Of a DNA stretch of 64,000 nt, positions 1 through 64,000 are shown piece by piece. The stretch is from Planctomycetota bacterium (GTDB lineage Bacteria > Planctomycetota > J058 > JAJDCQ01), in the NCBI GenBank assembly GCA_029260755.1, contig JAJDCQ010000276.1:1-64000 (forward strand), written 5' to 3'. The stretch's first letter is position 1. Each line of letters begins with the position of its first letter. The translations under genes were made by a program, and so were the position numbers. The notes under the pieces are model-generated. The model was not told the origin of the DNA and did not search any database. It worked only from the letters and a program-made list of their open reading frames with translations.

Positions 1-334
1 AGTAGCTGACCGTGGTCGTCGCTGAGCTCGAGGACGTCGGCGCCCAGCTCGGCCCTCAGCTCGCCGCTCTTCTGCTCGCCCTCACCCCCTCCCCTCCATT
101 TTCCAACCCACCCACCCTTGGCTGAACTCCGGGGGAGGTGAGCACCCACCCCGGCTTGGGGCCCCTGAGACCTCCTCGACCCCCGCTCGACCCCTCCCCA
201 CCCGGCCGATCGACCCCGAGGTCGAGATGACTTCCGTAACCCCTGCCGGCGACGGAGGCCCGAGGCAGCAAGGCGCGTCTGAAGCTTGACTTACGACATC
301 CCGGCGCTTGACGAAATCACGGATCAGCCCAGGT

Positions 335-614
335 CTCACACGACCTGACACGAGATGTGATGGCTAGCAAGACCCCCAGCTGGCCAACGACTTACATCGC
401 TCGGTCCGATGCCGCCGCACACTCTCACACGAGTTCACACGAGTCTGTTGTCGCAGGCGGAAGGCGCATCAGGGGCAGGGCTTACATCGTCGGAGAAAAA
501 CCCTAGAGACGGTTTCGCCCACTCTCACACGAGCCACCACCGACCGTCACGGGGAACGATGAACTCTACACGGATCTCGACACCCTCACACGACGCCTTA
601 CGAGTCGACACGAA
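335..614. repeat. Iterated decamer array (CTCACACGAG type)
   Basis: Ten-base units of the form CTCACACGAG occur in head-to-tail pairs at exact 10-bp spacing: 335-344 with 345-354, and 424-433 with 434-443. A single copy is at 524-533, a variant at 564-573, and a degenerate triplet runs from 585 to 614. A second short motif, CTTACATCG, recurs at 391-399 and 481-489. The 10-bp phasing puts adjacent units on one face of the helix, as expected for cooperative binding of a regulator, replication initiator or partition protein. Which of these applies cannot be told from sequence. Confidence 0.6.
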
Positions 615-689
615 GGCTCGCCGAGCTCGAGGATGACCTCGACCAGGTCGCTGCCAAGCTCGCAGATGCCGCCGACCAGATCTCCACTT

Positions 690-829
690 CTATAGAGACT
701 CCCAGAAACCCCTTGTCGGCAGTGTCAGAGACACCGACGGGAGGTTCGGACCATCGGACCATTTTTTCTGGCGATTGCGATGTCAGTGTCATGGACACTG
801 ACGACAAGGGCTTCGTGAGCTCCCTATAG
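690..829. repeat. Imperfect inverted repeat with two 13-bp palindromes
   Basis: Left arm 690-726 and right arm 794-829 are imperfect inverted copies of about 37 bp, both running from CTATAG to CAGTGTC. Their inner ends carry GTGTCnnnGACAC palindromes at 722-734 and 786-798, 64 bp apart. Paired dyads with this layout are typical operator sites for a dimeric regulator. The arms are too diverged and too widely spaced to act as a simple terminator hairpin. Confidence 0.6.
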
Positions 830-943
830 AGGACGCGCACGGCGGCCAACTCCCCTCCCCTCCGATCCACCGGATCCTCCCTCCCCGATCTCGAGCGCAA
901 CCACACCGAATCACAACCGGCATCGCGGCCTCGAGTTGCTCCA

Positions 944-960
944 TTGGCATCGCGCTTGCT
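944..960 (+). promoter_or_regulatory. Sigma-54-like promoter site (a)
   Basis: TTGGCATCGCGCTTGCT has GG at 946-947 and GC at 958-959 with exactly 10 bases between, which is the invariant sigma-54 -24/-12 spacing. The predicted start near 971 leaves a leader of about 60 nt before the gene at 1030. That gene has a good ribosome site (GAGAAGGAG). The -24 box reads TGGCAT rather than the usual TGGCAC. Confidence 0.5.
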
Positions 961-1029
961 TTACCTCCCGGCGGGAAGTCGCGAGGTCTTCCCGATCGCG
1001 CAGCCGGCAGACGAGAGAGAAGGAGCGTC

Positions 1030-1566
1030 ATGAGTAGCGAGAGTCACGAAACCAACAACCCCGAGGTGGAAGCGATCTGCGACTACTTCGAACGCAAGCT
1101 CGAGGAGTCGAAGGGTGAGCCGCCCGGGCCTCCGGCTCCTGTCCCGACCGGCATGGAGGAGACGCCGGGCGAGAGGACGATACGCCTGATTCTCGGCCGG
1201 TTTCCCCAGGTGATCCGATACAAGGACGGCGTTCGCGAGTACCGCCCGTCCTCACCACCGCCCAAGGTGCCGTGTGTCTTCTACCTCGCCACCGAGCATG
1301 AGGTCCTCTACGTCGGAAAGACGACCCGGCTCGAGAAGGCGGTCGCCTTCCACGCGGAGGACATCCCGTTCGACCGCGTCTTCATTTTCGACTGCGAAAG
1401 CCACAGCGAGCTCGAGAAGACGACGCTCGACGAGTGGGTCCGCCTCCGCCCCCGCTTCAACACGCCGCTCAACTACGCCCTGACCCCGACGCGGGACATC
1501 GAGGGGCGCTGGTCTCTCGGAATCGATCACCGGGCCTACAACTACTACCTGGAGGAGGATCAGTGA
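1030..1566 (+). CDS. GIY-YIG nuclease-like phage protein
   Basis: 178 aa. Residues about 75-150 follow the GIY-YIG pattern: a first strand CVFYLA in the GIY position, then LYVGKT in the YIG position, a helix, the strand FDRVFIFDCES, and LRPRFNTPLN near the end. This arrangement is known from small phage GIY-YIG proteins in which the first motif is degenerate. The N-terminal 70 residues are acidic and proline-rich. It is the first gene of the morphogenesis cluster, preceded by GAGAAGGAG and by a sigma-54-like site. Its stop overlaps the next gene's GTG start. The role could be packaging-related cleavage or DNA processing; enzymatic activity is not assured because the GIY glycine is missing. 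Confidence 0.6.
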   Translation: MSSESHETNNPEVEAICDYFERKLEESKGEPPGPPAPVPTGMEETPGERTIRLILGRFPQVIRYKDGVREYRPSSPPPKVPCVFYLATEHEVLYVGKTTRLEKAVAFHAEDIPFDRVFIFDCESHSELEKTTLDEWVRLRPRFNTPLNYALTPTRDIEGRWSLGIDHRAYNYYLEEDQ

Positions 1567-1829
1567 GAGACGAGGAGCTTCTCAACCAGAAGGAAGTCGC
1601 TGCTCGACTCGGAGTGGGCGTGCAGACGCTGCGCGACTGGCGACGCACGGGGCGCTTCCTCGAGCCCGTTGCCGATCGGTGGTGGTCGTGGCCGATCGTG
1701 CGGGCCTGGCTCGCCGAGCAGCACGCCAGCAACACCGAGCGACGACATGGAGAGGACGCCGGAGTGTCGCAGTCGGTCCGTGTTATCGCCAAGCGGTGGG
1801 ACGCCGAGGCCCGGCGCAAGGCCGGATAG
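1563..1829 (+). CDS. HTH DNA-binding protein, terminase small subunit (Nu1-like) candidate
   Basis: 88 aa. The GTG start at 1563 shares bases with the stop of the preceding gene (GTGA), indicating translational coupling. Residues about 5-50 form an excisionase/MerR-type helix-turn-helix (LNQKEVAARLGVGVQTLRDW) followed by a short wing and WPIVRAWLAEQ. Lambda Nu1 has the same winged-helix class, and position just ahead of the large terminase fits a DNA-recognition subunit. The gene immediately before the large terminase is an alternative for that role. Residues 51-88 are basic and unassigned. Confidence 0.5.
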   Translation: MRDEELLNQKEVAARLGVGVQTLRDWRRTGRFLEPVADRWWSWPIVRAWLAEQHASNTERRHGEDAGVSQSVRVIAKRWDAEARRKAG

Positions 1830-1876
1830 GCACGGGTTTGCACGGGAGGCCCCGAGCACCCGGGATGTCGCCGCGC

Positions 1877-1893
1877 TTGGCATCCCGGTTGCT
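1877..1893 (+). promoter_or_regulatory. Sigma-54-like promoter site (b)
   Basis: TTGGCATCCCGGTTGCT has GG at 1879-1880 and GC at 1891-1892, exactly 10 bases apart. It lies in the gap before the gene at 1918. The predicted start at about 1904 falls right at the GAGGAG ribosome site (about 1906-1911). It differs by one base in 20 from site (c). Confidence 0.5.
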
Positions 1894-1917
1894 CTACTCC
1901 CGCCGAGGAGACCGAGC

Positions 1918-2385
1918 ATGCAACCCAACACGACGAACAACGAAAAGACCCCTGGCAACGGAATGCCTACTCACCTGCGAAAGGCCCTCGACAGAAGGAA
2001 GGCCCCTGACGCTGCCAGCCCGAAAGCCGACGCGAGCAACGAGCAGGACGCACGCGAGCGCCTGATCGCCCTCATCGAGAGCGCGAACGACTACGAGTCG
2101 ATCGGCGAGGCCCTCCAGCAGATCGCCGTCGAGTTGCTGCGGAAGAACCTCGACCACAGGCTCGCCGCGGCAGCCCGAGACCTCGTCAACCGTCGTCGCC
2201 AGACGCTCGACAAGCAGCTCAAGGCCCAGCAGGAAAAGCACGTCTGGGAGAGCATCGAGCTTCTCACGGCGCGCGAGCACGACGCGCTCGAGGGGATTCG
2301 GGCCGACCTGGCAGCGAAGGCGGAGGAGGCGCAATCGAACGGGGTGGTCACGGAAGCGGCGGACGACGACGAGGTGTCGTCTTGA
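1918..2385 (+). CDS. Helical phage protein upstream of large terminase
   Basis: 155 aa, starting at ATG 1918 after GAGGAG. The first 45 residues are low-complexity and polar (Asn, Lys, Ala, Asp). The remainder is strongly helical and charged, with heptad-like stretches around residues 60-140, and the C-terminus is acidic (ADDDEVSS). Its TGA overlaps the TTG start of the large terminase, so the two are translationally coupled. Position and size fit a terminase small subunit or a packaging accessory protein, but no family motif is recognised. Confidence 0.55.
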   Translation: MQPNTTNNEKTPGNGMPTHLRKALDRRKAPDAASPKADASNEQDARERLIALIESANDYESIGEALQQIAVELLRKNLDHRLAAAARDLVNRRRQTLDKQLKAQQEKHVWESIELLTAREHDALEGIRADLAAKAEEAQSNGVVTEAADDDEVSS

Positions 2386-3845
2386 TCACCTGCGGATCGA
2401 TTCGCGCCCGCTGGGAGCCCCTCGACGGGACCGCCCAGCGCGCCGCCATTCACCACGACACCGGCATCGACGTCGTCATCACCGGTGTCGGCGGCGGCAA
2501 AACGCAGCTCGCCGCCTTCAAGATGCTCTCGTGGGCCCTCCGGCACCCGCGGCGTGAGGACGGACGACCGACCAACTGGCTCGTTCTCGGCCCGGACTTC
2601 CCCACCGTCGGCAAGGTCCAGCTCGAGTCGATCGTCGAGCGCTGCCGGGAGACGAACGTCGGCGAGAAGGGGATCATCAAGAAGTGCGTTGCGGGCAATC
2701 AGCCCCGGCTCGAGCTCTGGAACGGCGTTCAGATCCTCGGCAAGTCGGGAACGCATCCCAACGCGCTCAGAAACCACGAGTTCGACGGCTTTTGGATGGA
2801 CGAGGCCGCCGTCATGAGCGAGGAGGCGTTCTCCATCGCCATGACGCGTCTTCGGGCCTCGAGCGTCGTCCGTGCGATCATCACGAGCTCGCCTCAGGCG
2901 AACTGGCTTTGGAAGATCGCCAACGACGAAGGAGACGCCTACAGCGATCTCCGCAAGCGCACGCCATTCCGTCTGCACCGGTGGAAGACCACCGAGAACA
3001 AGACCAACAACGCGGACGTGATCGCCACGATCGATGCCGCGCTCCGAGGCGCCAACCCCGACCTCGCCGCCCAGGAGCTCGACGGCCTCTTCCTCGGCAC
3101 CGAGGTGCGTCGGGACGTCTTCCGCGGCCTCGACCTCGCGTTCGGCGGGCAGCACAAGGAGAGGCTGACCGGCGACAAGCAAAAGGCGTACGTGGTCGGC
3201 GTCGACCTCGGGCAGTCTCGCGACTGGACCTGGTTCGTCGCGATGAACCGCCAGGGCGTCGTGCTCGCTCAGGAGCGGTTCAAGGGCGACACCGTCAACG
3301 TCGATCGCCGCCACTTCTACCCCTTCGTCGAGCAACGCCTCTTCGACTTCGTCCAGCTCTGGGGCGCCAAGCGGATCAAGGTCGACGAAGCCCTCCACGG
3401 CAAGGCATTCGTCCAGAACCTCCACGTCAGCCCTCGAGCTCGGGGCATCCGGATCGACGGGTATCGGACCGACCAGCCCTCGCGGAAGGCCGAAGCGATC
3501 ACCGCCCTCGACGTTGCCTTCGGCAGGGGTGACCTCCGGATCCCGGACAACTGGATCGACGAGAGCGGGCGTGAGATCAGCGTCTCCCACGTCGGCCAGC
3601 TCCGCCGCGAGATCAACGAGCTCGTCGTCGAGGACCTGTCTTCGGGCCGCCGTCGCTACGACCACCCGTCCGGGGGCCATGACGATGGCGTCGTCGCCCT
3701 CGCCCTCGCCTGGCAGGAGGTCAGCCAGATCCCGACGAAGAGCCCACTGCCGGACCTGAGCCTCCTCGCCAAGCGGAAGCCGACTCCGCCCGAGCTCCTC
3801 TACAAGTTCGGACCGACGGTCCACATCAACAGGTGGTGGGCGTGA
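2382..3845 (+). CDS. Phage terminase large subunit
   Basis: 487 aa. The ATPase domain has Walker A TGVGGGKT at residues 34-41 and Walker B FDGFWMDEA at about 135-143, followed by the coupling motif IITSSP. The RNase H-like nuclease domain shows VVGVDLGQSRDW near residue 273 and HDDGVVALALAW near 432, supplying the expected acidic residues. It packages DNA into proheads by ATP-driven translocation and cuts the concatemer. The TTG start overlaps the upstream stop (TTGA), and the stop overlaps the portal start (TGATG). Length is normal for the family. Confidence 0.9.
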   Translation: MITCGSIRARWEPLDGTAQRAAIHHDTGIDVVITGVGGGKTQLAAFKMLSWALRHPRREDGRPTNWLVLGPDFPTVGKVQLESIVERCRETNVGEKGIIKKCVAGNQPRLELWNGVQILGKSGTHPNALRNHEFDGFWMDEAAVMSEEAFSIAMTRLRASSVVRAIITSSPQANWLWKIANDEGDAYSDLRKRTPFRLHRWKTTENKTNNADVIATIDAALRGANPDLAAQELDGLFLGTEVRRDVFRGLDLAFGGQHKERLTGDKQKAYVVGVDLGQSRDWTWFVAMNRQGVVLAQERFKGDTVNVDRRHFYPFVEQRLFDFVQLWGAKRIKVDEALHGKAFVQNLHVSPRARGIRIDGYRTDQPSRKAEAITALDVAFGRGDLRIPDNWIDESGREISVSHVGQLRREINELVVEDLSSGRRRYDHPSGGHDDGVVALALAWQEVSQIPTKSPLPDLSLLAKRKPTPPELLYKFGPTVHINRWWA

Positions 3846-5398
3846 TGAGACGACCGCTGCCCGACCTTCGAGAGCGCGTGCCTGGGGCGATGGCTGGCCC
3901 CTGGCGTCGCTGGGCCGATGCCAAGTGGCTCGGCCCCTACACGCCAAGCAACGTCCCCCACTGGGTCCGCAAGCTGATGCGGCGGGACCCGCAGATCGCC
4001 CTCGGCCTCATCGCCTTCAAGGCTCCCTTCTTCGGCATCGAGTATCGGGTCGAGGGATCGACACCAGAGATCAGGGCGTTCGTCCAGAAGACGCTCCTCG
4101 AGCGGCGCGAGGTGTTCGAGAAGCTGCTCTGGTCGGTGCTGAACGCGATCGACTTCGGCTTCCAAGCGCACGAGCTCCTCTGGCGGATCGAGGACGTGAC
4201 GGTCGACGAGGACGGCCCGGGTGGCCTCCCCGAGCGCACGTTCTTCCGGGCCTACACCCTCCGCGAGTTCAAGGATCTCGATCCCGAGCGCGTGGAGCTC
4301 GTCACCGACCGCCAGACGGGACGCCTCGCCGGCATTCGAGTCGACGGCAGCGTCTACCTCCCGTCCGACAAGGTGCTCCTTGCCACCCACCAGGCCGAGC
4401 ACCAGAACTGGTGGGGCGAGTCCGCGCTCGATCGCGCCTACCACCCGTGGTACTGGGTCAACCACCTCTACCTCTACATGACCCGCTACCTCGAGCAGAA
4501 GGGCAACCCGCCGCTGATCGGCCGGGCGCCCTACGAGAACCGGACGTCCGAAGACGGCGGGCCACCCCGGAACTGCCTCGATCTGCTCGGCGCCGAGCTC
4601 GCCACGCTGCGCGGCGGCGGCAACGCGACCATCCCTCACGAGGTCGACGCCAAGGGCCACCAGCGCTGGGACATCTCCGAGCTCACGCACTCGGCCCGCC
4701 TCGACCAGTTCCTTCCCGCGATCCAGCACCTAGAAGACCTCAAGCTCCGCGCCATGCTCGTCCCCGAGCGGATCGTCACTCAGCAGTCGACGGTCGGCTC
4801 CTTCGGCATGAGCGAGACGCACCTCGACGTCTTCTTCTCCAACCTGGAGGTGATCAAGCGGTTCCTGATCCTCGGGACGCTCAACGCCGGACCGGTCCAG
4901 CTCCTCGTCCGGAACAACTTCGGCGCAAAGGCCCCGGTGCCGAGGTTGGCCGCGAGCGAGCTCTCCCGGCAGAGCAAGGCGTTGCTGGCCGACATCGTGA
5001 AGCAGGCGCTGCTCATCCCGAGGACGCTCGACGACGGACGGGTCTACTCGACGGCTTCCATCATTGATGACATCAGAGCGCTCGAGGCCCTGAACATCCC
5101 CCACCGGCGGCCCCAGGACGTGGCGGTCGCGCCAGAGGGTGGCCGGCAAGATCAGACCGCGGCCCCCTCGGCACCGTCTGCCCCCACCGCCGAAGACCTC
5201 GCCCGGCACAGCGACACCACCGCGTGCGTCGCCCGGCGGTATGGGGTCTCCCGCCACACCGTCTGCCGATGGGCGAAGGCCGGGGCTCCGTGCCTCCCGC
5301 TTCCCGGCGGTCGCTACCGCTTCAACCCCCGAGAGCTCCACGACTGGCTCGCCCAGCACCAGGCCGCGAAGGCCGAGGAGGTCGACCGTGCCGCATAG
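3845..5398 (+). CDS. Portal protein (DUF935-like) with C-terminal HTH domain
   Basis: 517 aa. Residues 1-440 follow the Mu gp29/DUF935-type portal pattern: an N-terminal region with DPQIALGLIAFKAPFFG, a central KVLLATHQAEHQNWWGESALD-like segment, and RFLILGTLNAGP near 345. It forms the dodecameric ring through which DNA enters the head. After an Ala/Pro linker, residues about 457-510 are an excisionase-type helix-turn-helix (VARRYGVSRHTVCRWAKAG then RYRFNPRELHDWL). This is an unusual appendage for a portal. There is no frameshift between the two parts. ATG 3845 overlaps the terminase stop; GTG 3833 is possible but would overlap more. Confidence 0.8.
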   Translation: MRRPLPDLRERVPGAMAGPWRRWADAKWLGPYTPSNVPHWVRKLMRRDPQIALGLIAFKAPFFGIEYRVEGSTPEIRAFVQKTLLERREVFEKLLWSVLNAIDFGFQAHELLWRIEDVTVDEDGPGGLPERTFFRAYTLREFKDLDPERVELVTDRQTGRLAGIRVDGSVYLPSDKVLLATHQAEHQNWWGESALDRAYHPWYWVNHLYLYMTRYLEQKGNPPLIGRAPYENRTSEDGGPPRNCLDLLGAELATLRGGGNATIPHEVDAKGHQRWDISELTHSARLDQFLPAIQHLEDLKLRAMLVPERIVTQQSTVGSFGMSETHLDVFFSNLEVIKRFLILGTLNAGPVQLLVRNNFGAKAPVPRLAASELSRQSKALLADIVKQALLIPRTLDDGRVYSTASIIDDIRALEALNIPHRRPQDVAVAPEGGRQDQTAAPSAPSAPTAEDLARHSDTTACVARRYGVSRHTVCRWAKAGAPCLPLPGGRYRFNPRELHDWLAQHQAAKAEEVDRAA

Positions 5399-6578
5399 CT
5401 CGTCGTCATCGATCGTCCACTTCCCGTCGGGAGGGGTCTTCCTCGCCGCGTCCGGCGCCGCACGGTTCACGAAGGAAGTCCTTCGAGTCGGCCGCTGGGT
5501 CCACCCCGACACCGGCCAGCGGATCGCCTTCGACGAGGTCGAGCTCGAGCGGCTGGCAGCCGCCACCAACCAGTGGATCAACCTCGGCAACAAGGTGTGG
5601 TTCAGCTCGGGGCCCCGCCCGCACAACGCGGACGCCCTTCGGAACATCGGCTTCTGGTCTCGCTTCCGGGTGGACGCCGGCAGCCTCGTTGCCGACGTCG
5701 ACGTTCCCGCTGCCGAGGTCGCCGAGAAGATCGGCCAGACGATCACCGACGTCTCCGCCGGCATCCGCTTCGACGTCAACGCGAGCACCGGCGAGCACTT
5801 CGACGCCGTGATCGTCCACGTCGCGGCTACGCCGGCACCCGTGATCCCCGGTCAGGACAACTTCGTCCGGCTCGCCCGCGAGCTCGACGCCGCCACCGAT
5901 GCCCAGGAGGAAACCCCGATGAACGAAGAGCCCGTCGTCGACCAGGCCAGCGCCGTCCCCGAGGAAGCCGAGGAGACCACGCCGGAGGAGGAGGAGACGC
6001 CGACCGGCAGCGTCATCGACCAGATCCGGTCGATCCTCCAGCTTCCCGCCGACGCCGACGAGCCCGCGATCATCGACGCTCTGCGCCGGGTGATCTCCGA
6101 GTTCGCTCCGCCCCCTCCCGAGGCTCCCGAGGAGCCGGCGGCCGACCCGATGACGCCCATGAGCCTCTCGAGGGACGTCGAGCTCTCCCGTCTTGCCTCC
6201 CGCGTCTCCGAGCTCGAGACCGAGAACGCCAAGGTCCGCCAGGCCGCTGCCGAGCGTGAGGTCGAGATTGTCCGCGAGCGGACCGTCGAGCTGGGTCGCC
6301 CGATGAGCGAGGACGTTCGTCGAGCCGCGATCAAGCTCTTCAAGGGCGGACTCGAGAAGGAGGCTCGCCAGCTCCTCGACCTCTCCGTCGAGCGGGCCGG
6401 TGTGAAGACCGACCTCTCCGTCCTCCCAAGCCCCGGCGCCCGCGCGCAGGGCCGTGCCGATGCCGAGAGCGACGCCGCTGCCGCCGAGATGCTGCTCGCC
6501 CGCGGCTACACCGTGAAGCGCGACCCCCAAACCGGCCGAATCGTCGAGGCCAGCCCGCCCCACGCGAAGGCCAGCTAG
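5388..6578 (+). CDS. Prohead protease/scaffold (Mu gpI-like)
   Basis: 396 aa, GTG start at 5388 behind GAGGAGG, overlapping the portal end by 11 bp. Residues 1-165 are a compact beta-rich domain (VHPDTGQRIAF, FWSRFRVDAGSLVADVDVP, ITDVSAGIRFDV), consistent with a Mu gpI-type maturation protease. Residues 178-300 are acidic, with runs of Glu and Pro, then a coiled coil (LASRVSELETENAKVRQ), the usual scaffold make-up. It should shape and then process the prohead. Catalytic residues cannot be assigned by eye. An in-frame internal start at 5919 could yield the scaffold part alone. Confidence 0.7.
   Translation: MPHSSSSSIVHFPSGGVFLAASGAARFTKEVLRVGRWVHPDTGQRIAFDEVELERLAAATNQWINLGNKVWFSSGPRPHNADALRNIGFWSRFRVDAGSLVADVDVPAAEVAEKIGQTITDVSAGIRFDVNASTGEHFDAVIVHVAATPAPVIPGQDNFVRLARELDAATDAQEETPMNEEPVVDQASAVPEEAEETTPEEEETPTGSVIDQIRSILQLPADADEPAIIDALRRVISEFAPPPPEAPEEPAADPMTPMSLSRDVELSRLASRVSELETENAKVRQAAAEREVEIVRERTVELGRPMSEDVRRAAIKLFKGGLEKEARQLLDLSVERAGVKTDLSVLPSPGARAQGRADAESDAAAAEMLLARGYTVKRDPQTGRIVEASPPHAKAS
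5904..5921 (+). promoter_or_regulatory. Internal Shine-Dalgarno and start for nested scaffold protein
   Basis: Inside the protease/scaffold gene, a strong AGGAGG (5905-5910) precedes the in-frame ATG at 5919 by 8 nt. Translation from it would give a 219-aa acidic coiled-coil protein beginning MNEEPVVDQAS. Lambda C/Nu3 and Mu I/Z use the same nested protease/scaffold arrangement. Confidence 0.6.
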
Positions 6579-6595
6579 AAAGGACTCAACCAGCC

Positions 6596-7294
6596 ATGCC
6601 CGGACAAGTTCTTCCCTCTGTGACCAACGTCGAGATCGTCGACCGAGTCGTACGCAGCCGTGCCGAGCCCTACGTCCAGGGCCAGGATGCCGTGCTCGAC
6701 GCGAGCGTTCGTGACCCCGGCAGCAGTCGCCCCACCCTCATTCGCCCCGGCACCGTGATCGTGCGGGCTGTCGGGACGCACAAGTTCGTCGTCGCCGGCA
6801 ATCCCGTAGGAGCCGGTAGTCAGCCGGCCTCCGTCCTCGCCTCCGAGGCTGCCGACGGCCAGTGGCCCGGCACCACGATCGGCATCGCGATCGACGGTGG
6901 GGTCACGTTGGGCATCCAGCTCGGCACCAGCGACGACGACAACGCCGCCGTGATCGCCGCGCTGAACGCCCACCCCATCTTCGCCGCGCACTGCATCGCC
7001 GACGAGGACCAGGGGTTCGTCCGGATCCGCACGCGGTTCGCCGGTGCCGATCGCTACATCCACGTCCACTCGAGCCTCGGGTCGGCCTTCGGGCAAGCGG
7101 GGATCGACGGCGTGGGGCGCGATGGCGACTACCGGGTGACCGAGGACTGGGCCGACATCCGCGATGCCGCGGGCAACCCGGTCGACACGCCCGTCACGAC
7201 TTCGCTCGTCGGGTTCTACAAGACCACCAACCTCGTCGCCCTCACCGCCGAGGCGCGGGCCGTGCTCTCCCGCCGCGGGTCGCAGTTCGAGTAG
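6596..7294 (+). CDS. Head decoration protein
   Basis: 232 aa, starting at ATG 6596 after AAAGGAC, 17 bp downstream of the scaffold gene and 44 bp before the major capsid gene. The protein is beta-rich with few long helices (TLIRPGTVIVRAVGTHKF; TIGIAIDGGVTLGIQLG). Its place between scaffold and major capsid is where lambda gpD-type and larger head-stabilising proteins are encoded. It likely binds the outside of the expanded capsid. The assignment rests mainly on order and composition. Confidence 0.6.
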   Translation: MPGQVLPSVTNVEIVDRVVRSRAEPYVQGQDAVLDASVRDPGSSRPTLIRPGTVIVRAVGTHKFVVAGNPVGAGSQPASVLASEAADGQWPGTTIGIAIDGGVTLGIQLGTSDDDNAAVIAALNAHPIFAAHCIADEDQGFVRIRTRFAGADRYIHVHSSLGSAFGQAGIDGVGRDGDYRVTEDWADIRDAAGNPVDTPVTTSLVGFYKTTNLVALTAEARAVLSRRGSQFE

Positions 7295-7338
7295 CACACG
7301 GCGGAATCGATCGAAACCAACCTGAGAGGAGAAGCTAG

Positions 7339-8415
7339 ATGGCCGGCACCCAGCTCGAGGCGACGTTCGGCGTTCGCACGCTGACGAAGGTCCTGACGAC
7401 CTTCGCGGACGACAGCCTCGACAAGTTCTTCCTCGGCATCTTCGAGCGAGCGGATCAGATCCGACCCGAAGGCCGACTCGTCGAGTGGGACGAGGAGCGG
7501 ATGCACCGCCACCTCGCCCCGATCGTCGGGCACACCTCCCCGTCGCCGAAGCTCGAGGAGACCACGCGCATCAACAAGACGTCGTCGATGATGCACGTGA
7601 AGCTCCACAAGGACATTCCGGGCGAGCGGCTCTTCTTCGACCGGGCGGCGGGCAGCCTTCGGCCCAACGCGGGCGGAGTCATCGCGAAGGAGCTCCGCGA
7701 CCTGGCCCTGGCGGTCATGAAGACCGTCGAATGGGCGTGCGCCAGCACGTTGCAGGGCCGGTTGTCGGTGAACGAACGGACCGTGCCGGGGTCGGAGTCC
7801 TCGTTCGAGCTCGCCTGGAACGTCTCCACCTACCTCCGGCAGGCGAACTGGAGCGAGCCCGACACCAAGATCGTCAGCGACGAGCTGCCGCAGATCGAGG
7901 CCGCCTACCTCCACGGCTCGGGGATGCTGCCCTCCTCCGCGATCCTCAACGACGTCACCAAGCGCTACTTCCACGGCAACGACGAGGTGCGCGACTGGGC
8001 GAAGGAGGTCTACGCGGCCGAGGCGCTCACGTCGTCCATCACCGACGCGCGGCTGCTGAAGTCGATGAACCTCGCGGGGATGAGCTGGCAGAGCAACCCC
8101 GGCGGCTACGTGCCGAAGGAGGGGCCGAACGCCGGAACCTTCCAGCGGTTCATGGGTGACGACCGGGTGGTCATCCTTCCGGCCGACCAGCGGCTCCCCG
8201 ACGTCCTCGCCCTCGCCCTCGGCCACGGCATCGTCCCCCGCAACCTCTGGGGCAACGAGGGGCAGATGGGCATCGAGCTCGCTCCGAGCCCGGGGTGGTA
8301 CGCCTACTCCGAGGCGACGAGCAACCCGCCCGGCGTCCGGCTCTACGCGGGCTGGGTCGGTCTGCCGATCGTCCTCTTCCCCCAGGGCATCCTCGTCGCG
8401 ACCGTCCGGCAGTAG
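7339..8415 (+). CDS. Major capsid protein (gpE-like)
   Basis: 358 aa, ATG 7339 behind GAGAGGAGAAG, the strongest ribosome site of the cluster, as expected for the most abundant virion protein. The order and layout match lambda gpE/HK97-fold capsid proteins: an N-terminal arm, a region with ERADQIRPEGRLVEWDEERM, a long helix (IAKELRDLALAVMKTVEWA, the presumed spine helix) and a beta-rich C-terminus ending PIVLFPQGILVATVRQ. There is no N-terminal delta domain long enough to replace the separate scaffold. Confidence 0.8.
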   Translation: MAGTQLEATFGVRTLTKVLTTFADDSLDKFFLGIFERADQIRPEGRLVEWDEERMHRHLAPIVGHTSPSPKLEETTRINKTSSMMHVKLHKDIPGERLFFDRAAGSLRPNAGGVIAKELRDLALAVMKTVEWACASTLQGRLSVNERTVPGSESSFELAWNVSTYLRQANWSEPDTKIVSDELPQIEAAYLHGSGMLPSSAILNDVTKRYFHGNDEVRDWAKEVYAAEALTSSITDARLLKSMNLAGMSWQSNPGGYVPKEGPNAGTFQRFMGDDRVVILPADQRLPDVLALALGHGIVPRNLWGNEGQMGIELAPSPGWYAYSEATSNPPGVRLYAGWVGLPIVLFPQGILVATVRQ

Positions 8416-8452
8416 GCGATGAGGGTGGCCGCTCTTGACCGCCTGGGGTGGC

Positions 8453-8827
8453 TCAGAACTCGAGTTCCGAGCGCAGGTCCTTCATTAGCTCGGCGTACCG
8501 TGGGCTCGAAGGGCGTACGCGCGCGAATCGCTTCCACTCGTCAAAGGCCGCGTCGACCAGACCCTTCTCGTAGAGGCAATGGAACAGCCCCAGGGAGGCC
8601 TTTTCGTAGCTCGGCGCCACCTCCGTGGCTCTTTGAAACCAGGCGATCGCCTCGTCTAACTTGCTCAGCTGCCAATAGCTGTGCGCTACGACTGCGAGGT
8701 AGCCACGTGCGTTTGACAACTCTGACTCAAGCGGGAGGAGGATCTGGAGCGCTGCGGCGTGGTTGCCTTTCGATCTCTGTTCCACGGCTCGAGCGAACTC
8801 ATCGTCCACCGTCGGGTCTTCCGCCAC
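8453..8827 (-). CDS. TPR-like protein (moron)
   Basis: 124 aa on the minus strand between major capsid and connector genes. The GTG start at 8827 has GAGAGG 8 nt upstream. Residues 10-100 look like two to three tetratricopeptide repeats (AVVAHSYWQLSKLDEAIAWF; LGLFHCLYEKGLVDAAFDEW), which bind proteins or peptides. Its orientation against the structural genes and lower GC than its neighbours mark it as an independently transcribed accessory gene. Whether it affects virion assembly or host interaction is unknown. Confidence 0.6.
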   Translation of the reverse strand: MAEDPTVDDEFARAVEQRSKGNHAAALQILLPLESELSNARGYLAVVAHSYWQLSKLDEAIAWFQRATEVAPSYEKASLGLFHCLYEKGLVDAAFDEWKRFARVRPSSPRYAELMKDLRSELEF

Positions 8828-8858
8828 GGAACATGCCTCTCTATCAGCGGAGCGAGTC

Positions 8859-9329
8859 GTGAGCCTAGCACAGGACTCGCCCATCGTGACCGAGCAAGAG
8901 GTCGCCGAGATCACCTTCGAGGGCGATCTCGGCAACCTCGACCTCGGGGAGGCGACGGTCGAGGGGGCGACGCGACAAGCGACGAACGCGCTGAGGCGTT
9001 GGGCGAAGACGAGAGGAGTCGACCCGGATCGGATCACCAACGTCGACGACTTCAAGGCGGCAGCGGCCTACTGGATCTGTGCAACGGTGTTCGCGGCTCA
9101 ACCCCAGGCTGACGAGGAGAACGCGAGGAAGGCGGAGAGGTATGCCCAGCGCTACTTCGACGAGCTGCGGGCGATCATCGTGGAGACGGACGATCAGCCC
9201 GATGCTCGAGCGTTGGGGGATCGAGGGCTGCCCCGGGTCGTGAACCTCGACGCGATGCCGAGCATGACGATGCCGAGGGACAACCGCCGTCCGGGTCATG
9301 GCGCTCCCCTCTTCTTCCGAGGGACGTAG
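8859..9329 (+). CDS. Head-tail connector/adaptor protein candidate
   Basis: 156 aa, GTG start at 8859 with GGAG 7 nt upstream. It begins VSLAQDSPIVTEQEVAEITF and continues with helices (ATRQATNALRRWAKTRGV, FKAAAAYWICATVFAAQP), like gp6/DUF1320-type adaptors that sit under the portal. The gene lies two bases before the next one. The C-terminal 40 residues are disordered and Pro/Met/Arg-rich. The call follows position after the capsid gene and the helical profile. Confidence 0.5.
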   Translation: MSLAQDSPIVTEQEVAEITFEGDLGNLDLGEATVEGATRQATNALRRWAKTRGVDPDRITNVDDFKAAAAYWICATVFAAQPQADEENARKAERYAQRYFDELRAIIVETDDQPDARALGDRGLPRVVNLDAMPSMTMPRDNRRPGHGAPLFFRGT

Positions 9330-9331
9330 CG

Positions 9332-9802
9332 GTGGGCCGCGTGAAGCTCGACTTCCGCCGCCAGCTCCAGGCCACCGCCCGGCGAGTCCAGGACGGCATC
9401 GTCGCCCGCCTCATCGCCGGTCAGAAGGTCACCGGCGGTCCCGTCGCGCCGACGAAGGACGGAGAAGGGCGAAGGACGACTTCGTTTGGCATCCGGGTTG
9501 CTCTAGATGCCGTCAGGCGACCCGGCATCCGGACCGGCCGAATGCTCCGGGAGCTCGCCAAGCGGAGCAACGTGAAGATGAAGCCGACGGGCTTCGTGAT
9601 CAGACCGTCGGCAGCGCTGTTGAGGTGGATCGTGTTCAACGCGGGGGCGAAGCCGAGCTCGAGGAGGCCGGGAGGCCAGCCGGCCCGTCCCGTCGGCGGG
9701 ATGAGCGGTGCCGAGGTCGGCAAGGCGACCCGTGAGGTGGCGCGTGCCGGACGGGATCAGATCGTGAAGGGGCTGAGGCGGCGTCCCCGGGCGTCACGAT
9801 GA
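9332..9802 (+). CDS. Virion morphogenesis/tail completion protein (Mu gpG/HK97 gp10-like)
   Basis: 156 aa, GTG start two bases after the preceding stop. The pattern matches small basic completion proteins: an amphipathic N-terminal helix (FRRQLQATARRVQDGIVARL), RTGRMLRELAK in place of the TG-L motif, and PARPVGGMS in place of the PARPFLG motif, then a C-terminal helix. Such proteins close the neck or join head and tail. A sigma-54-like sequence lies inside the gene at 9486-9502. The stop overlaps an ATG at 9799, but the next gene more likely begins at 9853. Confidence 0.6.
   Translation: MGRVKLDFRRQLQATARRVQDGIVARLIAGQKVTGGPVAPTKDGEGRRTTSFGIRVALDAVRRPGIRTGRMLRELAKRSNVKMKPTGFVIRPSAALLRWIVFNAGAKPSSRRPGGQPARPVGGMSGAEVGKATREVARAGRDQIVKGLRRRPRASR
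9486..9502 (+). promoter_or_regulatory. Sigma-54-like promoter site (c), inside a CDS
   Basis: TTGGCATCCGGGTTGCT has GG at 9488-9489 and GC at 9500-9501, separated by 10 bases. It is intragenic, about 350 bp ahead of the DUF3800 gene. Only the shared sequence with sites (a), (b) and (d) recommends it; it could be a coincidence of coding sequence. Confidence 0.35.
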
Positions 9803-9852
9803 CAGCCCCAGACGCGGGCTCCGTCTACAATGGCTCGCTTGGAGAACCAGAG

Positions 9853-10998
9853 ATGAACGCCCAGATCTACTGTGACGAGTCAGGTTTCACCGGGAGCAAG
9901 CTCCTGGATCGAGCCCAACCGTATTTCACTTACGCAAGCGTGAGCATGAACGCGGCCGATGCAGACGAGCTGATCGATCGCGTGCGGAAGAACAACAAGC
10001 TTCAGAAGGTCGAGTTCAAGTCCTCGAATCTCCTCAAGCATGAGCGGGGCCGAAGGGCGATGACGGAGGTCATCGAGAGTGTCGCCAAGGAGGCGAGGAT
10101 CGTCGCCCACGACAAGAAGTTCGCGCTGGCGTCGTTCATCTTCGAGAACGGCTTTGAGCCAGCGCTTGCTGCCAACAACGCGCTCTTCTACTCGATCAAC
10201 TTCCACAGGTTCATCTCTGGCATCCTGCATGCTCTCTTCGAATCGAAGGACGAGCCGGCCGAGGCCCTATTCGAGCGGTTTGAAGCCACGATGCGATCGC
10301 TCGACGCCGAGGAGCTGATCGGACTCTTCTCCGCCCCCGACGCGCCAGACGACTTGGTGGTCGCTGAGGGAGTCGTTGGCGACATCGGCACATTTCTCAC
10401 GTGTCATCGAGCTCGCATGGCCGAAGAGCTCGACACGATCCGGAAGCTCGCCTCTGCGCGCTGGGCGCTCGACCTCAGCATGACATCGCTCTTCGCGCTT
10501 CTTTCGCACTGGAGCGACAGGCACGGATCCATCGAGGTTACGTGCGACAAGTCCAAGCCTCTGCGGGCATATCAGGATCTGCTCGACGTGTTCGTCGGGC
10601 GGACCGATCGGGCCTACAGCCGCTGGTCGGGACGCAGCACTCTCATGACGCCCAACCTCACGCGTTCGATCCAGTTCGAGAACTCGAAGAACGTGCATGG
10701 CCTCCAAGTGGCCGACGTCTTGGCTGGAGCCGCGGCGCACATCTTCCGAGTGCGCGGCCAGACGGACGCCGACGCCACTCATTGGCTGAACATCTTCGAG
10801 TCCTGCGAGTCGTTCGGCGATGAGTGCATCGTTCCGACCCCCGACGCCATTGACCTCGACCAAGAAGAGCCGTTCGTAAATGCGCTCGTCCTCAAGGAGC
10901 TTCTCGATAGGACGCTGAGGGGCGAGAGCCTGCTCGCCCAGATGGAGGACTTCATCGCAGTCGCGAGGAGCTCGTTCCACGAGACGACTCGTGAGTAG
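9853..10998 (+). CDS. DUF3800 family protein (moron, possible defence gene)
   Basis: 381 aa. The N-terminus IYCDESGF is the hallmark of DUF3800, a predicted RNase H-like fold found in phage and defence-related settings. Further family features are the central helical block and the late FENSKNVHGLQVADVLAGA segment with a conserved Asp. ATG 9853 has GGAG 7 nt upstream and a TACAAT -10-like box at 9826-9831, suggesting its own promoter. It sits between completion and tail genes and has visibly lower GC. It is probably cargo that alters the host or excludes other phages; its activity is unproven. Confidence 0.75.
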   Translation: MNAQIYCDESGFTGSKLLDRAQPYFTYASVSMNAADADELIDRVRKNNKLQKVEFKSSNLLKHERGRRAMTEVIESVAKEARIVAHDKKFALASFIFENGFEPALAANNALFYSINFHRFISGILHALFESKDEPAEALFERFEATMRSLDAEELIGLFSAPDAPDDLVVAEGVVGDIGTFLTCHRARMAEELDTIRKLASARWALDLSMTSLFALLSHWSDRHGSIEVTCDKSKPLRAYQDLLDVFVGRTDRAYSRWSGRSTLMTPNLTRSIQFENSKNVHGLQVADVLAGAAAHIFRVRGQTDADATHWLNIFESCESFGDECIVPTPDAIDLDQEEPFVNALVLKELLDRTLRGESLLAQMEDFIAVARSSFHETTRE

Positions 10999-11488
10999 CA
11001 GCACGCTCGGAGCCTTGAGGGACTTCTTGGCTGGAGCTAGCGGCGACGTCCGAGCCTCGGTCAACGCCGAGTTGCCCAACGCCCTCGACGAGGCCGCCGT
11101 GGTGTTTGCGCGAGACCACCGAGGTCGTCAGCAACGTCGATCGAAGGCCCCCGCCCTCAACATCGAGATCGTCCCCCGACCGGCATCGCCGCCACGCCCC
11201 ATCGGCATCGGCTGGGTCGAACGCGACGTCGCTCTCGACATGAAGGCCACCCTTCGAGGGAAGGCCACTGCCGCCGGCGAAGAGCAGCTCGACCAGGTCG
11301 AGGCCGTCGCCGCCATCCTCGAGCGGAGATACCACGGGAGGACGAGGCTCGATCTCCCCAGCACTGCCTCCTTCCGGCACAGCGTCGCGGAGGTGACCGA
11401 CGTCGACGAGGTCCCGGAGTCGTCCGAGATCGCTCGGTCGGTCGTCCGGGTGACCTTCACCTTCACCGAGAGTCTGGACAAGCGATGA
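10991..11488 (+). CDS. Tail terminator-like protein
   Basis: 165 aa, GTG start overlapping the end of the DUF3800 gene by 8 bp. The profile is an N-terminal helical region followed by alternating strands, ending in the beta strand RSVVRVTFTFTES, common in tail terminator (gpU-like) proteins. It contains RRYHGRTRLDLP and a VTDVDEVPE segment. It overlaps the next reading frame (ATGA at 11485). The assignment rests on position after the completion protein and general fold; no catalytic or binding motif is seen. Confidence 0.45.
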   Translation: MSSSTLGALRDFLAGASGDVRASVNAELPNALDEAAVVFARDHRGRQQRRSKAPALNIEIVPRPASPPRPIGIGWVERDVALDMKATLRGKATAAGEEQLDQVEAVAAILERRYHGRTRLDLPSTASFRHSVAEVTDVDEVPESSEIARSVVRVTFTFTESLDKR

Positions 11489-11524
11489 CACCCCCAACGC
11501 CGGTGGAGCGTCCCCTCCTCAGCA

Positions 11525-11806
11525 ATGCCGAAACTGAGATCTCAGCGCGAACGGAAGCGCGGCCGGAAGTTCTCGCGGGTGCCGATACAGGGAGACATCC
11601 CGTTCTGCTGCCTTCCCGGCGGGACTCTCGTGTCGTTCCAAGTGGACTCCCGGGTGAAGTCTTGCGAGCTGCGCGACCGACTTCGAGACGGCGGCTTGAT
11701 CGTGCTCCAGGTCTTCGGGAGCGGGCACGGACGAACGAACGGCAAGGGCGGGAGGAAGTGGATCACCGCAAGGCTCGACGCGCCGCTGATCCCATCCCGC
11801 CACTGA
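11525..11806 (+). CDS. Small phage tail-region protein, possible tail assembly chaperone (upstream ORF)
   Basis: 93 aa, ATG 11525 without a strong ribosome site. The N-terminus is very basic (KLRSQRERKRGRKF), followed by a compact beta-like core (FCCLPGGTLVSFQVDS; GGLIVLQVFGSG). A second frame overlaps its end in the -1 register, as for lambda G/GT-type tail chaperones located just before the tape-measure gene. No canonical X-XXY-YYZ slippery heptamer was found in the overlap, so the two may simply be separate genes. Family unknown. Confidence 0.45.
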   Translation: MPKLRSQRERKRGRKFSRVPIQGDIPFCCLPGGTLVSFQVDSRVKSCELRDRLRDGGLIVLQVFGSGHGRTNGKGGRKWITARLDAPLIPSRH

Positions 11807-12027
11807 CCAGTAGCCTCACCTTCGAGGACTGCATCACCTTCTGCCGAGCGGCAGCCCGCCACGAAGTCCTCCGCCACGAGCTCGACGAGCACCGAGCCTT
11901 CCTCGTCCAGATCGCCCGACGGCTGACCCGGCAGTGGCAGCTCAGCGATGCCGACGCGATCGACGAGGCCGGACAGGTCGTTCTCGACAACATCGTGCGG
12001 GCGGTCGGCCCAGGGGCCCAGTCATGA
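11758..12027 (+). CDS. Small helical tail-region protein, possible chaperone partner
   Basis: About 89 aa if started at GTG 11758, which has GGGAGGAA directly upstream at tight spacing. The credible part begins at about 11806: SLTFEDCITFCRAAARHEVL, then a helical region with ARRLTRQWQLSDADAIDEAG. It could instead be reached from the preceding gene by -1 frameshifting. Frame and position before the tape-measure-like gene suggest a tail chaperone role. It ends eight bases from a convergent minus-strand gene. Confidence 0.4.
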   Translation: MDHRKARRAADPIPPLTSSLTFEDCITFCRAAARHEVLRHELDEHRAFLVQIARRLTRQWQLSDADAIDEAGQVVLDNIVRAVGPGAQS

Positions 12028-12035
12028 GGTCACAG

Positions 12036-12353
12036 TCAGCCCTGGCTCTTGAGCATGTCCTCGTACTCACGGATCGCTGCGTCAACTGCCATCCACGAGG
12101 CGATCCCCTTGATCGTCGCGGCATGACGATCCACGAGGAAGCCTCTCGGACCTCCCGCGGCGTAGAGCCAGTAGTCCTGAGGGCAGAGCCCACACGGCCG
12201 CCACTTCGGGAAGAGTGCCCAGCCCCAAGTCCGTTCGATCGTCGCTTGGTCGTCGAAGTGGATCGAGCCATGCCCGCCCGCCCGGTGCGCCCTCCCGGCG
12301 TACCGTCCGCGGAGGAGGATGAGCAGCCTGAACTTCGCTCCCTCGAGCGTCAT
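12036..12353 (-). CDS. Small hypothetical protein (minus-strand moron)
   Basis: 105 aa, starting at ATG 12353 with GGAGG nine bases upstream. Sequence is rich in Trp, Arg and Gly (TWGWALFPKWRPCGLC, QDYWLYAAGGPRGFLVDRH) with a helical C-terminus (MAVDAAIREYEDMLK). No family is recognised. It points against the tail genes and lies between the putative chaperones and the tape-measure-like gene. It is therefore a likely accessory insertion with its own promoter, which was not located with confidence. Confidence 0.5.
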   Translation of the reverse strand: MTLEGAKFRLLILLRGRYAGRAHRAGGHGSIHFDDQATIERTWGWALFPKWRPCGLCPQDYWLYAAGGPRGFLVDRHAATIKGIASWMAVDAAIREYEDMLKSQG

Positions 12354-12420
12354 CACCGCGGGCCTCCAGTCGGTAGTTTCATCCGCACGACCATGGACGC
12401 AAGTGGGTTGCGGCGCTGTC

Positions 12421-13005
12421 ATGTCTGACGCCGTCGAGCAGGCCATCGTCAACTTCGTCGTCCGCGGAGCGTTGGAAGCCCAGCGGAAGACCAACCAGGT
12501 CGACGCGGATCTCACCTCGGTCGAGCGGTCGGGCCAGCGGGCCGAGAACGCGTCGAAGGCGGCTGACACCGCCGCCCAGAAGGCAGCCCGCACTGCCGAG
12601 GAGCTCACCCGGCGAGCGGAGCAGGCCCTCGGGCGACTGGCTCAGGTGGCCGGGCTGGCAAGCTCGGCCACACGGGTGGCTCAGCGGGCTGGAGCCCCAG
12701 AAGAAGTCGGGGTCGTCGCCGGAGCCTTCGGTGAGGCCGTCGGCACCGGAGCTCAAGCCTTCGTCCTGACGCCCGGCGGCCCGTTCGTGAAGGGTGGCGT
12801 GGCGATCGGCGCGGGTGTGCTCGCCGGGGGGTCATCCCTCTACGAGGGGTTCGGCCGGATCGAGGAGCAGAGGGCGAAGGAGCGGGAGCAGACGGCCAAG
12901 GCGGTCGCCGACGAGATTGAGAGGAGGAAGGACGGAGAGGAGATCGTGAAATCGGCAGCCTTGGACGTCATGAGCCAGCGGCTCGGAGGCTCGCGGATCC
13001 GATGA
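12421..13005 (+). CDS. Very short tape-measure-like protein
   Basis: 194 aa from ATG 12421. Residues 1-80 are Ala/Glu/Arg/Gln-rich and predicted coiled coil (AENASKAADTAAQKAARTAEELTRRAEQAL). Residues about 95-140 are Gly/Ala/Val-rich and hydrophobic (GGPFVKGGVAIGAGVLAGGSSLY), then a charged helix follows. Coiled coil plus hydrophobic core is the make-up of tape-measure proteins, and the position fits. If so, a length of 194 residues would imply a tail of only about 29 nm at 0.15 nm per residue. Alternatives are an internal virion or injection protein. The stop overlaps the next start. Confidence 0.45.
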   Translation: MSDAVEQAIVNFVVRGALEAQRKTNQVDADLTSVERSGQRAENASKAADTAAQKAARTAEELTRRAEQALGRLAQVAGLASSATRVAQRAGAPEEVGVVAGAFGEAVGTGAQAFVLTPGGPFVKGGVAIGAGVLAGGSSLYEGFGRIEEQRAKEREQTAKAVADEIERRKDGEEIVKSAALDVMSQRLGGSRIR

Positions 13006-14294
13006 CGACCCACATCGTTCGCCTGGTGAAGGCCGGCCAGCCCCTCCTCGAGCTCGGCACCCACACCCCCTTCGTCGACCCGTCCCACACCTACGAGCAC
13101 ACCGACGACGAGCCCCCGCGCCTCCTCGCCGTCAACAAGCGGTGGGTCATCGAGGGACGGATCTTCGGACCCGATGCCGAGGAGACCCTCGACGCCTGGC
13201 ACCAACTCACCGGCGTGCTCGAGGACGCCACCAATTACCCCGATGCCGTGGAGCTCGTCCGCGACGGCACGGTGGTTGAACGAATCTCGCGCGACGCCGG
13301 CTACGAGGGATTCAAGATCCTCAACCTGACCTCCCCTCGTGACCCCCTCTGGCAGTGGCGAGGGGTGATGCCGTGGAGGATCGAGATCGTCGGGAGACGA
13401 CGGGTTGGCCCGGACGTTCTCGCCGTCGAGCTGACCGAAGTCTTCAACTACGACGACCGGGGGCTGCTCACGCGGACTTTGACCGGCAGTGTGGAGACGA
13501 AGGCCGGGACGAGCGCGGTGGAGGCCGCCCGGCAGTTTGGACTGGCTCCACCCGGCCCCGACTTCGGCTTCCTCACCCGGGGGCCGGACGGGGTCAACGC
13601 GGAGAAGAGCAACCAGGCCGACACGAAGGCTCGGTTCACCTCCGTCCTCCAGCAGCTCGGCACGGCGATCCCGGCAGGGGTCAGTCCCGTCTTCGGCCTG
13701 GCGGTGTCCGTCGTGAAGGCGGACGGCCAGACGACGACCACGACGACCGTCACGGCCCGAGGTGCTGACGCTCGAGCGGCGGTTGAACGCGAGCGCCCTG
13801 CCGGCGCGCTCCTCCTCGACCAGGTCAACGTCGACGAGGGGAACCGGACGGCAACGGGGGTCTACGTCAGCCAGAGGAACAGCGACAACCAGCGACGCCT
13901 CCTCCGCACCCACTCGTTCTCGTCTCGAGGTGGGGGGAGGCCGATCCGCTACACCCGAAGGACGGGCGGCCGTCGTCCTGCCCGGCATGTGCTCGCCTAC
14001 TCTGAGGTCGAGCTCGTCGAGACGATCAGGGTTGAGGTGCAGGGAACGCCGGACCTGGACGACTTCGAGCTACCCGAGCCGCTCAACCTTCCCGAGGACA
14101 CCGACGCTCGGCAGTTCAGCCCTTGGCCAACGAGGGCGGTGATCGGTGCCGATCGGGATGGGGATCGGTGGGTGATGGGGCTGCGGCGGGTCTATCGGGT
14201 CGAGGAGCTCGAACTGGCTCCGTCGGGGCTCGGACGAGCGCTGTTCGAGGTCGACGCTGCCGGAAGTGATCCTGCGGCAGAAACTGCTCGATGA
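13002..14294 (+). CDS. Phage tail structural protein (distal tail/baseplate type)
   Basis: 430 aa. ATG 13002 overlaps the previous stop (ATGA). It is beta-rich with a first domain (HIVRLVKAGQPLLELGTHTPF; TLDAWHQLTGVLEDATNYP) like distal-tail or tail-tube-adjacent proteins. A central region follows with a Thr run (TTTTTTVTARG), then charged beta segments. It is the first large gene after the tape-measure-like protein. No enzymatic motif is seen. A hairpin at 14299-14328 follows the stop. Confidence 0.5.
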   Translation: MTTHIVRLVKAGQPLLELGTHTPFVDPSHTYEHTDDEPPRLLAVNKRWVIEGRIFGPDAEETLDAWHQLTGVLEDATNYPDAVELVRDGTVVERISRDAGYEGFKILNLTSPRDPLWQWRGVMPWRIEIVGRRRVGPDVLAVELTEVFNYDDRGLLTRTLTGSVETKAGTSAVEAARQFGLAPPGPDFGFLTRGPDGVNAEKSNQADTKARFTSVLQQLGTAIPAGVSPVFGLAVSVVKADGQTTTTTTVTARGADARAAVERERPAGALLLDQVNVDEGNRTATGVYVSQRNSDNQRRLLRTHSFSSRGGGRPIRYTRRTGGRRPARHVLAYSEVELVETIRVEVQGTPDLDDFELPEPLNLPEDTDARQFSPWPTRAVIGADRDGDRWVMGLRRVYRVEELELAPSGLGRALFEVDAAGSDPAAETAR

Positions 14295-14298
14295 GAGA

Positions 14299-14328
14299 CG
14301 GCGTCCGCAGCGCAGGCCACGGACGCCG
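14299..14328. terminator. Hairpin between convergent genes
   Basis: CGGCGTCCG (14299-14307) pairs perfectly with CGGACGCCG (14320-14328) across a 12-nt loop. It lies between the stop of the tail gene at 14294 and the stop of the minus-strand gene at 14350, where a bidirectional terminator is expected. There is no clear T tract on either side. Confidence 0.5.
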
Positions 14329-14349
14329 CAAAGCTGAACCCAGTCCGCC

Positions 14350-14772
14350 CTAGACGAGGGCGAGAAGTGAGAAGGTTGCGAGGCCCACGAGGACGCTAGC
14401 AACGATGAGAGAGGTCGCCGGACCTCCGAGGATCGCCACGGTCTTCGCCGCGACGATGTATCCGCCCAGGTTTGATGTCGTCCGGTACGCGGCGAGCGCG
14501 AGCCCACCTCCGACGCTCAACCCGGCGAGGCCAGCCCCGACTGCGCAAGCGCCCTGCGGCAGTCCGCGCTGCTCGTCCGGCGTCGTCGAGTCCGACTCGG
14601 ATTCGGGACCGGAGTCCACCCCCGAGGGGGCGGGACCCCCGTCGACACGACCGTCGTCTGGCGCAGCACTGCTGGTTGCCGATTCCGCACGGACGTTCGA
14701 TGGCGAGGAACTCGACATGCTAGCGATGGCAAAGCCGCCCGCGACGCCGAGAAGAAGCAGAAAGAAAGACAT
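14350..14772 (-). CDS. Small membrane protein (moron)
   Basis: 140 aa from ATG 14772, with GGAGGA in good position. Residues 1-20 form a first hydrophobic segment (SFFLLLLGVAGGFAIAS). A Ser/Asp/Pro/Glu-rich linker of about 45 residues follows, then two or three hydrophobic segments (AVGAGLAGLSVGGGLALAAY; SLIVASVLVGLATFSLLALV). It could be a membrane-modifying accessory protein, for example in superinfection exclusion, or a holin-like protein. No lysis partner is adjacent. Orientation against the tail genes supports independent expression. Confidence 0.5.
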   Translation of the reverse strand: MSFFLLLLGVAGGFAIASMSSSSPSNVRAESATSSAAPDDGRVDGGPAPSGVDSGPESESDSTTPDEQRGLPQGACAVGAGLAGLSVGGGLALAAYRTTSNLGGYIVAAKTVAILGGPATSLIVASVLVGLATFSLLALV

Positions 14773-15184
14773 AGCTTCCTCCGATGAGCTTGGATCAGGT
14801 TCCTTCTTGGCTGAACGGTATCTGGCTAGATCACCTCCGATCGAATCAGCACCTTGCGATGACGGCTTGGCCTGGATCACCTCCTTCGTGCTTGCAGCCG
14901 CGGCGGACGACAACGCGCCGACCTCCTCTCTAGGACACTCCGCTGAGATGATACGACCCTCGGCGTCAGATACGGACACGCTGGCAAGTTACCATCCCGG
15001 CGGCGCTTACGCCTCGCGTCGGCGTGTCTGGCGCCGGCGCCGTCGTGAGGGACGACAGCCTTTCCGGACGCGCTCCTTCAGGCCGTTCCAGGAACGTCGC
15101 TCCGGAACGTGCGCGGTCGACGCAACCGTGGCTTCAATGCACCCGGGGATGAACCCAAAGTCGAACGCACAGAGGGACGGGCTC
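14773..15184. other. Intergenic region between divergent accessory genes
   Basis: About 410 bp between the minus-strand membrane protein and the plus-strand DAC-like gene. It is GC-poorer than the structural genes and must hold promoters for both directions. No textbook -35/-10 pair stands out. A GGAACG direct repeat lies near 15090-15117, and a GGCGCCGGCGCC dyad lies near 15040. Alternative ATG starts for the downstream gene occur at 15137 and 15149. Confidence 0.4.
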
Positions 15185-16732
15185 GTGAAAGACGATCAAG
15201 AAGACGAAGTGGCCGTGACCGGCGGGAGCACCGAGAGTGAACCGGCAGTGAACGACGACGTCCTCCGCCGGGTTGCCGGCCTCCGCTTCGAGGCGATCAC
15301 CTTCGTCGAGAGGATCGCGGAGATCGTCGGAACCCCGATCGATCTAGTCCTCGTTGTGCTCCATGACGAGGATCCGCGGCGCGGTGAGTCTCGTGATCCC
15401 GAGCCGCCAGTGTGGCGTCCGGGCTCCTTCTCGGAAACCGCCTGGATCATGCGCCTTCGCGATCCGCAGTGGAGCAAGATCGGAGCTGGCGAGCTGCCCC
15501 GCCGGGACGGCGAGGAGAGTGAGGGATACCACAACCGGATCTACCGACTCCTTCACCAGCCCGGCATCGGCCCAGCGCCGGATACGCGGGGATGCCGTCG
15601 TCATGCCTCTAGCGGCCAGCGGCTCGTTGGGACCGACGCACGCAACCCCTGCTGGGCTTTTCTTGTTGCTGAAATCGCGGGAGAGAGTCGCACGCCGCCG
15701 CTCTTCGTCGATGCAGTCGCATACAAGCTCGTCCAGATGTACGATCGGAAGCTACCTCTTGCGCCTGACCCGGCCTCGCCCTACGCGGTGGGCGCCGTGC
15801 AGACCGCTCCTCAAGAGGTGATCAGGTCGGCCGCGGAGTTCTACCTACGCTGGCTGCTCCGCCTCAATCCCCGTTCGGGACGCTTCGTCGATACCTTCAA
15901 CACGATCTCGCTCTCGCGCTACGAGGGTGCAGATACCTCGGGCGGCATTGCGATCTGGCCCGGGTCCGAGCCGTCGCCGTCTGCGTACGAGATTGGCGTC
16001 CAATTCGAGCAACCCGTCGAGCTTGAGCAGCACCGACGCGTGCGGAAGGTGCTCGAGGCTTGTCGCGACGGACAGCAGCTGCTTGCTGCGAGAGGCGGGG
16101 CTCTCGGCGTTGATCTCTTCGGCATCGGCTGTGTTGGAGCGGATAGCGAGGGCGTCTTCCAAGTCTCTTTCAGGGGGAGGGGGACGTGGGAGCTTGCTCG
16201 CGGCGACGAGGTGCTGATGCGGGTCCAGAACGGGGAGCCCCGACCTCCCGCCCCGCCACTAGACGAAACCGCCGAGGTCAATCAGCTGAGGGCGACCTTC
16301 CCCGGTCTGCCGCCTGAGAGGCTCAGCGAGTTACTGCGCACTCTCCAAACACTGTCGGACAGCTCGCGCGGCGGTCTCATCGTGATCACTAACGAGGCGT
16401 CGAGTGAGGCCACCCGGCTGGCGCGTCAAGGCACGCAGACTCTGCCAATCGCCTTGAGCGAAGATCGAATCGACAACCTGAGCCGCGTGGACGGAGCCGT
16501 ACTCATCTCGGACACCGGAGAGATTCACGCTTTCGGCGTGATCCTAGACGGCCTCGTCGACGCGGCGGGGGAAACGAGCGAGCAAGCGCGGGGGTCGCGC
16601 TTCAACTCGGCGCAGTGCTACGTCGCTACTCGGCGGAGGGAAGGGCCGGACGTCGCTGTGGTCGCCGCCGTGGTGTCCGAGGACAGCAACGGGAGGGTGG
16701 ATTGGTCGGGCCTCCAGGACGGGAGAGAGTGA
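15185..16732 (+). CDS. DisA_N/DAC-like nucleotide-sensor protein (moron)
   Basis: 515 aa from GTG 15185 (GAGGGA 8 nt upstream); ATG 15137 or 15149 are alternatives. The C-terminal 130 residues follow the DisA nucleotide-binding (DAC) fold: GGLIVITNEA, then VDGAVLISDTGEIHAFGVIL carrying the DGA motif (about residue 435), then ARGSRFNSAQ where cyclases have GTRHRAA (about 470), then VVSEDSNGRVDW. The RHR motif is RFN here, so diadenylate cyclase activity is unlikely; a sensor role, as proposed for DACNV-type domains in conflict systems, is more plausible. The N-terminal 300 residues match no family I recognise. It is flanked by tail genes. Confidence 0.6.
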   Translation: MKDDQEDEVAVTGGSTESEPAVNDDVLRRVAGLRFEAITFVERIAEIVGTPIDLVLVVLHDEDPRRGESRDPEPPVWRPGSFSETAWIMRLRDPQWSKIGAGELPRRDGEESEGYHNRIYRLLHQPGIGPAPDTRGCRRHASSGQRLVGTDARNPCWAFLVAEIAGESRTPPLFVDAVAYKLVQMYDRKLPLAPDPASPYAVGAVQTAPQEVIRSAAEFYLRWLLRLNPRSGRFVDTFNTISLSRYEGADTSGGIAIWPGSEPSPSAYEIGVQFEQPVELEQHRRVRKVLEACRDGQQLLAARGGALGVDLFGIGCVGADSEGVFQVSFRGRGTWELARGDEVLMRVQNGEPRPPAPPLDETAEVNQLRATFPGLPPERLSELLRTLQTLSDSSRGGLIVITNEASSEATRLARQGTQTLPIALSEDRIDNLSRVDGAVLISDTGEIHAFGVILDGLVDAAGETSEQARGSRFNSAQCYVATRRREGPDVAVVAAVVSEDSNGRVDWSGLQDGRE

Positions 16733-16791
16733 CGGGCGAGAACTCGTCCAAAGCGATCCGCGGACCGTCTCGGAGGTAGGAGACGCTCTCC

Positions 16792-16808
16792 TTGGCATCG
16801 CGTTTGCG
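16792..16808 (+). promoter_or_regulatory. Sigma-54-like promoter site (d)
   Basis: TTGGCATCGCGTTTGCG has GG at 16794-16795 and GC at 16806-16807, exactly 10 bases apart. It lies in the gap after the DAC-like gene and just before the tail gene at 16820. A start 12 bases downstream would fall at the ATG itself, giving a leaderless message. That is a point against a simple promoter reading for this copy. Confidence 0.4.
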
Positions 16809-16819
16809 GAGTGACGGAC

Positions 16820-18736
16820 ATGGTCATTCCGCTGCACGACGAAGGCCTCTCCATCAACTACCAAGGCTACACCTGCACCCCCCTATTCTCCTACTCCCGC
16901 TCCCTCGGCCTCGAGCCCGACTTCGGCTACGTCCACATCCTCAGGGAGGACTTCGGCGACTTCACGATCACGGAGTCGTTGAGAGGAGCTGAGGCGCCAC
17001 GGTTCACCACGCGAGTCGACGAACCGGGGCAAGGGTTCATGTCCTCGGGCGACCTCGTCGTCACCGAGAAGATCGAAGACAAGACCTACTCGACGACGTT
17101 CCGACACGTCCTCGTCACCACCGACGCGGTGAAGAGCGTCATCCCGGTCGACGATGCCAGCGACCTCGTCCGAGTCAGCATCACGGACATCCGGTATCTG
17201 TGGTCCCGCCGAGGGGTTGTCTTCGATTGGGTCAACGTCCTCCCCCAGGCCGCCACGCTCCCAGCTCGGCGAACGATCACTACTCTCGCCGACCTCCCAG
17301 CCGACGTCTGGATCGAGGGGTCGCTGACGAACGGTGCCGAGCCGTACACACTCCGTCAGGTGCTCGAGGAGATCATCATCCCGAGGCTGCCGGGCCAACC
17401 TCCGCTTCGTCGTCTCCCGCTCGACCTCGAGACGGCCGTGCCGATCAACCACGTGTGGGACGGGGTGCCGACCAAGCGGGCGCTGGCCGACCTGCTTGAG
17501 GAGTTCAATCTGGTGTTGGCCCTCAACCCAGATTCGTCCATCTCGCTGTGGAGACCCGAGGAGGGCCCGGCCCAACTCCAGAACGGCGACCCGATCCCAC
17601 CCAACGTCGTCTCCCACAACCTCCCGCTGATCGCCTACCACTACAAGCCCGCCGTCGTCCTCGTCCTCGGCCCAGCCCGCATCCTCGGCACCCGGATCGA
17701 CAACCTGGAGGCAGTCGGCGAGACGTTCGGCACCGTCGTCCCGCTCGAGGATGCTCTACGCGGGATCGGCCTGACGATGGCCCAGGCCATGAGGTTCGCC
17801 CTCGCCACTCCGCAGGAGAGAAGCACCCTCTTTGACGTCACCCCCGAGGCGGTGAAGGAGTTCGACCGCTGGGCGTTCAAGTGGTATCGGCTGCCGGGAG
17901 GTGAGCTCGCCCACCTCGATCACCTGCCGATGGTGGATCGCCCTGCGCTCGACACGAAGGGCCTGCTCCTCCCACCGCGCGTCTTCTCCGAGTCGGTCAC
18001 CGTTGCCGACGTGGCCGTTCTCCTCGACCGGGGGACGACAGGGCCGACCGCCGACCTCCTCCGGCAGCGTCTGAGAGCGGCCAACGGCAGCGAGCTCCTC
18101 GCCCTGGTCAACCTCCCCTTCCAGGAGGCGAGTGGGGGATACCGGCTGGACCGTGACCGCGGGATCGTCATGTTCGATCGAGTGATGGGGACGGTGTTCG
18201 GCGATGCGGTGCTCTCCCACGAAGTTCCTCTCAACGAGCCCGCCAGAGTGGCCGTCGAGTTTGGCTACAGGAGCAAGCCCCGGGCGATCGACCAGCTGAC
18301 GATCTCCCACCGCTACTTCTCTGTCTGGGTTCGAGACGGTGCCGACGGTGCCCGCCAGGAGCCCGTCCTCCCCGTCGACGCCTTCCCCCTCGTCGTCCAC
18401 CGGCCCGACCTCCAGGAGGTCAGGGACGTCTCCGGGAACCACAACCGCGCCCTTCTCGACGAGGTCGCTCGAGGGGTGGCCGAGGAAGTGTTCAAGAGAC
18501 CGACCTCGACGCTCGGAGGCGAGGTCCAGCTTCACCGCCCCATGCCGGCCGTCAACACCGGGATGGTCCAGTCCATCACCTGGTCGACCGAAGCTGAGCT
18601 CCCCCGAGTCCGCCTCTTCATCGGCACGAAGGAACCGTTCGCTCCTGCCGACGAACCGATCACCACCAGGGCGAGGAACCCGGCAGAGCCGGCCGTCCGA
18701 GACATCGCGGTGATGCCGCGGGGGTGGAAGCTGTGA
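16820..18736 (+). CDS. Large phage tail protein
   Basis: 638 aa. ATG 16820 is chosen because GGAG lies 8 nt upstream; GTG 16811 is in frame. The protein is beta-rich with few Cys. Early segments are INYQGYTCTPLFSYSRSLG and GDFTITESLRG; later ones are NHVWDGVPTKRALADLLEEFNL and LNPDSSISLWRPE. Size and position between the distal-tail-like gene and the fibre gene suggest a tail tip or baseplate hub protein. It resumes the structural series after the inserted accessory pair. Its stop overlaps the next GTG (GTGA). Confidence 0.55.
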   Translation: MVIPLHDEGLSINYQGYTCTPLFSYSRSLGLEPDFGYVHILREDFGDFTITESLRGAEAPRFTTRVDEPGQGFMSSGDLVVTEKIEDKTYSTTFRHVLVTTDAVKSVIPVDDASDLVRVSITDIRYLWSRRGVVFDWVNVLPQAATLPARRTITTLADLPADVWIEGSLTNGAEPYTLRQVLEEIIIPRLPGQPPLRRLPLDLETAVPINHVWDGVPTKRALADLLEEFNLVLALNPDSSISLWRPEEGPAQLQNGDPIPPNVVSHNLPLIAYHYKPAVVLVLGPARILGTRIDNLEAVGETFGTVVPLEDALRGIGLTMAQAMRFALATPQERSTLFDVTPEAVKEFDRWAFKWYRLPGGELAHLDHLPMVDRPALDTKGLLLPPRVFSESVTVADVAVLLDRGTTGPTADLLRQRLRAANGSELLALVNLPFQEASGGYRLDRDRGIVMFDRVMGTVFGDAVLSHEVPLNEPARVAVEFGYRSKPRAIDQLTISHRYFSVWVRDGADGARQEPVLPVDAFPLVVHRPDLQEVRDVSGNHNRALLDEVARGVAEEVFKRPTSTLGGEVQLHRPMPAVNTGMVQSITWSTEAELPRVRLFIGTKEPFAPADEPITTRARNPAEPAVRDIAVMPRGWKL

Positions 18737-20337
18737 GTCTGGAGCCTGAAAGCAGAAGTCCGTTTGGCCGGCCGCTCACCCTCGTCGATCGGAGCCGCAC
18801 TGCCGACGGAGTCGACGCCGAGCTCGGCCACTTCCGAGGGGACGTCTTCGCGTTCGTCGAGGAGGTTGATCCGGTCACCGGTGCGGTGGTGAAGGCCAGG
18901 ACGGGCCGTCTCCAACCTCGCAATTGGCACTACGTCGAGAGCGACGACCCTCTCTTCGTCGATCTCCCTGACCTCAAGGACAAGCGGTTCGGCTTGTCCC
19001 TCGTCGCCGAGGATCAGCACGCGTTCGACGGCTTCACGCTCGACCCGGAGCCCGATGCCGCTAACCCCTTCGGCAACGACTGGGGGTTCGACCAGAAGTC
19101 GACCAGGATCATCGACTACGACGATCCCAAGGGCAGGGCCGCCCTTCTCGCTCAACTGGTGAAGGTGGTCGACGACCTGAGGGGCGAATACGTCCCGGCC
19201 ATCCCCATCGGCCCGGAGGTGATGGGAGCGGGGACCTTCCTCGGCACGGGGCCGGATCCCGACGCGGCGAGTGGATCAGCCCTCGCCTCGTCTCCCGACT
19301 TCGGGCCTTCCAACACTGCCGGGGTCGCCGCTGCCGGATACACATGGGACGGGCAGAGGACGGGGCTTCTCTCTACTCTTCTCCACCCGATCAACCCCGA
19401 CGACATCCTCGGCGCGGGACGGGAAGGCACCGAGTGCGGGATCCAGGGCCTTCGCCGCATCGCCCACTTCGAGTGGGGGCCGAAGCATGGGAGCCTGCAT
19501 CTCGACAAGACGGATCTGGTCGCTGAGCCGGGCGGTCACGGTCCGATCTTCCCCGCGTCGCTCAGGCACTGGCCTGCGGTGGCCAACAACCCCGGGCTGC
19601 ACGAAACGGGTCAGTGGGCCCCGTGGTACCGGGCGACTTTCTTCGTCCCCGAGGAGGGCAACCCGGGTGGGCCGATCGTCGAGCCGCCGATGCCGCCGAG
19701 GTCCGAGCTCGAGCCTCCCGACGGTGTGCCCTCCGGCAGCGCAACGGGGACGCCGGTCATCCTCGCGATGCCGGGGTCGGCGAACGGGATGTCTCCCGCG
19801 GTCGACAACGTCCTCGACCCGTCCCTCTACGGCCAGATGGTCTTCGCCGTCGGCCAGGGACCAGACGGCGATCGCACCGTAGTCATGGTGGCCCAGGGCG
19901 ACGAGGCGGGAGCTGACTGGGGGATGACCCTGCCGACGGAGACGTGGGTTGGTGTCGACGTCGAGGACGAGCCGCAGATCAAATTCGGCCATGGTGGACC
20001 GACGATCGGAGCGAGGGCGGACGGGAGTCTGGCGATCGACGGCGGCATGGTGATCGGGGACGAGGTCACCGGCTTGACCGTCACCCCGACAGGCCTCGGC
20101 TTCTTCGGCGCGAAGCCCGTCCCTCAGACCTTCGTCGCCGAGCTCGACGAGCGGGGGATGGCGCTCATCCCTTCGGCACGCTACTCGCTCTCCAACGAGT
20201 CACGGTTCCGACGCTTGGTCGTCGGGAAGCTGAATGAGATGACGAGGGCTCTGCAGGACTACGGGCTGCTTGGCGCGGTGCCGGGTGGGGTCGAGGTTGG
20301 CGAAGAGTTTTCGGTGACATCCGAGAGGAGACGATGA
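18733..20337 (+). CDS. Tail fibre/receptor-binding-type protein
   Basis: 534 aa, GTG 18733 coupled to the previous stop. The middle carries a Gly/Pro-rich beta region and a WGPKHGSLHLDK segment. The C-terminal part contains GLGFFGAKPVPQ, a motif seen repeatedly at the trimeric ends of phage fibre and tail-spike proteins, followed by a helical coda (RFRRLVVGKLNEMTRALQDYG). It should mediate host attachment. Its stop overlaps the start of a 54-aa gene. Confidence 0.65.
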   Translation: MSLEPESRSPFGRPLTLVDRSRTADGVDAELGHFRGDVFAFVEEVDPVTGAVVKARTGRLQPRNWHYVESDDPLFVDLPDLKDKRFGLSLVAEDQHAFDGFTLDPEPDAANPFGNDWGFDQKSTRIIDYDDPKGRAALLAQLVKVVDDLRGEYVPAIPIGPEVMGAGTFLGTGPDPDAASGSALASSPDFGPSNTAGVAAAGYTWDGQRTGLLSTLLHPINPDDILGAGREGTECGIQGLRRIAHFEWGPKHGSLHLDKTDLVAEPGGHGPIFPASLRHWPAVANNPGLHETGQWAPWYRATFFVPEEGNPGGPIVEPPMPPRSELEPPDGVPSGSATGTPVILAMPGSANGMSPAVDNVLDPSLYGQMVFAVGQGPDGDRTVVMVAQGDEAGADWGMTLPTETWVGVDVEDEPQIKFGHGGPTIGARADGSLAIDGGMVIGDEVTGLTVTPTGLGFFGAKPVPQTFVAELDERGMALIPSARYSLSNESRFRRLVVGKLNEMTRALQDYGLLGAVPGGVEVGEEFSVTSERRR

Positions 20338-20498
20338 TGGACGCAACGACGACGGAGACGAAGGCGGTCGAGCTCACCGCCGAGGAGATCGCCATGCTGC
20401 TCAAGCTGCTCGGCAACGTCCCGGGGCGGACGCTGGACTACATGCGGTTGGTGGTGGGGCTGGCGGACAAGCTGGAGCAGGCCCGCGCCGCGCAGTAG
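20334..20498 (+). CDS. Small helical phage protein
   Basis: 54 aa. The tandem ATG codons (20334, 20337) overlap the fibre gene stop and follow GAGAGGAG. The product is amphipathic and helical (LTAEEIAMLLKLLGNVPGRTL; MRLVVGLADKLEQARAAQ) with no transmembrane segment. It is the last plus-strand phage gene. It may be a fibre assembly factor or a virion minor protein; no family is recognised. Confidence 0.55.
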   Translation: MMDATTTETKAVELTAEEIAMLLKLLGNVPGRTLDYMRLVVGLADKLEQARAAQ

Positions 20499-20514
20499 CC
20501 TACCGGCGGCAACC

Positions 20515-21089
20515 TCACCACGTCCCCTTCCAGATTGGACTAGCTCGGCACCGTTCTAGCCACTCCTCCCGAAGAACCTCCGAGTCTCCGATCGAATCTC
20601 GAAGCGCATCGCGCAAGTCCTTCGCATGAGCGAGTGCGTGGTCCCAGCGTTCCTCGACGTCGCTAGGCGCGATCGACCAGCCCTGTCGGTCCCTTTCGTC
20701 GAACTGCGCATCCCACGCATCGAAGACCAGAGAATACTGCGGGTTGTGGGCGTCCTCGTCGAAAGCGTCGAGCTCTTCCTCCGTCGCCTCTCGGCCGCCG
20801 GACTCGGGATTCGGTGAGGGAAGGGCGATCCAGGCCATGGAGCCATCTGGACGGAAACGGAGGACCAGAAGGCCTGGATCCCATTCGACGCACCAGAATA
20901 GGTCTGCCCCGTCCAGGATGTAGCTGAATCGCGCAGCCGTCTCGAGGATTCCGAGCGGGCCGATCTGGTAATCCTCGTCCGCAAGAGGGGCACGGACCCA
21001 CGCAGGTAGGTCTCGTCGTCAGCCCGGATTCGGTTGGTCATCACGACACCGGCATCGGTCTTACCGAGGACCCTAATGACGTGCTGCAT
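20515..21089 (-). pseudogene. Frameshifted hypothetical protein
   Basis: Two minus-strand frames together make one protein. The first part starts at ATG 21089 (GGAG upstream) with MQHVIRVLGKTDAGVVMTN and reads to about 20990 (DETYLRGSVPLL). The continuation is in another frame (ADEDYQIGPLGILETAARFS, then LFWCVEWDPGLLVLRF) and runs to 20515. That second frame has no start codon of its own after the upstream TGA. Loss of one base near 20990 explains the break. Either the gene is newly inactivated or this is a sequencing/assembly error. The composition resembles small immunity-type proteins, but no family is recognised. Confidence 0.6.
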
Positions 21090-21126
21090 GGATTGCTCCG
21101 AGAAGCGAACGAGAGAAAGGCCGTCG

Positions 21127-22140
21127 TCAGCTGGAGGTGAACTCACCAAGCCCCCAGGCGGTCAGTGTGCCATCGCCCGACCTCGCCGTTACCAGGGACG
21201 TGCCCGCGACTACGATTGTCGACCAGCAGGAGGTGCGCTCGTCGCCCTCCAAGCGGAGCTCTACGGCCTCCGCTTGCCGTGGATCGACCACGAGGAGCCG
21301 ACCCTCGCAGCTTGGGACGAGCAGGCGTCTGCCACCCAGCGAGTGAGCCCCCCAGTTGTGGCCGTCATCGAGCTCCTCGAACAGCCGACCGAGATCGGTA
21401 GAGCTCAGGCCCTCTCGGCTGGGATATCGATCCCAATCGAGCCGGTGGCCGTAGTGGGAGAGGCTCGCATAGCTCGATCCCGAGTCACCGTACGCGACGA
21501 AAGTGACCGATCGCTTTCCACGGTCGAGTGCCAGACGGCCGCTCTCGAACGTCGCCAGGACGGAGATCGACCCATCCTGACCCATGCCGCCCTCGAGGAA
21601 GATCGCCGGGGCTGTCGGATGCGGCCCCTCGATCCACCAACTCGGCCCTTCATCAAGCGCGATCTGTATCTCACGCTCCTCGAGGACTTCGCCGCAGCTC
21701 GGGTCTACGACAAGGAGGGTGCTTCCGCGCTCGCGGTAGATCCCCGTGGGGAGCAGCAGCCAGAAGAGCGACGCGTCCGCGGAGAAGTGGCAGGTGACCC
21801 AGGGCGATCTCTCGGTCAAAGGAGAAGGATAGGGAAGAACCCAACGCGTGTTCCCCTCCTGGTCGAGCATAGTAAGCACGTCAGGCCCGGCCAACGCCAG
21901 AAGGTCCTTTTCCTCGCAGAGGGCCATGGCCTTCGCCAAGCAGGCCTCAGAGGCCTCGATTCGTCGAGCTTGGCTGAGGCGCGCGTCGACGACGATCACA
22001 AAGGGGCTGCCATCGGGGCGGACGAGAACTGAGCCGCCACTTGTCCCGCGCGCCGAGAAGGTCGTGCCGAGCTCCAGCCGGCGAACTTGCTCAAGCTGAG
22101 CGATTCGGACCAGCCCTGGGATTCTGCGCGCGTAGGGCAC
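21127..22140 (-). CDS. Beta-propeller-like protein of unknown function
   Basis: 337 aa from ATG 22140. The sequence shows repeated strand-turn blocks that suggest a propeller of WD40/PQQ type (VLVRPDGSPFVIVVDARL, STLLVVDPSCGEVLEERE, GRLLVVDPRQAEAVELRL, GDGTLTAWGLGEF). No signal peptide is evident, so it is probably cytoplasmic. It belongs to a minus-strand trio between the last tail gene and the attachment site and is likely prophage cargo. Partner or ligand is unknown. Confidence 0.55.
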   Translation of the reverse strand: MPYARRIPGLVRIAQLEQVRRLELGTTFSARGTSGGSVLVRPDGSPFVIVVDARLSQARRIEASEACLAKAMALCEEKDLLALAGPDVLTMLDQEGNTRWVLPYPSPLTERSPWVTCHFSADASLFWLLLPTGIYRERGSTLLVVDPSCGEVLEEREIQIALDEGPSWWIEGPHPTAPAIFLEGGMGQDGSISVLATFESGRLALDRGKRSVTFVAYGDSGSSYASLSHYGHRLDWDRYPSREGLSSTDLGRLFEELDDGHNWGAHSLGGRRLLVPSCEGRLLVVDPRQAEAVELRLEGDERTSCWSTIVVAGTSLVTARSGDGTLTAWGLGEFTSS

Positions 22141-22207
22141 TCAGGCAACCCACCTTTCGCGACCCGAACTGAGAACACGAGTGGTCGTCGGGAGCAACGC
22201 CGGCCGA

Positions 22208-22960
22208 TCACGACTTCGTGACGACCGCCTCCCAGCCATCGTACTCGCCGTCGAACTGATCGGCAGCGTCAGCCAGATCGCATGTCACCTTGTGGATGTG
22301 CGGAAGGTCCACCGGATCGGCTCGCGTCAGCGTCAGAACGAACCTGCGAGACTCTCCGTCGGTCTCGAACTCTTCGGCGACGGAGAATCCGAGCGGCGCG
22401 ATCGTCCCCAGGAAGGCCTTCCTCGCTGCCTCGCTACCGAAGTAGAGCCAGTGCGAGACCTCTCTAGGTGACTCGAGGACGTCCTCTCGCGCCATGAGAG
22501 CCTCCACGGTGCGGCGGTTCGAGATCCAACGCATGAAGAGCGGGTCTGGGTAGATCCTCTCGAGATACTCGCTCCAATCACGATCCTCTTCGAAGAAATA
22601 CATGACCTTCGCCCCGGTGGGACTCGGGTCAGTCTCCGGCATCGCGCTCTCCGCCTCGACGAAGAAGAAGAGCTCGTGAAAGAAGCGTGTTGCGAGACGC
22701 CCCACGTGAACCCCGCGTCCCCCCCGCGTCAGGCCGTCGATGATCAGCTTCGTCATCGAGGCCACGTAGTCCTTGTCGATCGACGGAACCAGCGGATGAT
22801 CGGGATGCACTTCCGAGTACATGATTCGAACCTGAGCTCGGACCGGATACCGGGCAACCGGCGCGACATCTCGCAGCGCCAGATCGACGCGCATCGAGGC
22901 CGGCTCCTCCCCCTCGTCCGAGACCAGCGTCAAGAGGTAGAAGTCCCACCGCGGTTCCAT
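22208..22960 (-). CDS. DUF695-RraB domain protein
   Basis: 250 aa. ATG 22960 is chosen because GAGG lies 7 nt upstream; an ATG at 22990 is also in frame. Residues 1-140 resemble DUF695 (MEPRWDFYLL, VEAESAM, FFEEDRDWSEYLERIYPDP). Residues about 150-250 resemble the RraB domain, ending with its signature GEYDGWEA. RraB of E. coli binds and inhibits RNase E. The combined architecture is widespread in predicted toxin-immunity settings. First in a minus-strand group of cargo genes next to the prophage end; it could act as an immunity protein or an RNase modulator. Confidence 0.7.
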   Translation of the reverse strand: MEPRWDFYLLTLVSDEGEEPASMRVDLALRDVAPVARYPVRAQVRIMYSEVHPDHPLVPSIDKDYVASMTKLIIDGLTRGGRGVHVGRLATRFFHELFFFVEAESAMPETDPSPTGAKVMYFFEEDRDWSEYLERIYPDPLFMRWISNRRTVEALMAREDVLESPREVSHWLYFGSEAARKAFLGTIAPLGFSVAEEFETDGESRRFVLTLTRADPVDLPHIHKVTCDLADAADQFDGEYDGWEAVVTKS

Positions 22961-22992
22961 CGAATCGCCTCGTCGCTCACGCGTACCCAAGA

Positions 22993-23124
22993 CTACTCGG
23001 TCGACGATCGGTTCCTCCGCGCCAGGAGAGCTTGAGCCGCGTGGACGAGCGGAAGAGGATCCACCGCAGTCTTCGCTTCCTCGAGAAGCTCGAGTGCGAG
23101 CGTGAGGGCGCTGTCCGGGGGCAC
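22993..23124 (-). CDS. Possible small ORF near att site
   Basis: 43 aa from a GTG at 23124, giving PPDSALTLALELLEEAKTAV then LPLVHAAQALLARR. The amphipathic helical composition and GC-rich third positions look coding. There is no clear ribosome site, however, and the frame continues open upstream into the broken tRNA. It may be a genuine small phage protein or the tail of a disrupted gene. Confidence 0.3.
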   Translation of the reverse strand: MPPDSALTLALELLEEAKTAVDPLPLVHAAQALLARRNRSSTE

Positions 23125-23138
23125 AGTGGGGGCACAGC
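23116..23138. repeat. Tandem GTGCCCCC repeat near att (possible integrase arm sites)
   Basis: GGGGGCACAG occurs twice, 11 bp apart, about 60 bp inside the prophage from the tRNA junction. Short direct repeats at this distance are typical of arm-type sites bound by the N-terminal domain of tyrosine integrases. The link to integration is inferred from position only. Confidence 0.35.
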
Positions 23139-23197
23139 TTGGTGATTGGCCCTCACAAACATCTGCACCGTCGGGCGTTTCGTCGGCGATATCCGTG

Positions 23198-23235
<38 letters not shown>

Positions 23236-23507
23236 TGGGTGAAGTTGACTGCTTGTAGAGACTGATCTTACACCGGGCGTCTGTCGTCGCAACCGGTCAG
23301 CGTGGAGAACCGCGCCACCGCGCGGCGAACGACCTCGTTGCCGAGGCCGGCGCGCAGAAGCTCGGCCGCTCGGCCGCCTCCCCGCCACACCCCAGCCCGC
23401 GGAGCGCCTGCACGAGGCGAAGCCTGTTCGCGCCCGCGGCCCCTGGAGACTGCACGACGGCCCGCCGAGCCGATACGATGTCGAGCTCGAGTGGAAGGAG
23501 TGAGCCG

Positions 23508-24959
23508 ATGCGACGATTCCTCCTGGCCATTGGGCTGGTCTTCGCCAGCGCGACCTCGAGCGCGCATGCCGCCGAGCCGGTCTCGATCACGATCTTGGGC
23601 CCGAAGAACGCGGTCGAGGGGCTGGATTTCGGATCTGATCCGGAGACTGGCCGGGCCTACGACGCGGTGCACGACACCGAGAACCGGCAGGTCACCGTGA
23701 CGCTCCCCGACGGCCGGAGCCTCACGGCGAACAGCCGGTACACGAGCGTCGACGCCACGCGCGGCTGGGTGACGGGGGTGACGCTGCGCCCTGCGTGGAA
23801 CCATGCGATGAGTCCGGCCGACATGGGCGCCTACGTCGACGCGGCCCTCGGCGCGTTCGGCGCGAAGCTCGACGGGGAGCAGGCGAAGAGGTGGGCCGCG
23901 TGGAAGAAGACGCCATCGCACGAGCTCGAGATGGAGATCGTGATCGGCAACTTCGTCGGCCTCGAGGTCGAGCTGCGACCCGGCGACAAGAACGGCCAGG
24001 CGGTCCAGGTGAAGATCTTCACCGATCCCGGCCACGGCAAGGAGAGCAATCCACCCCCGGGTGAGCCGGCGGTGCTCACCGGCGCCGGGCGCGGCCGAGG
24101 TGTCGCCTTTGCACCCGACGGCAAGACGATCGTCGTCGGCGCGACGTTCTACGAGACGGCGACCGGCGAGGCGGTCGGGAAGGTGAAGCTCGACGGCACC
24201 GCCTCGGTCGGACCGTTCAGTCCGGACGGGAAGCTGATCGCCTACGAGTCGCGCAAGGGCATCCTGCTCGTCGACGCGGCCACCCGCGAGGTCGCCGCGC
24301 CCCTGTCCGATGAGAAACACGAGACCGGCCGGCCGATCGGCTTCTCTCCCGACGGAGAGACCCTCTATGTCCTGAGCAAGCGCGTCGTCGCCTGGTCGGT
24401 CGCCGACCGGAAGGTCGTCCGGGAGTTCGACCCGCCGCAAGGCGAGGTCGCCAGCGCGGCGCTGTCGCCCGACGGCAAGCTGATGGCGCTCGGCAACCGC
24501 CACGGCTCGACCGCCACGCTGTGGGACACGGCGACCGGCAAGCAGGTCGCGAAGCTCCAGCCGGTGACGAAGGGCTTCGAGAGGGGCCAGCACGCCGATC
24601 ACCTTCAGTTCACCCCGGACGGCGGCCGACTGATCGTGAGCGGGTTCATGGGCTCGTTCGCGAGCATCTACGACGTCGCCGGTCGCAAGTTCGTCGGACC
24701 GGTCCAGCTCTCCGGCGGCCAGCACATCACGCTCTCCCCGGACGGCCGCTCCTGGGCCCTCGGCACGTGGCTGACGATGACCGAGCCCAACGGCGTGTAC
24801 GTCCACGACGCGAAGACGCTCGAGATACGCGCTGCGCTGCGACCGTTCTCCGGCGTCTTCCGCGAGGTGGTCTGGTCGCCCGACGGGCGACACCTCGCGG
24901 CTTGGAAGAGCGACGGCGACGTGGTCCTGCTGTTCGAGACGGCGAAGATCACCCGCTGA
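23508..24959 (+). CDS. Secreted WD40-repeat protein
   Basis: 483 aa from ATG 23508, preceded by GGAAGGAG. Residues 1-21 are a signal peptide (RRFLLAIGLVFASATSSAHA). Residues 22-190 are a mixed domain. From about 195 there are propeller blades marked by the SPDG turn (VAFAPDGKTIVVGATF, GFSPDGETLYVLS, ALSPDGKLMALGN, TLSPDGRSWALGTW, VWSPDGRHLAAWKSDGDVVL). It probably acts outside the cytoplasmic membrane as a binding scaffold. It is the first clear host gene to the right of the prophage. Confidence 0.75.
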   Translation: MRRFLLAIGLVFASATSSAHAAEPVSITILGPKNAVEGLDFGSDPETGRAYDAVHDTENRQVTVTLPDGRSLTANSRYTSVDATRGWVTGVTLRPAWNHAMSPADMGAYVDAALGAFGAKLDGEQAKRWAAWKKTPSHELEMEIVIGNFVGLEVELRPGDKNGQAVQVKIFTDPGHGKESNPPPGEPAVLTGAGRGRGVAFAPDGKTIVVGATFYETATGEAVGKVKLDGTASVGPFSPDGKLIAYESRKGILLVDAATREVAAPLSDEKHETGRPIGFSPDGETLYVLSKRVVAWSVADRKVVREFDPPQGEVASAALSPDGKLMALGNRHGSTATLWDTATGKQVAKLQPVTKGFERGQHADHLQFTPDGGRLIVSGFMGSFASIYDVAGRKFVGPVQLSGGQHITLSPDGRSWALGTWLTMTEPNGVYVHDAKTLEIRAALRPFSGVFREVVWSPDGRHLAAWKSDGDVVLLFETAKITR

Positions 24960-25014
24960 ACGCGGAATCCGACGCTCTGGCCCTTCGGGCAATGTCGGTC
25001 GTTCGCCGGAGCGG

Positions 25015-25989
25015 CTACGGGACCGCCGGCTCTTCTCCGGCGACGATGACGCGGTCCCTTCCCTGGGTCTTCGCCTCGTAGAGGGCGCGGTCGGCGCTCT
25101 CCACGAGCGTCCGGGCGGGCGCCGCCGCGCGGCACTCCGCCACCCCGGCGCTCACGGTGATCGGCCTTCCGGCGTCGACGGTCTTCGCCGCGGCCCTGAT
25201 CCTCTCGGCGACCTGGCCCGCCTCCTGGGCGTCCGCCATCGGGAGGATGACGGCCAGCTCGTCCCCTCCGTAGCGACAGCAGATGTCGGCCTCCCTCACG
25301 GCCCGCGCGATGCGTACGGCCAGCTCCCGAAGGACGCGGTCGCCCTCGAGGTGGCCGCAGGCGTCGTTCAGGTCCTTGAACCGGTCGACGTCGACCAGGA
25401 TCAGCGACACGACCGTGCCGTGCCGGATGCATCGCCTCAGCTCCAGGTCGAGCATCTCGTAGAAGCTCGTGTGATTGAAGAGCCCCGTCTGTCCGTCGCG
25501 CATCGAGCGGCTCACGATCTCCGCGATGTGCCCCTCGCCGACCAGCGTGGGCGAGCGGAGGTCGCTCTCCGGGCCGACGAGGTAGTCGAGGGCCGCCACG
25601 ATGACGGGCGCGTTCCGACCCAGCAGGCGCGACATCGTCGCCTTGTGCCGGAGGATGTCCTCCCAGAGCACCCGGGCCACGACCGGCGCGAAGTGATGGT
25701 GGGTGATCGCGTACAGGACGTCGGAGAAGAAGCGGTCCCCGCGCCGGTCCTGGATCTCGGTGAGGACCACGTCCTCGATGGCCGTCCGCGGTCGGTCCCC
25801 GGCCAGGGCCGAGACGAGCTCCACCGACACCGCGTCGTGCGCGAGGATTCCCCGCAGGCGGTCCCCGTCGGTCTCGTCCCGCCCCGACTCGGCCGCCGCG
25901 CCCTCGGCCGCCTCGACCTCGACTGCCTCGCCCTCGGCGCCGCTCTCGGGGCATCGCTCGGCGCCGGCAGAACCGCCGGACGATGTCAC
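25015..25989 (-). CDS. Diguanylate cyclase (GGDEF domain, GGDEL variant)
   Basis: 324 aa using GTG 25989; the upstream in-frame extension overlaps the neighbouring gene and is low-complexity. The N-terminal 35 residues are Glu/Ala-rich, and a helical region follows. Residues about 160-320 are a GGDEF domain: DGQTGLFNHTSFYEML, SLILVDVDRFKDLND, then RYGGDELAVILP at about 240, and ALYEAKTQGRD at the end. It would make cyclic di-GMP from GTP. The last signature residue is Leu instead of Phe, a position that tolerates change in some active enzymes. No inhibitory RxxD was noted five residues upstream. Confidence 0.8.
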   Translation of the reverse strand: MTSSGGSAGAERCPESGAEGEAVEVEAAEGAAAESGRDETDGDRLRGILAHDAVSVELVSALAGDRPRTAIEDVVLTEIQDRRGDRFFSDVLYAITHHHFAPVVARVLWEDILRHKATMSRLLGRNAPVIVAALDYLVGPESDLRSPTLVGEGHIAEIVSRSMRDGQTGLFNHTSFYEMLDLELRRCIRHGTVVSLILVDVDRFKDLNDACGHLEGDRVLRELAVRIARAVREADICCRYGGDELAVILPMADAQEAGQVAERIRAAAKTVDAGRPITVSAGVAECRAAAPARTLVESADRALYEAKTQGRDRVIVAGEEPAVP

Positions 25990-26017
25990 GGCGAGGCCCC
26001 GAATCGCAGTCGCACCC

Positions 26018-26368
26018 TCAGCTCTCTCCGCCGAGCTCGAGCTCGAAGGCGCTGTCGGGGTCGAGGTGATCGAGGAGGTCCCGATCGTTCGGTGGCAGGA
26101 ACGCGCGCTTCGCCTCATCGAACATGGACTTCGCTCTGAAGAGGTCGACCATCCGGTGGGCGAGCATGGCGCCCTGGAGGAACCCGAGCCACCGGTGGAG
26201 CTTCACCTCTGGCCAGTTCGAGGCGTGGCGCTCGATCCGGTCGCACATCCAGAGCAGGTGGGCCGGCCGCAGATCGGCCGGCAGGCCCGACTCTTCCACG
26301 GGGGCCGCCTCGATGATCTCGCGGCACTTCTGCGCCATGGCGGCGATCAGGTCGCTCCTCGAGTTCAT
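26018..26368 (-). CDS. Conserved-looking hypothetical protein
   Basis: 116 aa from ATG 26368. Largely helical, with LLWMCDRIERHASNWPEVKL, RWLGFLQGAMLAHRMVDLFR and an acidic C-terminus. The pattern of a helical bundle with internal Trp/His suggests a small cytoplasmic protein; no domain is recognised. It ends 28 bp before the cyclase start and is likely cotranscribed with it and with the small gene upstream. Confidence 0.6.
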   Translation of the reverse strand: MNSRSDLIAAMAQKCREIIEAAPVEESGLPADLRPAHLLWMCDRIERHASNWPEVKLHRWLGFLQGAMLAHRMVDLFRAKSMFDEAKRAFLPPNDRDLLDHLDPDSAFELELGGES

Positions 26369-26417
26369 CGCTCGCTCGTCTCCGGTCTCGAGGCGCGAGA
26401 GGCTGACGTCGTCAGCC

Positions 26418-26603
26418 TCAAGCCTTGCCCGGGTCCACCTGATGCATCTGATGCTTGCGGGCGAGGTCGTCGACCTCGGCGAGCGTCGCCTTCGCATGCT
26501 CGGTGAGGCGGCCGGCGTCGAACAGCTTCACCGACCACGTCTGCCCTCCGTCGTCACTCCTCGCCTCGATGCTCCTCTTGTCGCCTCGGTATTTGCGTCG
26601 CAA
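26418..26603 (-). CDS. Small hypothetical protein
   Basis: 61 aa. The TTG start at 26603 is preferred because AGGAG sits 7 nt upstream; the ATG at 26651 would add a low-quality extension. The product has a basic N-terminus and a short beta segment (SDDGGQTWSVKLF), then a helix (HAKATLAEVDDLARKHQMHQ). A TACAAT box (26678-26683, minus strand) could be its -10 element. No family is recognised. Confidence 0.5.
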   Translation of the reverse strand: MRRKYRGDKRSIEARSDDGGQTWSVKLFDAGRLTEHAKATLAEVDDLARKHQMHQVDPGKA

Positions 26604-26887
26604 TGCGGAACTCCTCGGAGGGGATACTCGCGGGAGAAGCCCCGCGGGCACGCCGGGCTCGACCCGGGCGTCTCGTCATTGTAGTCGATCGGCGACCACG
26701 ACCCCGGCCTGATCCGGGCCCGCCGGGTCATTTCTCGGTCATGAGACCGTCCGTAACCTCGACGACGCGCCTGCGGCGCCCGGCGCCTCGCACCCGCTCG
26801 GGCCGGCCTCATTGATCTTTCTCCGGGGACCGTGTTCGGATGGCCGGCTGGTCGAGCGGGCGCCCGGCGCGCCCCGTGAGGTGATTC

Positions 26888-27721
26888 ATGCGACGGATCG
26901 GTATCGGTCGGATCGGGCTGGCTCTCGGTCTCGGGATGGTCGTCGGGGGCGTCGTCGCCCCGGCTCCGGTCGCGGCTCAGGATGGGCCGACCGAGCGGCT
27001 CGAGGGCTCTCCTCGGCATGGGGAGTGGGTCGAGGTGAAGCGGGGCGAGCGCGTGATTCATGCGTTCGTCGTCTATCCGGAGGCCTCGGAGAAGGCTCCG
27101 GTCGTCCTCGTCATCCACGAGAACCGTGGCCTGAACGACTGGGCCCGGTCCGTCGCGGACCAGCTCGCGGAGCGGGGGGTGATCGCGATCGCCCCCGATC
27201 TGCTCTCGGGCGCGGGCCCCGACGGGGGCAAGACGAGCGACTTCGAGAGCTCCGATGCGGCCCGGACGGCGATCTACGCCCTCGACCCGGATCAGGTCAC
27301 CGACGATCTCGACGCGGTCGCCGATTTCGGTCTCGCCCTCCCCGCCGCGAACGGCAAGCTCGCCGTCGCGGGCTTCTGCTGGGGCGGCTCGCAGTCGTTC
27401 CGTTTCGCGACGAACCGTGCGGACCTCGGCGCCGCGTTCGTCTTCTACGGCACCGGCCCCGACGATGCGGATGCGATCGGGCGCATCGCTTGCCCCGTCT
27501 ACGGCTTCTACGGCGGGGCGGATGCGCGCGTCAATGCGACCATCCCGAGGTCGACCGAGCTCATGGCGGCCGCGGGCAAGACCTACGACCCGGTCACCTA
27601 CGACGGCGCGGGCCACGCCTTCATGCGCCGCGGCGAGGCCTCCGATGCGAGCGAGGCGAACCGGGCGGCGCACGACGCGGCGTGGAAGAGGTGGGCGGGC
27701 CTCCTGGCGAAGCTCCGCTGA
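26888..27721 (+). CDS. Secreted dienelactone hydrolase family protein
   Basis: 277 aa with a signal peptide (residues about 1-31, ending PVAAQ). The DLH features are all present: VVLVIHENRGLNDWAR, the nucleophile elbow GFCWGG with Cys in place of Ser, PVYGFYGGADARV supplying the catalytic Asp, and GAGHAFMRR supplying His. Dienelactone hydrolases open lactone rings in aromatic degradation, but secreted members often have other ester substrates. It is a monocistronic gene, and its promoter could not be placed with confidence. Confidence 0.85.
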   Translation: MRRIGIGRIGLALGLGMVVGGVVAPAPVAAQDGPTERLEGSPRHGEWVEVKRGERVIHAFVVYPEASEKAPVVLVIHENRGLNDWARSVADQLAERGVIAIAPDLLSGAGPDGGKTSDFESSDAARTAIYALDPDQVTDDLDAVADFGLALPAANGKLAVAGFCWGGSQSFRFATNRADLGAAFVFYGTGPDDADAIGRIACPVYGFYGGADARVNATIPRSTELMAAAGKTYDPVTYDGAGHAFMRRGEASDASEANRAAHDAAWKRWAGLLAKLR

Positions 27722-27760
27722 GACTGACCTGACCGCTCACGGGTCGAGATCCTCGGGCCT

Positions 27761-29737
27761 CTAGCCTCCCTTTCCCGACCCCGCCGCGGGCGCTCGCTCG
27801 GGGAGCAGGATCGGCTTCGGGGGCTCTGGGAGCGCCTCGGTCGTCGGCACCGCGACGCCGGCCGCCTCGAGGATCGCGATCGCCTCCCGAGCCGCAGCGC
27901 GGACGCGGTCGACCGGATCGCGATCGGCGAGCGCGCGCAGCGGCAGGCCGGCGGCCTCGGCATGGGGTCCGAGCTTCGCGAGGGTCCGGGCGGCGTCGAC
28001 GCGCGTGTTCGGATAGTCGTCCTCGAGGGCTCCGATCAGCGGCCCCGCGGCTCCGCGCGCCGCGTCGCCGAGCTCGGCGAGCATGCGGGCGGACCCGGCC
28101 CGCAGACTCGGGTCCCGGGGATCGCCGAGCGCCAGGACGAGCAGGTCGACGAGGTCCTCGTCGCTCCGTCCGGTCGCGACGGCCGCGTGGAGCAGCGCCG
28201 AGCAATCGCGCGGGCCCGCCTTCCGGATGGCCTCGCGCACGACCGGCCACGCATGCCTCCAGCCCGCCTCGCCGCATTGAAGGACCGCCGCGGCCACTCG
28301 CGGCTTTCGTGTCCGCTTCGCCAGCGCGACCACGCTCTCGATCACCTCCGGATCGACCGCGTCGCCCATCGCTCCGATCGCGCGGACGATCGCGAAGAGC
28401 GCCCGCGCGTCGCTCTGGTGCTTCTCGGCGAGCGCGGCGAGCGTCGGGGCCGCCTTGGCGGCGTCCTTCCCGATGCCGCCGAGCGCAGCGATGGCCGCGG
28501 CGCGCGGCCCGGCGTCATCTCCTTCGCACCACCGGAGCAGCGTCGGGACCGCCTCGCGCGCCTCGGCGCCGATGCCGCCGAGGGCGCGGGCCGCCCCGAC
28601 CCGCAGCCCCCGGTCGTCTCCCTCGATCACGCGCCGCAGCGCCGGGACCGCCTCGGCCGATCCGATCAGGCCGAGGGCGCGGACGATCGCGAAGCGGTCT
28701 CGCGCGTCGGCCCCGTCGGCGTGGAGCAGCTCGACGAGCCGCGGGACGGCGACGACGGCCGCGCCGCGGAGCCGGCCGAGCGCCCCGATCGCGGCCAACC
28801 GCTCTTCGGCGACCTCGAGGCGGCCGAGAAGCGGGGCGATCGCCTCCTCGGGAACGATGCCGATCCTCGACAGCGCGCCGACCGCCTTCCCCCGCACGCG
28901 CGCGTCGTCGTCGGCCACCGCGCGGGCGAGCTCGGGTGCGGCCGACGCCGCCCGCTCCTCGCACCAGCCGAGCGACTCGGCCGCCCGCGCTCGTAGCTCC
29001 GGCGTCTCCTCCTCGGCGAGGGCGACGACGAGGGCGTCGACCGCTCTCTTCGTCTTCACGTACCCCAGCCCCTGGAGGGCGAGCCCTCGCAGATCGGGGT
29101 CGTCGCCGGCGGCGGCCGCCGCGAGGAAGGTCGCCTCGGTGGCCTCACCGAGCTCCGAGAGGGATGGGAACACGATCGGCCGCAACCCGTGGCGGTTCTC
29201 GATGAAGATCTTCCCGAGCGGCTCCGCGGCCGGGGTCGCCTGGAAGCTCATGGCGCGGACCACCTCGATGAGCTTCCAGAGCTCCTCCTTGCTCAGGTCA
29301 TCCCGCGCGAGCAACGCCGCGACCGGCCGGGCCGCCTCGTCGGTCCAGCGGCTCAGGTCCGCCAGCGTCAGCAGAAGCGCCTGACGCTTGGCCGGATCTT
29401 CGGTCCGGTCGAGCAGCTCGGCCACCGGGTCGATCGCCGCCCGTCCCATCCTCGCCAGGGCGGGTCGAACGACCCGCTCCCACTGCGCCGCATCCGCGTC
29501 GGCGTAGACCTCGACCACCGCCGTCGCCGCCGGCCCGGCGGCGGGCCCGAGCTTCGAGAGGCCGGCCAGGGCGGAGCGGCGCGTCCGCTCCTCGACGAGC
29601 CGGCCGACGAGCGCTCGGAGCTGCTCGCGGTCCGCATCCCCGCGACCCATCTGCGCGCGCGCGGGAGATGCCACGAGCGCCTGGGCAAGGCCGACAGCGA
29701 CGAGGGCGCAGAGCGCGAGCGTGGGGGCACGAGTCAT
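27761..29737 (-). CDS. Secreted HEAT-repeat protein
   Basis: 658 aa from ATG 29737 (GGAGG upstream) with a signal peptide (APTLALCALVAVGLAQALVA). The rest is about fifteen HEAT/PBS-lyase-type repeats of 35-40 residues, each with two helices and an AARALGGIG or ARTLAKLG core. The Pro/Lys-rich tail is unstructured. Such solenoids bind proteins; periplasmic members are frequent in planctomycetes and myxobacteria. It is followed on the right by a small basic protein gene. Confidence 0.8.
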   Translation of the reverse strand: MTRAPTLALCALVAVGLAQALVASPARAQMGRGDADREQLRALVGRLVEERTRRSALAGLSKLGPAAGPAATAVVEVYADADAAQWERVVRPALARMGRAAIDPVAELLDRTEDPAKRQALLLTLADLSRWTDEAARPVAALLARDDLSKEELWKLIEVVRAMSFQATPAAEPLGKIFIENRHGLRPIVFPSLSELGEATEATFLAAAAAGDDPDLRGLALQGLGYVKTKRAVDALVVALAEEETPELRARAAESLGWCEERAASAAPELARAVADDDARVRGKAVGALSRIGIVPEEAIAPLLGRLEVAEERLAAIGALGRLRGAAVVAVPRLVELLHADGADARDRFAIVRALGLIGSAEAVPALRRVIEGDDRGLRVGAARALGGIGAEAREAVPTLLRWCEGDDAGPRAAAIAALGGIGKDAAKAAPTLAALAEKHQSDARALFAIVRAIGAMGDAVDPEVIESVVALAKRTRKPRVAAAVLQCGEAGWRHAWPVVREAIRKAGPRDCSALLHAAVATGRSDEDLVDLLVLALGDPRDPSLRAGSARMLAELGDAARGAAGPLIGALEDDYPNTRVDAARTLAKLGPHAEAAGLPLRALADRDPVDRVRAAAREAIAILEAAGVAVPTTEALPEPPKPILLPERAPAAGSGKGG

Positions 29738-29757
29738 GACGAGAGACACCTCCGAGG

Positions 29758-30066
29758 CTAGGAGGGCGTGAGCCGGGCGAAGGTGACCTCGGCGGGCTCG
29801 CTGCCGGTGTTGTCGAGCCGGATGCTTCCCGACTCGATGTAGAGCCCGAGCCTCGGCGTCAGGGCGACGCCGCCGCCCCCGGCCAGGTCCTGGACCGTCA
29901 CGCTCGCCTCGTCGGTCAGCAGCTCGACGTGGTAGGTGGCGGCGTGGGCCGCCCCGCCGAGGACGACGATGCGGTTCTCGCCGGGTGCGAGCTCGTGCGT
30001 CCGTCGCTGGGTCGGCGCTCTGGTCTTCGCCGGCGCTCTCTTGGCCGCCGCTTTTCTTGGCGTCAT
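29758..30066 (-). CDS. Small basic protein with beta domain
   Basis: 102 aa, ATG 30066 behind CGAGGAG. Residues 1-22 are Lys/Arg/Ala/Pro-rich, like a nucleic-acid-binding tail. Residues 27-100 are a beta sandwich-like domain (NRIVVLGGAAHAATYHVELL; GLYIESGSIRLDNTGSEPAE). It ends 21 bp before the HEAT protein start and may share its operon. No family is recognised. Confidence 0.55.
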   Translation of the reverse strand: MTPRKAAAKRAPAKTRAPTQRRTHELAPGENRIVVLGGAAHAATYHVELLTDEASVTVQDLAGGGGVALTPRLGLYIESGSIRLDNTGSEPAEVTFARLTPS

Positions 30067-30268
30067 CGCTCGCTCCTCGGAGAGGGTGGTTGGAATGCGG
30101 CCGAGACTACATCCGCTCCGTTCGGCGCGTCCATGGGGCTCGGACGCGTGGTGATTCGACAGGGGCCAGCAGGCCGACCACCTTCAGCTCACCCCAGGAG
30201 GTCATCCCCGACGACGGCTTCCGCGCTGCGCACCACGCCTGGCGTCGAGCTCTCTCATGCACCTCGAT

Positions 30269-30988
30269 CTAGATCCCGCCGTTGACCGCGACGACGCGGC
30301 CGTTCACGTAGCTGTTCTCGAGGGCCAGCCACGTGATGACGCGCGCCGCCTCGGCGGGCGTGCCGGCGCGGCGCAACGCGCTGAAGCGGAGGTAGTCTTC
30401 GCGGAGGCTCTTGTCGAGGCCGTCGCTGAGCCCTCCCTCGAGCAACCCGAGCGAGACGACGTTCACCCGGATGCCCTGCGGACCGAGCTCCTTGGCGAGC
30501 GCCATCGTCATGGCGGAGAGCATGCCCTGGCTCGCGGCGAACGCCACGGGGAGCGGCAGGGACTGGGCGCGATCGAGGGCGCCGACGAGGACGACGTCGC
30601 CACCTCCTGCCTTCGCCATGCCCGGCGCGAGCGCCTGCGCGGCCACGAGCGCGGAGTGCGCGTTCACCTCGTGCACCTCCCGCCACGCCTCGTCGGTGAG
30701 CTCCTCGATCGAGGCCGTCCCTCCCGTGATCGCGGCGGCGTGGACGAACAGGTCGGGCGTCCGCCCGTCCTCATCCTCGATGCGAGCGACGAGCCCGCGG
30801 ACCGCCGCCGGGTCGCGGAGGTCGAGCGCCTCCGCTCGGGACGACTCCTCGCGCGCCAGCTCCGAGGCGAGCTCGCGGTTCTCGTGGAACGTGAAGACGG
30901 TCCGGACATCGGCGGCGACGAGCGACCGGACGACCTCGCGGCCGACCGCCCCCGTCCCACCCGTCACCAGGGCTAGGCGATCCGACAC
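30269..30988 (-). CDS. SDR-family protein with degenerate catalytic site
   Basis: 239 aa. The Rossmann motif TGGTGAVG is intact near the N-terminus, as is the NAG-equivalent segment VHAAAITGG. At the active site the usual Ser is replaced (VLVGALD), and the YxxxK motif reads FAASQ near residue 150, so Tyr and Lys are Phe and Gln. The protein can probably bind NAD(P) but is unlikely to be an oxidoreductase. Its start overlaps the aminotransferase gene by 16 bp, making it the last gene of a four-gene operon. It might serve as a partner or regulatory subunit of the active SDR encoded two genes upstream. Confidence 0.75.
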   Translation of the reverse strand: MSDRLALVTGGTGAVGREVVRSLVAADVRTVFTFHENRELASELAREESSRAEALDLRDPAAVRGLVARIEDEDGRTPDLFVHAAAITGGTASIEELTDEAWREVHEVNAHSALVAAQALAPGMAKAGGGDVVLVGALDRAQSLPLPVAFAASQGMLSAMTMALAKELGPQGIRVNVVSLGLLEGGLSDGLDKSLREDYLRFSALRRAGTPAEAARVITWLALENSYVNGRVVAVNGGI

Positions 30989-32307
30989 AGCTTCTCGAGC
31001 TCCTCATGGATGGCGCGGACGAGCTCCGCGAGCCGCTCCTCGGGGATGTCGTAGCGCGGCTGAAGCCGCATCACGCTCCAGTCGTGTCCGCACGGGTAGC
31101 AGAAGAAGCCGCGCCGGTAGAGGCGATGGGCCAGCAGCGAGGCGATCGCCGCCTTGCCCTCGAGCCCGGGCAGCTCGAAGTGCTCGAAGGTCAGCCAGGG
31201 GTGATCGGACTCGGTCAGGGCGATGCCCAGCAGGAACCCGGCGCCCCGGATCTCGCGGAAGAGCGAGAGGCCCTCGAGGGCGCCCGCGAACTCGCCCCGA
31301 AGCCACGCGCCGGTCGTCGCGATCCGCTCGATCGTCTCGTCGGTGAGCAGCTCGAGGGCGGCCAGCGCGGCGACGCATCCCACCCCGTTCATTCCCATCG
31401 TCTCGTTGTGCGCCTCGCCGGCGGCGATGCTCGACCCGTAGGCCTTCATGAAGAGCTCGCGGCTCGTGAGCATGACCGAGACGGGAACCAGCCCGCCGCC
31501 CAGGTGCTTCGCCATGATCACGGCGTCGGGGCGACGAGGCCAGTCGTGGGTGGCGAGGATTCCACGCCCCGTTCGGCCCATCCCCGTCTGCACCTCGTCG
31601 GCGACGAGGAGAGTCCCGTGGCGCTCGGTCAGCTCGCAGAGCGCCTCGATGAACGGCTCGGGGAGCGCGCGCACGCCGCCCTCGCCCTGGATGGGCTCGA
31701 CGACGACGGCCGCCACGTCGCCCGGCGCGAGCGCCCGGGCGAGCGCATCGACGTCGCCGAACGGGATGGTCTCCGCGCCGGGGAGGTGCGGACCGAATGG
31801 CTCGCGGAGGAAGCCTTCCCCCATGAGCGAGACGCTTCCGAAGGTGCAGCCGTGATACGCCCCCGAGAGCCCGACCAGGCGCGGGCGCCGCGTCAGCGCC
31901 CGGCTCAGCTTGAGGGCCGCCTCGACCGCGCCGCTTCCCGTGCACGCCAGGTAGGTGTTGTCGTAGCCCGTCCGCTCGAAGAGGCGTCGCCCGAGCCGCC
32001 CGGCGAACGGGTTCACCCGGGTGGGGAACCAGGACGGGGCGTCCGACTCGAGGAACGCGCGCACGGCGGCGGCGATCGCCGGGTGGCGATGACCGAACGC
32101 CTGCGTCCCGTGGAAGTCCTCGATCTCGCCACCCTGGCGGTCGACGAGCGCGCCGGCGTTCGTGCCGACGAGCTTGACCGGCTCGCCGGCGAGGCCCGCC
32201 CGCTGCGAGACGATCGGGTTCACGTAGGCGCGATGCTCGTCGAAGCCGGTGCGGAGGATATCCTCGACCGTGTCGGCCGCCTCTCGGCGCAGCAGCTCCT
32301 CCGCCAT
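30973..32307 (-). CDS. Class III PLP-dependent aminotransferase
   Basis: 444 aa from ATG 32307, sharing bases with the stop of the upstream SDR (TGATG). The fold-type I landmarks are clear: GTQAFGHRHPAIAAAV, TGSGAVEAALKLSR for phosphate binding, AYHGCTFGSV, VEPIQGEGG, ADEVQTGMGRTG with the pyridine-binding Asp, and MAKHLGGG with the Schiff-base Lys at about residue 264. Family members transfer amino groups from omega-amino acids or amines to keto acids or aldehydes. Operon context suggests amination of an acyl-derived or modified intermediate. Confidence 0.85.
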   Translation of the reverse strand: MAEELLRREAADTVEDILRTGFDEHRAYVNPIVSQRAGLAGEPVKLVGTNAGALVDRQGGEIEDFHGTQAFGHRHPAIAAAVRAFLESDAPSWFPTRVNPFAGRLGRRLFERTGYDNTYLACTGSGAVEAALKLSRALTRRPRLVGLSGAYHGCTFGSVSLMGEGFLREPFGPHLPGAETIPFGDVDALARALAPGDVAAVVVEPIQGEGGVRALPEPFIEALCELTERHGTLLVADEVQTGMGRTGRGILATHDWPRRPDAVIMAKHLGGGLVPVSVMLTSRELFMKAYGSSIAAGEAHNETMGMNGVGCVAALAALELLTDETIERIATTGAWLRGEFAGALEGLSLFREIRGAGFLLGIALTESDHPWLTFEHFELPGLEGKAAIASLLAHRLYRRGFFCYPCGHDWSVMRLQPRYDIPEERLAELVRAIHEELEKLCRIA

Positions 32308-33050
32308 CACACGCCCCCGTCGACGACGACCTTGGCGCCGGTCATGAACGAGTTCTCCGACGACACGAGGAACGTGGCGACCTTCGCCACCTCCTCCGAG
32401 GTGGCCAGCCGGCCGAGCGGGCACTGGTCGAGATACTCGTCGATCCGGTGCTGGGGCAGGACCCGGGTCATCCCGACGTCGACGAGCCCCGGCGCGAGGA
32501 GGTTCACCTGGACGCCGTACTTACCCACCTCACGGGCGAGGGAGTCGGTGAGCCCGCGCACCGCGGACTTCGACGCGGCGTAGTGGAGCGGCGCCTCGAC
32601 GATCCGCTCCGAGGCGAAGTTGCCGATCGTCAAGACGTGCCCGGCACGGGCGCGGATCATGTGCCGGATGACGGCGCGCGAGAAGAGGTAGACCCCCTTC
32701 ACGTTCGTGTCCATCATCGCGTCCCAGTCCGCCTCCTCGATGAGCGCCAGCGGCAGGACCTGATTCACGCCGGCCGCGTGGACGAGGACGTCGATGCCCT
32801 CCCACGTCCGGGTGAGCTCGCGCACCGTCCGGTCGACGTGCCCGGCGTCGGCGACCGACCCCTTGAAGACGAGCGGCTCGGCGCCGGCCGCGTCCTCGAT
32901 CGCCGCGCACGCATCCCGCGCGTCCTCGTCATCGCGCGCGTAGGTGATGGCGACCGTCGCCCCGGCGCGCGCGAAGTCGAGGGCGATCGCTCGGCCGAGG
33001 CCGCGCGTCCCGCCCGTCACGAGGCACCGCTTCCCGTCGAGTCGCCCCAT
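32307..33050 (-). CDS. SDR-family ketoreductase (FabG-like)
   Basis: 247 aa. ATG 33050 lies two bases after the radical SAM stop. TGGTRGLGRAIAL binds NAD(P), VHAAGVNQ is the NAG-type motif, Ser lies in GNFASE, and YAASKSAV supplies Tyr and Lys near residue 156, so this copy is catalytically competent. The C-terminus VVDGGV is typical of FabG. It could reduce a 3-ketoacyl or keto intermediate. In this operon it is paired with an inactive-looking homologue. Confidence 0.8.
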   Translation of the reverse strand: MGRLDGKRCLVTGGTRGLGRAIALDFARAGATVAITYARDDEDARDACAAIEDAAGAEPLVFKGSVADAGHVDRTVRELTRTWEGIDVLVHAAGVNQVLPLALIEEADWDAMMDTNVKGVYLFSRAVIRHMIRARAGHVLTIGNFASERIVEAPLHYAASKSAVRGLTDSLAREVGKYGVQVNLLAPGLVDVGMTRVLPQHRIDEYLDQCPLGRLATSEEVAKVATFLVSSENSFMTGAKVVVDGGV

Positions 33051-33052
33051 CG

Positions 33053-34573
33053 CTAGACCTCGATCCCCTGGCGGCCGCCCGAGCCCGAGCCCGAGCCCGA
33101 GCATCCCGCCCCCGCGAACGAGACCTGACCGCCCGACCGCTCGTTCCAGGGAACCGGCGACGCCATGAAGCGCGGCTCCTTCTCCCGGTAGAGGACGTTG
33201 TAGTTACACACCGGGATGGTCGTGCCGTCCGGATAGCAGTTGCTGGCGCAGCACTGCGAGGCGCGCTCGGTGTCGAACGTCTCCTCATCCATGTGCGAGT
33301 GGACGTAGACGGCCTTGGCCGCCCGTTCGCTCCGCCGCAGCGCATCGTCGCGCGTGCCCCCGCCGCGCAGCACCTCGCGGAGCAGCCGGTCGAGGATGCG
33401 AAGCCGCCGCTTCGACTCGTCGTCGTCCTCGACCCAGAGCCTGTCGATCGCCTCCTGGAGGGCCTGCTCGAGGCGCGACGACGGCTCGAGGTAGAGGTGG
33501 TCGCCGAGGCAGTCGTAGATCGTCTCGCGGTCGAGGAGCTGGCCGAACGGGATGGGCGGCCCGCCGACGGGGTCCACCATGAGGTAGGCGATCTGGTAGC
33601 AGAGCGGGTGGGCGCAGGGCGAGGGGACGAAGTCCTCGCGGCGGAGGAGCCCGTCGCACTGCGCGACGATCTCCTCGAGGGTCTCGTTCATGGAGATCCG
33701 CCCCGACCGGTCGAAGCTCGCCCCACCCTGACCGGTGTAGGTCATGGTGTGGACCTCGACATGCCGGACGTTCGGCTTCTCGAGGCCGAAGCGGATGATC
33801 CGCCCGATCTCGGCATCGTTGACCCCGCGGGTCATCACCGGGATGAGCGTCGTGTCGACGTCGTACTTCTCGAGCAGATCGAGGCAGAGGAGCTTCCGCT
33901 CGAGGAGGTCGACGCCCTGCAACGCCACATCCGCGTGGCCCTCGAACGTGTCGAACGACAGGGCGACGCGCGCGCCCAGCTCGGCCAGCCGCTCGACGAG
34001 CCGCTCGTCGCTCGCCAGGCGCAAGCCGTTGGTGCAGACGCTCACCCGGTGAACGCCCGCCTCGCGGCTCACCTCGAGGAGCTCGAGGAGGCGCGGGTGG
34101 ACCGTCGGCTCGCCGCCGGTCAGGTTCACCAGGTCGAGGTCGCCGCCCGCGTCCGCCACCAGGCGATCGAGGATCGCCCGATACTCGTCGAGCTCCATGT
34201 GGAACGCGCCGTCGTTCTTGTTGTGGACGTAACAGATCGGGCAGTCGAGGTTGCAGGCGCTCGTGATCGTGACGACCGGGAGGCGCACCTTCTGCTCGTG
34301 GCTCTCGCACGGACCGCAGTCGAAGGGGCAGCCGCGCTCGATCTCCCGACGGACGACGGGCGGCCGGACCGCGCGCGTGCCGATCGCACGCGTCCGTTCG
34401 TACCAGTCGGCGTCGGTCCCGATCCGCACGTCCTGCGGGCCGTGGTCGGGACACGCCTTGCGCATCCAGACCTCACCGTCCGCCCGGGCGACGATGCGGG
34501 CGGGTGTGCCGTTCTTGCAGACCCGGCAGAGGCTCGTCGTCTCGTGAAGGAGGCGATCGTCTTCGCGGGGCAT
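33053..34573 (-). CDS. Radical SAM protein of the Tes/MJ0619-like family
   Basis: 506 aa from ATG 34573, behind GGGGGA; an in-frame ATG at 34585 is possible. An N-terminal zinc-ribbon-like part (LCRVCKNG, ACPDHGPQD) and GCPFDCGPCESHEQ precede the radical SAM core with CNLDCPICY (CxxxCxxC, about residues 107-114) and VNLTGGEPT. More Cys follow in the C-terminal part (CCASNCYPDG, VCNYN). This layout belongs to the family containing tetraether lipid synthase Tes, bacterial membrane-spanning lipid synthases and the pterin methyltransferase MJ0619. The Ser-Gly tail is encoded by a hexanucleotide repeat. First gene of a four-gene operon. Confidence 0.75.
   Translation of the reverse strand: MPREDDRLLHETTSLCRVCKNGTPARIVARADGEVWMRKACPDHGPQDVRIGTDADWYERTRAIGTRAVRPPVVRREIERGCPFDCGPCESHEQKVRLPVVTITSACNLDCPICYVHNKNDGAFHMELDEYRAILDRLVADAGGDLDLVNLTGGEPTVHPRLLELLEVSREAGVHRVSVCTNGLRLASDERLVERLAELGARVALSFDTFEGHADVALQGVDLLERKLLCLDLLEKYDVDTTLIPVMTRGVNDAEIGRIIRFGLEKPNVRHVEVHTMTYTGQGGASFDRSGRISMNETLEEIVAQCDGLLRREDFVPSPCAHPLCYQIAYLMVDPVGGPPIPFGQLLDRETIYDCLGDHLYLEPSSRLEQALQEAIDRLWVEDDDESKRRLRILDRLLREVLRGGGTRDDALRRSERAAKAVYVHSHMDEETFDTERASQCCASNCYPDGTTIPVCNYNVLYREKEPRFMASPVPWNERSGGQVSFAGAGCSGSGSGSGGRQGIEV
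33078..33101. repeat. Hexanucleotide tandem repeat (CCCGAG)x4
   Basis: Four perfect copies of CCCGAG lie in the 3' end of the radical SAM gene and encode a Ser-Gly run on the minus strand. Copy number could vary by slippage in steps of six bases, which would keep the frame. Confidence 0.8.
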
Positions 34574-34707
34574 GCTGTCCCCCAAGGGTCCAGAGTCCTG
34601 TCTGGGTGTGATCGGGGGCGAAGGGTAGCACGGGTGCCCGGCGACCGGCTACACGGCCCGCGGGGCCGTTTGGCGCCGCCCCGAGGGTCGTGCCGGCGCG
34701 AGAGCGT

Positions 34708-36549
34708 TCACTTCCGCTCGCTCGCCACCCACCGAATCTCGGCGAGGGCCGGCGGTCCTCCCTTCCAGCCGAGCGAGCCGTACTTCACCTTCGGCGGCTG
34801 GCCGTAGTAGGCGCGGAAGCCGAGCTCGTCGACCTCATCCCACGACTCGAGCGGTGCGTCCCCCACGACGGGCTGGAAGTCTGCTTGCGTGAGGCTGATG
34901 GTCTCCGGCTCGCCTCCCGTCAGCGGGACGACGGCCACGAGGTCTCTCTGCTTTCCGCGGCAGGATCTGAAGAAGTTCTCGGTGACGATGACGACCAGCT
35001 CGTTGGGCTTCTCGCTCGTCACCTCGAACGTCAGCTCGGCTCCCTTCGGCCCGCGCCACTTGGGATCGGTGATCTTCCTCGTCCAGAGCTGCCAGTGATG
35101 AGGGTTCGCGGGGAAGAGGCGGTACCAGTCCCGCCAGCCGTGGGCGAAGTCCTCGATCAGGGAGCCCGACGGCGTGTCCGCCGCCTTCACCTTCGCGTGC
35201 GCCAGCTCGCGCGGCGCGGCCGTGCGCAGAACCGAGCTGATCGCGTAGGTCGACGTCGGCGCGGTGAAGAGCGCGGCGCGGGGCTCGCCGAGCCGGTAGT
35301 GGACGTTGGCGAACGCGAAGAGAGGCTGGTCGGTCGAGAGGATCGGCAGCGGCGCCCTCCAGCGATCGGGGCGATCTCCCTCCCTCGTCGCCTCCGCCGT
35401 TCGCCAGAACCGAGCCCTCGGCTCGGGATCGATGGAGTAGAGGATGTGAACGCGCTCGACCTCGTCGAATCGGTCCGGGGTCACCTCGAGCGCCGGGACG
35501 TGGTCGTCCGTGTCGAGGCGCAGCTTCGAGGCCGGCGTCTCGGGGAGCTCGAACCCGTCCCCGAGGTGCTGGTCGATCCAGAGGAGCTGCGTGACGGCGA
35601 ACTCCGGCGTGAACCGGTGGTTCAAGTGCGGCGTGAAAGCGTACCGCACCTCGCCGTGCGGGATCAGCGCACCGGTGCGGTAGGTGTCGTCCATGAGACC
35701 GCAGAAGTCGTTGGTCGCTCCGAGCCAGAGCAGCGGCGCGCGCACCCGGGGCGCGTAGAACTCGAGATCCAGCGCCGACCGGAACAGCTCGACGTCCCCG
35801 TTGATCCAGTGGCGCGGCTGCTCGGGCAGGAGCGCCCAGGGCTCGGTGCGGAACCCCACCCCGCCAGCCGATGGGGCCGCCACCTTCACGCGGTCGTCGG
35901 TCCCGGCCACGTAGAGGGTCAGCTCCCCCCCGATCGAGTGCCCGTAGACGCCGAGCCGATCCGCATCGACCTGCGTCTGGCGCTCGAGGAACGTCAGGCC
36001 TCGCCGCGCCGCCAGCGTCAGGGGGAACCAGTTGCTGTTCCGCGGCGACTCGACGGGGTCGAGAACCCCCTCGACCGGCGCGACGTTGTAGAGCGCGCGC
36101 GCGTTCCCCATCGTCGGATCGATCGCTCCCCAGTCGGTGTTGGGATCGCCCGGCTCGGCGCCCTCCATCGCGTTCCCGCCCCAGTTGATCGACAGGCAGG
36201 CGTAGCCGCGCCGCGCGGAGTGCTCGACCTGGTGGAGCGAGGCGCGCTGCCCGCCCCCGTGGATGTGCAGCAGCCCCGCCCGATCCTCGCCCCCCTCGGG
36301 GAAGCCGAAGAACGCCGCCATGCGGGCCGGCTTCCCCTTGAACGCGGCGATGCGGAACGTGACGTACCGGAGCACGACGCCGTCCTTCGTCCACTCCCGC
36401 ACGATCTTCACCTCGAGCGGGTCCGCGCGTGGGTCGACGTCGGCCCAGAGCGCCTCGACCGTGCGGGGAACGTCGGGCGGCGGATCCGCCCGAAGCTCGG
36501 CCGCCGCGAGCACGCCCAGCGAGGCGAGAAGAACGAGGCTGCGACGCAT
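34708..36549 (-). CDS. Secreted alpha/beta hydrolase (acetyl xylan esterase-like)
   Basis: 613 aa from ATG 36549 with a signal peptide (RRSLVLLASLGVLAAAELRA). The hydrolase core shows LLHIHGGGQRAS for the oxyanion region, YACLSINWGG, and the nucleophile elbow GVYGHSIGGE. A late Asp (ATNDFCGLMD) and His (HLNHRF) could complete the triad. A beta-rich domain of about 250 residues follows. Large secreted esterases of this type are numerous in planctomycetes, where they trim acetylated or sulfated polysaccharides; the substrate here is not evident. Confidence 0.7.
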   Translation of the reverse strand: MRRSLVLLASLGVLAAAELRADPPPDVPRTVEALWADVDPRADPLEVKIVREWTKDGVVLRYVTFRIAAFKGKPARMAAFFGFPEGGEDRAGLLHIHGGGQRASLHQVEHSARRGYACLSINWGGNAMEGAEPGDPNTDWGAIDPTMGNARALYNVAPVEGVLDPVESPRNSNWFPLTLAARRGLTFLERQTQVDADRLGVYGHSIGGELTLYVAGTDDRVKVAAPSAGGVGFRTEPWALLPEQPRHWINGDVELFRSALDLEFYAPRVRAPLLWLGATNDFCGLMDDTYRTGALIPHGEVRYAFTPHLNHRFTPEFAVTQLLWIDQHLGDGFELPETPASKLRLDTDDHVPALEVTPDRFDEVERVHILYSIDPEPRARFWRTAEATREGDRPDRWRAPLPILSTDQPLFAFANVHYRLGEPRAALFTAPTSTYAISSVLRTAAPRELAHAKVKAADTPSGSLIEDFAHGWRDWYRLFPANPHHWQLWTRKITDPKWRGPKGAELTFEVTSEKPNELVVIVTENFFRSCRGKQRDLVAVVPLTGGEPETISLTQADFQPVVGDAPLESWDEVDELGFRAYYGQPPKVKYGSLGWKGGPPALAEIRWVASERK

Positions 36550-36697
36550 GGGCCTTTGATCTCCGATCCGTGTCGCCGCCATCGTGACCCGACCCCGCGA
36601 ACCTGCCAAGACGCGGAGAGCGACTTCGCGTAATGCTCCGGCCGCTCGTGCGTCGGTACCGATGGACACGGCTCGGGATGCTCGAAGGGAGAGGCTC

Positions 36698-37522
36698 ATG
36701 ACCGCAGAGCGTGGTCGCACCGAGATCCAGCGGCGCATCGAGGAGCGCATCGACGTCCTTCGGGTCCAGCTCCGCCGCGAGCGCCCGGACGACTCGGACA
36801 CCAGCCTCCTCCGATGGCGAACCGGCCGCGAGACCCACCGCGCCGAGCTGACCGAGCGCCGCGTCGACCAATGGGGCGACCCCGAGCTGGTCACCGAGCG
36901 CGCCCTCGCGATCGTCTTCGCCGGGCGCTCCCTGACCCTCACCCACGACTACGAGCTTCGCGAGGTTCCCGAGAGCGACCCCCTCGTCCGCACCGGTCCA
37001 GACTGGCCTTCTCCGAAGCGCGAGTCGTACCTTCGCGAGATCACGCTCGCGTTCGACAGCGAGGAGATTCGCGAAGGCGGCTTCCTCGCGGCGCACTCGG
37101 CCTGGGCGGTCGAGCTGCTGACGGCGTTCGGACTCCCGCCGGTCCGCGTCGCCTTCGTCCGTCTCTGCCGCGACCTCCTGTTCCCGGACGACCGATGGTG
37201 GTCGTCCGAGATCCTGTCCCGAGGGATCACGCCGCCCGACCGCGAGTGCGCGTATCTCCGCCAGCAGGTCTCCGGATTCGAGGGGCGCGCCCTCGGACGC
37301 GCCGGTCGGCTCCTGGCGGAGCGGTACCCGGACCCGGAGACCGACAACGAGCAGTTCTCGGCCGCCTCCGCCGGGGCGTCGATGAGGTACGACATCGAGC
37401 ATCAGTGCGGCGGCTGGATGACGCAGATCGACCGGGCCGAGCAGCTCATCGCCGAGGGAGACACCGCGCAGGCGGCCTCCATCCTGGATCGCGTCCTCGC
37501 CGAACTCTGCCGCGCCGAGTGA
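36698..37522 (+). CDS. Hypothetical protein
   Basis: 274 aa from ATG 36698, preceded by GGGAGAGG. N-terminal residues 1-45 form a charged helix (RRIEERIDVLRVQLRRERPD). The remainder is mixed alpha/beta with SLTLTHDYELREVPESDPL and a helical C-terminus (IDRAEQLIAEGDTAQAASIL). No signal peptide, membrane segment or recognised family. It is convergent with the acyl-CoA dehydrogenase gene, 15 bp away. Confidence 0.6.
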   Translation: MTAERGRTEIQRRIEERIDVLRVQLRRERPDDSDTSLLRWRTGRETHRAELTERRVDQWGDPELVTERALAIVFAGRSLTLTHDYELREVPESDPLVRTGPDWPSPKRESYLREITLAFDSEEIREGGFLAAHSAWAVELLTAFGLPPVRVAFVRLCRDLLFPDDRWWSSEILSRGITPPDRECAYLRQQVSGFEGRALGRAGRLLAERYPDPETDNEQFSAASAGASMRYDIEHQCGGWMTQIDRAEQLIAEGDTAQAASILDRVLAELCRAE

Positions 37523-37537
37523 CGTCGGGCGGAGCCG

Positions 37538-38695
37538 TCATCCCCCCCGCGGCAGCGTCCCCTCGAGCTTGCAGATGATGCTCAGCATCACCTCGTCGGC
37601 GCCGCCGCCGATCGAGCAGAGGCGGACGTCACGGTAGAGACGACTGATCGGCGTCTCCCACATGAAGCCCATGCCGCCGAAGTACTGGAGGCAGCCGTCG
37701 GCGACCTCGCGGGCGAGGCGGCCGGCCTTGAGCTTGGCCATCGAGGCCAGGCGGGTGACGTCCTTCCCTCCGATGTAGAGCTCGGTCGCGCGGTAGACGA
37801 GGGCGCGGAGCGCCTCGATCTCGGTCTGCATCTCGGCGAGACGGAAGTGGACGACCTGGTTGTCGAGGATCGACCGGCCGAACGCCTTCCGCTGGCGGGT
37901 GTAGTCGATCGTCTCCTGGATGCCGTCCTCGAGCCGCTTGAGCTGGACCGCCGCGCTCCAGAGCCGCTCCTCCTGGAACTGGAGCATCTGGAGGCGGAAC
38001 CCCTCGCCCTCCTCGCCGATCCGGTGGCGCTGCGGCACGCGCACGTCCTCGAAGAAGATCTGCGCCGTGTCGGAGCTGCGCATGCCGAGCGTGTCGAGCT
38101 TCCGCTCGATGACGACGCCCTTCTCCTTCATCGGGATGATGACGAGCGTCTTGTTCCGGTGCGGGCCCCCCTCGTCGCTGGTGTTGACGAGGGCGCACAT
38201 CCAGTCGGCCTGCGTCCCGTTCGTGATCCACATCTTGCCGCCGCGGATCACGTAGTCGTCGCCGTCCTTCCTGGCGAACGTCTCGACCGACGACACGTCG
38301 GACCCGGCGCCGGTCTCGCTCACGCCGATGCAGCCGACGACATCGCCCGCGATCGAGGGGGCGAGGAACTCGTCTCGAAGCGGGTCGCTTCCGAAGCGGG
38401 CGAGCGCCGGCGTGCACATGTCGGTCTGCACGCCGATCGCCATCCCCGGCCCGCCGGCGCGGCACCGTCCGAGCTCCTCGGCCATGACGACGCCGTAGGA
38501 GTAGTCGAGCTCACCCCCGCCCCACCGCTCGGGCTTGGTCAGACCGAGCAGCCCGAGGTCCCCCGCCTTCTTGAAGACCTCGTGGGCGGGGAAGCTCCCC
38601 TCCTCCTCCCACTGATCGATGTGGGGGTTCAGCTCGCGGTCGACGAACTTCGCGACCGTCTGGCGGATCATCTCGTGCTCTTCGGTGAAGATCAT
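37538..38695 (-). CDS. Acyl-CoA dehydrogenase
   Basis: 385 aa, the standard length. Family landmarks run in order: N-terminal helices, GCIGVSETGAGSDVSS for FAD/substrate binding, GGKMWITNGTQADW, RKAFGRSI, QYFGGMGFMWETPISRLYRDVR and the C-terminal GGGADEVML with the region of the catalytic Glu. It oxidises an acyl-CoA to the enoyl-CoA with FAD, passing electrons to ETF. The gene follows the membrane spermidine-synthase-like gene by 23 bp on the same strand. Confidence 0.9.
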   Translation of the reverse strand: MIFTEEHEMIRQTVAKFVDRELNPHIDQWEEEGSFPAHEVFKKAGDLGLLGLTKPERWGGGELDYSYGVVMAEELGRCRAGGPGMAIGVQTDMCTPALARFGSDPLRDEFLAPSIAGDVVGCIGVSETGAGSDVSSVETFARKDGDDYVIRGGKMWITNGTQADWMCALVNTSDEGGPHRNKTLVIIPMKEKGVVIERKLDTLGMRSSDTAQIFFEDVRVPQRHRIGEEGEGFRLQMLQFQEERLWSAAVQLKRLEDGIQETIDYTRQRKAFGRSILDNQVVHFRLAEMQTEIEALRALVYRATELYIGGKDVTRLASMAKLKAGRLAREVADGCLQYFGGMGFMWETPISRLYRDVRLCSIGGGADEVMLSIICKLEGTLPRGG

Positions 38696-38718
38696 GGGTC
38701 ACTCTCCCGGACCATATT

Positions 38719-41082
38719 CTATCGCGGCCCCTCGCGCTCGGGGGGCTCGCCCCACACCTTCAGGGTGCCGAGCAGGTTCGAGAAGTCGTCGGTGAACGGA
38801 CGCGCTCCGGGCCAGGCACGCGCCCGCTTCCAGCGGGGATCGTCCCCGAGCGAGCCGAGCGCCTCCTCCGAGTTGGCCAGGACGGCCCAGCGGCTCGGCG
38901 TCTTGCCCGGCGCGAACGCGTCCTCCGGCGAGGCGACGTCGTCGTGGACCCGGCAGACCATGCCGGCGTCGGCCGCCAGCGTCGCGAGCACCGGCTCGAG
39001 GTCGACGAACCGACTGGAGATGTGGAGGGCGAGCAGCCCCTCGGGCTTCAGCCGCGAGCGATAGAGGGCGATCGCCTCGCGCGTCACGAGGTGCACCGGG
39101 ACGGCGTCCGAGCTGAACGCGTCGATGACGAGCAGACCGAGGTGCCCCTCGGGGATCTCGCGCAGGCGCAACCTCGCGTCGCCGAGAACGATCGGCGGCG
39201 GGCCGCCGGGCGCGTTCGCGAGGAAGGTGAAGAAGCGGGGGTCGCTCGCGATGCGCACGACGGCGGGGTCGATCTCGTAGAAGACGAGCTCCTGGCCCGG
39301 CTTCTTGTAGCTGGCGAGCGCCCCGGCGCCCAGGCCGACGACCGCGACCGGGGCGGGCGGTGAGCCCGGCGCCGCGCGCTCGGCGAGCGCGGCGAAGAGC
39401 TGCCCGGCCGGGCCCGTCCGGTGGTAGTAGACGAGCGGCTCGGTCGCGTCGGTCCCGAGGGGGGCGCGCTCGGCGATCCACTGCCGGCCGTGGACGGTGT
39501 GGCCGTGGACGAGCCGTCGGAACGGTCCGTCGGGGTCGTCGGTGACGCGCGATACGCCGAAGAAGCTGCGCTCGATCGCGATCGCGTCTCCGTGGGGGCC
39601 GACGTAGCTCACGTGCGCGGCGAGGAGGATCGCGAGCATCGAGAGGGAGAAGCGCAGCCGGTGGAGGACGAACCCGTAGGCGAGGATCGCGGGCGCGCAG
39701 AACATGATCATCACCTGCGAGCGGTTCGCCTCGAACCCGCTCGCCTGGATGCCGAGGACGAGCGCGAGCGTGCAGGCGCCGACGCCGATCGGCCCGAGGA
39801 CGTCGAGCGGCGCCACGCGACGCGGGGGGACGTCTTCGTCCTCTTCCTCGTCGCTCGCCTCGTCGACCTCCCCCGCGCCGCCGCCCTCCTCGTCGTCCTC
39901 CTCCACCTCCTCCTCTTCCGGTCGCTCCCGCGGCCAGAGGGCGCAGGCGAGCAGCATGACGAGCGGATACTCGAGAACGCGCGAGAAGACGAGCGGCGCG
40001 ACGATCGCGTTGAACAGCCCGCCGAGCACGCCGCCGACGCTCATCAGGAGGAAGAACTCGGTCAGATGGCGCGGGTCGGGGCGGTCCTTCGCGAGCTCGC
40101 CGTGGCAGATGATCGCGGCGACGAGCACGAGGAGAAGGCTGCCCGGGATGAGGATGAATGCCGGGTGCGTCGACTCGGTGATCCACGCGACGAGCAGCAG
40201 GACGCTCGTCATGCACAGGACGCGTCCGAGCTTCGGGGGGATCGGAACCGGTCGCCGCGCGAAGACGAGGACGAAGCTCAGGAGATAGAGGGCGAGCGGA
40301 ACGACCCACAGGAGCGGAATCGCCGCGATGTCGGTCGTCAGGTAGCTCGTCACGCCGAGCATCAAGCTCGTCGGCGCGAACGCGAGGAGGATCCAACGGA
40401 GCCGGCGCCGCCAGAGGAGCGGAGCGAGCGGCGGGTCGACCTCGCCGCCCTCGACCGGCTCGGCGGGGGCCACCGACGGACGCGCGCGCCACACCGGGAC
40501 GGCGCAGGCGAGCGAGAGCGCGGCGAGCGCCCCGTATCCGATCGCCCACAGCCAGCTCTGATCGCCGAGCGGCAGCCACGGCTCGAGCACGACCGGATAG
40601 GCGAGGAGCGCGAGGAGGCTGCCCGCGTTGCTCGCCGCGTAGAGGAAGTACGGATCGCCCGCGCCCGCTCGCCCGCTCGCGGCGAACCAACGCTGAAGCA
40701 TCGGGGTGCTCGCGCTGAGGACGAAGAACGGGAGCCCGACGACGGCCGCGAGGGTGAGCAGCAGCCACGGCACCGGGCTCTCGCCGTTCGGGATCGCGGC
40801 GCCCGCCTCCGGGGCGATCTCGATCGGGAGCAGCAGCAGGACGACGGGGAGGAGCAGGAGCCCCAGATGGACCACCGTCTGCTTCCTCGGCGAGAGAAGG
40901 CGCGCCGACAGATGGGCCCAGCCGTAGCCCAGGAGGAGCGCCGCCTGGAAGAACAGCATGCAGCCGTTCCAGACCGACGGGGAGCCCCCGAGGAGCGGCA
41001 GCACCATCTTCCCGATCATCGGCTGCACGCAGAAGAGCAGGGCGGCGCTGAGGAACAGGGTCACGCCGTAGAGCCGGTCCAT
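38719..41082 (-). CDS. Membrane-fused spermidine synthase-like protein
   Basis: 787 aa. Residues 1-380 and 440-520 hold about a dozen hydrophobic segments (LFLSAALLFCVQPMIGKMVL at the start), separated by an acidic Glu/Asp-rich loop near 390-430. The C-terminal 250 residues are a Rossmann-type methyltransferase/aminopropyltransferase domain: VAVVGLGAGALASY, VFYEIDPAVVRIA, LGDARLRLRE, LLVIDAFSSDAVPVHL. Such fused proteins are common in planctomycetes and proteobacteria, and their substrate is generally unknown; true spermidine synthesis should not be assumed. Confidence 0.75.
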   Translation of the reverse strand: MDRLYGVTLFLSAALLFCVQPMIGKMVLPLLGGSPSVWNGCMLFFQAALLLGYGWAHLSARLLSPRKQTVVHLGLLLLPVVLLLLPIEIAPEAGAAIPNGESPVPWLLLTLAAVVGLPFFVLSASTPMLQRWFAASGRAGAGDPYFLYAASNAGSLLALLAYPVVLEPWLPLGDQSWLWAIGYGALAALSLACAVPVWRARPSVAPAEPVEGGEVDPPLAPLLWRRRLRWILLAFAPTSLMLGVTSYLTTDIAAIPLLWVVPLALYLLSFVLVFARRPVPIPPKLGRVLCMTSVLLLVAWITESTHPAFILIPGSLLLVLVAAIICHGELAKDRPDPRHLTEFFLLMSVGGVLGGLFNAIVAPLVFSRVLEYPLVMLLACALWPRERPEEEEVEEDDEEGGGAGEVDEASDEEEDEDVPPRRVAPLDVLGPIGVGACTLALVLGIQASGFEANRSQVMIMFCAPAILAYGFVLHRLRFSLSMLAILLAAHVSYVGPHGDAIAIERSFFGVSRVTDDPDGPFRRLVHGHTVHGRQWIAERAPLGTDATEPLVYYHRTGPAGQLFAALAERAAPGSPPAPVAVVGLGAGALASYKKPGQELVFYEIDPAVVRIASDPRFFTFLANAPGGPPPIVLGDARLRLREIPEGHLGLLVIDAFSSDAVPVHLVTREAIALYRSRLKPEGLLALHISSRFVDLEPVLATLAADAGMVCRVHDDVASPEDAFAPGKTPSRWAVLANSEEALGSLGDDPRWKRARAWPGARPFTDDFSNLLGTLKVWGEPPEREGPR

Positions 41083-41130
41083 GGGGGCGAGAGTCTAGCG
41101 GATCGAGATGCGCAATACCCCTGAAACGTG

Positions 41131-41167
41131 ACGAGGCCCCTTCGCGACTTCGCGAAGGGGCCCTCGT
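41131..41167. terminator. Strong hairpin terminator
   Basis: ACGAGGCCCCTTCGCGA (41131-41147) pairs with TCGCGAAGGGGCCCTCGT (41150-41167) with a two-base loop and one bulge, giving a stem of about 17 bp. It lies downstream of the GyrI-like gene (minus strand, stop at 41194) and upstream of the spermidine-synthase-like gene, so it should end the former's transcript. There is no long T tract. Confidence 0.7.
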
Positions 41168-41193
41168 CGGCTCGTCGGATCCTTCGAGGTCGG

Positions 41194-41799
41194 CTACTTC
41201 AAGGGGAGGAACACCTCGGTCCGCCACTTGGCCGGGTCGGGCTCCGAGCCGGGGTCGGTCCAGTAGACCTCCCAGGCCGGTCCGGCGACCTCGCGGCCGT
41301 TCGCCTTGGCCCACTCGGTGACGGCGTCGTGCGCCTCACCGAGCTTCTCGTAGGGCCCGACGTGCATCGTCACCGCCGCGGGACCGGCGGGGTGCGCTCC
41401 CGCCCGGAGCTCACCCTCGACCGCGATCGTCTCGGCCGTCGGGCAGCCGCCCTCGAGCTCGATCCGTTCGTCGGTCATGACGAGGTAGCGGGTGAACGGC
41501 GGGCCGACCATGTCGACGCCCTTCGCGGCGAGGTATCCGGCGACCGCCGGGAGGAGCTCGGAGAGCTTCGCGCCGACCGCCGCCGGCTCGTTCTTGCACT
41601 CGCCGCGCTGGACGACGTACGGCTGCTCCTTCAGCTCCCGGACCTCGACCTCGTAGCTCACCGGCTTTCTCCTTCCAGCATCATCATCGTCGGCCGCCCC
41701 GTCCGAGGCCACGGCGACCCCCACGAACGCGACGCCCGAGAGCACCACCAGCCCGACCCCGGACAGCGCGAGCGCCATCGTTCCGATCTTCCTCAGCAC
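41194..41799 (-). CDS. GyrI-like effector-binding domain protein, membrane-anchored or secreted
   Basis: 201 aa from GTG 41799 with GGAGG 8 nt upstream. Residues about 8-32 are a signal or anchor segment (MALALSGVGLVVLSGVAFVG). The remainder is the AraC-effector/GyrI fold: SYEVEVRELKEQPYVVQRGE, a central ERIELEGGCPTAETIAVEG, MHVGPYEKLGEAHDAVTEW and a final AKWRTEVFLPL. The domain binds small molecules or proteins. The extracytoplasmic location is unusual compared with transcriptional members. Confidence 0.7.
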   Translation of the reverse strand: MLRKIGTMALALSGVGLVVLSGVAFVGVAVASDGAADDDDAGRRKPVSYEVEVRELKEQPYVVQRGECKNEPAAVGAKLSELLPAVAGYLAAKGVDMVGPPFTRYLVMTDERIELEGGCPTAETIAVEGELRAGAHPAGPAAVTMHVGPYEKLGEAHDAVTEWAKANGREVAGPAWEVYWTDPGSEPDPAKWRTEVFLPLK

Positions 41800-41941
41800 G
41801 GCACTAACCTCCAACGGTGTGGCCGGTTGTCTCGAGCATCCCGTCGTTGCCCACCCGCCGACCGATCGAGTAGGCTCCTTCTCACACCCTCCGATACGTC
41901 CTCGCCCGGTGGGCGCGTACGAGAAAGTACGAAACGGCCTC

Positions 41942-42679
41942 ATGGACTCGAGCGCGCGCCCGGCGGGCGATCAGTTCCCGACCACCCGTTGGTCGCTCGT
42001 CCTCGGCGGCGCGGCGGCCGGCCCCGACGCCGAGCACCGGCGCGCCGCCCTCGAGGCGCTCGCCCGGACCTACTGGCGCCCGATCCACGCCTACGTCCGC
42101 AGCCGCACCGGCAAGTCGATCGAGGACAGCAAGGACCTCGCCCAGGACTTCTTCCTTCACCTGCTGGAGAGCGACCTCGTCGCGCGGGCCGATCCGAGCC
42201 GCGGGCGGTTCCGCGCGTTCGTGAAGGTCGCCCTCCGGAACTTCCTCACCGACTCCGCCCGGCGCGCGCTCGCGGCGAAGCGCGGCGGCGGTCGCGCCGT
42301 CGTCCGGATCGACGCCGACGACGCGCCGTTCGACATCGAGGACGGCGCCGCGCGCAGCCCCGAGGAGATCCTCGACGACGCCTGGCGGGCGGAGCTCCTG
42401 GCCCGGGCCACCGAAGAGCTCGAGGCCGTCCTCCGCGACGAGGACGCCGAGACCGTCTTCGCCGTCTTCCGCGACTACGTCCTCGACGGCGACGAGGTCG
42501 ACCACGCGACGCTCGCCGCGCGCCACGGGATCGAGCGCCACACGGTGAGCAACCACCTCCAGCGGGCGAAGCGTCGGTACCGCGAGGTGCTCCGGGCGCT
42601 CGTCGCCGAGACGACCGGCGGCGACCTCGCCGACCTCGACGACGAGCTCCGCTGGCTCCTCGGCCGGAGCGGCGACTAG
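41942..42679 (+). CDS. ECF-type RNA polymerase sigma factor
   Basis: 245 aa from ATG 41942. It starts with FPTTRWSLV, a signature of a sigma subfamily abundant in planctomycetes and acidobacteria. Region 2 lies around SKDLAQDFFLHLLE and GRFRAFVKVALRNFLTD. Region 4 is a helix-turn-helix (LAARHGIERHTVSNHLQRAKRRYREVL). It ends three bases before the kinase-TPR gene. In such pairs the kinase is thought to control the sigma factor or share its signal. No anti-sigma gene is visible. Confidence 0.85.
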   Translation: MDSSARPAGDQFPTTRWSLVLGGAAAGPDAEHRRAALEALARTYWRPIHAYVRSRTGKSIEDSKDLAQDFFLHLLESDLVARADPSRGRFRAFVKVALRNFLTDSARRALAAKRGGGRAVVRIDADDAPFDIEDGAARSPEEILDDAWRAELLARATEELEAVLRDEDAETVFAVFRDYVLDGDEVDHATLAARHGIERHTVSNHLQRAKRRYREVLRALVAETTGGDLADLDDELRWLLGRSGD

Positions 42680-42682
42680 CCC

Positions 42683-45600
42683 GTGGCGCATCCCGAATCC
42701 GAGACGGGGCCCGCCCCCGACCGAGACGCCGAGGCCCGCCCCGGCGACACGACCCTCCCCTCGCCGCCCGCCGGCGGGCGCAGCCCCGGGCTCTCGCCCG
42801 GCGCCCTCGGCCGTCTCCTCGATGTCGCCGCGCCGCTCCTCGACGAGCCGCGCCGCGCCGGCCGCTACCATCTCGTCCGCGAGCTCGGGCGGGGCGGCAT
42901 GGGCATCGTCTGGGAGGCGACCGACCCCGAGCTCCGGCGGAGGGTGGCCGTGAAGCTCCTCCGGGGCGGCGACCGGGCCGAGGTCGAGCGCTTCGAGCGC
43001 GAGGCGCGCACCGTCGCCGGCCTCGACGACCATCCCAACATCGCCACGATCCACGAGGTCGGCGTCGACGAGGCGGGCCAGGCGTTCATCGCGATGCAGC
43101 TCATCGAGGGCACGACCCTCGCCGCGCTGCCGCGCGACGACACCCGCCGCCTCGTCCGCCTCGTCCGCGACGCCGCCCGGGCCGTGCAGCACGCCCACGA
43201 CCGCGGCGTCGTCCACCGCGACCTCAAGCCCCAGAACCTGATGGTCGGCGCCGACGAGAGCGGCGAGGCGCGCGTCTTCGTGATGGACTTCGGCCTCGCC
43301 AAGCGACGCTCGGTCGACGCATCGCTCTCGGTCTCGGGCCAGCTCCTCGGGACGCCGTCGTTCATGTCGCCCGAGCAGGCGCAGGGCCGGGTCCATGACA
43401 TCGATGCCCGGAGCGACGTCTGGGGCCTGGGCGCGACCCTCTTCGCCGTCCTCGCCGGCCGGCCGCCGTTCGGCGGGAGCGAGCTCTACGCGATCGTGAA
43501 GAGCGTCGTCGAGGACGAGCCGGGCTCGCTCGCCGCCCTCGCCCCGGCGATCCCGGCGAACCTCTCGGCCGTCGTCGGCCGCTGCCTCGAGAAGGAGCCG
43601 GCGGCGCGCTACCAGAGCGCGGGCGCGCTGGCCGAGGACCTCGACCGCTGGCTTCGTGGCGAACCGGTCTCCGCGCGCGCGCCAGGGCCGATCGAACGGC
43701 TCCGCCGGCGGCTCGTCCGGCGGCGGGCGCTGGTCGCCGTCGGCGTCGTGAGCGTCCTCGCCGTCCTCGCCATCGTCGGGCCGTGGCTGATCCGCGAGGC
43801 GGCCTCGCGGGCCGCCGCGGAGCGAACCCTCGGGCTGTGGACGCGGATCTCGGCGCCGCTCGCCGACGCCGAGCTCTACGCCCGCCAGGGCGAGCTCGCC
43901 CACGCCCGGACGCGGCTCGACGCCGGGATCGCCGTCTGTCGCGCGCACCTCGTGCATCACGAGGACGCGACGGCCCACTACTTCCTCGGCCGGCTCCTCC
44001 GGGCGCGCGGCGACATCGCCGAGGCCGAGGCGGCGCTCGACCGCGCGATCGCCCTCGCGCCCGAGCTCGGCGAGGCGCGCTACGAGCGCGGCCTGCTCCT
44101 CGCCGGGCGCTACACGGCGCGGTTCGCGCTCGTCGCCGACGTGATCTTCATGGCCCATCGAGGCGACGAGGCGCGGAGCTCGGCGTCGTCCGAGGAGGTC
44201 GAGGCGGCCGACCCGGCGCTCGGTCCGCTCCGGCGGCGGGCGATCGCCGACCTGAGCGTGCCCGTCGGCCAGAGCTCGTACTTCCGCGAGACCGACGCCC
44301 TCTTCGGCCGCGCGGAGCTCCTCCGGGCCCGGCGCCAGCTCGACGACGCCGAGGCGCAGCTCCGCGCCGTCCTCGTCGCGGAGCCGCTCCACGCCCGGGC
44401 GCTCGTCTCGCTCGCCGAGATCGCCCTCGCGCGAGAGGACCATCAGGCGGCGGTCGACCACGCGACCGCGGCGATCGCGATGCACCGCGGCCTCGGCGCA
44501 GCGTTCAAGGTGCTCGGCCGCGTCGGCGCGCTCCAGGCGCGCGCGGCGCTCGACCGGGGGCTTCGCGACGAGGCTCGAGAGTGGCGCCGGCGAGCGATCG
44601 CCGACCTCGACCGGGCGATCGAGGGCGGCGCCGACGTCGCGGACGCGCGCAACCTGCGCGGCGGGCTGCACCACGACGAGGACGACGCCCAGGCGGCGCT
44701 GCTCGACTTCACCCGGGCGATCGAGCTCCAGCCCGAGGCGGCGCTCGCGTGGAGCAACCGCGGCACGGTCCGGATGGAGATCGGCGAGCTCGACGCGGCG
44801 ATCGCCGACCTCGACCACGCGATCGGAATCTTCCCCCGGTTCGCCGGCGCGTTCGTGAACCGCGGCAAGACGCACCGGCGCGCCGTGAACCTCGACGCGG
44901 CGCGCGCCGACCTCGATCGGGCGATCGAGCTCCAGCCCGACCTCGCCGTCGCCTGGGCCGAGCGGGCGGGCGTCTTCGACGACCTCGGCGACCTCGACCG
45001 GGCCCTCGCCGACTACGAGAAGGCCGCCGAGCTCGGGCCTCTGGTGGCCTCGACCTGGAGCAACCTCGGCTTCACCCGGACGCGCCGGGGAGATCCGAAG
45101 CGGGCGATCGAGGACCTCGACCGGGCGATCGAGCTCGAGCCCGACCTCGCCGACGCGTGGCAGCACCGCGGCAACGCCTGGGCGGCCCTGGGCGACGAGA
45201 CGAAGGCGGGGGCGGACTACCAGCGCGCGATCGAGCTCGGGCCCGACGAGCAGGCCGGCGCCTACCACAACCGCGCGAATCTGAGGCTGAAGCGCGGCGA
45301 CCCCGCCGGCGCCCTCGCCGACCTCGAGAAGGCGCTCTCGATCGATCCGGATCAGGTCGACGCCTGGTACACCCGCGGCAACCTCTACCTCGGCCGCTTC
45401 GGCGCGAGCAACGACCCGACCGATCTCGAGCGGGCGGTCGGCAGCTTCGACGGGGCGATCGAGCGCGATCCGAACGACGTCGAGGCGTGGTCCAACCGCG
45501 GGCGGTGCAAGCAGCTCCTGCGCCGGTTCGAGGCGGCGATCGCCGACTTCTCCGCGGCGATCGAGCGCGACGCGGAGCATCTCCAGGCGCATCAGGGTCG

Positions 45601-45739
45601 CGCGGTGTGCCACGTCGAGCTCGGCGACCACGACGCGGCGCTGCTCGACCTGCGACGGCTGCTCGCGATCGCCCCGGACGACTGGCCGCTCCGCGCCCAG
45701 ATCGAGGGCTTCATCGACGCCCTCGAGCGGGAGAGGTGA
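42683..45739 (+). CDS. Ser/Thr protein kinase with TPR domain
   Basis: 1018 aa, GTG start three bases after the sigma factor. Kinase domain about 60-330: glycine loop GRGGMG, VAVKLL with the ATP Lys, HRDLKPQNL near 178, DFGLAKR near 200, then GTPSFMSPEQAQG. A transmembrane helix at about 348-370 (LVAVGVVSVLAVLAIVGPWL) separates it from about 640 residues containing some fifteen TPR units (RGGLHHDEDDAQAALLDFTR type). The kinase is probably cytoplasmic with the TPR part across the membrane, sensing a ligand or partner. Confidence 0.9.
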   Translation: MAHPESETGPAPDRDAEARPGDTTLPSPPAGGRSPGLSPGALGRLLDVAAPLLDEPRRAGRYHLVRELGRGGMGIVWEATDPELRRRVAVKLLRGGDRAEVERFEREARTVAGLDDHPNIATIHEVGVDEAGQAFIAMQLIEGTTLAALPRDDTRRLVRLVRDAARAVQHAHDRGVVHRDLKPQNLMVGADESGEARVFVMDFGLAKRRSVDASLSVSGQLLGTPSFMSPEQAQGRVHDIDARSDVWGLGATLFAVLAGRPPFGGSELYAIVKSVVEDEPGSLAALAPAIPANLSAVVGRCLEKEPAARYQSAGALAEDLDRWLRGEPVSARAPGPIERLRRRLVRRRALVAVGVVSVLAVLAIVGPWLIREAASRAAAERTLGLWTRISAPLADAELYARQGELAHARTRLDAGIAVCRAHLVHHEDATAHYFLGRLLRARGDIAEAEAALDRAIALAPELGEARYERGLLLAGRYTARFALVADVIFMAHRGDEARSSASSEEVEAADPALGPLRRRAIADLSVPVGQSSYFRETDALFGRAELLRARRQLDDAEAQLRAVLVAEPLHARALVSLAEIALAREDHQAAVDHATAAIAMHRGLGAAFKVLGRVGALQARAALDRGLRDEAREWRRRAIADLDRAIEGGADVADARNLRGGLHHDEDDAQAALLDFTRAIELQPEAALAWSNRGTVRMEIGELDAAIADLDHAIGIFPRFAGAFVNRGKTHRRAVNLDAARADLDRAIELQPDLAVAWAERAGVFDDLGDLDRALADYEKAAELGPLVASTWSNLGFTRTRRGDPKRAIEDLDRAIELEPDLADAWQHRGNAWAALGDETKAGADYQRAIELGPDEQAGAYHNRANLRLKRGDPAGALADLEKALSIDPDQVDAWYTRGNLYLGRFGASNDPTDLERAVGSFDGAIERDPNDVEAWSNRGRCKQLLRRFEAAIADFSAAIERDAEHLQAHQGRAVCHVELGDHDAALLDLRRLLAIAPDDWPLRAQIEGFIDALERER

Positions 45740-45853
45740 CGCGGAGCTCGAGGCGACCGGAGCGACCGCGCCCGCTTGCCCTCGACGAGGACGCGGGGTA
45801 GCTTCGCGCGCCGTCGACGCCACCCCCGGCACCGATTCGAGGAGGGAAGTCCC

Positions 45854-47206
45854 ATGCGCAAGATCATCCCCATCATCGCCATCGTCATCCTGGCCATGCC
45901 GGCCCGGGCCGCGGAGGCGCGTGACGTCTACGTCTCGAAGGCGACCGGGAGCAACTCGAACCCCGGCACCAAGGAGGAGCCCAAGAAGCTCCTCTGGAAG
46001 GTGCTCAGCGAGGGCGAGCTCCAGGCCGGCGACCACATCTACGTCGCGGAGGGCGTCTACAACGGCCAGAAGAAGCTCGGCGTCATGCCGAAGCTGACGG
46101 TCGGCCAGGTCGTCATTGAAGGCGGATGGACGACCGACTTCTCGGCGCGCGACCCGTTCGCGCACCTGACGATCATCTGCGCCGCGCCCGACAAGCAGGG
46201 CGAGACGCGCGAGGTCTTCCAGTACGAGGGCACCGAGGCGCAGATCACGATCGACGGCTTCTGCATCGACCGCGGACCGGGCTGCTACTACTACTCGGAG
46301 GGCGAGGCCGGGGCGAACAAGAAGATCGAGGGGCACGTCGACAACAGCCCGTGGGGCTACCGCGCGATCAACAAGAAGAAGTCGGGCTCGGACCCGTCGA
46401 TCGAGCTCCTCGGCAAGGGGGCGTTCACCGTCCGCAACAACCTCATCATCAACAGCCCCTGGTGGGGGATCTACGTCAAGAGCGCCGACGGGGAGCTGAT
46501 CATCGAGAACAACCTCGTCCTCGGCTACCGCGGGCGCGGGATCGAGGCGATCGCCACCGGCGGCGGCGGCGACCCGAAGTGGAGCATCCGCAACAACACG
46601 ATCGCCTTCGGCTCCAGCGACGAGGGGCGCGCCCTCTCGATCGATCCGCGCGACAAGAAGGGCTACGGGAAGTACGTCGTCGAGAGGAACGTGCTCGCCT
46701 TCGGCGCCCAGTCGGGCGTCATGACCAAGTTCGGCGCGAAGGGCGACGCGCTCACCCTCAATGACAACCTCTTCTTCCTCTTCGTGGGCGGCGACGCCGG
46801 CGACGGCGGCAGCCCGACCTGCAACTCCGACGAGTTCGAGGACGAGCTCGACTGCAACAACGAGGGCAACGTGCACGAGTGCCCGAAGTTCATCACCAAG
46901 ATGGAGCAGGCCTGGCTCGATCGATGGAGCCAGAAGAAGGGCAACGTCAAGGACCCCTACGCGAAGGACGAGGAGATCGTCGCGGCGCGCAAGCTGGCCG
47001 GCCTCGGCGACTGGAAGCTCGCCGGCTACGACGAGACCTACTCGACCTACGCGAAGCTCCCGGGCGGCCGGACGAACTACGACATGAGCCGCTACCCGCG
47101 CCCGTTCAAGAAGGGCGAGGGCGACATGGACTGGACGAAGTCGGTCATCCCGCTGATCGGCGCGGACGGCGAGCGCGGCGTCCAGCCGTTCTCCGCGGGC
47201 GACTAG
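45854..47206 (+). CDS. Secreted right-handed beta-helix protein
   Basis: 450 aa from ATG 45854 with GGAGGGAAG upstream. The signal peptide is residues 1-20 (RKIIPIIAIVILAMPARA). It begins the mature part with DVYVSKATGSNSNPGTKEEP, the start seen in many DUF1565-type parallel beta-helix proteins. Stacked turns follow (FTVRNNLIINSPWWGIYVKS, LIIENNLVLGYRGRGIEAI, WSIRNNTIAFGSSDEGRAL). These proteins bind or cleave polysaccharides. No lyase active-site motif is recognised, and a Cys-containing segment (CNSDEFEDELDCNNEG) follows the helix. Confidence 0.75.
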   Translation: MRKIIPIIAIVILAMPARAAEARDVYVSKATGSNSNPGTKEEPKKLLWKVLSEGELQAGDHIYVAEGVYNGQKKLGVMPKLTVGQVVIEGGWTTDFSARDPFAHLTIICAAPDKQGETREVFQYEGTEAQITIDGFCIDRGPGCYYYSEGEAGANKKIEGHVDNSPWGYRAINKKKSGSDPSIELLGKGAFTVRNNLIINSPWWGIYVKSADGELIIENNLVLGYRGRGIEAIATGGGGDPKWSIRNNTIAFGSSDEGRALSIDPRDKKGYGKYVVERNVLAFGAQSGVMTKFGAKGDALTLNDNLFFLFVGGDAGDGGSPTCNSDEFEDELDCNNEGNVHECPKFITKMEQAWLDRWSQKKGNVKDPYAKDEEIVAARKLAGLGDWKLAGYDETYSTYAKLPGGRTNYDMSRYPRPFKKGEGDMDWTKSVIPLIGADGERGVQPFSAGD

Positions 47207-47223
47207 CCCGCCGGAGGCGACCG

Positions 47224-48108
47224 ATGGACACCGCCGACGCCGCCCGCTCTCGAGCCGCGAGCCTCGCCTGCTGGTCGGACCCCGTCGAGCCGACGCCGAT
47301 CACGGGGGGCATGACCAACAGCAACTTCGCCGTCGAGCACGGCGGCGAGCGGTTCTTCGTCCGCATCGGGAACGACATCCCCATGCACGGCGTCATCCGC
47401 TGGAACGAGGTGGCGGCCAGTCGGGCGGCGCACGCGGCGGGGATCTCGCCCGAGGTCGTCCACGACGAGCCGGGCGTGATCGTCCTCCGCTTCATCGAGG
47501 GCAAGACGCTGACGGCCGAGGACGTCCGCGAGCGGAGCCAGCTCGAGCGGATCGTCCCGCTCCTGCGACGGTGCCACGACGACGTCCCGGCGCACTTTCG
47601 CGGCCCGGTCCTCGCCTTCTGGGTCTTCCAGGTCCTCCGGAGCTACGCCCAGACCGTCACGACCGACGGCGGACGGCTCGCCGAGCGGATCCCGGGATTA
47701 ATGGCGATCGCCGGCATGCTCGAGGAGGCCGTCGGCCCGATCCGCCTCGTCTTCGGCCACAACGACCTCCTGGCCGCGAACCTCGTCGACGACGGCGACC
47801 GGCTCTGGCTGATCGACTGGGACTACGCCGGCCTCAACAGCCCGCTCTTCGACCTCGCCGGCCTCGCCTCGAACAGCGAGCTCCCGCCCGAGGACGAGGC
47901 GTGGCTGCTGCAGACCTACACCGGGACGCCGGTCACCGACGAGCTCTGGCGGCGCTACTCGGCGATGAAGTGCGCCTCGCTCCTCCGCGAGACGATGTGG
48001 AGCATGGCCGCCGAGCTCCACTCGAGCATCGACTTCGACTTCGTCGGCTACACCACGACCAACCTCGCGCGGTTCGAGCGCGCCTGGGCCGACTTCCAGG
48101 CCACCTGA
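47224..48108 (+). CDS. Choline/ethanolamine kinase-like phosphotransferase
   Basis: 294 aa. The APH/choline kinase fold is shown by GGMTNSNFAVEHGGERFFVR, the ATP-binding Glu region, and Brenner's motif FGHNDLLAANLVDDG followed by LIDWDYAG with the metal-binding Asp. It transfers phosphate from ATP to a small hydroxyl compound such as choline, ethanolamine or thiamine. Thirteen bases separate it from the dimethylglycine-dehydrogenase-like gene, which supports a shared role in methylated-amine or choline metabolism. Confidence 0.8.
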   Translation: MDTADAARSRAASLACWSDPVEPTPITGGMTNSNFAVEHGGERFFVRIGNDIPMHGVIRWNEVAASRAAHAAGISPEVVHDEPGVIVLRFIEGKTLTAEDVRERSQLERIVPLLRRCHDDVPAHFRGPVLAFWVFQVLRSYAQTVTTDGGRLAERIPGLMAIAGMLEEAVGPIRLVFGHNDLLAANLVDDGDRLWLIDWDYAGLNSPLFDLAGLASNSELPPEDEAWLLQTYTGTPVTDELWRRYSAMKCASLLRETMWSMAAELHSSIDFDFVGYTTTNLARFERAWADFQAT

Positions 48109-48121
48109 CACGGAGACGCCC

Positions 48122-50569
48122 ATGGGCTCGTTCCCGGCGCACGCCCGCGCCGTCGTCGTCGGCGGCGGCATCATGGGCTGCGCGACCGCCTATCACCTGG
48201 CGAAGCTCGGCTGGAAGGAGGTCGTCCTCCTCGAGCGCGCCAGCCTGACGAGCGGGAGCACGTTCCACGCCGCCGGCCTGGTCGGCCAGCTCCGCTCCTC
48301 GGCCAGCATCACGCGGCTGCTCGGCCACTCGGTCGCCCTCTACGACGAGATCGAGAAGGAGACGGGCCAGGCGACCGGCTGGAAGATGAACGGCGGCCTG
48401 CGCCTCGCCTGCACGAAGGAGCGCCTGACCGAGCTCCGGCGCGCGGCGACGACCGCCCGCAGCTTCGGCCTCGAGATGCACATCATCTCGCCGACCGAGG
48501 CGCGCGATCTCTGGCCGCTCATGGAGATCGACGACCTCGTCGGAGCCGCCTTCATCCCGACGGACGGCTCGGTCAGCCCGTCCGACATCACGGCGGCGCT
48601 GGCCAAGGGCGCGCGCAGCCGCGGCGTGCGCATCATCGAGGACTGCCCCGTCACCGGCGTCGTGATCGAGCGCGGGCGCGTCGCCGGCGTACAGACCGCG
48701 CAGGGCCCGATCCGCTGCGAGGTGCTCGTCAACTGCTGCGGGCAGTGGGCGCGGCAGTTCGGGGCGATGGCCGGGGTGAGCGTCCCGCTCGTGTCGGTGC
48801 AGCACCAGTTCATGATCACCGAGCCGATGGAGGGCGTGCGCGGCGACCTCCCGACGCTGCGCGACCCCGACCGCCTGACCTACTACAAGGAGGAGGTCGG
48901 CGGCCTCATCATGGGCGGCTACGAGCAGAACCCGATCCCGTGGGCGAACCGCGGCGTCCCCGAGGACTTCACGTTCCAGCTCCTCGACCCCGACTGGGAC
49001 CACTTCGCCCAGCTCGTCGAGCTCGCCACACCGCGGGTGCCGGCGCTCGAGTCCGCCCGCGTCCGCAAGCTCATCAACGGCCCCGAGAGCTTCACCCCCG
49101 ACGGCAACTTCATCATCGGCGAGGCGCCCGAGGTGGCCGGCTACTTCGTCGGCGCCGGGTTCAACGCGTTCGGCATCGCCGCGTGCGGCGGCGCCGGCTG
49201 GGCGCTGGCCGAGTGGATCATCAACGGCGAGCCGCCCTACGACCTCTGGCCCGTCGACATCCGCCGCTTCGGCGGCCACCACCGGGACGTCCGGTGGGTG
49301 CGCGAGCGCACCCTCGAGCTCTACGGCAAGCACTACACGATCGCCTGGCCTCACGAGCAGCACGAGAGCGGCCGGCCGCTGCGGCGGTCGCCGATCTATC
49401 AGTCGCTCAGGAGCCAGGGCGCCTGCTTCGGCGAGAAGCTCGGCTGGGAGCGGCCGAACTGGTTCGCGCCGCGCGGCGTCGAGGCGAAGGACGTCTACTC
49501 GTTCGGCCGCCAGAACTGGTTCGACGCGGTCGGCGAGGAGCACCGGATCACGCGCGAGCGCGTCTCCCTCTTCGACGAGAGCTCGTTCGCCAAGCTCGAG
49601 GTCGTCGGCAAGGACGCCGAGGAGGCGCTCTCGTGGATCTGCGCCGCCGACGTGACGAAGCCGCCCGGCGCCCTCACCTACACCCAGATGCTGAACAGCC
49701 GCGGCGGGATCGAGTGCGACCTGACCGTCACGCGCCTGGCCGACGACCGGTTCTACATCATCACGGGGACGGGCTTCGCGACCCACGACCATCACTGGAT
49801 CCGCACCAACGTTCCCGACGGCCTCGACGCCCACGTCGTCGACGTCACGAGCGCCAATGCGGTCCTCGCCGTGATGGGCCCGCGCGCCCGCGACGTCGTC
49901 GCGGCCGTCACCGACGACGACGTCAGCAACGAGGGCTTCCCGTTCGCGACGGTGCGCGAGATCCGCATCGCCGGCGCGCCGGTCCTCGCGCTCCGGGTGA
50001 CGTACGTCGGCGAGCTCGGCTGGGAGCTGCACGTGCCGGTCGAGCACGCCACGGGCGTGTACGACGCGCTCATGGCGGCGGGAAGCGAGCACGGCATCGT
50101 GAACGCGGGATATCGCGCGATCGAGAGCCTGCGCCTCGAGAAGGGGTATCGGGTCTGGGGCAGCGACATCACGCCGGGCCACACGCCGCTCGAGGCGGGC
50201 CTCGGCTGGGCGGCGAAGCTCAAGACCGACATCGACTTCCTCGGCCGAGAGGCGCTCGTGAAGCAGAAGGCCGCCGGGCTTCGGCGCCGCCTCGCCTGCT
50301 TCACCGTCGACGACCCGGAGGTGACCCTCCTCGGACGCGAGACGATCTTCCGCGACGGCGAGCGGGTCGGCTGGCTGACGAGCGCCGGCTGGGGCTACAC
50401 GGTCGGCAAGAACATCGGCTTCGGCTACGTCGACCGCGACGAGCCCGGGATCAAGGCCGACTGGCTCCGCGCCGGCCGCTACGAGCTCGAGGTCGCGACC
50501 AGGCGCTTCCCCGCCGGCCTCCACCTCGGCCCGCTCTACGACCCGAAGATGGAGAAGGTGAAGGCGTAG
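48122..50569 (+). CDS. Dimethylglycine/sarcosine dehydrogenase-like flavoprotein (FAD-GcvT fusion)
   Basis: 815 aa. Residues 8-400 are a DAO-type FAD domain with VVVGGGIMGCATAYHLAKLG, LLERASLTSGSTFHAAGLVG (the covalent-flavin His region of the family) and ITEPMEG. Residues about 420-815 are a GcvT-like folate-binding domain with FDESSFAKLEVVG, YTQMLNSRGGIECDLTVTRL and a GYRAIESLRLEKGYRVWG segment. It would demethylate dimethylglycine or sarcosine, passing the one-carbon unit to tetrahydrofolate. Pairing with the choline-kinase-like gene suggests choline or betaine breakdown. Confidence 0.85.
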   Translation: MGSFPAHARAVVVGGGIMGCATAYHLAKLGWKEVVLLERASLTSGSTFHAAGLVGQLRSSASITRLLGHSVALYDEIEKETGQATGWKMNGGLRLACTKERLTELRRAATTARSFGLEMHIISPTEARDLWPLMEIDDLVGAAFIPTDGSVSPSDITAALAKGARSRGVRIIEDCPVTGVVIERGRVAGVQTAQGPIRCEVLVNCCGQWARQFGAMAGVSVPLVSVQHQFMITEPMEGVRGDLPTLRDPDRLTYYKEEVGGLIMGGYEQNPIPWANRGVPEDFTFQLLDPDWDHFAQLVELATPRVPALESARVRKLINGPESFTPDGNFIIGEAPEVAGYFVGAGFNAFGIAACGGAGWALAEWIINGEPPYDLWPVDIRRFGGHHRDVRWVRERTLELYGKHYTIAWPHEQHESGRPLRRSPIYQSLRSQGACFGEKLGWERPNWFAPRGVEAKDVYSFGRQNWFDAVGEEHRITRERVSLFDESSFAKLEVVGKDAEEALSWICAADVTKPPGALTYTQMLNSRGGIECDLTVTRLADDRFYIITGTGFATHDHHWIRTNVPDGLDAHVVDVTSANAVLAVMGPRARDVVAAVTDDDVSNEGFPFATVREIRIAGAPVLALRVTYVGELGWELHVPVEHATGVYDALMAAGSEHGIVNAGYRAIESLRLEKGYRVWGSDITPGHTPLEAGLGWAAKLKTDIDFLGREALVKQKAAGLRRRLACFTVDDPEVTLLGRETIFRDGERVGWLTSAGWGYTVGKNIGFGYVDRDEPGIKADWLRAGRYELEVATRRFPAGLHLGPLYDPKMEKVKA

Positions 50570-50650
50570 CCCGAGAGGATGGGCAGCACGCGACGGAGCT
50601 GATCGTCGATCGCATCGGAGACCTCACCTCGCCGACGGGGCGACGACCGC

Positions 50651-53600
50651 TCATCGCGCGGAGAACAGATGTGGATACTTCGCCTTCGCCTCGTTGATTC
50701 TCTCGATCAGCCCGGACGCGGGGATCGGTACGAGAGCACCCGTCGCATCGATACGCCTTCCGGAGACACACTCGGCGAGTGCGACGAGCTCCTCGATCGA
50801 CCGCGCGGTCGGGGTGAGATCGAGCACGACGGCTCGATAGGCGCTCGCGGCGAGAAGGCGCTTGCCGTCTGGTCCGAATCCAGCGAACTCGACGTTCCCG
50901 GCAAGACGGACGGGCATGATGATCGGGAGGCCCGTCGCCGCATCCCACACACGCGCCGTCTGATCGGCGCTCGCCGTCGCGATCCACCGTCCGTCCGGGC
51001 TGTAACTTGCGTGAGTCACGGAGTCCGCGTGCCGAAACGGCGCCGCTGTCGGCTCGCCCGTCGCAACACTCCAGGTGCGTGCCGCGCCGTCCTCACTCGT
51101 CGTCAGAACCTGCATTCCGTCGGGACGAAAGCTCGCGTGCAGGATCCGTCCGCGGTGCGGGAGCGGCCTCGAGATCGGCTCGCCGGTCATCGCATCCCAG
51201 ACGCGCGCCGTCGTGCCCCAGTCGCTCGCGGTCAAGACGTGCTTGCCGTCGGGGCTGAAGCTCACGTGGCCGATGCCGTCCTCGTGCTCCATCCGAGGAG
51301 TCACCGGATCGCCGGTCGCGACGCTCCACACTCGCGCCGCCGCCCCCCCAGCCGTGACGATGAACGCCCCGTCGACGCTGAACGCAGCGATCTCCGCTCC
51401 ATTCAAGTGCGGCAGCCGCGACCCCACCTGCATCCCGGTCGCGACGCTCCACACGCGGGCGCCGTCCACTCCGCTCGTGACGGCCCGCGTGCCGTCGGCG
51501 CTGATCGAAGCATGAAAGAGCTGCGCGCCGTCATGTCGAAGTGTCGGACCCACCGACTCGCCCGTCGTCGCGTCCCGCACTCGCGCTTCGTCACGGCCGA
51601 CCGTCACGAACAATCGTCCATCTGGGCTGAATCGAGCGTCACGACAGTGATCGACTTGAGGTGTTCGCAGGGCACCCGATGCGACGCTCCAGACTCTCGA
51701 AGGCCCGTCGAGCGAGTGATGCCACGAGAACCACGTCAGAATCGACAGCCCGTCGGGGCTGAATGTCACGCGATGCGACTGCCCCGGAAAGTGGCCGGGC
51801 TGAGCCAGTGAGATGCGTCGCTCCCATGGCGATTCCCCCAGGAACTCGTCCGTCCTCCAGACGCGCGCCTCGGTAGATCCAGTCGTGACGATGAAGCGAC
51901 CGCCCGGACCGAAGCTCGCGTTACGGACCGCGTCGTTGTGGTGAAGCACCGCCAGTGCGTTCCACTCGTCGAGCATCTTCCCGCGGTCGCGTGACGAGCT
52001 CTCCCACCTCCCCACGGCTCCCGACGACCAGACCCGTGCCGTCTGGTCGTCGCCGCCCGTCGTGATCACCGCCGTTCCGTCCGGAGCAAACGCCGCATGA
52101 TGCACCTGGCCCTCGTGCCGCAACGGCGGCGTCGTGGGCTCGCCGTCCGTGATGCGCCACACCCGCGCCGTCGATCCACCCCACGTGAGCAACAGCTCGT
52201 CTCTCGGCCCGAGCCGGGCGCTCACGACGTCGGTGTCGCGCCCGACGAAGGGCATGAGTGGCTCGCCGGTCGTTGCGTCCCAGACGCGGGCGCCTTCCGA
52301 GCTCACCGTCGCCACGCGACGGCCATCCGCGTTCAGGCTCGCAGACTGGACGTCGTCCTCGTCGGTCACGATCGCGCGGCGCGTCGCCGTCATCAGGTCC
52401 CAGACGTGCACCGTCCTGCCGCTTACACTCGCGATCGACTTGCCATCTGCACTGAAGCTGACGCTCGACACCAACTCGGAATGCTGCATCGGCGGTGTGA
52501 CGAGCCGCCGACGCGCCACGTCCCACACGACCACGGCGTTGTCCTCGCGGGGCGTGACCAGCAGATCGGCATCGGGGCTGAACGTCGCGCCATGCAACAC
52601 TCCGTCCTCGGGAAGCAGGGCGTAGGGAGCAGCTCGCTCGGACTTCACATCCCAAACGCTCTCGCTCGGAAAACCCTCATCCGTAACGAGGCGCTGACCG
52701 TCGGGCGTGAATCGAATCGGCCCGAGCGGCGCCCCGTGTTGACACTTCATCGGCGCCGTGACCCCCGTGCCCGTCGCCGTCTCCCAGACGCGCAAGGTCT
52801 CATCCCAGCTGACCGTGGCGATCTGGGCGCCATCCGGGCTGAACGCGGCGGAGCTTATGTGGTCGTCGTGCATGACGACGGCCTGCACCCAGGGGCAGGA
52901 CTGCATGACCGAAGCGATCAGAACACGGAGCCCCTCGGCGGCGTCGTCGTCCTCCGCAACGGCCGCGGCCTCCACCAGCCACGACAGGGCGCCCGCGGGA
53001 TCCTCGGCGTCCATGAGTCGCACGCCCTCTCGGGCGTAGTGCCGGACGAGCCGCCGATCGGAGAGGACCCGTTGTCTCGTGGCCTCGTCCTGCGCCATGA
53101 GCGCCCACGCCGTGAGCGCCCCCATGACCAACGCGATCGCCGTCATCGTCGCGCTCAGCGCAAGGAGGCGGCGCTGTCGTCGCTGGAGCTCGCGCTGCTT
53201 CAGTTGATCGAACCCGACGCTGAGGACGCCCGCGATCAGCTTGAGCCTCGCGTCCCCCTTACCGTCCTTCCCCTCTCGCGCATCCGCGGCGATCGGCTCG
53301 GTCCGCCTCTCGGTGATCGCTCCATCCTCACTCACCTCGAGCCGAATCGCCCGCGGAAAGCACTCCTCGCTCGCCAGGTCAGGCTTGTCGGACGCGTTCG
53401 GCTCACCGTCCACGATCAGGCAGAGAATCCGGTCCGACCGCCCCATCCGCTTGAACGCGAGCACCTCCTCGTTCACCCACTTCGACGTCGCCGAGCGCGG
53501 CGAACAAATCACGACCAGGTAGCGGCTCCGCCGGAGCGCCTCGTTGATCACCTCGCCGAGATCGGTCGCGGTCGGGAGCTCCTCGCGGTCGCGGAAGACG

Positions 53601-53764
53601 GGGTAGATCCGTCGAGGAACGGGGCCATCGCGCCCCTCGGTTCCGACCAGCCGTTTCGGCACCCGGTAGGTCTCGAGCGCGCGGTGGAGCCAGTCGCCCC
53701 ACCTCTTGTCCCGGTGGGAGTACGAGATGAAAGCCCAGTACTTGAAGGCGGTGCCGTCGCTCAT
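50651..53764 (-). CDS. TIR-transmembrane-WD40 protein
   Basis: 1037 aa from ATG 53764 (a GTG/ATG further upstream is possible). Residues 8-140 are a TIR domain: YWAFISYSHRDKRWGDWLH, YPVFRDREELPTATDLGEVI, and SATSKWVNEEV, which keeps the S-x-W-V-x-x-E Glu used by NADase TIRs. A helix at about 200-223 (ALSATMTAIALVMGALTAWA) is followed by about 800 residues of WD40 blades with repeated FSPDG turns and RVW ends, probably two propellers. It could be a signalling or defence receptor. It stands alone, divergent from the respiratory operon. Confidence 0.85.
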   Translation of the reverse strand: MSDGTAFKYWAFISYSHRDKRWGDWLHRALETYRVPKRLVGTEGRDGPVPRRIYPVFRDREELPTATDLGEVINEALRRSRYLVVICSPRSATSKWVNEEVLAFKRMGRSDRILCLIVDGEPNASDKPDLASEECFPRAIRLEVSEDGAITERRTEPIAADAREGKDGKGDARLKLIAGVLSVGFDQLKQRELQRRQRRLLALSATMTAIALVMGALTAWALMAQDEATRQRVLSDRRLVRHYAREGVRLMDAEDPAGALSWLVEAAAVAEDDDAAEGLRVLIASVMQSCPWVQAVVMHDDHISSAAFSPDGAQIATVSWDETLRVWETATGTGVTAPMKCQHGAPLGPIRFTPDGQRLVTDEGFPSESVWDVKSERAAPYALLPEDGVLHGATFSPDADLLVTPREDNAVVVWDVARRRLVTPPMQHSELVSSVSFSADGKSIASVSGRTVHVWDLMTATRRAIVTDEDDVQSASLNADGRRVATVSSEGARVWDATTGEPLMPFVGRDTDVVSARLGPRDELLLTWGGSTARVWRITDGEPTTPPLRHEGQVHHAAFAPDGTAVITTGGDDQTARVWSSGAVGRWESSSRDRGKMLDEWNALAVLHHNDAVRNASFGPGGRFIVTTGSTEARVWRTDEFLGESPWERRISLAQPGHFPGQSHRVTFSPDGLSILTWFSWHHSLDGPSRVWSVASGALRTPQVDHCRDARFSPDGRLFVTVGRDEARVRDATTGESVGPTLRHDGAQLFHASISADGTRAVTSGVDGARVWSVATGMQVGSRLPHLNGAEIAAFSVDGAFIVTAGGAAARVWSVATGDPVTPRMEHEDGIGHVSFSPDGKHVLTASDWGTTARVWDAMTGEPISRPLPHRGRILHASFRPDGMQVLTTSEDGAARTWSVATGEPTAAPFRHADSVTHASYSPDGRWIATASADQTARVWDAATGLPIIMPVRLAGNVEFAGFGPDGKRLLAASAYRAVVLDLTPTARSIEELVALAECVSGRRIDATGALVPIPASGLIERINEAKAKYPHLFSAR

Positions 53765-54098
53765 GGAGACCCTGCGTTCATCATCGAGAGGAAAACCCAC
53801 TCGGAGGACTGACCCGGGGTGATCACCGTTTCCTCCCGAACTCCGGCCGGGTCGCTCCGAAGCTACTCGAGACCGAAGGGACGGAGAAGGGGGGCCCTCG
53901 CGGGCGCCCGCCTGCCGGGCGCGTAGATCTCACCCCCACCTCGAAGAATCTCGCGGGATTCTCCGCGTCCGTTCGTTGCAAGGGGCTACCGAGCGAAGCC
54001 GCGGGGACCTCCGCGATTCGACGGGACGGCAAGGTAGTTGCTATGGGCGCCACACCGGGGGGGCGTCGTACGGTCCGGCTCCTTCCACGGAGGTGGAC
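53765..54098. other. Divergent intergenic region upstream of respiratory operon
   Basis: About 330 bp between the TIR-WD40 gene and the respiratory operon. It holds an AGAATC-N6-GATTCT dyad (53945-53962) that could be an operator, plus GC-rich palindromes around 53905-53930. No clear -35/-10 pair or sigma-54 site was found for either direction. Translation of the operon starts after ACGGAGG. Confidence 0.45.
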
Positions 54099-54470
54099 GT
54101 GGCGATCGACGACCCTGCACCGCTTCCCCACGGGCGAGAGAAGGACCCCGACCCCGACGACCCGATGAGCCTCCAGGGCGTCGGCGGCCTGCCCGGCGAT
54201 CCCGCCCTGATGGCCCGCTGCATCGTCGAGGAGTACGCCCGCATGGGCGCGACTCGCGACGCCATCCTCGCTCTCTTCACCGACCCCGAGTTTCACACGC
54301 ATCGACTCCTCGTGGAACACGGCGAGGAGTGGGTTCGACGCATCGTCGACGAGACGCTGGCGCGCATCGGCACCTTCCGCTTCGTCGAGGTGGTCGAGGA
54401 CGACCCCGTTCGTTGCCCATCGGCCACCGGTCGGCCGCTCCCCATGATCCAAGACGAGAGGCAGCCATGA
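54099..54470 (+). CDS. Small protein at head of Nxr/Nar-like operon
   Basis: 123 aa from GTG 54099, seven bases after ACGGAGG. The N-terminus is acidic and Pro-rich; residues 38-90 are helical (LMARCIVEEYARMGATRDAI, WVRRIVDETLARIG). No cofactor motif is visible apart from isolated Cys. Its stop overlaps the beta-subunit start (ATGA). Tight coupling implies a role with the enzyme, perhaps in maturation or regulation; no named family is recognised. Confidence 0.6.
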   Translation: MAIDDPAPLPHGREKDPDPDDPMSLQGVGGLPGDPALMARCIVEEYARMGATRDAILALFTDPEFHTHRLLVEHGEEWVRRIVDETLARIGTFRFVEVVEDDPVRCPSATGRPLPMIQDERQP

Positions 54471-55771
54471 CCAAGGTCCACAACTGGCAGCTCGGCCGCG
54501 AGATGGAGTATCCGTACGAGGCCGCGTTCCCGAAGAGGCAGTTCGCCTTCGTCTTCAACATCAACCGCTGCATCGGTTGCCAGACCTGCTCCATGGCCTG
54601 CAAGTCCACCTGGACGTTCAGCCGCGGCCAGGAGCACATGTGGTGGAACAACGTCGAGACGAAGCCCTACGGCGGCTACCCGCGGAACTGGGACAGCAAG
54701 CTCCTCGCGATGCTCGACGGCATCGACCCGGGCGGCCAGCGCTGGAAGAGCGGCGAAGGCGCGAGCGGCGACGACGCCGAAGAGCGGAAGGCGCCCTACG
54801 GTGAGTACGCGGGCCGGACGATCTTCGAGACGCCCAACGACCGCCCCGACCCGACCGGGCCCGCCCGCGTCCTCGGCTACCTCCCCGACGACGACGACTG
54901 GGATGCGCCGAACATGCACGAGGACGTCGCGCGGAGCCGTGCGAAGAAGGGCGTGTGGGGCGGCGCCGCGCAGCTCCCCGAGCACGACAACTGGTTCTTC
55001 TACCTCCAGCGCATCTGCAACCACTGCAGCTACCCCGGGTGCCTCGCCGCCTGCCCGCGTCAGGCGATCTACAAGCGCCCCGAGGACGGCGTCGTCCTGA
55101 TCGATCAGGAGCGGTGCCGCGGCTACCGGAAGTGCGTCGCGGCCTGCCCCTACAAGAAGTCGCTCTACCGTCCGACGACGCGCACGTCCGAGAAGTGCAT
55201 CGCCTGCTACCCGAGGCTCGAGGGCAAGGACCCGGTCATCACGCCCGACGGCGCGCCGATCGAGACGCGGTGCATGACCGCCTGCGTCGGGAAGATCCGG
55301 ATGCAGGGGCTGGTGAAGGTCGCCGACGACGGGACGTGGGAGCGCGACCCCGAGAACCCGATCTACTACCTCGTCCACGAGGAGAAGGTCGCCCTGCCGA
55401 TCTACCCGCAGTTCGGCACGCAGCCCAACGGCTTCTACATCCCGCCGCGCTGGGTCCCGCGCGCGTACCTGCAGCAGATGTTCGGACCCGGCGTCGGCGA
55501 CGCGATCGATCGCTACGCCCTCCCGTCACGCCGCCTCCTCGGCCTGCTCCAGCTCTTCCGGGTGGCCCGGAAGGTGATCTTCCGCTTCGAGATCGAGGAG
55601 GGGAAGAAGATCGGCGAGAGCACCGTGACCATGTCCGACGGGACGACCAAGACCCAGGCGGTCTACGACGACGTCGCCATCGGCTACGACGGCAACGGCA
55701 AGGAGATGGCGCGCGTCGGCGTGCGCGAGCAGCAGTTCGAGCGCCCCTCGGAGCACGTCAACAGCATCTAG
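54467..55771 (+). CDS. Nitrite oxidoreductase/nitrate reductase-type iron-sulfur beta subunit
   Basis: 434 aa. Four Fe-S cluster motifs are visible: CIGCQTCSMAC, CNHCSYPGCLAACP, CRGYRKCVAACPYKK and CIACYPRLEG followed by later Cys. Tyr in the third motif occupies the place that makes a [3Fe-4S] cluster in this family (Trp in NarH). The N-terminal KVHNWQLGREMEYPYE, SKPYGGYP-like KPYGGYP and the KRPEDGVVLIDQERCRGY block closely follow the Nitrospira NxrB pattern as I remember it. It passes electrons between the molybdenum subunit and haem subunit. Confidence 0.85.
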   Translation: MTKVHNWQLGREMEYPYEAAFPKRQFAFVFNINRCIGCQTCSMACKSTWTFSRGQEHMWWNNVETKPYGGYPRNWDSKLLAMLDGIDPGGQRWKSGEGASGDDAEERKAPYGEYAGRTIFETPNDRPDPTGPARVLGYLPDDDDWDAPNMHEDVARSRAKKGVWGGAAQLPEHDNWFFYLQRICNHCSYPGCLAACPRQAIYKRPEDGVVLIDQERCRGYRKCVAACPYKKSLYRPTTRTSEKCIACYPRLEGKDPVITPDGAPIETRCMTACVGKIRMQGLVKVADDGTWERDPENPIYYLVHEEKVALPIYPQFGTQPNGFYIPPRWVPRAYLQQMFGPGVGDAIDRYALPSRRLLGLLQLFRVARKVIFRFEIEEGKKIGESTVTMSDGTTKTQAVYDDVAIGYDGNGKEMARVGVREQQFERPSEHVNSI

Positions 55772-55816
55772 CGCGCTGACTCCGCGGAGCACACCGACCA
55801 CCGAGTGGGGAAACTC

Positions 55817-56629
55817 ATGACGACCGATACCAAGAAGAGGCCGAGCGACGACGCCGCCCTCGAGCTCGCGCCCGTCCTCGCCGCGCGGGAGCTGTGGCAG
55901 CTCCTCTCCTTCGCGTTCTCCGATCCGTTTCACCGAGACCGCTGGCGGAGCCTCTCGGATGCCGGCCTCCGCCAGCGCGTCGAGGCGGCCGCGCGGCTGC
56001 TCGCCGCCGAGCGGTCGAGCGACGAGCCGATCGCGCCGGCCGAGGTGGACCCGACCGAGCTCCCCGCGAGCGCCGCGGCGCTCTTCGCGGCGTTCGACGA
56101 GGCCGACGGCGACCTCGAGGTCCCCTACCGGGCGGTGTTCGGCCTGACGATCTCGCCCGCCTGCCCTCCGTGCGAGCTCGAGTACGAGAGCAGTCACGAG
56201 GCGAGCTTCCGCGCCCAGCGCATGGCCGACATTGGAGGCTTCTATCGGGCCTTCGGCGTTCGCCCCGCGCGCGAGGGCGACGAGCGCTGCGACCACGTCT
56301 CGACCGAGGTCGAGTTCCTCTCGCTTCTCTGCGCTCGCGAGGCGGTCGCCCGCGACGCCGGCGAGACCGAGGTCGCCGAGACGTGCGCCGGCGCCCGCGG
56401 GACGTTCTTCCACGAGCACGGATGGTGGATGCCCGCGTTCGCGAGCCTCCTCCACGCGAACTCCGACTCTCCTTTCTTCCAGGCGGCGGCTCGTCTGCTC
56501 GCCGCTCTCGTCTGCGCCGAGCGCCGTGCGCACGGCCTGCCACCGGCGGAGGGCGTTCCGCGGCCGAACCCGGTGCCCGCCGAGGACGATGCCGGCTGCT
56601 CGACCTGCCCCATGTCGGGAGGTGCGTGA
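55817..56629 (+). CDS. TorD/NarJ-like molybdoenzyme chaperone
   Basis: 270 aa from ATG 55817. All-helical, with ARELWQLLSFAFSDPFHRDR at the start, VPYRAVFGLTISPACPPCELEYESS and DHVSTEVEFLSLLCAREAVA, the E-x-D/H-type motifs of TorD-like proteins. It would hold the alpha subunit until the molybdenum cofactor is inserted and Tat export is allowed. The C-terminal CSTCPMSGGA is an unusual Cys tail. Its stop overlaps the cytochrome gene start (TGATG). Confidence 0.8.
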   Translation: MTTDTKKRPSDDAALELAPVLAARELWQLLSFAFSDPFHRDRWRSLSDAGLRQRVEAAARLLAAERSSDEPIAPAEVDPTELPASAAALFAAFDEADGDLEVPYRAVFGLTISPACPPCELEYESSHEASFRAQRMADIGGFYRAFGVRPAREGDERCDHVSTEVEFLSLLCAREAVARDAGETEVAETCAGARGTFFHEHGWWMPAFASLLHANSDSPFFQAAARLLAALVCAERRAHGLPPAEGVPRPNPVPAEDDAGCSTCPMSGGA

Positions 56630-58308
56630 TGTCGAAGACACCCCATGTCCGGCTCCTCCGGGAGCTCCAGGCCGAGGGATCGCCCGGGAGGGGAGCGGGG
56701 ATGGCGGCCAGCCCGCGGGCGGCGGCGACGCTCCTGATCGGCGGCGCCGCCCTGATCGTCGCCGGGCTGACGTTCGGCCCCCCGAGCGTCGACGCGGCGC
56801 CCCCGCCGCAGGACGCCCGCGGCAAGGCGGACTACGAGGCGCACTGCTCGGTCTGCCACGGAACGCAGGGGCGCGGCGACGGAGCCGCCAGCTACCTCCT
56901 CCGGCCGAGGCCTCGCGACTTCGCGACCGCCCAGTTCCGGCTCGTCTCGACCGAGAACGCGATCGTCTCGCGCGACGATATCCTCCGCGTCGTCCGGGAG
57001 GGGATGCCAGGCACCGGGATGCCGTCGTGGGCGCACCTGTCCGACGAGACGCTCGGCGGGATCGTCGACCACGTCCTCGAGCTCGAGCGCGCCGGCATGC
57101 GCGACGTCGTCGAGCGATGGAACATCGAGGAAGAGGAGGAGATGGAGCCCGAGGAGATCGAGGAGATCGTCGACATCCGGACGAAGCCCGGGGCCCCGCT
57201 CGCGATCCCCCCGGAGCCGCCCGTCTCGGTCGAGAGCGTCGCCCGGGGACGGCTCGTGTTCGTGAGTCAGTGCGCCAAGTGTCACGGCGTCGACGGCCGC
57301 GGGATGACCGATCCGGAGTGGAAGAGCGCCGAGGGCTTCCCGATGTGGTCCCGGGACCTCCTCTCGGGGATCTTCAAGGGCGGCCGCGAGAGCGAGTCGC
57401 TCTACCGCCGGGTCTGGCTGGGGATCCCGGGCTCGCCGATGCCCGCGCACAAGCACCTGCCGGTCGAGGACATGTGGGGAATCGTCCACTACGTCCAGTC
57501 CCTCAGCAACCCGATCTCGCAGGAGCTGGTGCGGATCAAGCAGGAGCGGATCGACGTCCCGCGGGTCGACGCCCTCCCGGCGAGCCCGACGGACGCCGCG
57601 TGGCGTGACGTTCCGGCGACCCGGGTGGCGCTCATGCCGCTCTTCTGGCGCGACGAGTTCCGCGACGCGGTGCTCGCCCGAGCCGTCCACGATGGCAAGA
57701 AGATCCAGATCCTCATCCAGTGGGAGGACCCGAGCCGCGACACGGGCGGCCTCCGCCAGACGGAGTTCCCTGACGGCGCGGCGGTGCAGCTCTCTGATGC
57801 CGACGAGGCGCCGCTCTTCACCATGGGCGACCCGGAACACCGCGTGAACATCTGGCACTGGAAGGCGCTCTGGGACGAGGACGCCGAGGCGTTCCGCGAC
57901 GTGACGAGCGTGTTCCCGCGCGCCGTGACCGACGGCTACTACGGCCGGAAGAAGGGCTGGGGCGCCAAGCCGCTCGATGACCCGCTCTACCGCCCGGCGG
58001 CCGAGCGGGGCAACCCGCTCTCCCGAACGGGACGCAAAACTCCGGTCGAGGACGCGAACGCGGAGAGGTTCGGCAGCCTCTCCACGCAGCCGCCCGAGGA
58101 TCAGAACGTCGGCGGCACGTCGTCCTGGAACGAGGGCGTCTGGAGCCTGGTCCTGGAGCGTGACCTCGTCTCGCCCAGCGACCGCGACGTGAAGTTCACT
58201 CCGGGCGGCGAGGCGTTCTGCGCCTTCGCCATCTGGAACGGAAGCATCGGCGACCGCGACGGTCAGAAGTCCATCTCGATCTGGAACGTGCTGCGCCTCG
58301 CGAAGTAG
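56629..58308 (+). CDS. Di-haem cytochrome c fused to NxrC/EbdC-like gamma subunit
   Basis: 559 aa. An N-terminal signal/anchor (about 24-50, AATLLIGGAALIVAGLTFGP) is followed by cytochrome c domain 1 with CSVCH (about residue 72) and domain 2 with CAKCH (about 215), each with a later Met ligand region. From about residue 310 the sequence matches the ethylbenzene-dehydrogenase/NxrC gamma fold (ALMPLFWRDEFRDAVLARAV, VNIWHWKALWDED, GVWSLVLERDL), which binds one haem b. Fusion brings three haems into one chain and could link the enzyme directly to a periplasmic or membrane acceptor. Confidence 0.8.
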   Translation: MSKTPHVRLLRELQAEGSPGRGAGMAASPRAAATLLIGGAALIVAGLTFGPPSVDAAPPPQDARGKADYEAHCSVCHGTQGRGDGAASYLLRPRPRDFATAQFRLVSTENAIVSRDDILRVVREGMPGTGMPSWAHLSDETLGGIVDHVLELERAGMRDVVERWNIEEEEEMEPEEIEEIVDIRTKPGAPLAIPPEPPVSVESVARGRLVFVSQCAKCHGVDGRGMTDPEWKSAEGFPMWSRDLLSGIFKGGRESESLYRRVWLGIPGSPMPAHKHLPVEDMWGIVHYVQSLSNPISQELVRIKQERIDVPRVDALPASPTDAAWRDVPATRVALMPLFWRDEFRDAVLARAVHDGKKIQILIQWEDPSRDTGGLRQTEFPDGAAVQLSDADEAPLFTMGDPEHRVNIWHWKALWDEDAEAFRDVTSVFPRAVTDGYYGRKKGWGAKPLDDPLYRPAAERGNPLSRTGRKTPVEDANAERFGSLSTQPPEDQNVGGTSSWNEGVWSLVLERDLVSPSDRDVKFTPGGEAFCAFAIWNGSIGDRDGQKSISIWNVLRLAK

Positions 58309-58332
58309 CGGACGCGACGAGAGGAGAGAGCC

Positions 58333-61300
58333 GTGAACGGCAAGCAGAAACCCGAAGGTCGCCCGATCACGCGCCGCGACGCGCTGAAGCTCCTGGGCGC
58401 CGGCGCTGGCGTCGGCGCGTACCTCGCCGCGAGCCCGCTCCAGCTCTTCGGCCTCGAGGGCGACGAGGGGGTGACCAATCCGCTCGAGCACTACCCGAAG
58501 CGGGACTGGGAGAAGGTCTACCGCGACCAGTACGCGTTCGACCGGAGCTTCACCTTCATCTGCGCGCCCAACGACACCCACATGTGCCGCCTCCGCGCGT
58601 TCGTTCGCAACGGCGTCGTCGTCCGGACCGAGCAGAACTACGACCACCAGAACTACACGGACCTCTACGGCAACCGGGCCGGGGCCGAGTGGAACCCGCG
58701 CGGCTGCCCGAAGGGCTACACGGTCCAGCGGCGGGTCTACGGACCGTACCGCCTCAAGGGGCCGGTCGTCCGCGAGGGCTGGAAGCGCTGGGCCGACGAC
58801 GGCTTCCCGTCGCTCTCCGAGAAGCCCGAGCTCCGGACCAAGTACAAGTTCGATGACCGCGGCGGCGACAAGTTCGTCCGGGTGAGCTGGGACGACGCCT
58901 CGCTCTACGCGGCCAAGGGGCTCCAGGCGATCTCGAAGACCTACTCGGGCGACGAGGGCAAGAAGCGGCTCGAGGCGGACGGCTACGCCAAGGAGATGCT
59001 CCAGCACTGGGGCGGCGCCGGAACGCGCACCATGAAGATCGGGTCCTGCCTCCCGATTCACGGCGTCATCGGGAAGTTCGGCCTCTTCCGCTTCGCCAAC
59101 ATGATGGGCCTCCTCGATCACCACACCCGCGGCGTGCCGCCCGAGAAGTCCCTCGGTCCGCGCGACTGGACCGAGTACACCTGGCGAGGCGACCAGGCGC
59201 CCGGGCAGCCGTTCGTGCACGGGCTGCAGACCAGCGACTGCGACTTCAACGACCTCCGGAACGCGAAGCTCCACATCCAGGTCGGAAAGAACCTCGTCGA
59301 GAACAAGATGCCCGAGAGCCACTGGTTCGTGGAGCTGATGGAGCGCGGAGGCACGATCGTTTCGATCGCGCCCGAGTACAACGCGCCGGCGACCAAGGCG
59401 AACTACTGGCTCGGCGTCCGGCCAGGGCTCTCCGACACCGCGATCTTCCTCTGGCTCGCCCACTCGCTGATCGAGCGGAAGAGCTACGACGCGAAGTTCG
59501 TGAAGCGCTTCACCGACCTCCCCCTGCTCGTCCGCACCGACACCCTGGCGCGCCTGAAGCCCGAGGACTTCATCGAGGGGTACCGGCCGGCGGACATCTC
59601 GGACGGGCCGAGCTTCCGGCTCCACGCGATGACGGGGGAGCAGCGTGAGAAGGTCGGCGACTTCGTCGTCTTCGACGCGAAGACCAAGGCGCTCCGGGCG
59701 GTCACCCGCGACGACGTCGGCGAGAAGCTCGACGCCCGCGGCATCGATCCGGATCTCGAGTGGGAGGGCGACGTCGAGCTCGTCGGCGGGCGCAAGGTCC
59801 GCGTCCGCACCCTGTTCTCGCTCTACCGGCTTCACCTCAAGGACTACGACCTCGACACGGTCGCCGAGATCACCCACGCCGACCCGAAGATGCTCCAGCG
59901 CCTCGCCGACGACTTCGCGACGCTGCGTCCGGTCGCGATCCACCACGGCGAGGGGATCAACCACTACTTCCACGCGACGCTCCACAACCGCGCGGTGTTC
60001 CTCCCGATGATGCTGATCGGCGAGATCGGGAACTCCGGCGGCGGCGTCGGCACGTGGGCCGGGAACTACAAGGGAGCGGTTCTCCAGGGGTCGCCGTGGG
60101 CGGGCCACGGCGCCGGCGTCTACGTCAAGGAGGACCCCTTCGCGCCGGAGACCGACCCGAAGAAGCACCCCCACGAGATCAAGCTCCGCGGGACGATGAT
60201 GGGCGAGGAGGTCGGCTACTGGGGCGCCGGCGACAAGCCGTTGATCGTCGACACCCCGCACGGGAAGAAGACGTTCACGGGCGACACCCATATGCCCTGC
60301 CCGACGAAGCTGATCTGGTACAACAACGCGAACTTCATCAATCAGGCGAAGTGGGCCTACCATCTGGTCCACGTCGTCAACCCGAAGGTCGACATGATCG
60401 TCGACCAGCAGATCGAGTGGACGGGCTCGGCCGAGTACGCCGACATCGTCCTCCCGGTCAACAGCTGGCTCGAGTTCGAGGCGCTCGAGGCGGGCGCGAG
60501 CTGCAGCAACCCCTTCCTTCAGCTCTGGGGTGGGAAGAAGCACGAGGTGACCCGCGGCATCGACCCCCTCTACGACTCGGTCGACGATGGGATGGTGTTC
60601 GCGAAGGTCGCCGTCGCCCTCTCGAAGCTCACCAAGGATGACCGCTTCCGCGACCTGTGGAAGTTCGTCCTCAACGGCGACACCGAGGTGTACCTCGATC
60701 GCGTCTTCGGGAGCTGCACGACGACCCGGAACAAGGAGGGCAAGCAGTACCGGGCGAATGCCATCATGAAGGGCGAGTACGGGAACGAGCCCGGCGGCGT
60801 CCTCATGCTCTACCGGACCTATCCGCGGATCCCGTTCTACGAGCAGATCCACGACTCGATCCCGTTCTACACCGACACGGGACGGCTCAACGCCTACTGC
60901 GACATCCCCGAGGCGATCGAGTACGGCGAGAACTTCATCGTGCACCGCGAGGGGCCGGAGGCGACGCCGTACCTGCCGAACGTGATCGTCTCGACGAACC
61001 CCTTCATCCGGCCGAACGACTACGGGATCCCGCCCGACGCGATGGACGCCGATCTCCGGCAGGTGCGGAACCTCAAGATGTCGTGGCAGGAGGTGAAGAC
61101 GACGGTGAACCCGCTCTGGGAGGAGGGCTTCCGGTTCTTCTGCAGCACGCCCAAGAGCCGCCACACCGTCCACAGCAGCTGGAGCACGGTCGACTGGCAC
61201 TGGATCTGGTCGTGCAACTTCGGCGACCCGTTCCGCAAGGACAAGCGCAGCCCGGGCGTGGCCGACCGGCAGATCCGGATGAGCCCGGCGGCGGGGCGCG

Positions 61301-61848
61301 CCCAGGGCATCGCGGACGGCGACTACGTCTGGGTGGACGCCAACCCGACCGATCGGCCGTTCGTCGGATGGCAGAAGCGGCCCGAGAAGTACGAGGCGAG
61401 CCGCTGCCTCGTCCGCGCCGTCTTCGACTCGAGCCTGCCCGACAACTTCACGATCATGAAGCACACGGGCTGGATGGCGTCGGAGCGAACGGTGCTCGCG
61501 GCGCGGAAGCGCGAGGACGGCCGCGCCCTCGCCGAGGACACCGGCTACCAGTCCTCGTACCGGAGCGGGAGCCACCAGTCGATCACCCGCGCGTGGATGA
61601 TGCCCATGCACCAGACCGACACCCTCTTCCACAAGAAGGTCGGCGCGATGGGGTTCGTCTTCGGCTTCGACATCGACAACCACGCGATCAACTCGGTGCC
61701 GAAGGAGACCCTGATCCGGATCACCAAGGCCGAGGACGGCGGCATCGACGGGAAGGGGCCCTGGAAGCCCGGAACCGCGGGGACCACGCCCGGCAACGAG
61801 AGCGAGGCGATGGAGCGCTACCTGCGCGGCGACTACGTGAAGACGTGA
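58333..61848 (+). CDS. Periplasmic molybdopterin alpha subunit (Nxr/Nar type II DMSO reductase family)
   Basis: 1171 aa, GTG start after GAGGAGAGAG. The twin-arginine signal ITRRDALKLLGAG shows Tat export. FICAPNDTHMC and GCPKGYTVQR supply the FS0 cluster ligands, and the APNDTH segment is typical of nitrite oxidoreductase-like members. KLHIQVGKNLVENK and VRPGLSDTAIFLWLAH are pterin-binding region motifs, with a candidate Mo-ligand Asp in QTSDCDFND. It should interconvert nitrite and nitrate, though chlorate, selenate or hydrocarbon enzymes share the family. It lies last in the operon, unlike the usual alpha-beta order. Confidence 0.85.
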   Translation: MNGKQKPEGRPITRRDALKLLGAGAGVGAYLAASPLQLFGLEGDEGVTNPLEHYPKRDWEKVYRDQYAFDRSFTFICAPNDTHMCRLRAFVRNGVVVRTEQNYDHQNYTDLYGNRAGAEWNPRGCPKGYTVQRRVYGPYRLKGPVVREGWKRWADDGFPSLSEKPELRTKYKFDDRGGDKFVRVSWDDASLYAAKGLQAISKTYSGDEGKKRLEADGYAKEMLQHWGGAGTRTMKIGSCLPIHGVIGKFGLFRFANMMGLLDHHTRGVPPEKSLGPRDWTEYTWRGDQAPGQPFVHGLQTSDCDFNDLRNAKLHIQVGKNLVENKMPESHWFVELMERGGTIVSIAPEYNAPATKANYWLGVRPGLSDTAIFLWLAHSLIERKSYDAKFVKRFTDLPLLVRTDTLARLKPEDFIEGYRPADISDGPSFRLHAMTGEQREKVGDFVVFDAKTKALRAVTRDDVGEKLDARGIDPDLEWEGDVELVGGRKVRVRTLFSLYRLHLKDYDLDTVAEITHADPKMLQRLADDFATLRPVAIHHGEGINHYFHATLHNRAVFLPMMLIGEIGNSGGGVGTWAGNYKGAVLQGSPWAGHGAGVYVKEDPFAPETDPKKHPHEIKLRGTMMGEEVGYWGAGDKPLIVDTPHGKKTFTGDTHMPCPTKLIWYNNANFINQAKWAYHLVHVVNPKVDMIVDQQIEWTGSAEYADIVLPVNSWLEFEALEAGASCSNPFLQLWGGKKHEVTRGIDPLYDSVDDGMVFAKVAVALSKLTKDDRFRDLWKFVLNGDTEVYLDRVFGSCTTTRNKEGKQYRANAIMKGEYGNEPGGVLMLYRTYPRIPFYEQIHDSIPFYTDTGRLNAYCDIPEAIEYGENFIVHREGPEATPYLPNVIVSTNPFIRPNDYGIPPDAMDADLRQVRNLKMSWQEVKTTVNPLWEEGFRFFCSTPKSRHTVHSSWSTVDWHWIWSCNFGDPFRKDKRSPGVADRQIRMSPAAGRAQGIADGDYVWVDANPTDRPFVGWQKRPEKYEASRCLVRAVFDSSLPDNFTIMKHTGWMASERTVLAARKREDGRALAEDTGYQSSYRSGSHQSITRAWMMPMHQTDTLFHKKVGAMGFVFGFDIDNHAINSVPKETLIRITKAEDGGIDGKGPWKPGTAGTTPGNESEAMERYLRGDYVKT

Positions 61849-61890
61849 CCCGACGGCTCGACCGATCGTCGAGCCGACGGACCTCGCTCC

Positions 61891-63900
61891 TCACCGTCCG
61901 CCCGCCCGGGCCGTGCGCTCGAAGAGGGTGACCGGCTCGACGTCCTCGGAGAAGCCCAGGCCGACCGGCGGCGCGACGAACGTCTCGTCCCGGGCGGCGA
62001 CGAAGGGCTCCGGCAGATCGAACGCGCTGCGGGCTCCGGCGTGGTCGACGTCGGTCGTCGTCGCGTCGCCGAAGCTCCCGCCGAGCGCGTCGGCGAAGCC
62101 GGGCGCGGTCCGCGTCGGCTCGGCGTCCTTCGTCGTCACGACGATGTCGGCGGCGACGGCCGGCGCGAAGTCGTCCTCGATCGTCTCCCCGTCGACGCCG
62201 ACGGCGACATCCGCCGTCGCGGGCGTCGCGGCGCCGAGGCGAGCGTGGTCGAAGAGGCGCGCGTCGACCTCGGCCACGGCCTCGAGGGTGGCGATCTCGC
62301 CGAGGAGCCGGTCGCGGACGTCGGGGTCGGTCGCCCGGTCGAGGAGCTGGCGGTAGAGGTGGAGCTCCTGCTCGTAGAGCTCCTCGCGATTCCGCGACGG
62401 CTCGAAGCTCTCCACCAGCGGCGAGAAGTCCATCGGGTCGACCCGCTCGGCGTCGTCGAGCTCGGCGAGGTGCTCGCGCACCCGCTCGGCGTGACGCTCG
62501 ACCAGCTCCTCGAACGCGCCGAGGTCGCCGCCCGGGATGTCACTCGTGTCGCCGGTCTGCCGGGCGTGGCGGATCCGCGCCGCGTACTCCTCGAGGAGGA
62601 TCGAGGTCTGCCCCGGCATGGCGAGCCACGCGCCGAAGTCATCCATCACCGAGCTCGAGATCCGCTGCATGTTCTCCTGCGTCTCGCCCATCCGGAGGAT
62701 CCGGTCGACGTGCTCGACGTCCTCGATCGCGGTCGGGAGGTAGAGGAAGTCCCGGTGGTTGCCGAACGCCACGCCGACCTCGGCCATGAGCTCGTCGAGG
62801 CGGTCCCGGTCGGGCTCGCCGTCCTCGAAGGCATCGACGAGCGCGTCGGTCGCCTCCTGCACCGCGTTCACGCTCCGTCGGTGGTCGTTCCACTCGACGA
62901 CCTGCTCCTCGATCTTCCCGGCCGTGAAGAGCAGCCCCGCGAGGTCGACGACCGTCCAGAGGACCTCGCCGATCGTGAGCGCGAGAGCGACCACCCGGCT
63001 TCCGGGCACGGGCGCGACGGCGAGCGCGCCCTTCACCGCGGCGGTCCGGGCGAGGCGCGCGAGGAGACGCTTGCCGATGTAGGCGCCGCCCTTCTTGATC
63101 GCCTTCCACACGGGCTGCGCGATCGCGAAGGCGCCCAGGGTGATGCCGACGTCCTGCGCGGAGACCTCGCCGCTCCAGGAGATGCTCGCCTCGCTCAGCT
63201 CGCCGAACTCGCCGTTGACCGCATCGCCGAACGTGAAGCCGTTGAAGTCGACCTCGAACAGACGCGGCACGGTGAGCGCGCCGGCGAGGACGAGGTTGTG
63301 CTTCAGCGCCCCGGCGGCGCGCGCGCCGAGGCTGTTGGCGCCGATCCGTCCGGTGAGGCGCTTGAAGGCCGGCGCCGTGACCGCCTCGCCCGCCATCATC
63401 GATGCGTTGAACATTCCGATGCCGGCCCAGAACTCGGGCGTCTCGAGGGCGGCGAACGTGTCGCCGGCCGCGTCGGGGTTGCCCTCGAGGCCGGCGCGGG
63501 CGAGATCGGAGACGACGATCGCTCCGGCGAAGCGCGGATCGGCGAGCATCCGGCCGGCGGCGCCGGCGGTGCGGCGGGCGCGCCGCCCGAAGGACTCGCG
63601 GCCCGCCGGGCCCGTCTCGCTTGCGACCCCAGCCGTCTCGCCCTCCGCCAGGATATCCGCCGTCCGCTCGTTCAGGACGGCGCGGACGGCGTTCGGCGAG
63701 CGCTCCCACCGGGTCGTCGAGAAGCGCGGGTGCTCCGAGTCACTAGCCCCTCCAGATTCGGAGCTTACGCCATCGGGATTCGCCTCGACTCGCCCGGCCA
63801 GGCCGGCCGTCACGACGATGGCGGTGATGGCGGCCAGAGCCGTGAGCGGCATCCCCCGGCCGCGGCGACTCCGCCTCAAACTATTGTCGTTTCTACGCAT
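61891..63900 (-). CDS. Large secreted or membrane-associated protein of unknown function
   Basis: 669 aa from ATG 63900, with GGAGAGGACGAG upstream. A basic N-terminus leads into a signal segment (LTALAAITAIVVTAGLAGRV). The middle (about 150-320) has several hydrophobic stretches (IGMFNASMMAGEAVTAPAF, VALALTIGEVLWTVVDLAGL). From about 345 there is a long acidic helical region (ALVDAFEDGEPDRDRLDELM; AERVREHLAELDDAERVD). No family is recognised. It points toward the respiratory operon end and is probably independent of it. Confidence 0.6.
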   Translation of the reverse strand: MRRNDNSLRRSRRGRGMPLTALAAITAIVVTAGLAGRVEANPDGVSSESGGASDSEHPRFSTTRWERSPNAVRAVLNERTADILAEGETAGVASETGPAGRESFGRRARRTAGAAGRMLADPRFAGAIVVSDLARAGLEGNPDAAGDTFAALETPEFWAGIGMFNASMMAGEAVTAPAFKRLTGRIGANSLGARAAGALKHNLVLAGALTVPRLFEVDFNGFTFGDAVNGEFGELSEASISWSGEVSAQDVGITLGAFAIAQPVWKAIKKGGAYIGKRLLARLARTAAVKGALAVAPVPGSRVVALALTIGEVLWTVVDLAGLLFTAGKIEEQVVEWNDHRRSVNAVQEATDALVDAFEDGEPDRDRLDELMAEVGVAFGNHRDFLYLPTAIEDVEHVDRILRMGETQENMQRISSSVMDDFGAWLAMPGQTSILLEEYAARIRHARQTGDTSDIPGGDLGAFEELVERHAERVREHLAELDDAERVDPMDFSPLVESFEPSRNREELYEQELHLYRQLLDRATDPDVRDRLLGEIATLEAVAEVDARLFDHARLGAATPATADVAVGVDGETIEDDFAPAVAADIVVTTKDAEPTRTAPGFADALGGSFGDATTTDVDHAGARSAFDLPEPFVAARDETFVAPPVGLGFSEDVEPVTLFERTARAGGR

Positions 63901-64000
63901 CGATCTCGTCCTCTCCGTCGTTTCTGTTCTCGAGCTATGCTGGCGGAATTAACACACCGCATGCCAAACCGGCGAACGGTCTGGGGGCCGAGGTGAAGAG

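Follow-up and report, generated by a model that had tools for sequence, protein, structure and literature searches.

Four sigma-54-type sites in a packaging and head cluster

Transcription that depends on sigma-54 stays off until an ATP-driven activator intervenes. The locus described here raises the question of whether a prophage in a planctomycete genome has placed its packaging and virion genes under this form of control. We consider, with a probability of roughly 0.7, that the packaging/virion cluster of this prophage is driven from sigma-54 (-24/-12) promoters.

In the window, which is the whole 64-kb stretch of DNA that was analysed, terL, portal and capsid genes follow one another in order on one strand, forming a tailed-phage packaging and head cluster. 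The cluster is preceded by a 178-aa ORF (1030..1566, + strand) with no Pfam or PHROG match, an 88-aa helix-turn-helix protein (1563..1829, +) resembling excisionase/regulator and terminase small subunit families, and a 155-aa ORF (1918..2385, +) immediately ahead of terL. The terminase large subunit (2382..3845, +; PF03237, 1.1e-6; phrog_2, 6.5e-24) is followed by a Mu-type portal protein (3833..5398, +; PF06074, 3.2e-27) with a C-terminal helix-turn-helix domain (PF12728 at residues 462-509) and by a major capsid protein of the Phage_cap_E family (7339..8415, +; PF03864, 2.6e-17). Further along are two cargo genes, a DUF3800 gene (9799..10998, +; PF12686, 2.5e-14; likely start ATG 9853) and a DACNH + DisA-type (DAC) nucleotide-cyclase-like gene (15154..16732, +; PF21750, 2.2e-12; PF02457, 1.6e-8) whose start was set by eye inside ORF 14405-16732, and then a large ORF (16811..18736, +) without a family match, presumed from its position to be a tail/virion gene.

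The first-pass annotation had reported four sites in this prophage with 10 bases between GG and GC, two of them before genes, one intragenic and one with a leaderless message, and the sequence confirms this arrangement, with all four sites on the + strand. Site (a) (944..960, +; TTGGCATCGCGCTTGCT) lies 70 bp before ATG 1030, with a predicted +1 at 971 and a leader of ~59 nt. Site (b) (1877..1893, +; TTGGCATCCCGGTTGCT) lies in an 88-bp gap, 25 bp before ATG 1918, and its predicted +1 at 1904 would leave a 14-nt leader that retains GAGGAG ahead of the ATG. Site (c) (9486..9502, +; TTGGCATCCGGGTTGCT; predicted +1 at 9513) is inside ORF 9332-9802, 5' of the DUF3800 gene. Site (d) (16792..16808, +; TTGGCATCGCGTTTGCG) lies just downstream of the DACNH/DAC gene and close to GTG 16811, and its predicted +1 at 16819 adjoins ATG 16820, the predicted mRNA being leaderless. 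With GG at -24 and GC at -12, the sites match the consensus TGGCAY-N5-TTGCW, except that G replaces W at the last position of (d). Noncoding DNA makes up ~12.4% of 604-20498 by our gene calls, and three of the four sites, (a), (b) and (d), are in gaps, where they precede the terminase-side genes and the presumed tail gene.

The same annotation had set the four sites against host DNA, and the two densities proved unequal when pattern matches across the host genome were counted with reversed-pattern controls. The extended word TTGGCATC-N4-TTGC matched 5 times in the 12.26-Mb assembly, 4 of these on one strand within 17 kb of the prophage (reversed control, 0). The generic sigma-54 word, TTGGCAY-N5-TTGC, matched 8 times genome-wide (reversed control, 2), with 4 matches in the prophage and 4 in the remaining ~12.24 Mb, compared to a chance expectation of ~5 for the genome. 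Sites are enriched ~600-fold in the prophage over the rest of the genome and, from the density outside the prophage, the chance of at least four in 20.5 kb is P ~1e-10 (8e-11). With up to 2 mismatches allowed, the window held 8 matches; shuffles averaged 1.65 and never gave 8. The four sites also took the top four scores when the window was scanned with an approximate sigma-54 matrix, and a consensus scan of 1-20 kb found no match to a sigma-70-type promoter. An arbitrary 12-letter gapped word present in four copies per 20 kb is not rare, CGAGCTCG-CGAG being a further example; the sites are significant because their word matches an independently known consensus, not because of its copy number.

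Host sigma-54 machinery and the region upstream of site (a)

The host encodes one rpoN (contig C170; PF04552, E 3.5e-60) and ~57 enhancer-binding proteins (EBPs). No EBP was found within the 64-kb window, directly 5' of the sites or elsewhere. The activator was not found because the contig begins at window base 1, and no EBP in the assembly could be assigned to the phage. Clear EBP reading frames in the assembly measure 452 aa at the least, and the assembly therefore contains no short EBP of the phage type. Two contig ends were considered as the missing left arm, an end of C41, where bases 5-603 are repeated (79%), and the start of C146, which repeats bases 1-165, but host-type genes adjoin both. 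In the same search, the EBPs of the small contigs C53, C21, C81, C232 and C274 proved to be surrounded by host-type genes. Integrase genes are present on other contigs of the assembly.

Upstream of site (a) are two 21-bp palindromes, each a candidate activator binding site: palindrome 1 (718..738; GGCAGTGTCAGAGACACCGAC) at about -240 of the site and palindrome 2 (782..802; GTCAGTGTCATGGACACTGAC), with perfect 9-bp arms, at about -170. Their centres are 64 bp apart, or ~6 helical turns. Activator-binding dyads of sigma-54 promoters are typically found 80-250 bp upstream. At up to one mismatch, CAGTGTCNNNGACACYGAC occurs across the 12.26-Mb genome only in palindromes 1 and 2; the palindrome is unique to this locus, and therefore no host gene appears to use this candidate activator site. 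With no other copy in the host genome, a host regulon site was ruled out. The palindrome was not found in other members of the order, and sites (b), (c) and (d) have no upstream palindromes, only half-sites at best. A consensus scan places a terminator-like stem with a T-run (743..769, +) between the palindromes, which would shield promoter (a) from transcription arriving from the left. The first-pass annotation did not include the palindromes.

If the cluster is driven by sigma-54, site (a) would be the main promoter. RNA polymerase with the host RpoN would be held there in the closed state, and an AAA+ EBP on the two palindromes, ~165-240 bp upstream, would reach this complex by DNA looping and melt it open. 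Transcription from ~971 would then proceed across the packaging and head genes. A further start, ahead of the terminase genes, would come from site (b); transcription could resume at site (d), past the inserted cargo gene, and site (c) may have no activity. Either the phage's missing left part would encode the activator, or one of the host's ~57 EBPs would serve.

Other readings of the four sites

A tentative alternative, which we place below even odds, is that these are true sigma-54 promoters switched by a host EBP in response to a host signal such as stress or nutrient, so that virion or cargo expression tracks host physiology and not an activator encoded by the phage. The many host EBPs on hand, the lack of a phage-type EBP in the assembly and the two cargo genes adjoining (c) and (d) are consistent with it; the palindrome at (a), absent from the rest of the host genome, and the EBPs that IMG/VR phages with such promoters often bring themselves argue against it.

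About as probable, and likewise below even odds, is that (a) alone, or (a) together with (b), is real, that (c) and (d) are coincidences, and that the palindromes serve as repressor operators or belong to a terminator and are not an enhancer. Site (c) is the weakest of the four and may be a chance product of the coding sequence or an intragenic site without activity: its letters translate in frame as FGIRVAL, and silence is frequent among intragenic sense RpoN sites (PMC7657599). Site (d) coincides in part with what is probably the Shine-Dalgarno of ATG 16820, and the palindromes flank the terminator-like stem and sit within a longer inverted duplication (707-738 / 782-813, 81%; DNA fold z -4.4). 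Set against this, the extended word is present in all four sites and has just one more copy in the assembly. Enrichment, rpoN and the ~57 EBPs uphold the sigma-54 reading of the first-pass annotation; the intragenic position of (c) and the overlap at (d) count against all four sites working. Dependence of all morphogenesis on RpoN would go further than these observations support, and so would a phage-encoded activator, the window beginning at the contig start.

Phage-specific promoters or binding sites, used by a phage RNA polymerase, sigma factor or late activator and merely resembling the sigma-54 consensus, are unlikely. The word common to the sites is tighter than sigma-54 needs, with GGCATC in all four and TTGCTYTA in (a), (b) and (c), and the left arm, a possible home of such a gene, is missing; but at all key positions the common letters agree with the sigma-54 consensus, and the host's sigma-54 network is large. 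The same word is found in intergenic DNA of other planctomycetes, and its extended form is over-represented there, which also favours the main reading: in 392 planctomycete genomes, TTGGCATC-N4-TTGCTYT gave 21 matches outside the host genome compared to 2 for the reversed controls, and 6 of 9 foreign sites examined were clearly intergenic. Lastly, a chance cluster in high-GC DNA, in whose favour the motif was picked after the fact and another 12-letter gapped word also has four copies in 20 kb, is highly improbable, being already contradicted by the genome counts and by the density estimate for a generic, independent consensus, with all sites on the same strand and three of four in gaps.

Relatives, uncultivated phages and known systems

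Neither a TerL peptide-pattern search of viral and genome collections nor a capsid alignment against viral contigs found a relative, and capsid alignment overall gave only distant relatives from genome contigs, the named ones being Planctomycetota MAGs. Order-level relatives (TerL 24-28%, capsid 33-37%) showed no comparable sites and no strong sigma-54 cluster, and no EBP was found in the stretches fetched from same-order relatives. The lack of comparable sites counts against the main reading, as do the failure to find an EBP of the phage and the restriction of the palindromes to (a).

The first-pass annotation had called sigma-54 control of phage genes a rare strategy, which may be wrong for uncultivated phages. 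Many IMG/VR phages encode a short EBP consisting of the AAA+ domain only, and dozens carry an EBP gene together with sigma-54 sites. First, a strong sigma-54 site directly follows the EBP stop codon at 32 of 62 IMG/VR loci, compared to 7 of 359 other gene ends. Second, the sites at these loci share the strand of the EBP in 60 cases and lie opposite it in 3. Third, Pfam scans of six short EBPs found no DNA-binding domain, and the proteins end after the AAA+ lid. These loci, and two further IMG/VR phages, L209 and L210, provide independent precedent for the main reading. Loci L280, L287 and L290 are examples of a short AAA+-only EBP with a following site; in L280 the EBP matches phrog_7998 (function unknown) and the candidate promoter is TTGGCACGAATCTTGCT. 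EBP matches in cultured-phage records mostly look like mislabelled host contigs. A search of open-access literature, with bioRxiv and most subscription journals outside its scope, turned up neither phage gene clusters driven by sigma-54 nor a description of these EBP and promoter arrangements.

We regard it as an even bet that sigma-54 control is a general, undescribed means of timing middle/late phage genes, in which many phages carry an AAA+-only activator with the promoter behind it and the planctomycete prophage represents a version in which enhancer palindromes stand before the packaging genes. If phages do supply such pared-down activators themselves, phrog_7998 could be given a function, and minimal activators would be at hand for studying the opening of sigma-54 polymerase. 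If true, rpoN mutants should resist such phages.

Classical phage late control, as by lambda Q, P2 Ogr, T4 gp55/gp33 and T7 RNA polymerase, likewise relies on a dedicated late-gene switch; none of these is known to use host sigma-54 with an ATP-driven EBP. With sigma-54, a phage would gain tight on/off control that depends on a host factor outside the textbook phage systems. The tailed phage phi-1422 is reported to have a sigma-54-type regulator, and sigma-54 promoters are not described in the available text of its account (PMC3391216). The related phages 3300036945_000620 (L209) and 3300017716_002524 (L210) have 11-14 sites per 20 kb and resemble the window phage in that their many TGGCAY-N5-NTGC sites run mostly along the direction of transcription, often at matching places in L209 and L210; they show no kinship to it and differ in having many small genes with sites of their own, and no activator was seen in the parts read. 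The IMG/VR phages with short EBPs are similar in that strong coding-strand sigma-54 sites precede phage genes, but their EBP is AAA+ only, the genes downstream of the L280 site are of replication/recombination type, and in the window phage no EBP was found. Compared to bacterial sigma-54 promoters with NtrC-type enhancers, the window sites are unusual in lying in a prophage packaging/virion cluster and, for (b)-(d), in lacking upstream palindromes; they are alike in the -24 GG and -12 GC of TGGCAY-N5-TTGCW, in the host RpoN and, as candidate enhancers, in the paired palindromes before (a).

Sigma-54-type sites and their settings in the prophage

The four sigma-54-type sites in the prophage at the left end of the window, (a) at 944–960, (b) at 1877–1893, (c) at 9486–9502 and (d) at 16792–16808, lie exactly where the first-pass annotation placed them, all on the + strand and each with 10 bases separating GG from GC. 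The window covers the first 64 kb of a 78.9-kb contig in a host assembly of 12.26 Mb and 276 contigs, and its closest named relatives are Planctomycetota MAGs from the same order. By pattern count, the exact word TTGGCATC-N4-TTGC occurs 5 times in the assembly, 4 of them in the prophage. The generic sigma-54 word TTGGCAY-N5-TTGC occurs 8 times, again with 4 in the prophage, compared to 2 for the reversed control. The 4 generic matches outside the prophage are close to the ~5 expected genome-wide from composition, so the prophage stands out against a chance-level background (P ~8e-11 for at least 4 matches in 20.5 kb); the objection anticipated in the first-pass annotation, that host DNA might carry such sites at equal density, thus falls away. 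In a scan of the window with an approximate sigma-54 matrix, sites (a)–(d) ranked as the top four, and a fifth, weaker site was detected at 10217 on the + strand, also within the prophage. A crude scan for sigma-70-type promoters matched none in 1–20 kb.

All prophage genes from 1030 to ~20.5 kb are on the + strand. They encode an 88-aa HTH protein (1563–1829), a terminase large subunit, a Mu-type portal protein, capsid protein E and further proteins without family matches, presumed to be of tail type. Like the separate 88-aa HTH protein, the portal protein (3833–5398) has a helix-turn-helix, in this case C-terminal (HTH_17, residues 462–509). Two cargo genes, both on the + strand, are embedded in the cluster: a DUF3800 gene (9799–10998), which lies between presumed tail genes and has lower GC than the surrounding DNA, and a gene combining a DACNH sensor with a DisA-type nucleotide-cyclase domain (~15154–16732), which is inserted between virion genes and is possibly defence cargo.

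Transcription from site (a) is predicted to begin at 971, leaving 59 nt to an ATG at 1030 with a good Shine-Dalgarno; site (b) would give a 14-nt leader, just long enough for GAGGAG ahead of the ATG at 1918. Judged by sequence, both are very probably sigma-54 promoters. Site (d), downstream of the DACNH-DAC gene, is possibly one; its predicted start at 16819 abuts the ATG at 16820 and excludes the Shine-Dalgarno, which would make the mRNA leaderless, in line with the first-pass annotation. Site (c) is a doubtful promoter, located inside an ORF (9332–9802) ~340 nt upstream of the likely DUF3800 gene start. Sigma-54 regulon studies have found many intragenic sites, with those in the sense direction often silent (PMC3844500, PMC7657599). 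We infer that the virion genes would depend on RpoN.

A candidate enhancer and possible sources of an activator

Upstream of site (a) are two related 21-bp palindromes, GKCAGTGTC-N3-GACACYGAC, at 718–738 and 782–802, which the first-pass annotation did not mention and which are the sole matches in the whole assembly with up to 1 mismatch allowed. Their centres are separated by 64 bp, and they precede the -12 element of (a) by ~240 and ~170 bp; this spacing and distance match those expected of an enhancer for an AAA+ enhancer-binding protein (EBP), a role that they would plausibly serve. Alternatively, the palindromes may be an operator or part of a terminator: a terminator-like stem lies between them, and they belong to a longer inverted duplication of ~50 bp (687–833) whose arms each contain one palindrome and a TCTATAG word and which has an unusually favourable single-stranded DNA fold (z -4.4).

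If the palindromes are an enhancer, the EBP could come from host or phage. The host assembly contains one rpoN match and ~57 high-scoring EBP domains, none of them assignable to phage; a short phage-type EBP is absent from the assembly, where no clear EBP frame is shorter than 452 aa. Window bases 5–603 are repeated (79%) at one end of contig C41, and bases 1–165 (86%) at the start of C146; a repeated element therefore interrupts the assembly at this point, and the contig, which begins within this repeated sequence, lacks the phage's left part. A TCACACGA-type repeat is present in four copies at 330–606.

Sigma-54-type sites in other planctomycetes and phages

Across 392 planctomycete genomes, TTGGCATC-N4-TTGCTYT had 24 matches, 21 outside the host genome, compared to 2 for the reversed control; no other genome among the 392 contained a cluster. 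Six of nine foreign loci examined were clearly intergenic, two lay under doubtful ORFs and one within a prepilin gene, which fits most of them being functional promoters rather than coding coincidence. Same-order prophages (TerL 24–28%, capsid 33–37% identity) had neither a comparable site cluster nor, in the stretches fetched, an EBP; over that distance, then, the arrangement has not been conserved. Searches of viral and genome collections with TerL peptide patterns and capsid alignment found no closer relatives.

An extended-word scan of IMG/VR gave 27 single matches, about chance, but two of these contigs are packed with NTGGCAY-N5-(T/C/A)TGC sites: within 19–21 kb there are 14 in L209 (IMGVR_UViG_3300036945_000620) and 11 in L210 (IMGVR_UViG_3300017716_002524). 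The two phages share 72% identity in one protein, and their sites are mostly oriented with small genes downstream, many at corresponding places in both. Several sites are followed by TCA...AGAGCAAC ahead of small genes. One protein and one DNA query from L210 found no cultured-phage relatives, and neither phage appeared in the top 80 EBP loci from either of the IMG/VR EBP scans.

The EBP profile search of IMG/VR identified many contigs, several plainly phage, such as L280 with helicase, ligase, nucleotide kinase, exonuclease and Sak4-like genes. Their EBPs are short PF00158 matches that keep the Walker motifs and GAFTGA-type loop and stop after the AAA+ lid, with no recognised DNA-binding domain; that of L280 matches phrog_7998, a PHROG family of unknown function. 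A strong sigma-54 site directly follows the EBP stop in the uncultivated phages L280 (5695–6644), L287 (5728–7189), L290 (5794–6649) and ~30 further loci. Among 62 distinct short-EBP loci compared after the second scan, which are related to one another and therefore not 62 independent events, 32 had a strong site -20 to +120 bp from the EBP stop; for other gene ends the figure was 7 of 359. Sites on the EBP strand numbered 60, versus 3 on the opposite strand. At the sequence level, this strongly supports sigma-54 control as a genuine phage strategy.

Our search of open-access literature yielded no description of phage late genes driven by sigma-54. The available portions of a multi-phylum sigma-54 survey (PMC12316311) and a Desulfovibrio regulome (PMC4641369) do not describe phage gene clusters. 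A sigma-54-type regulator is reported for phage phi-1422 (PMC3391216), and a remote sigma-54 likeness for a T7-like phage (PMC7693777). The phage EBP and sigma-54 promoter modules in IMG/VR raise the value of the prophage lead.
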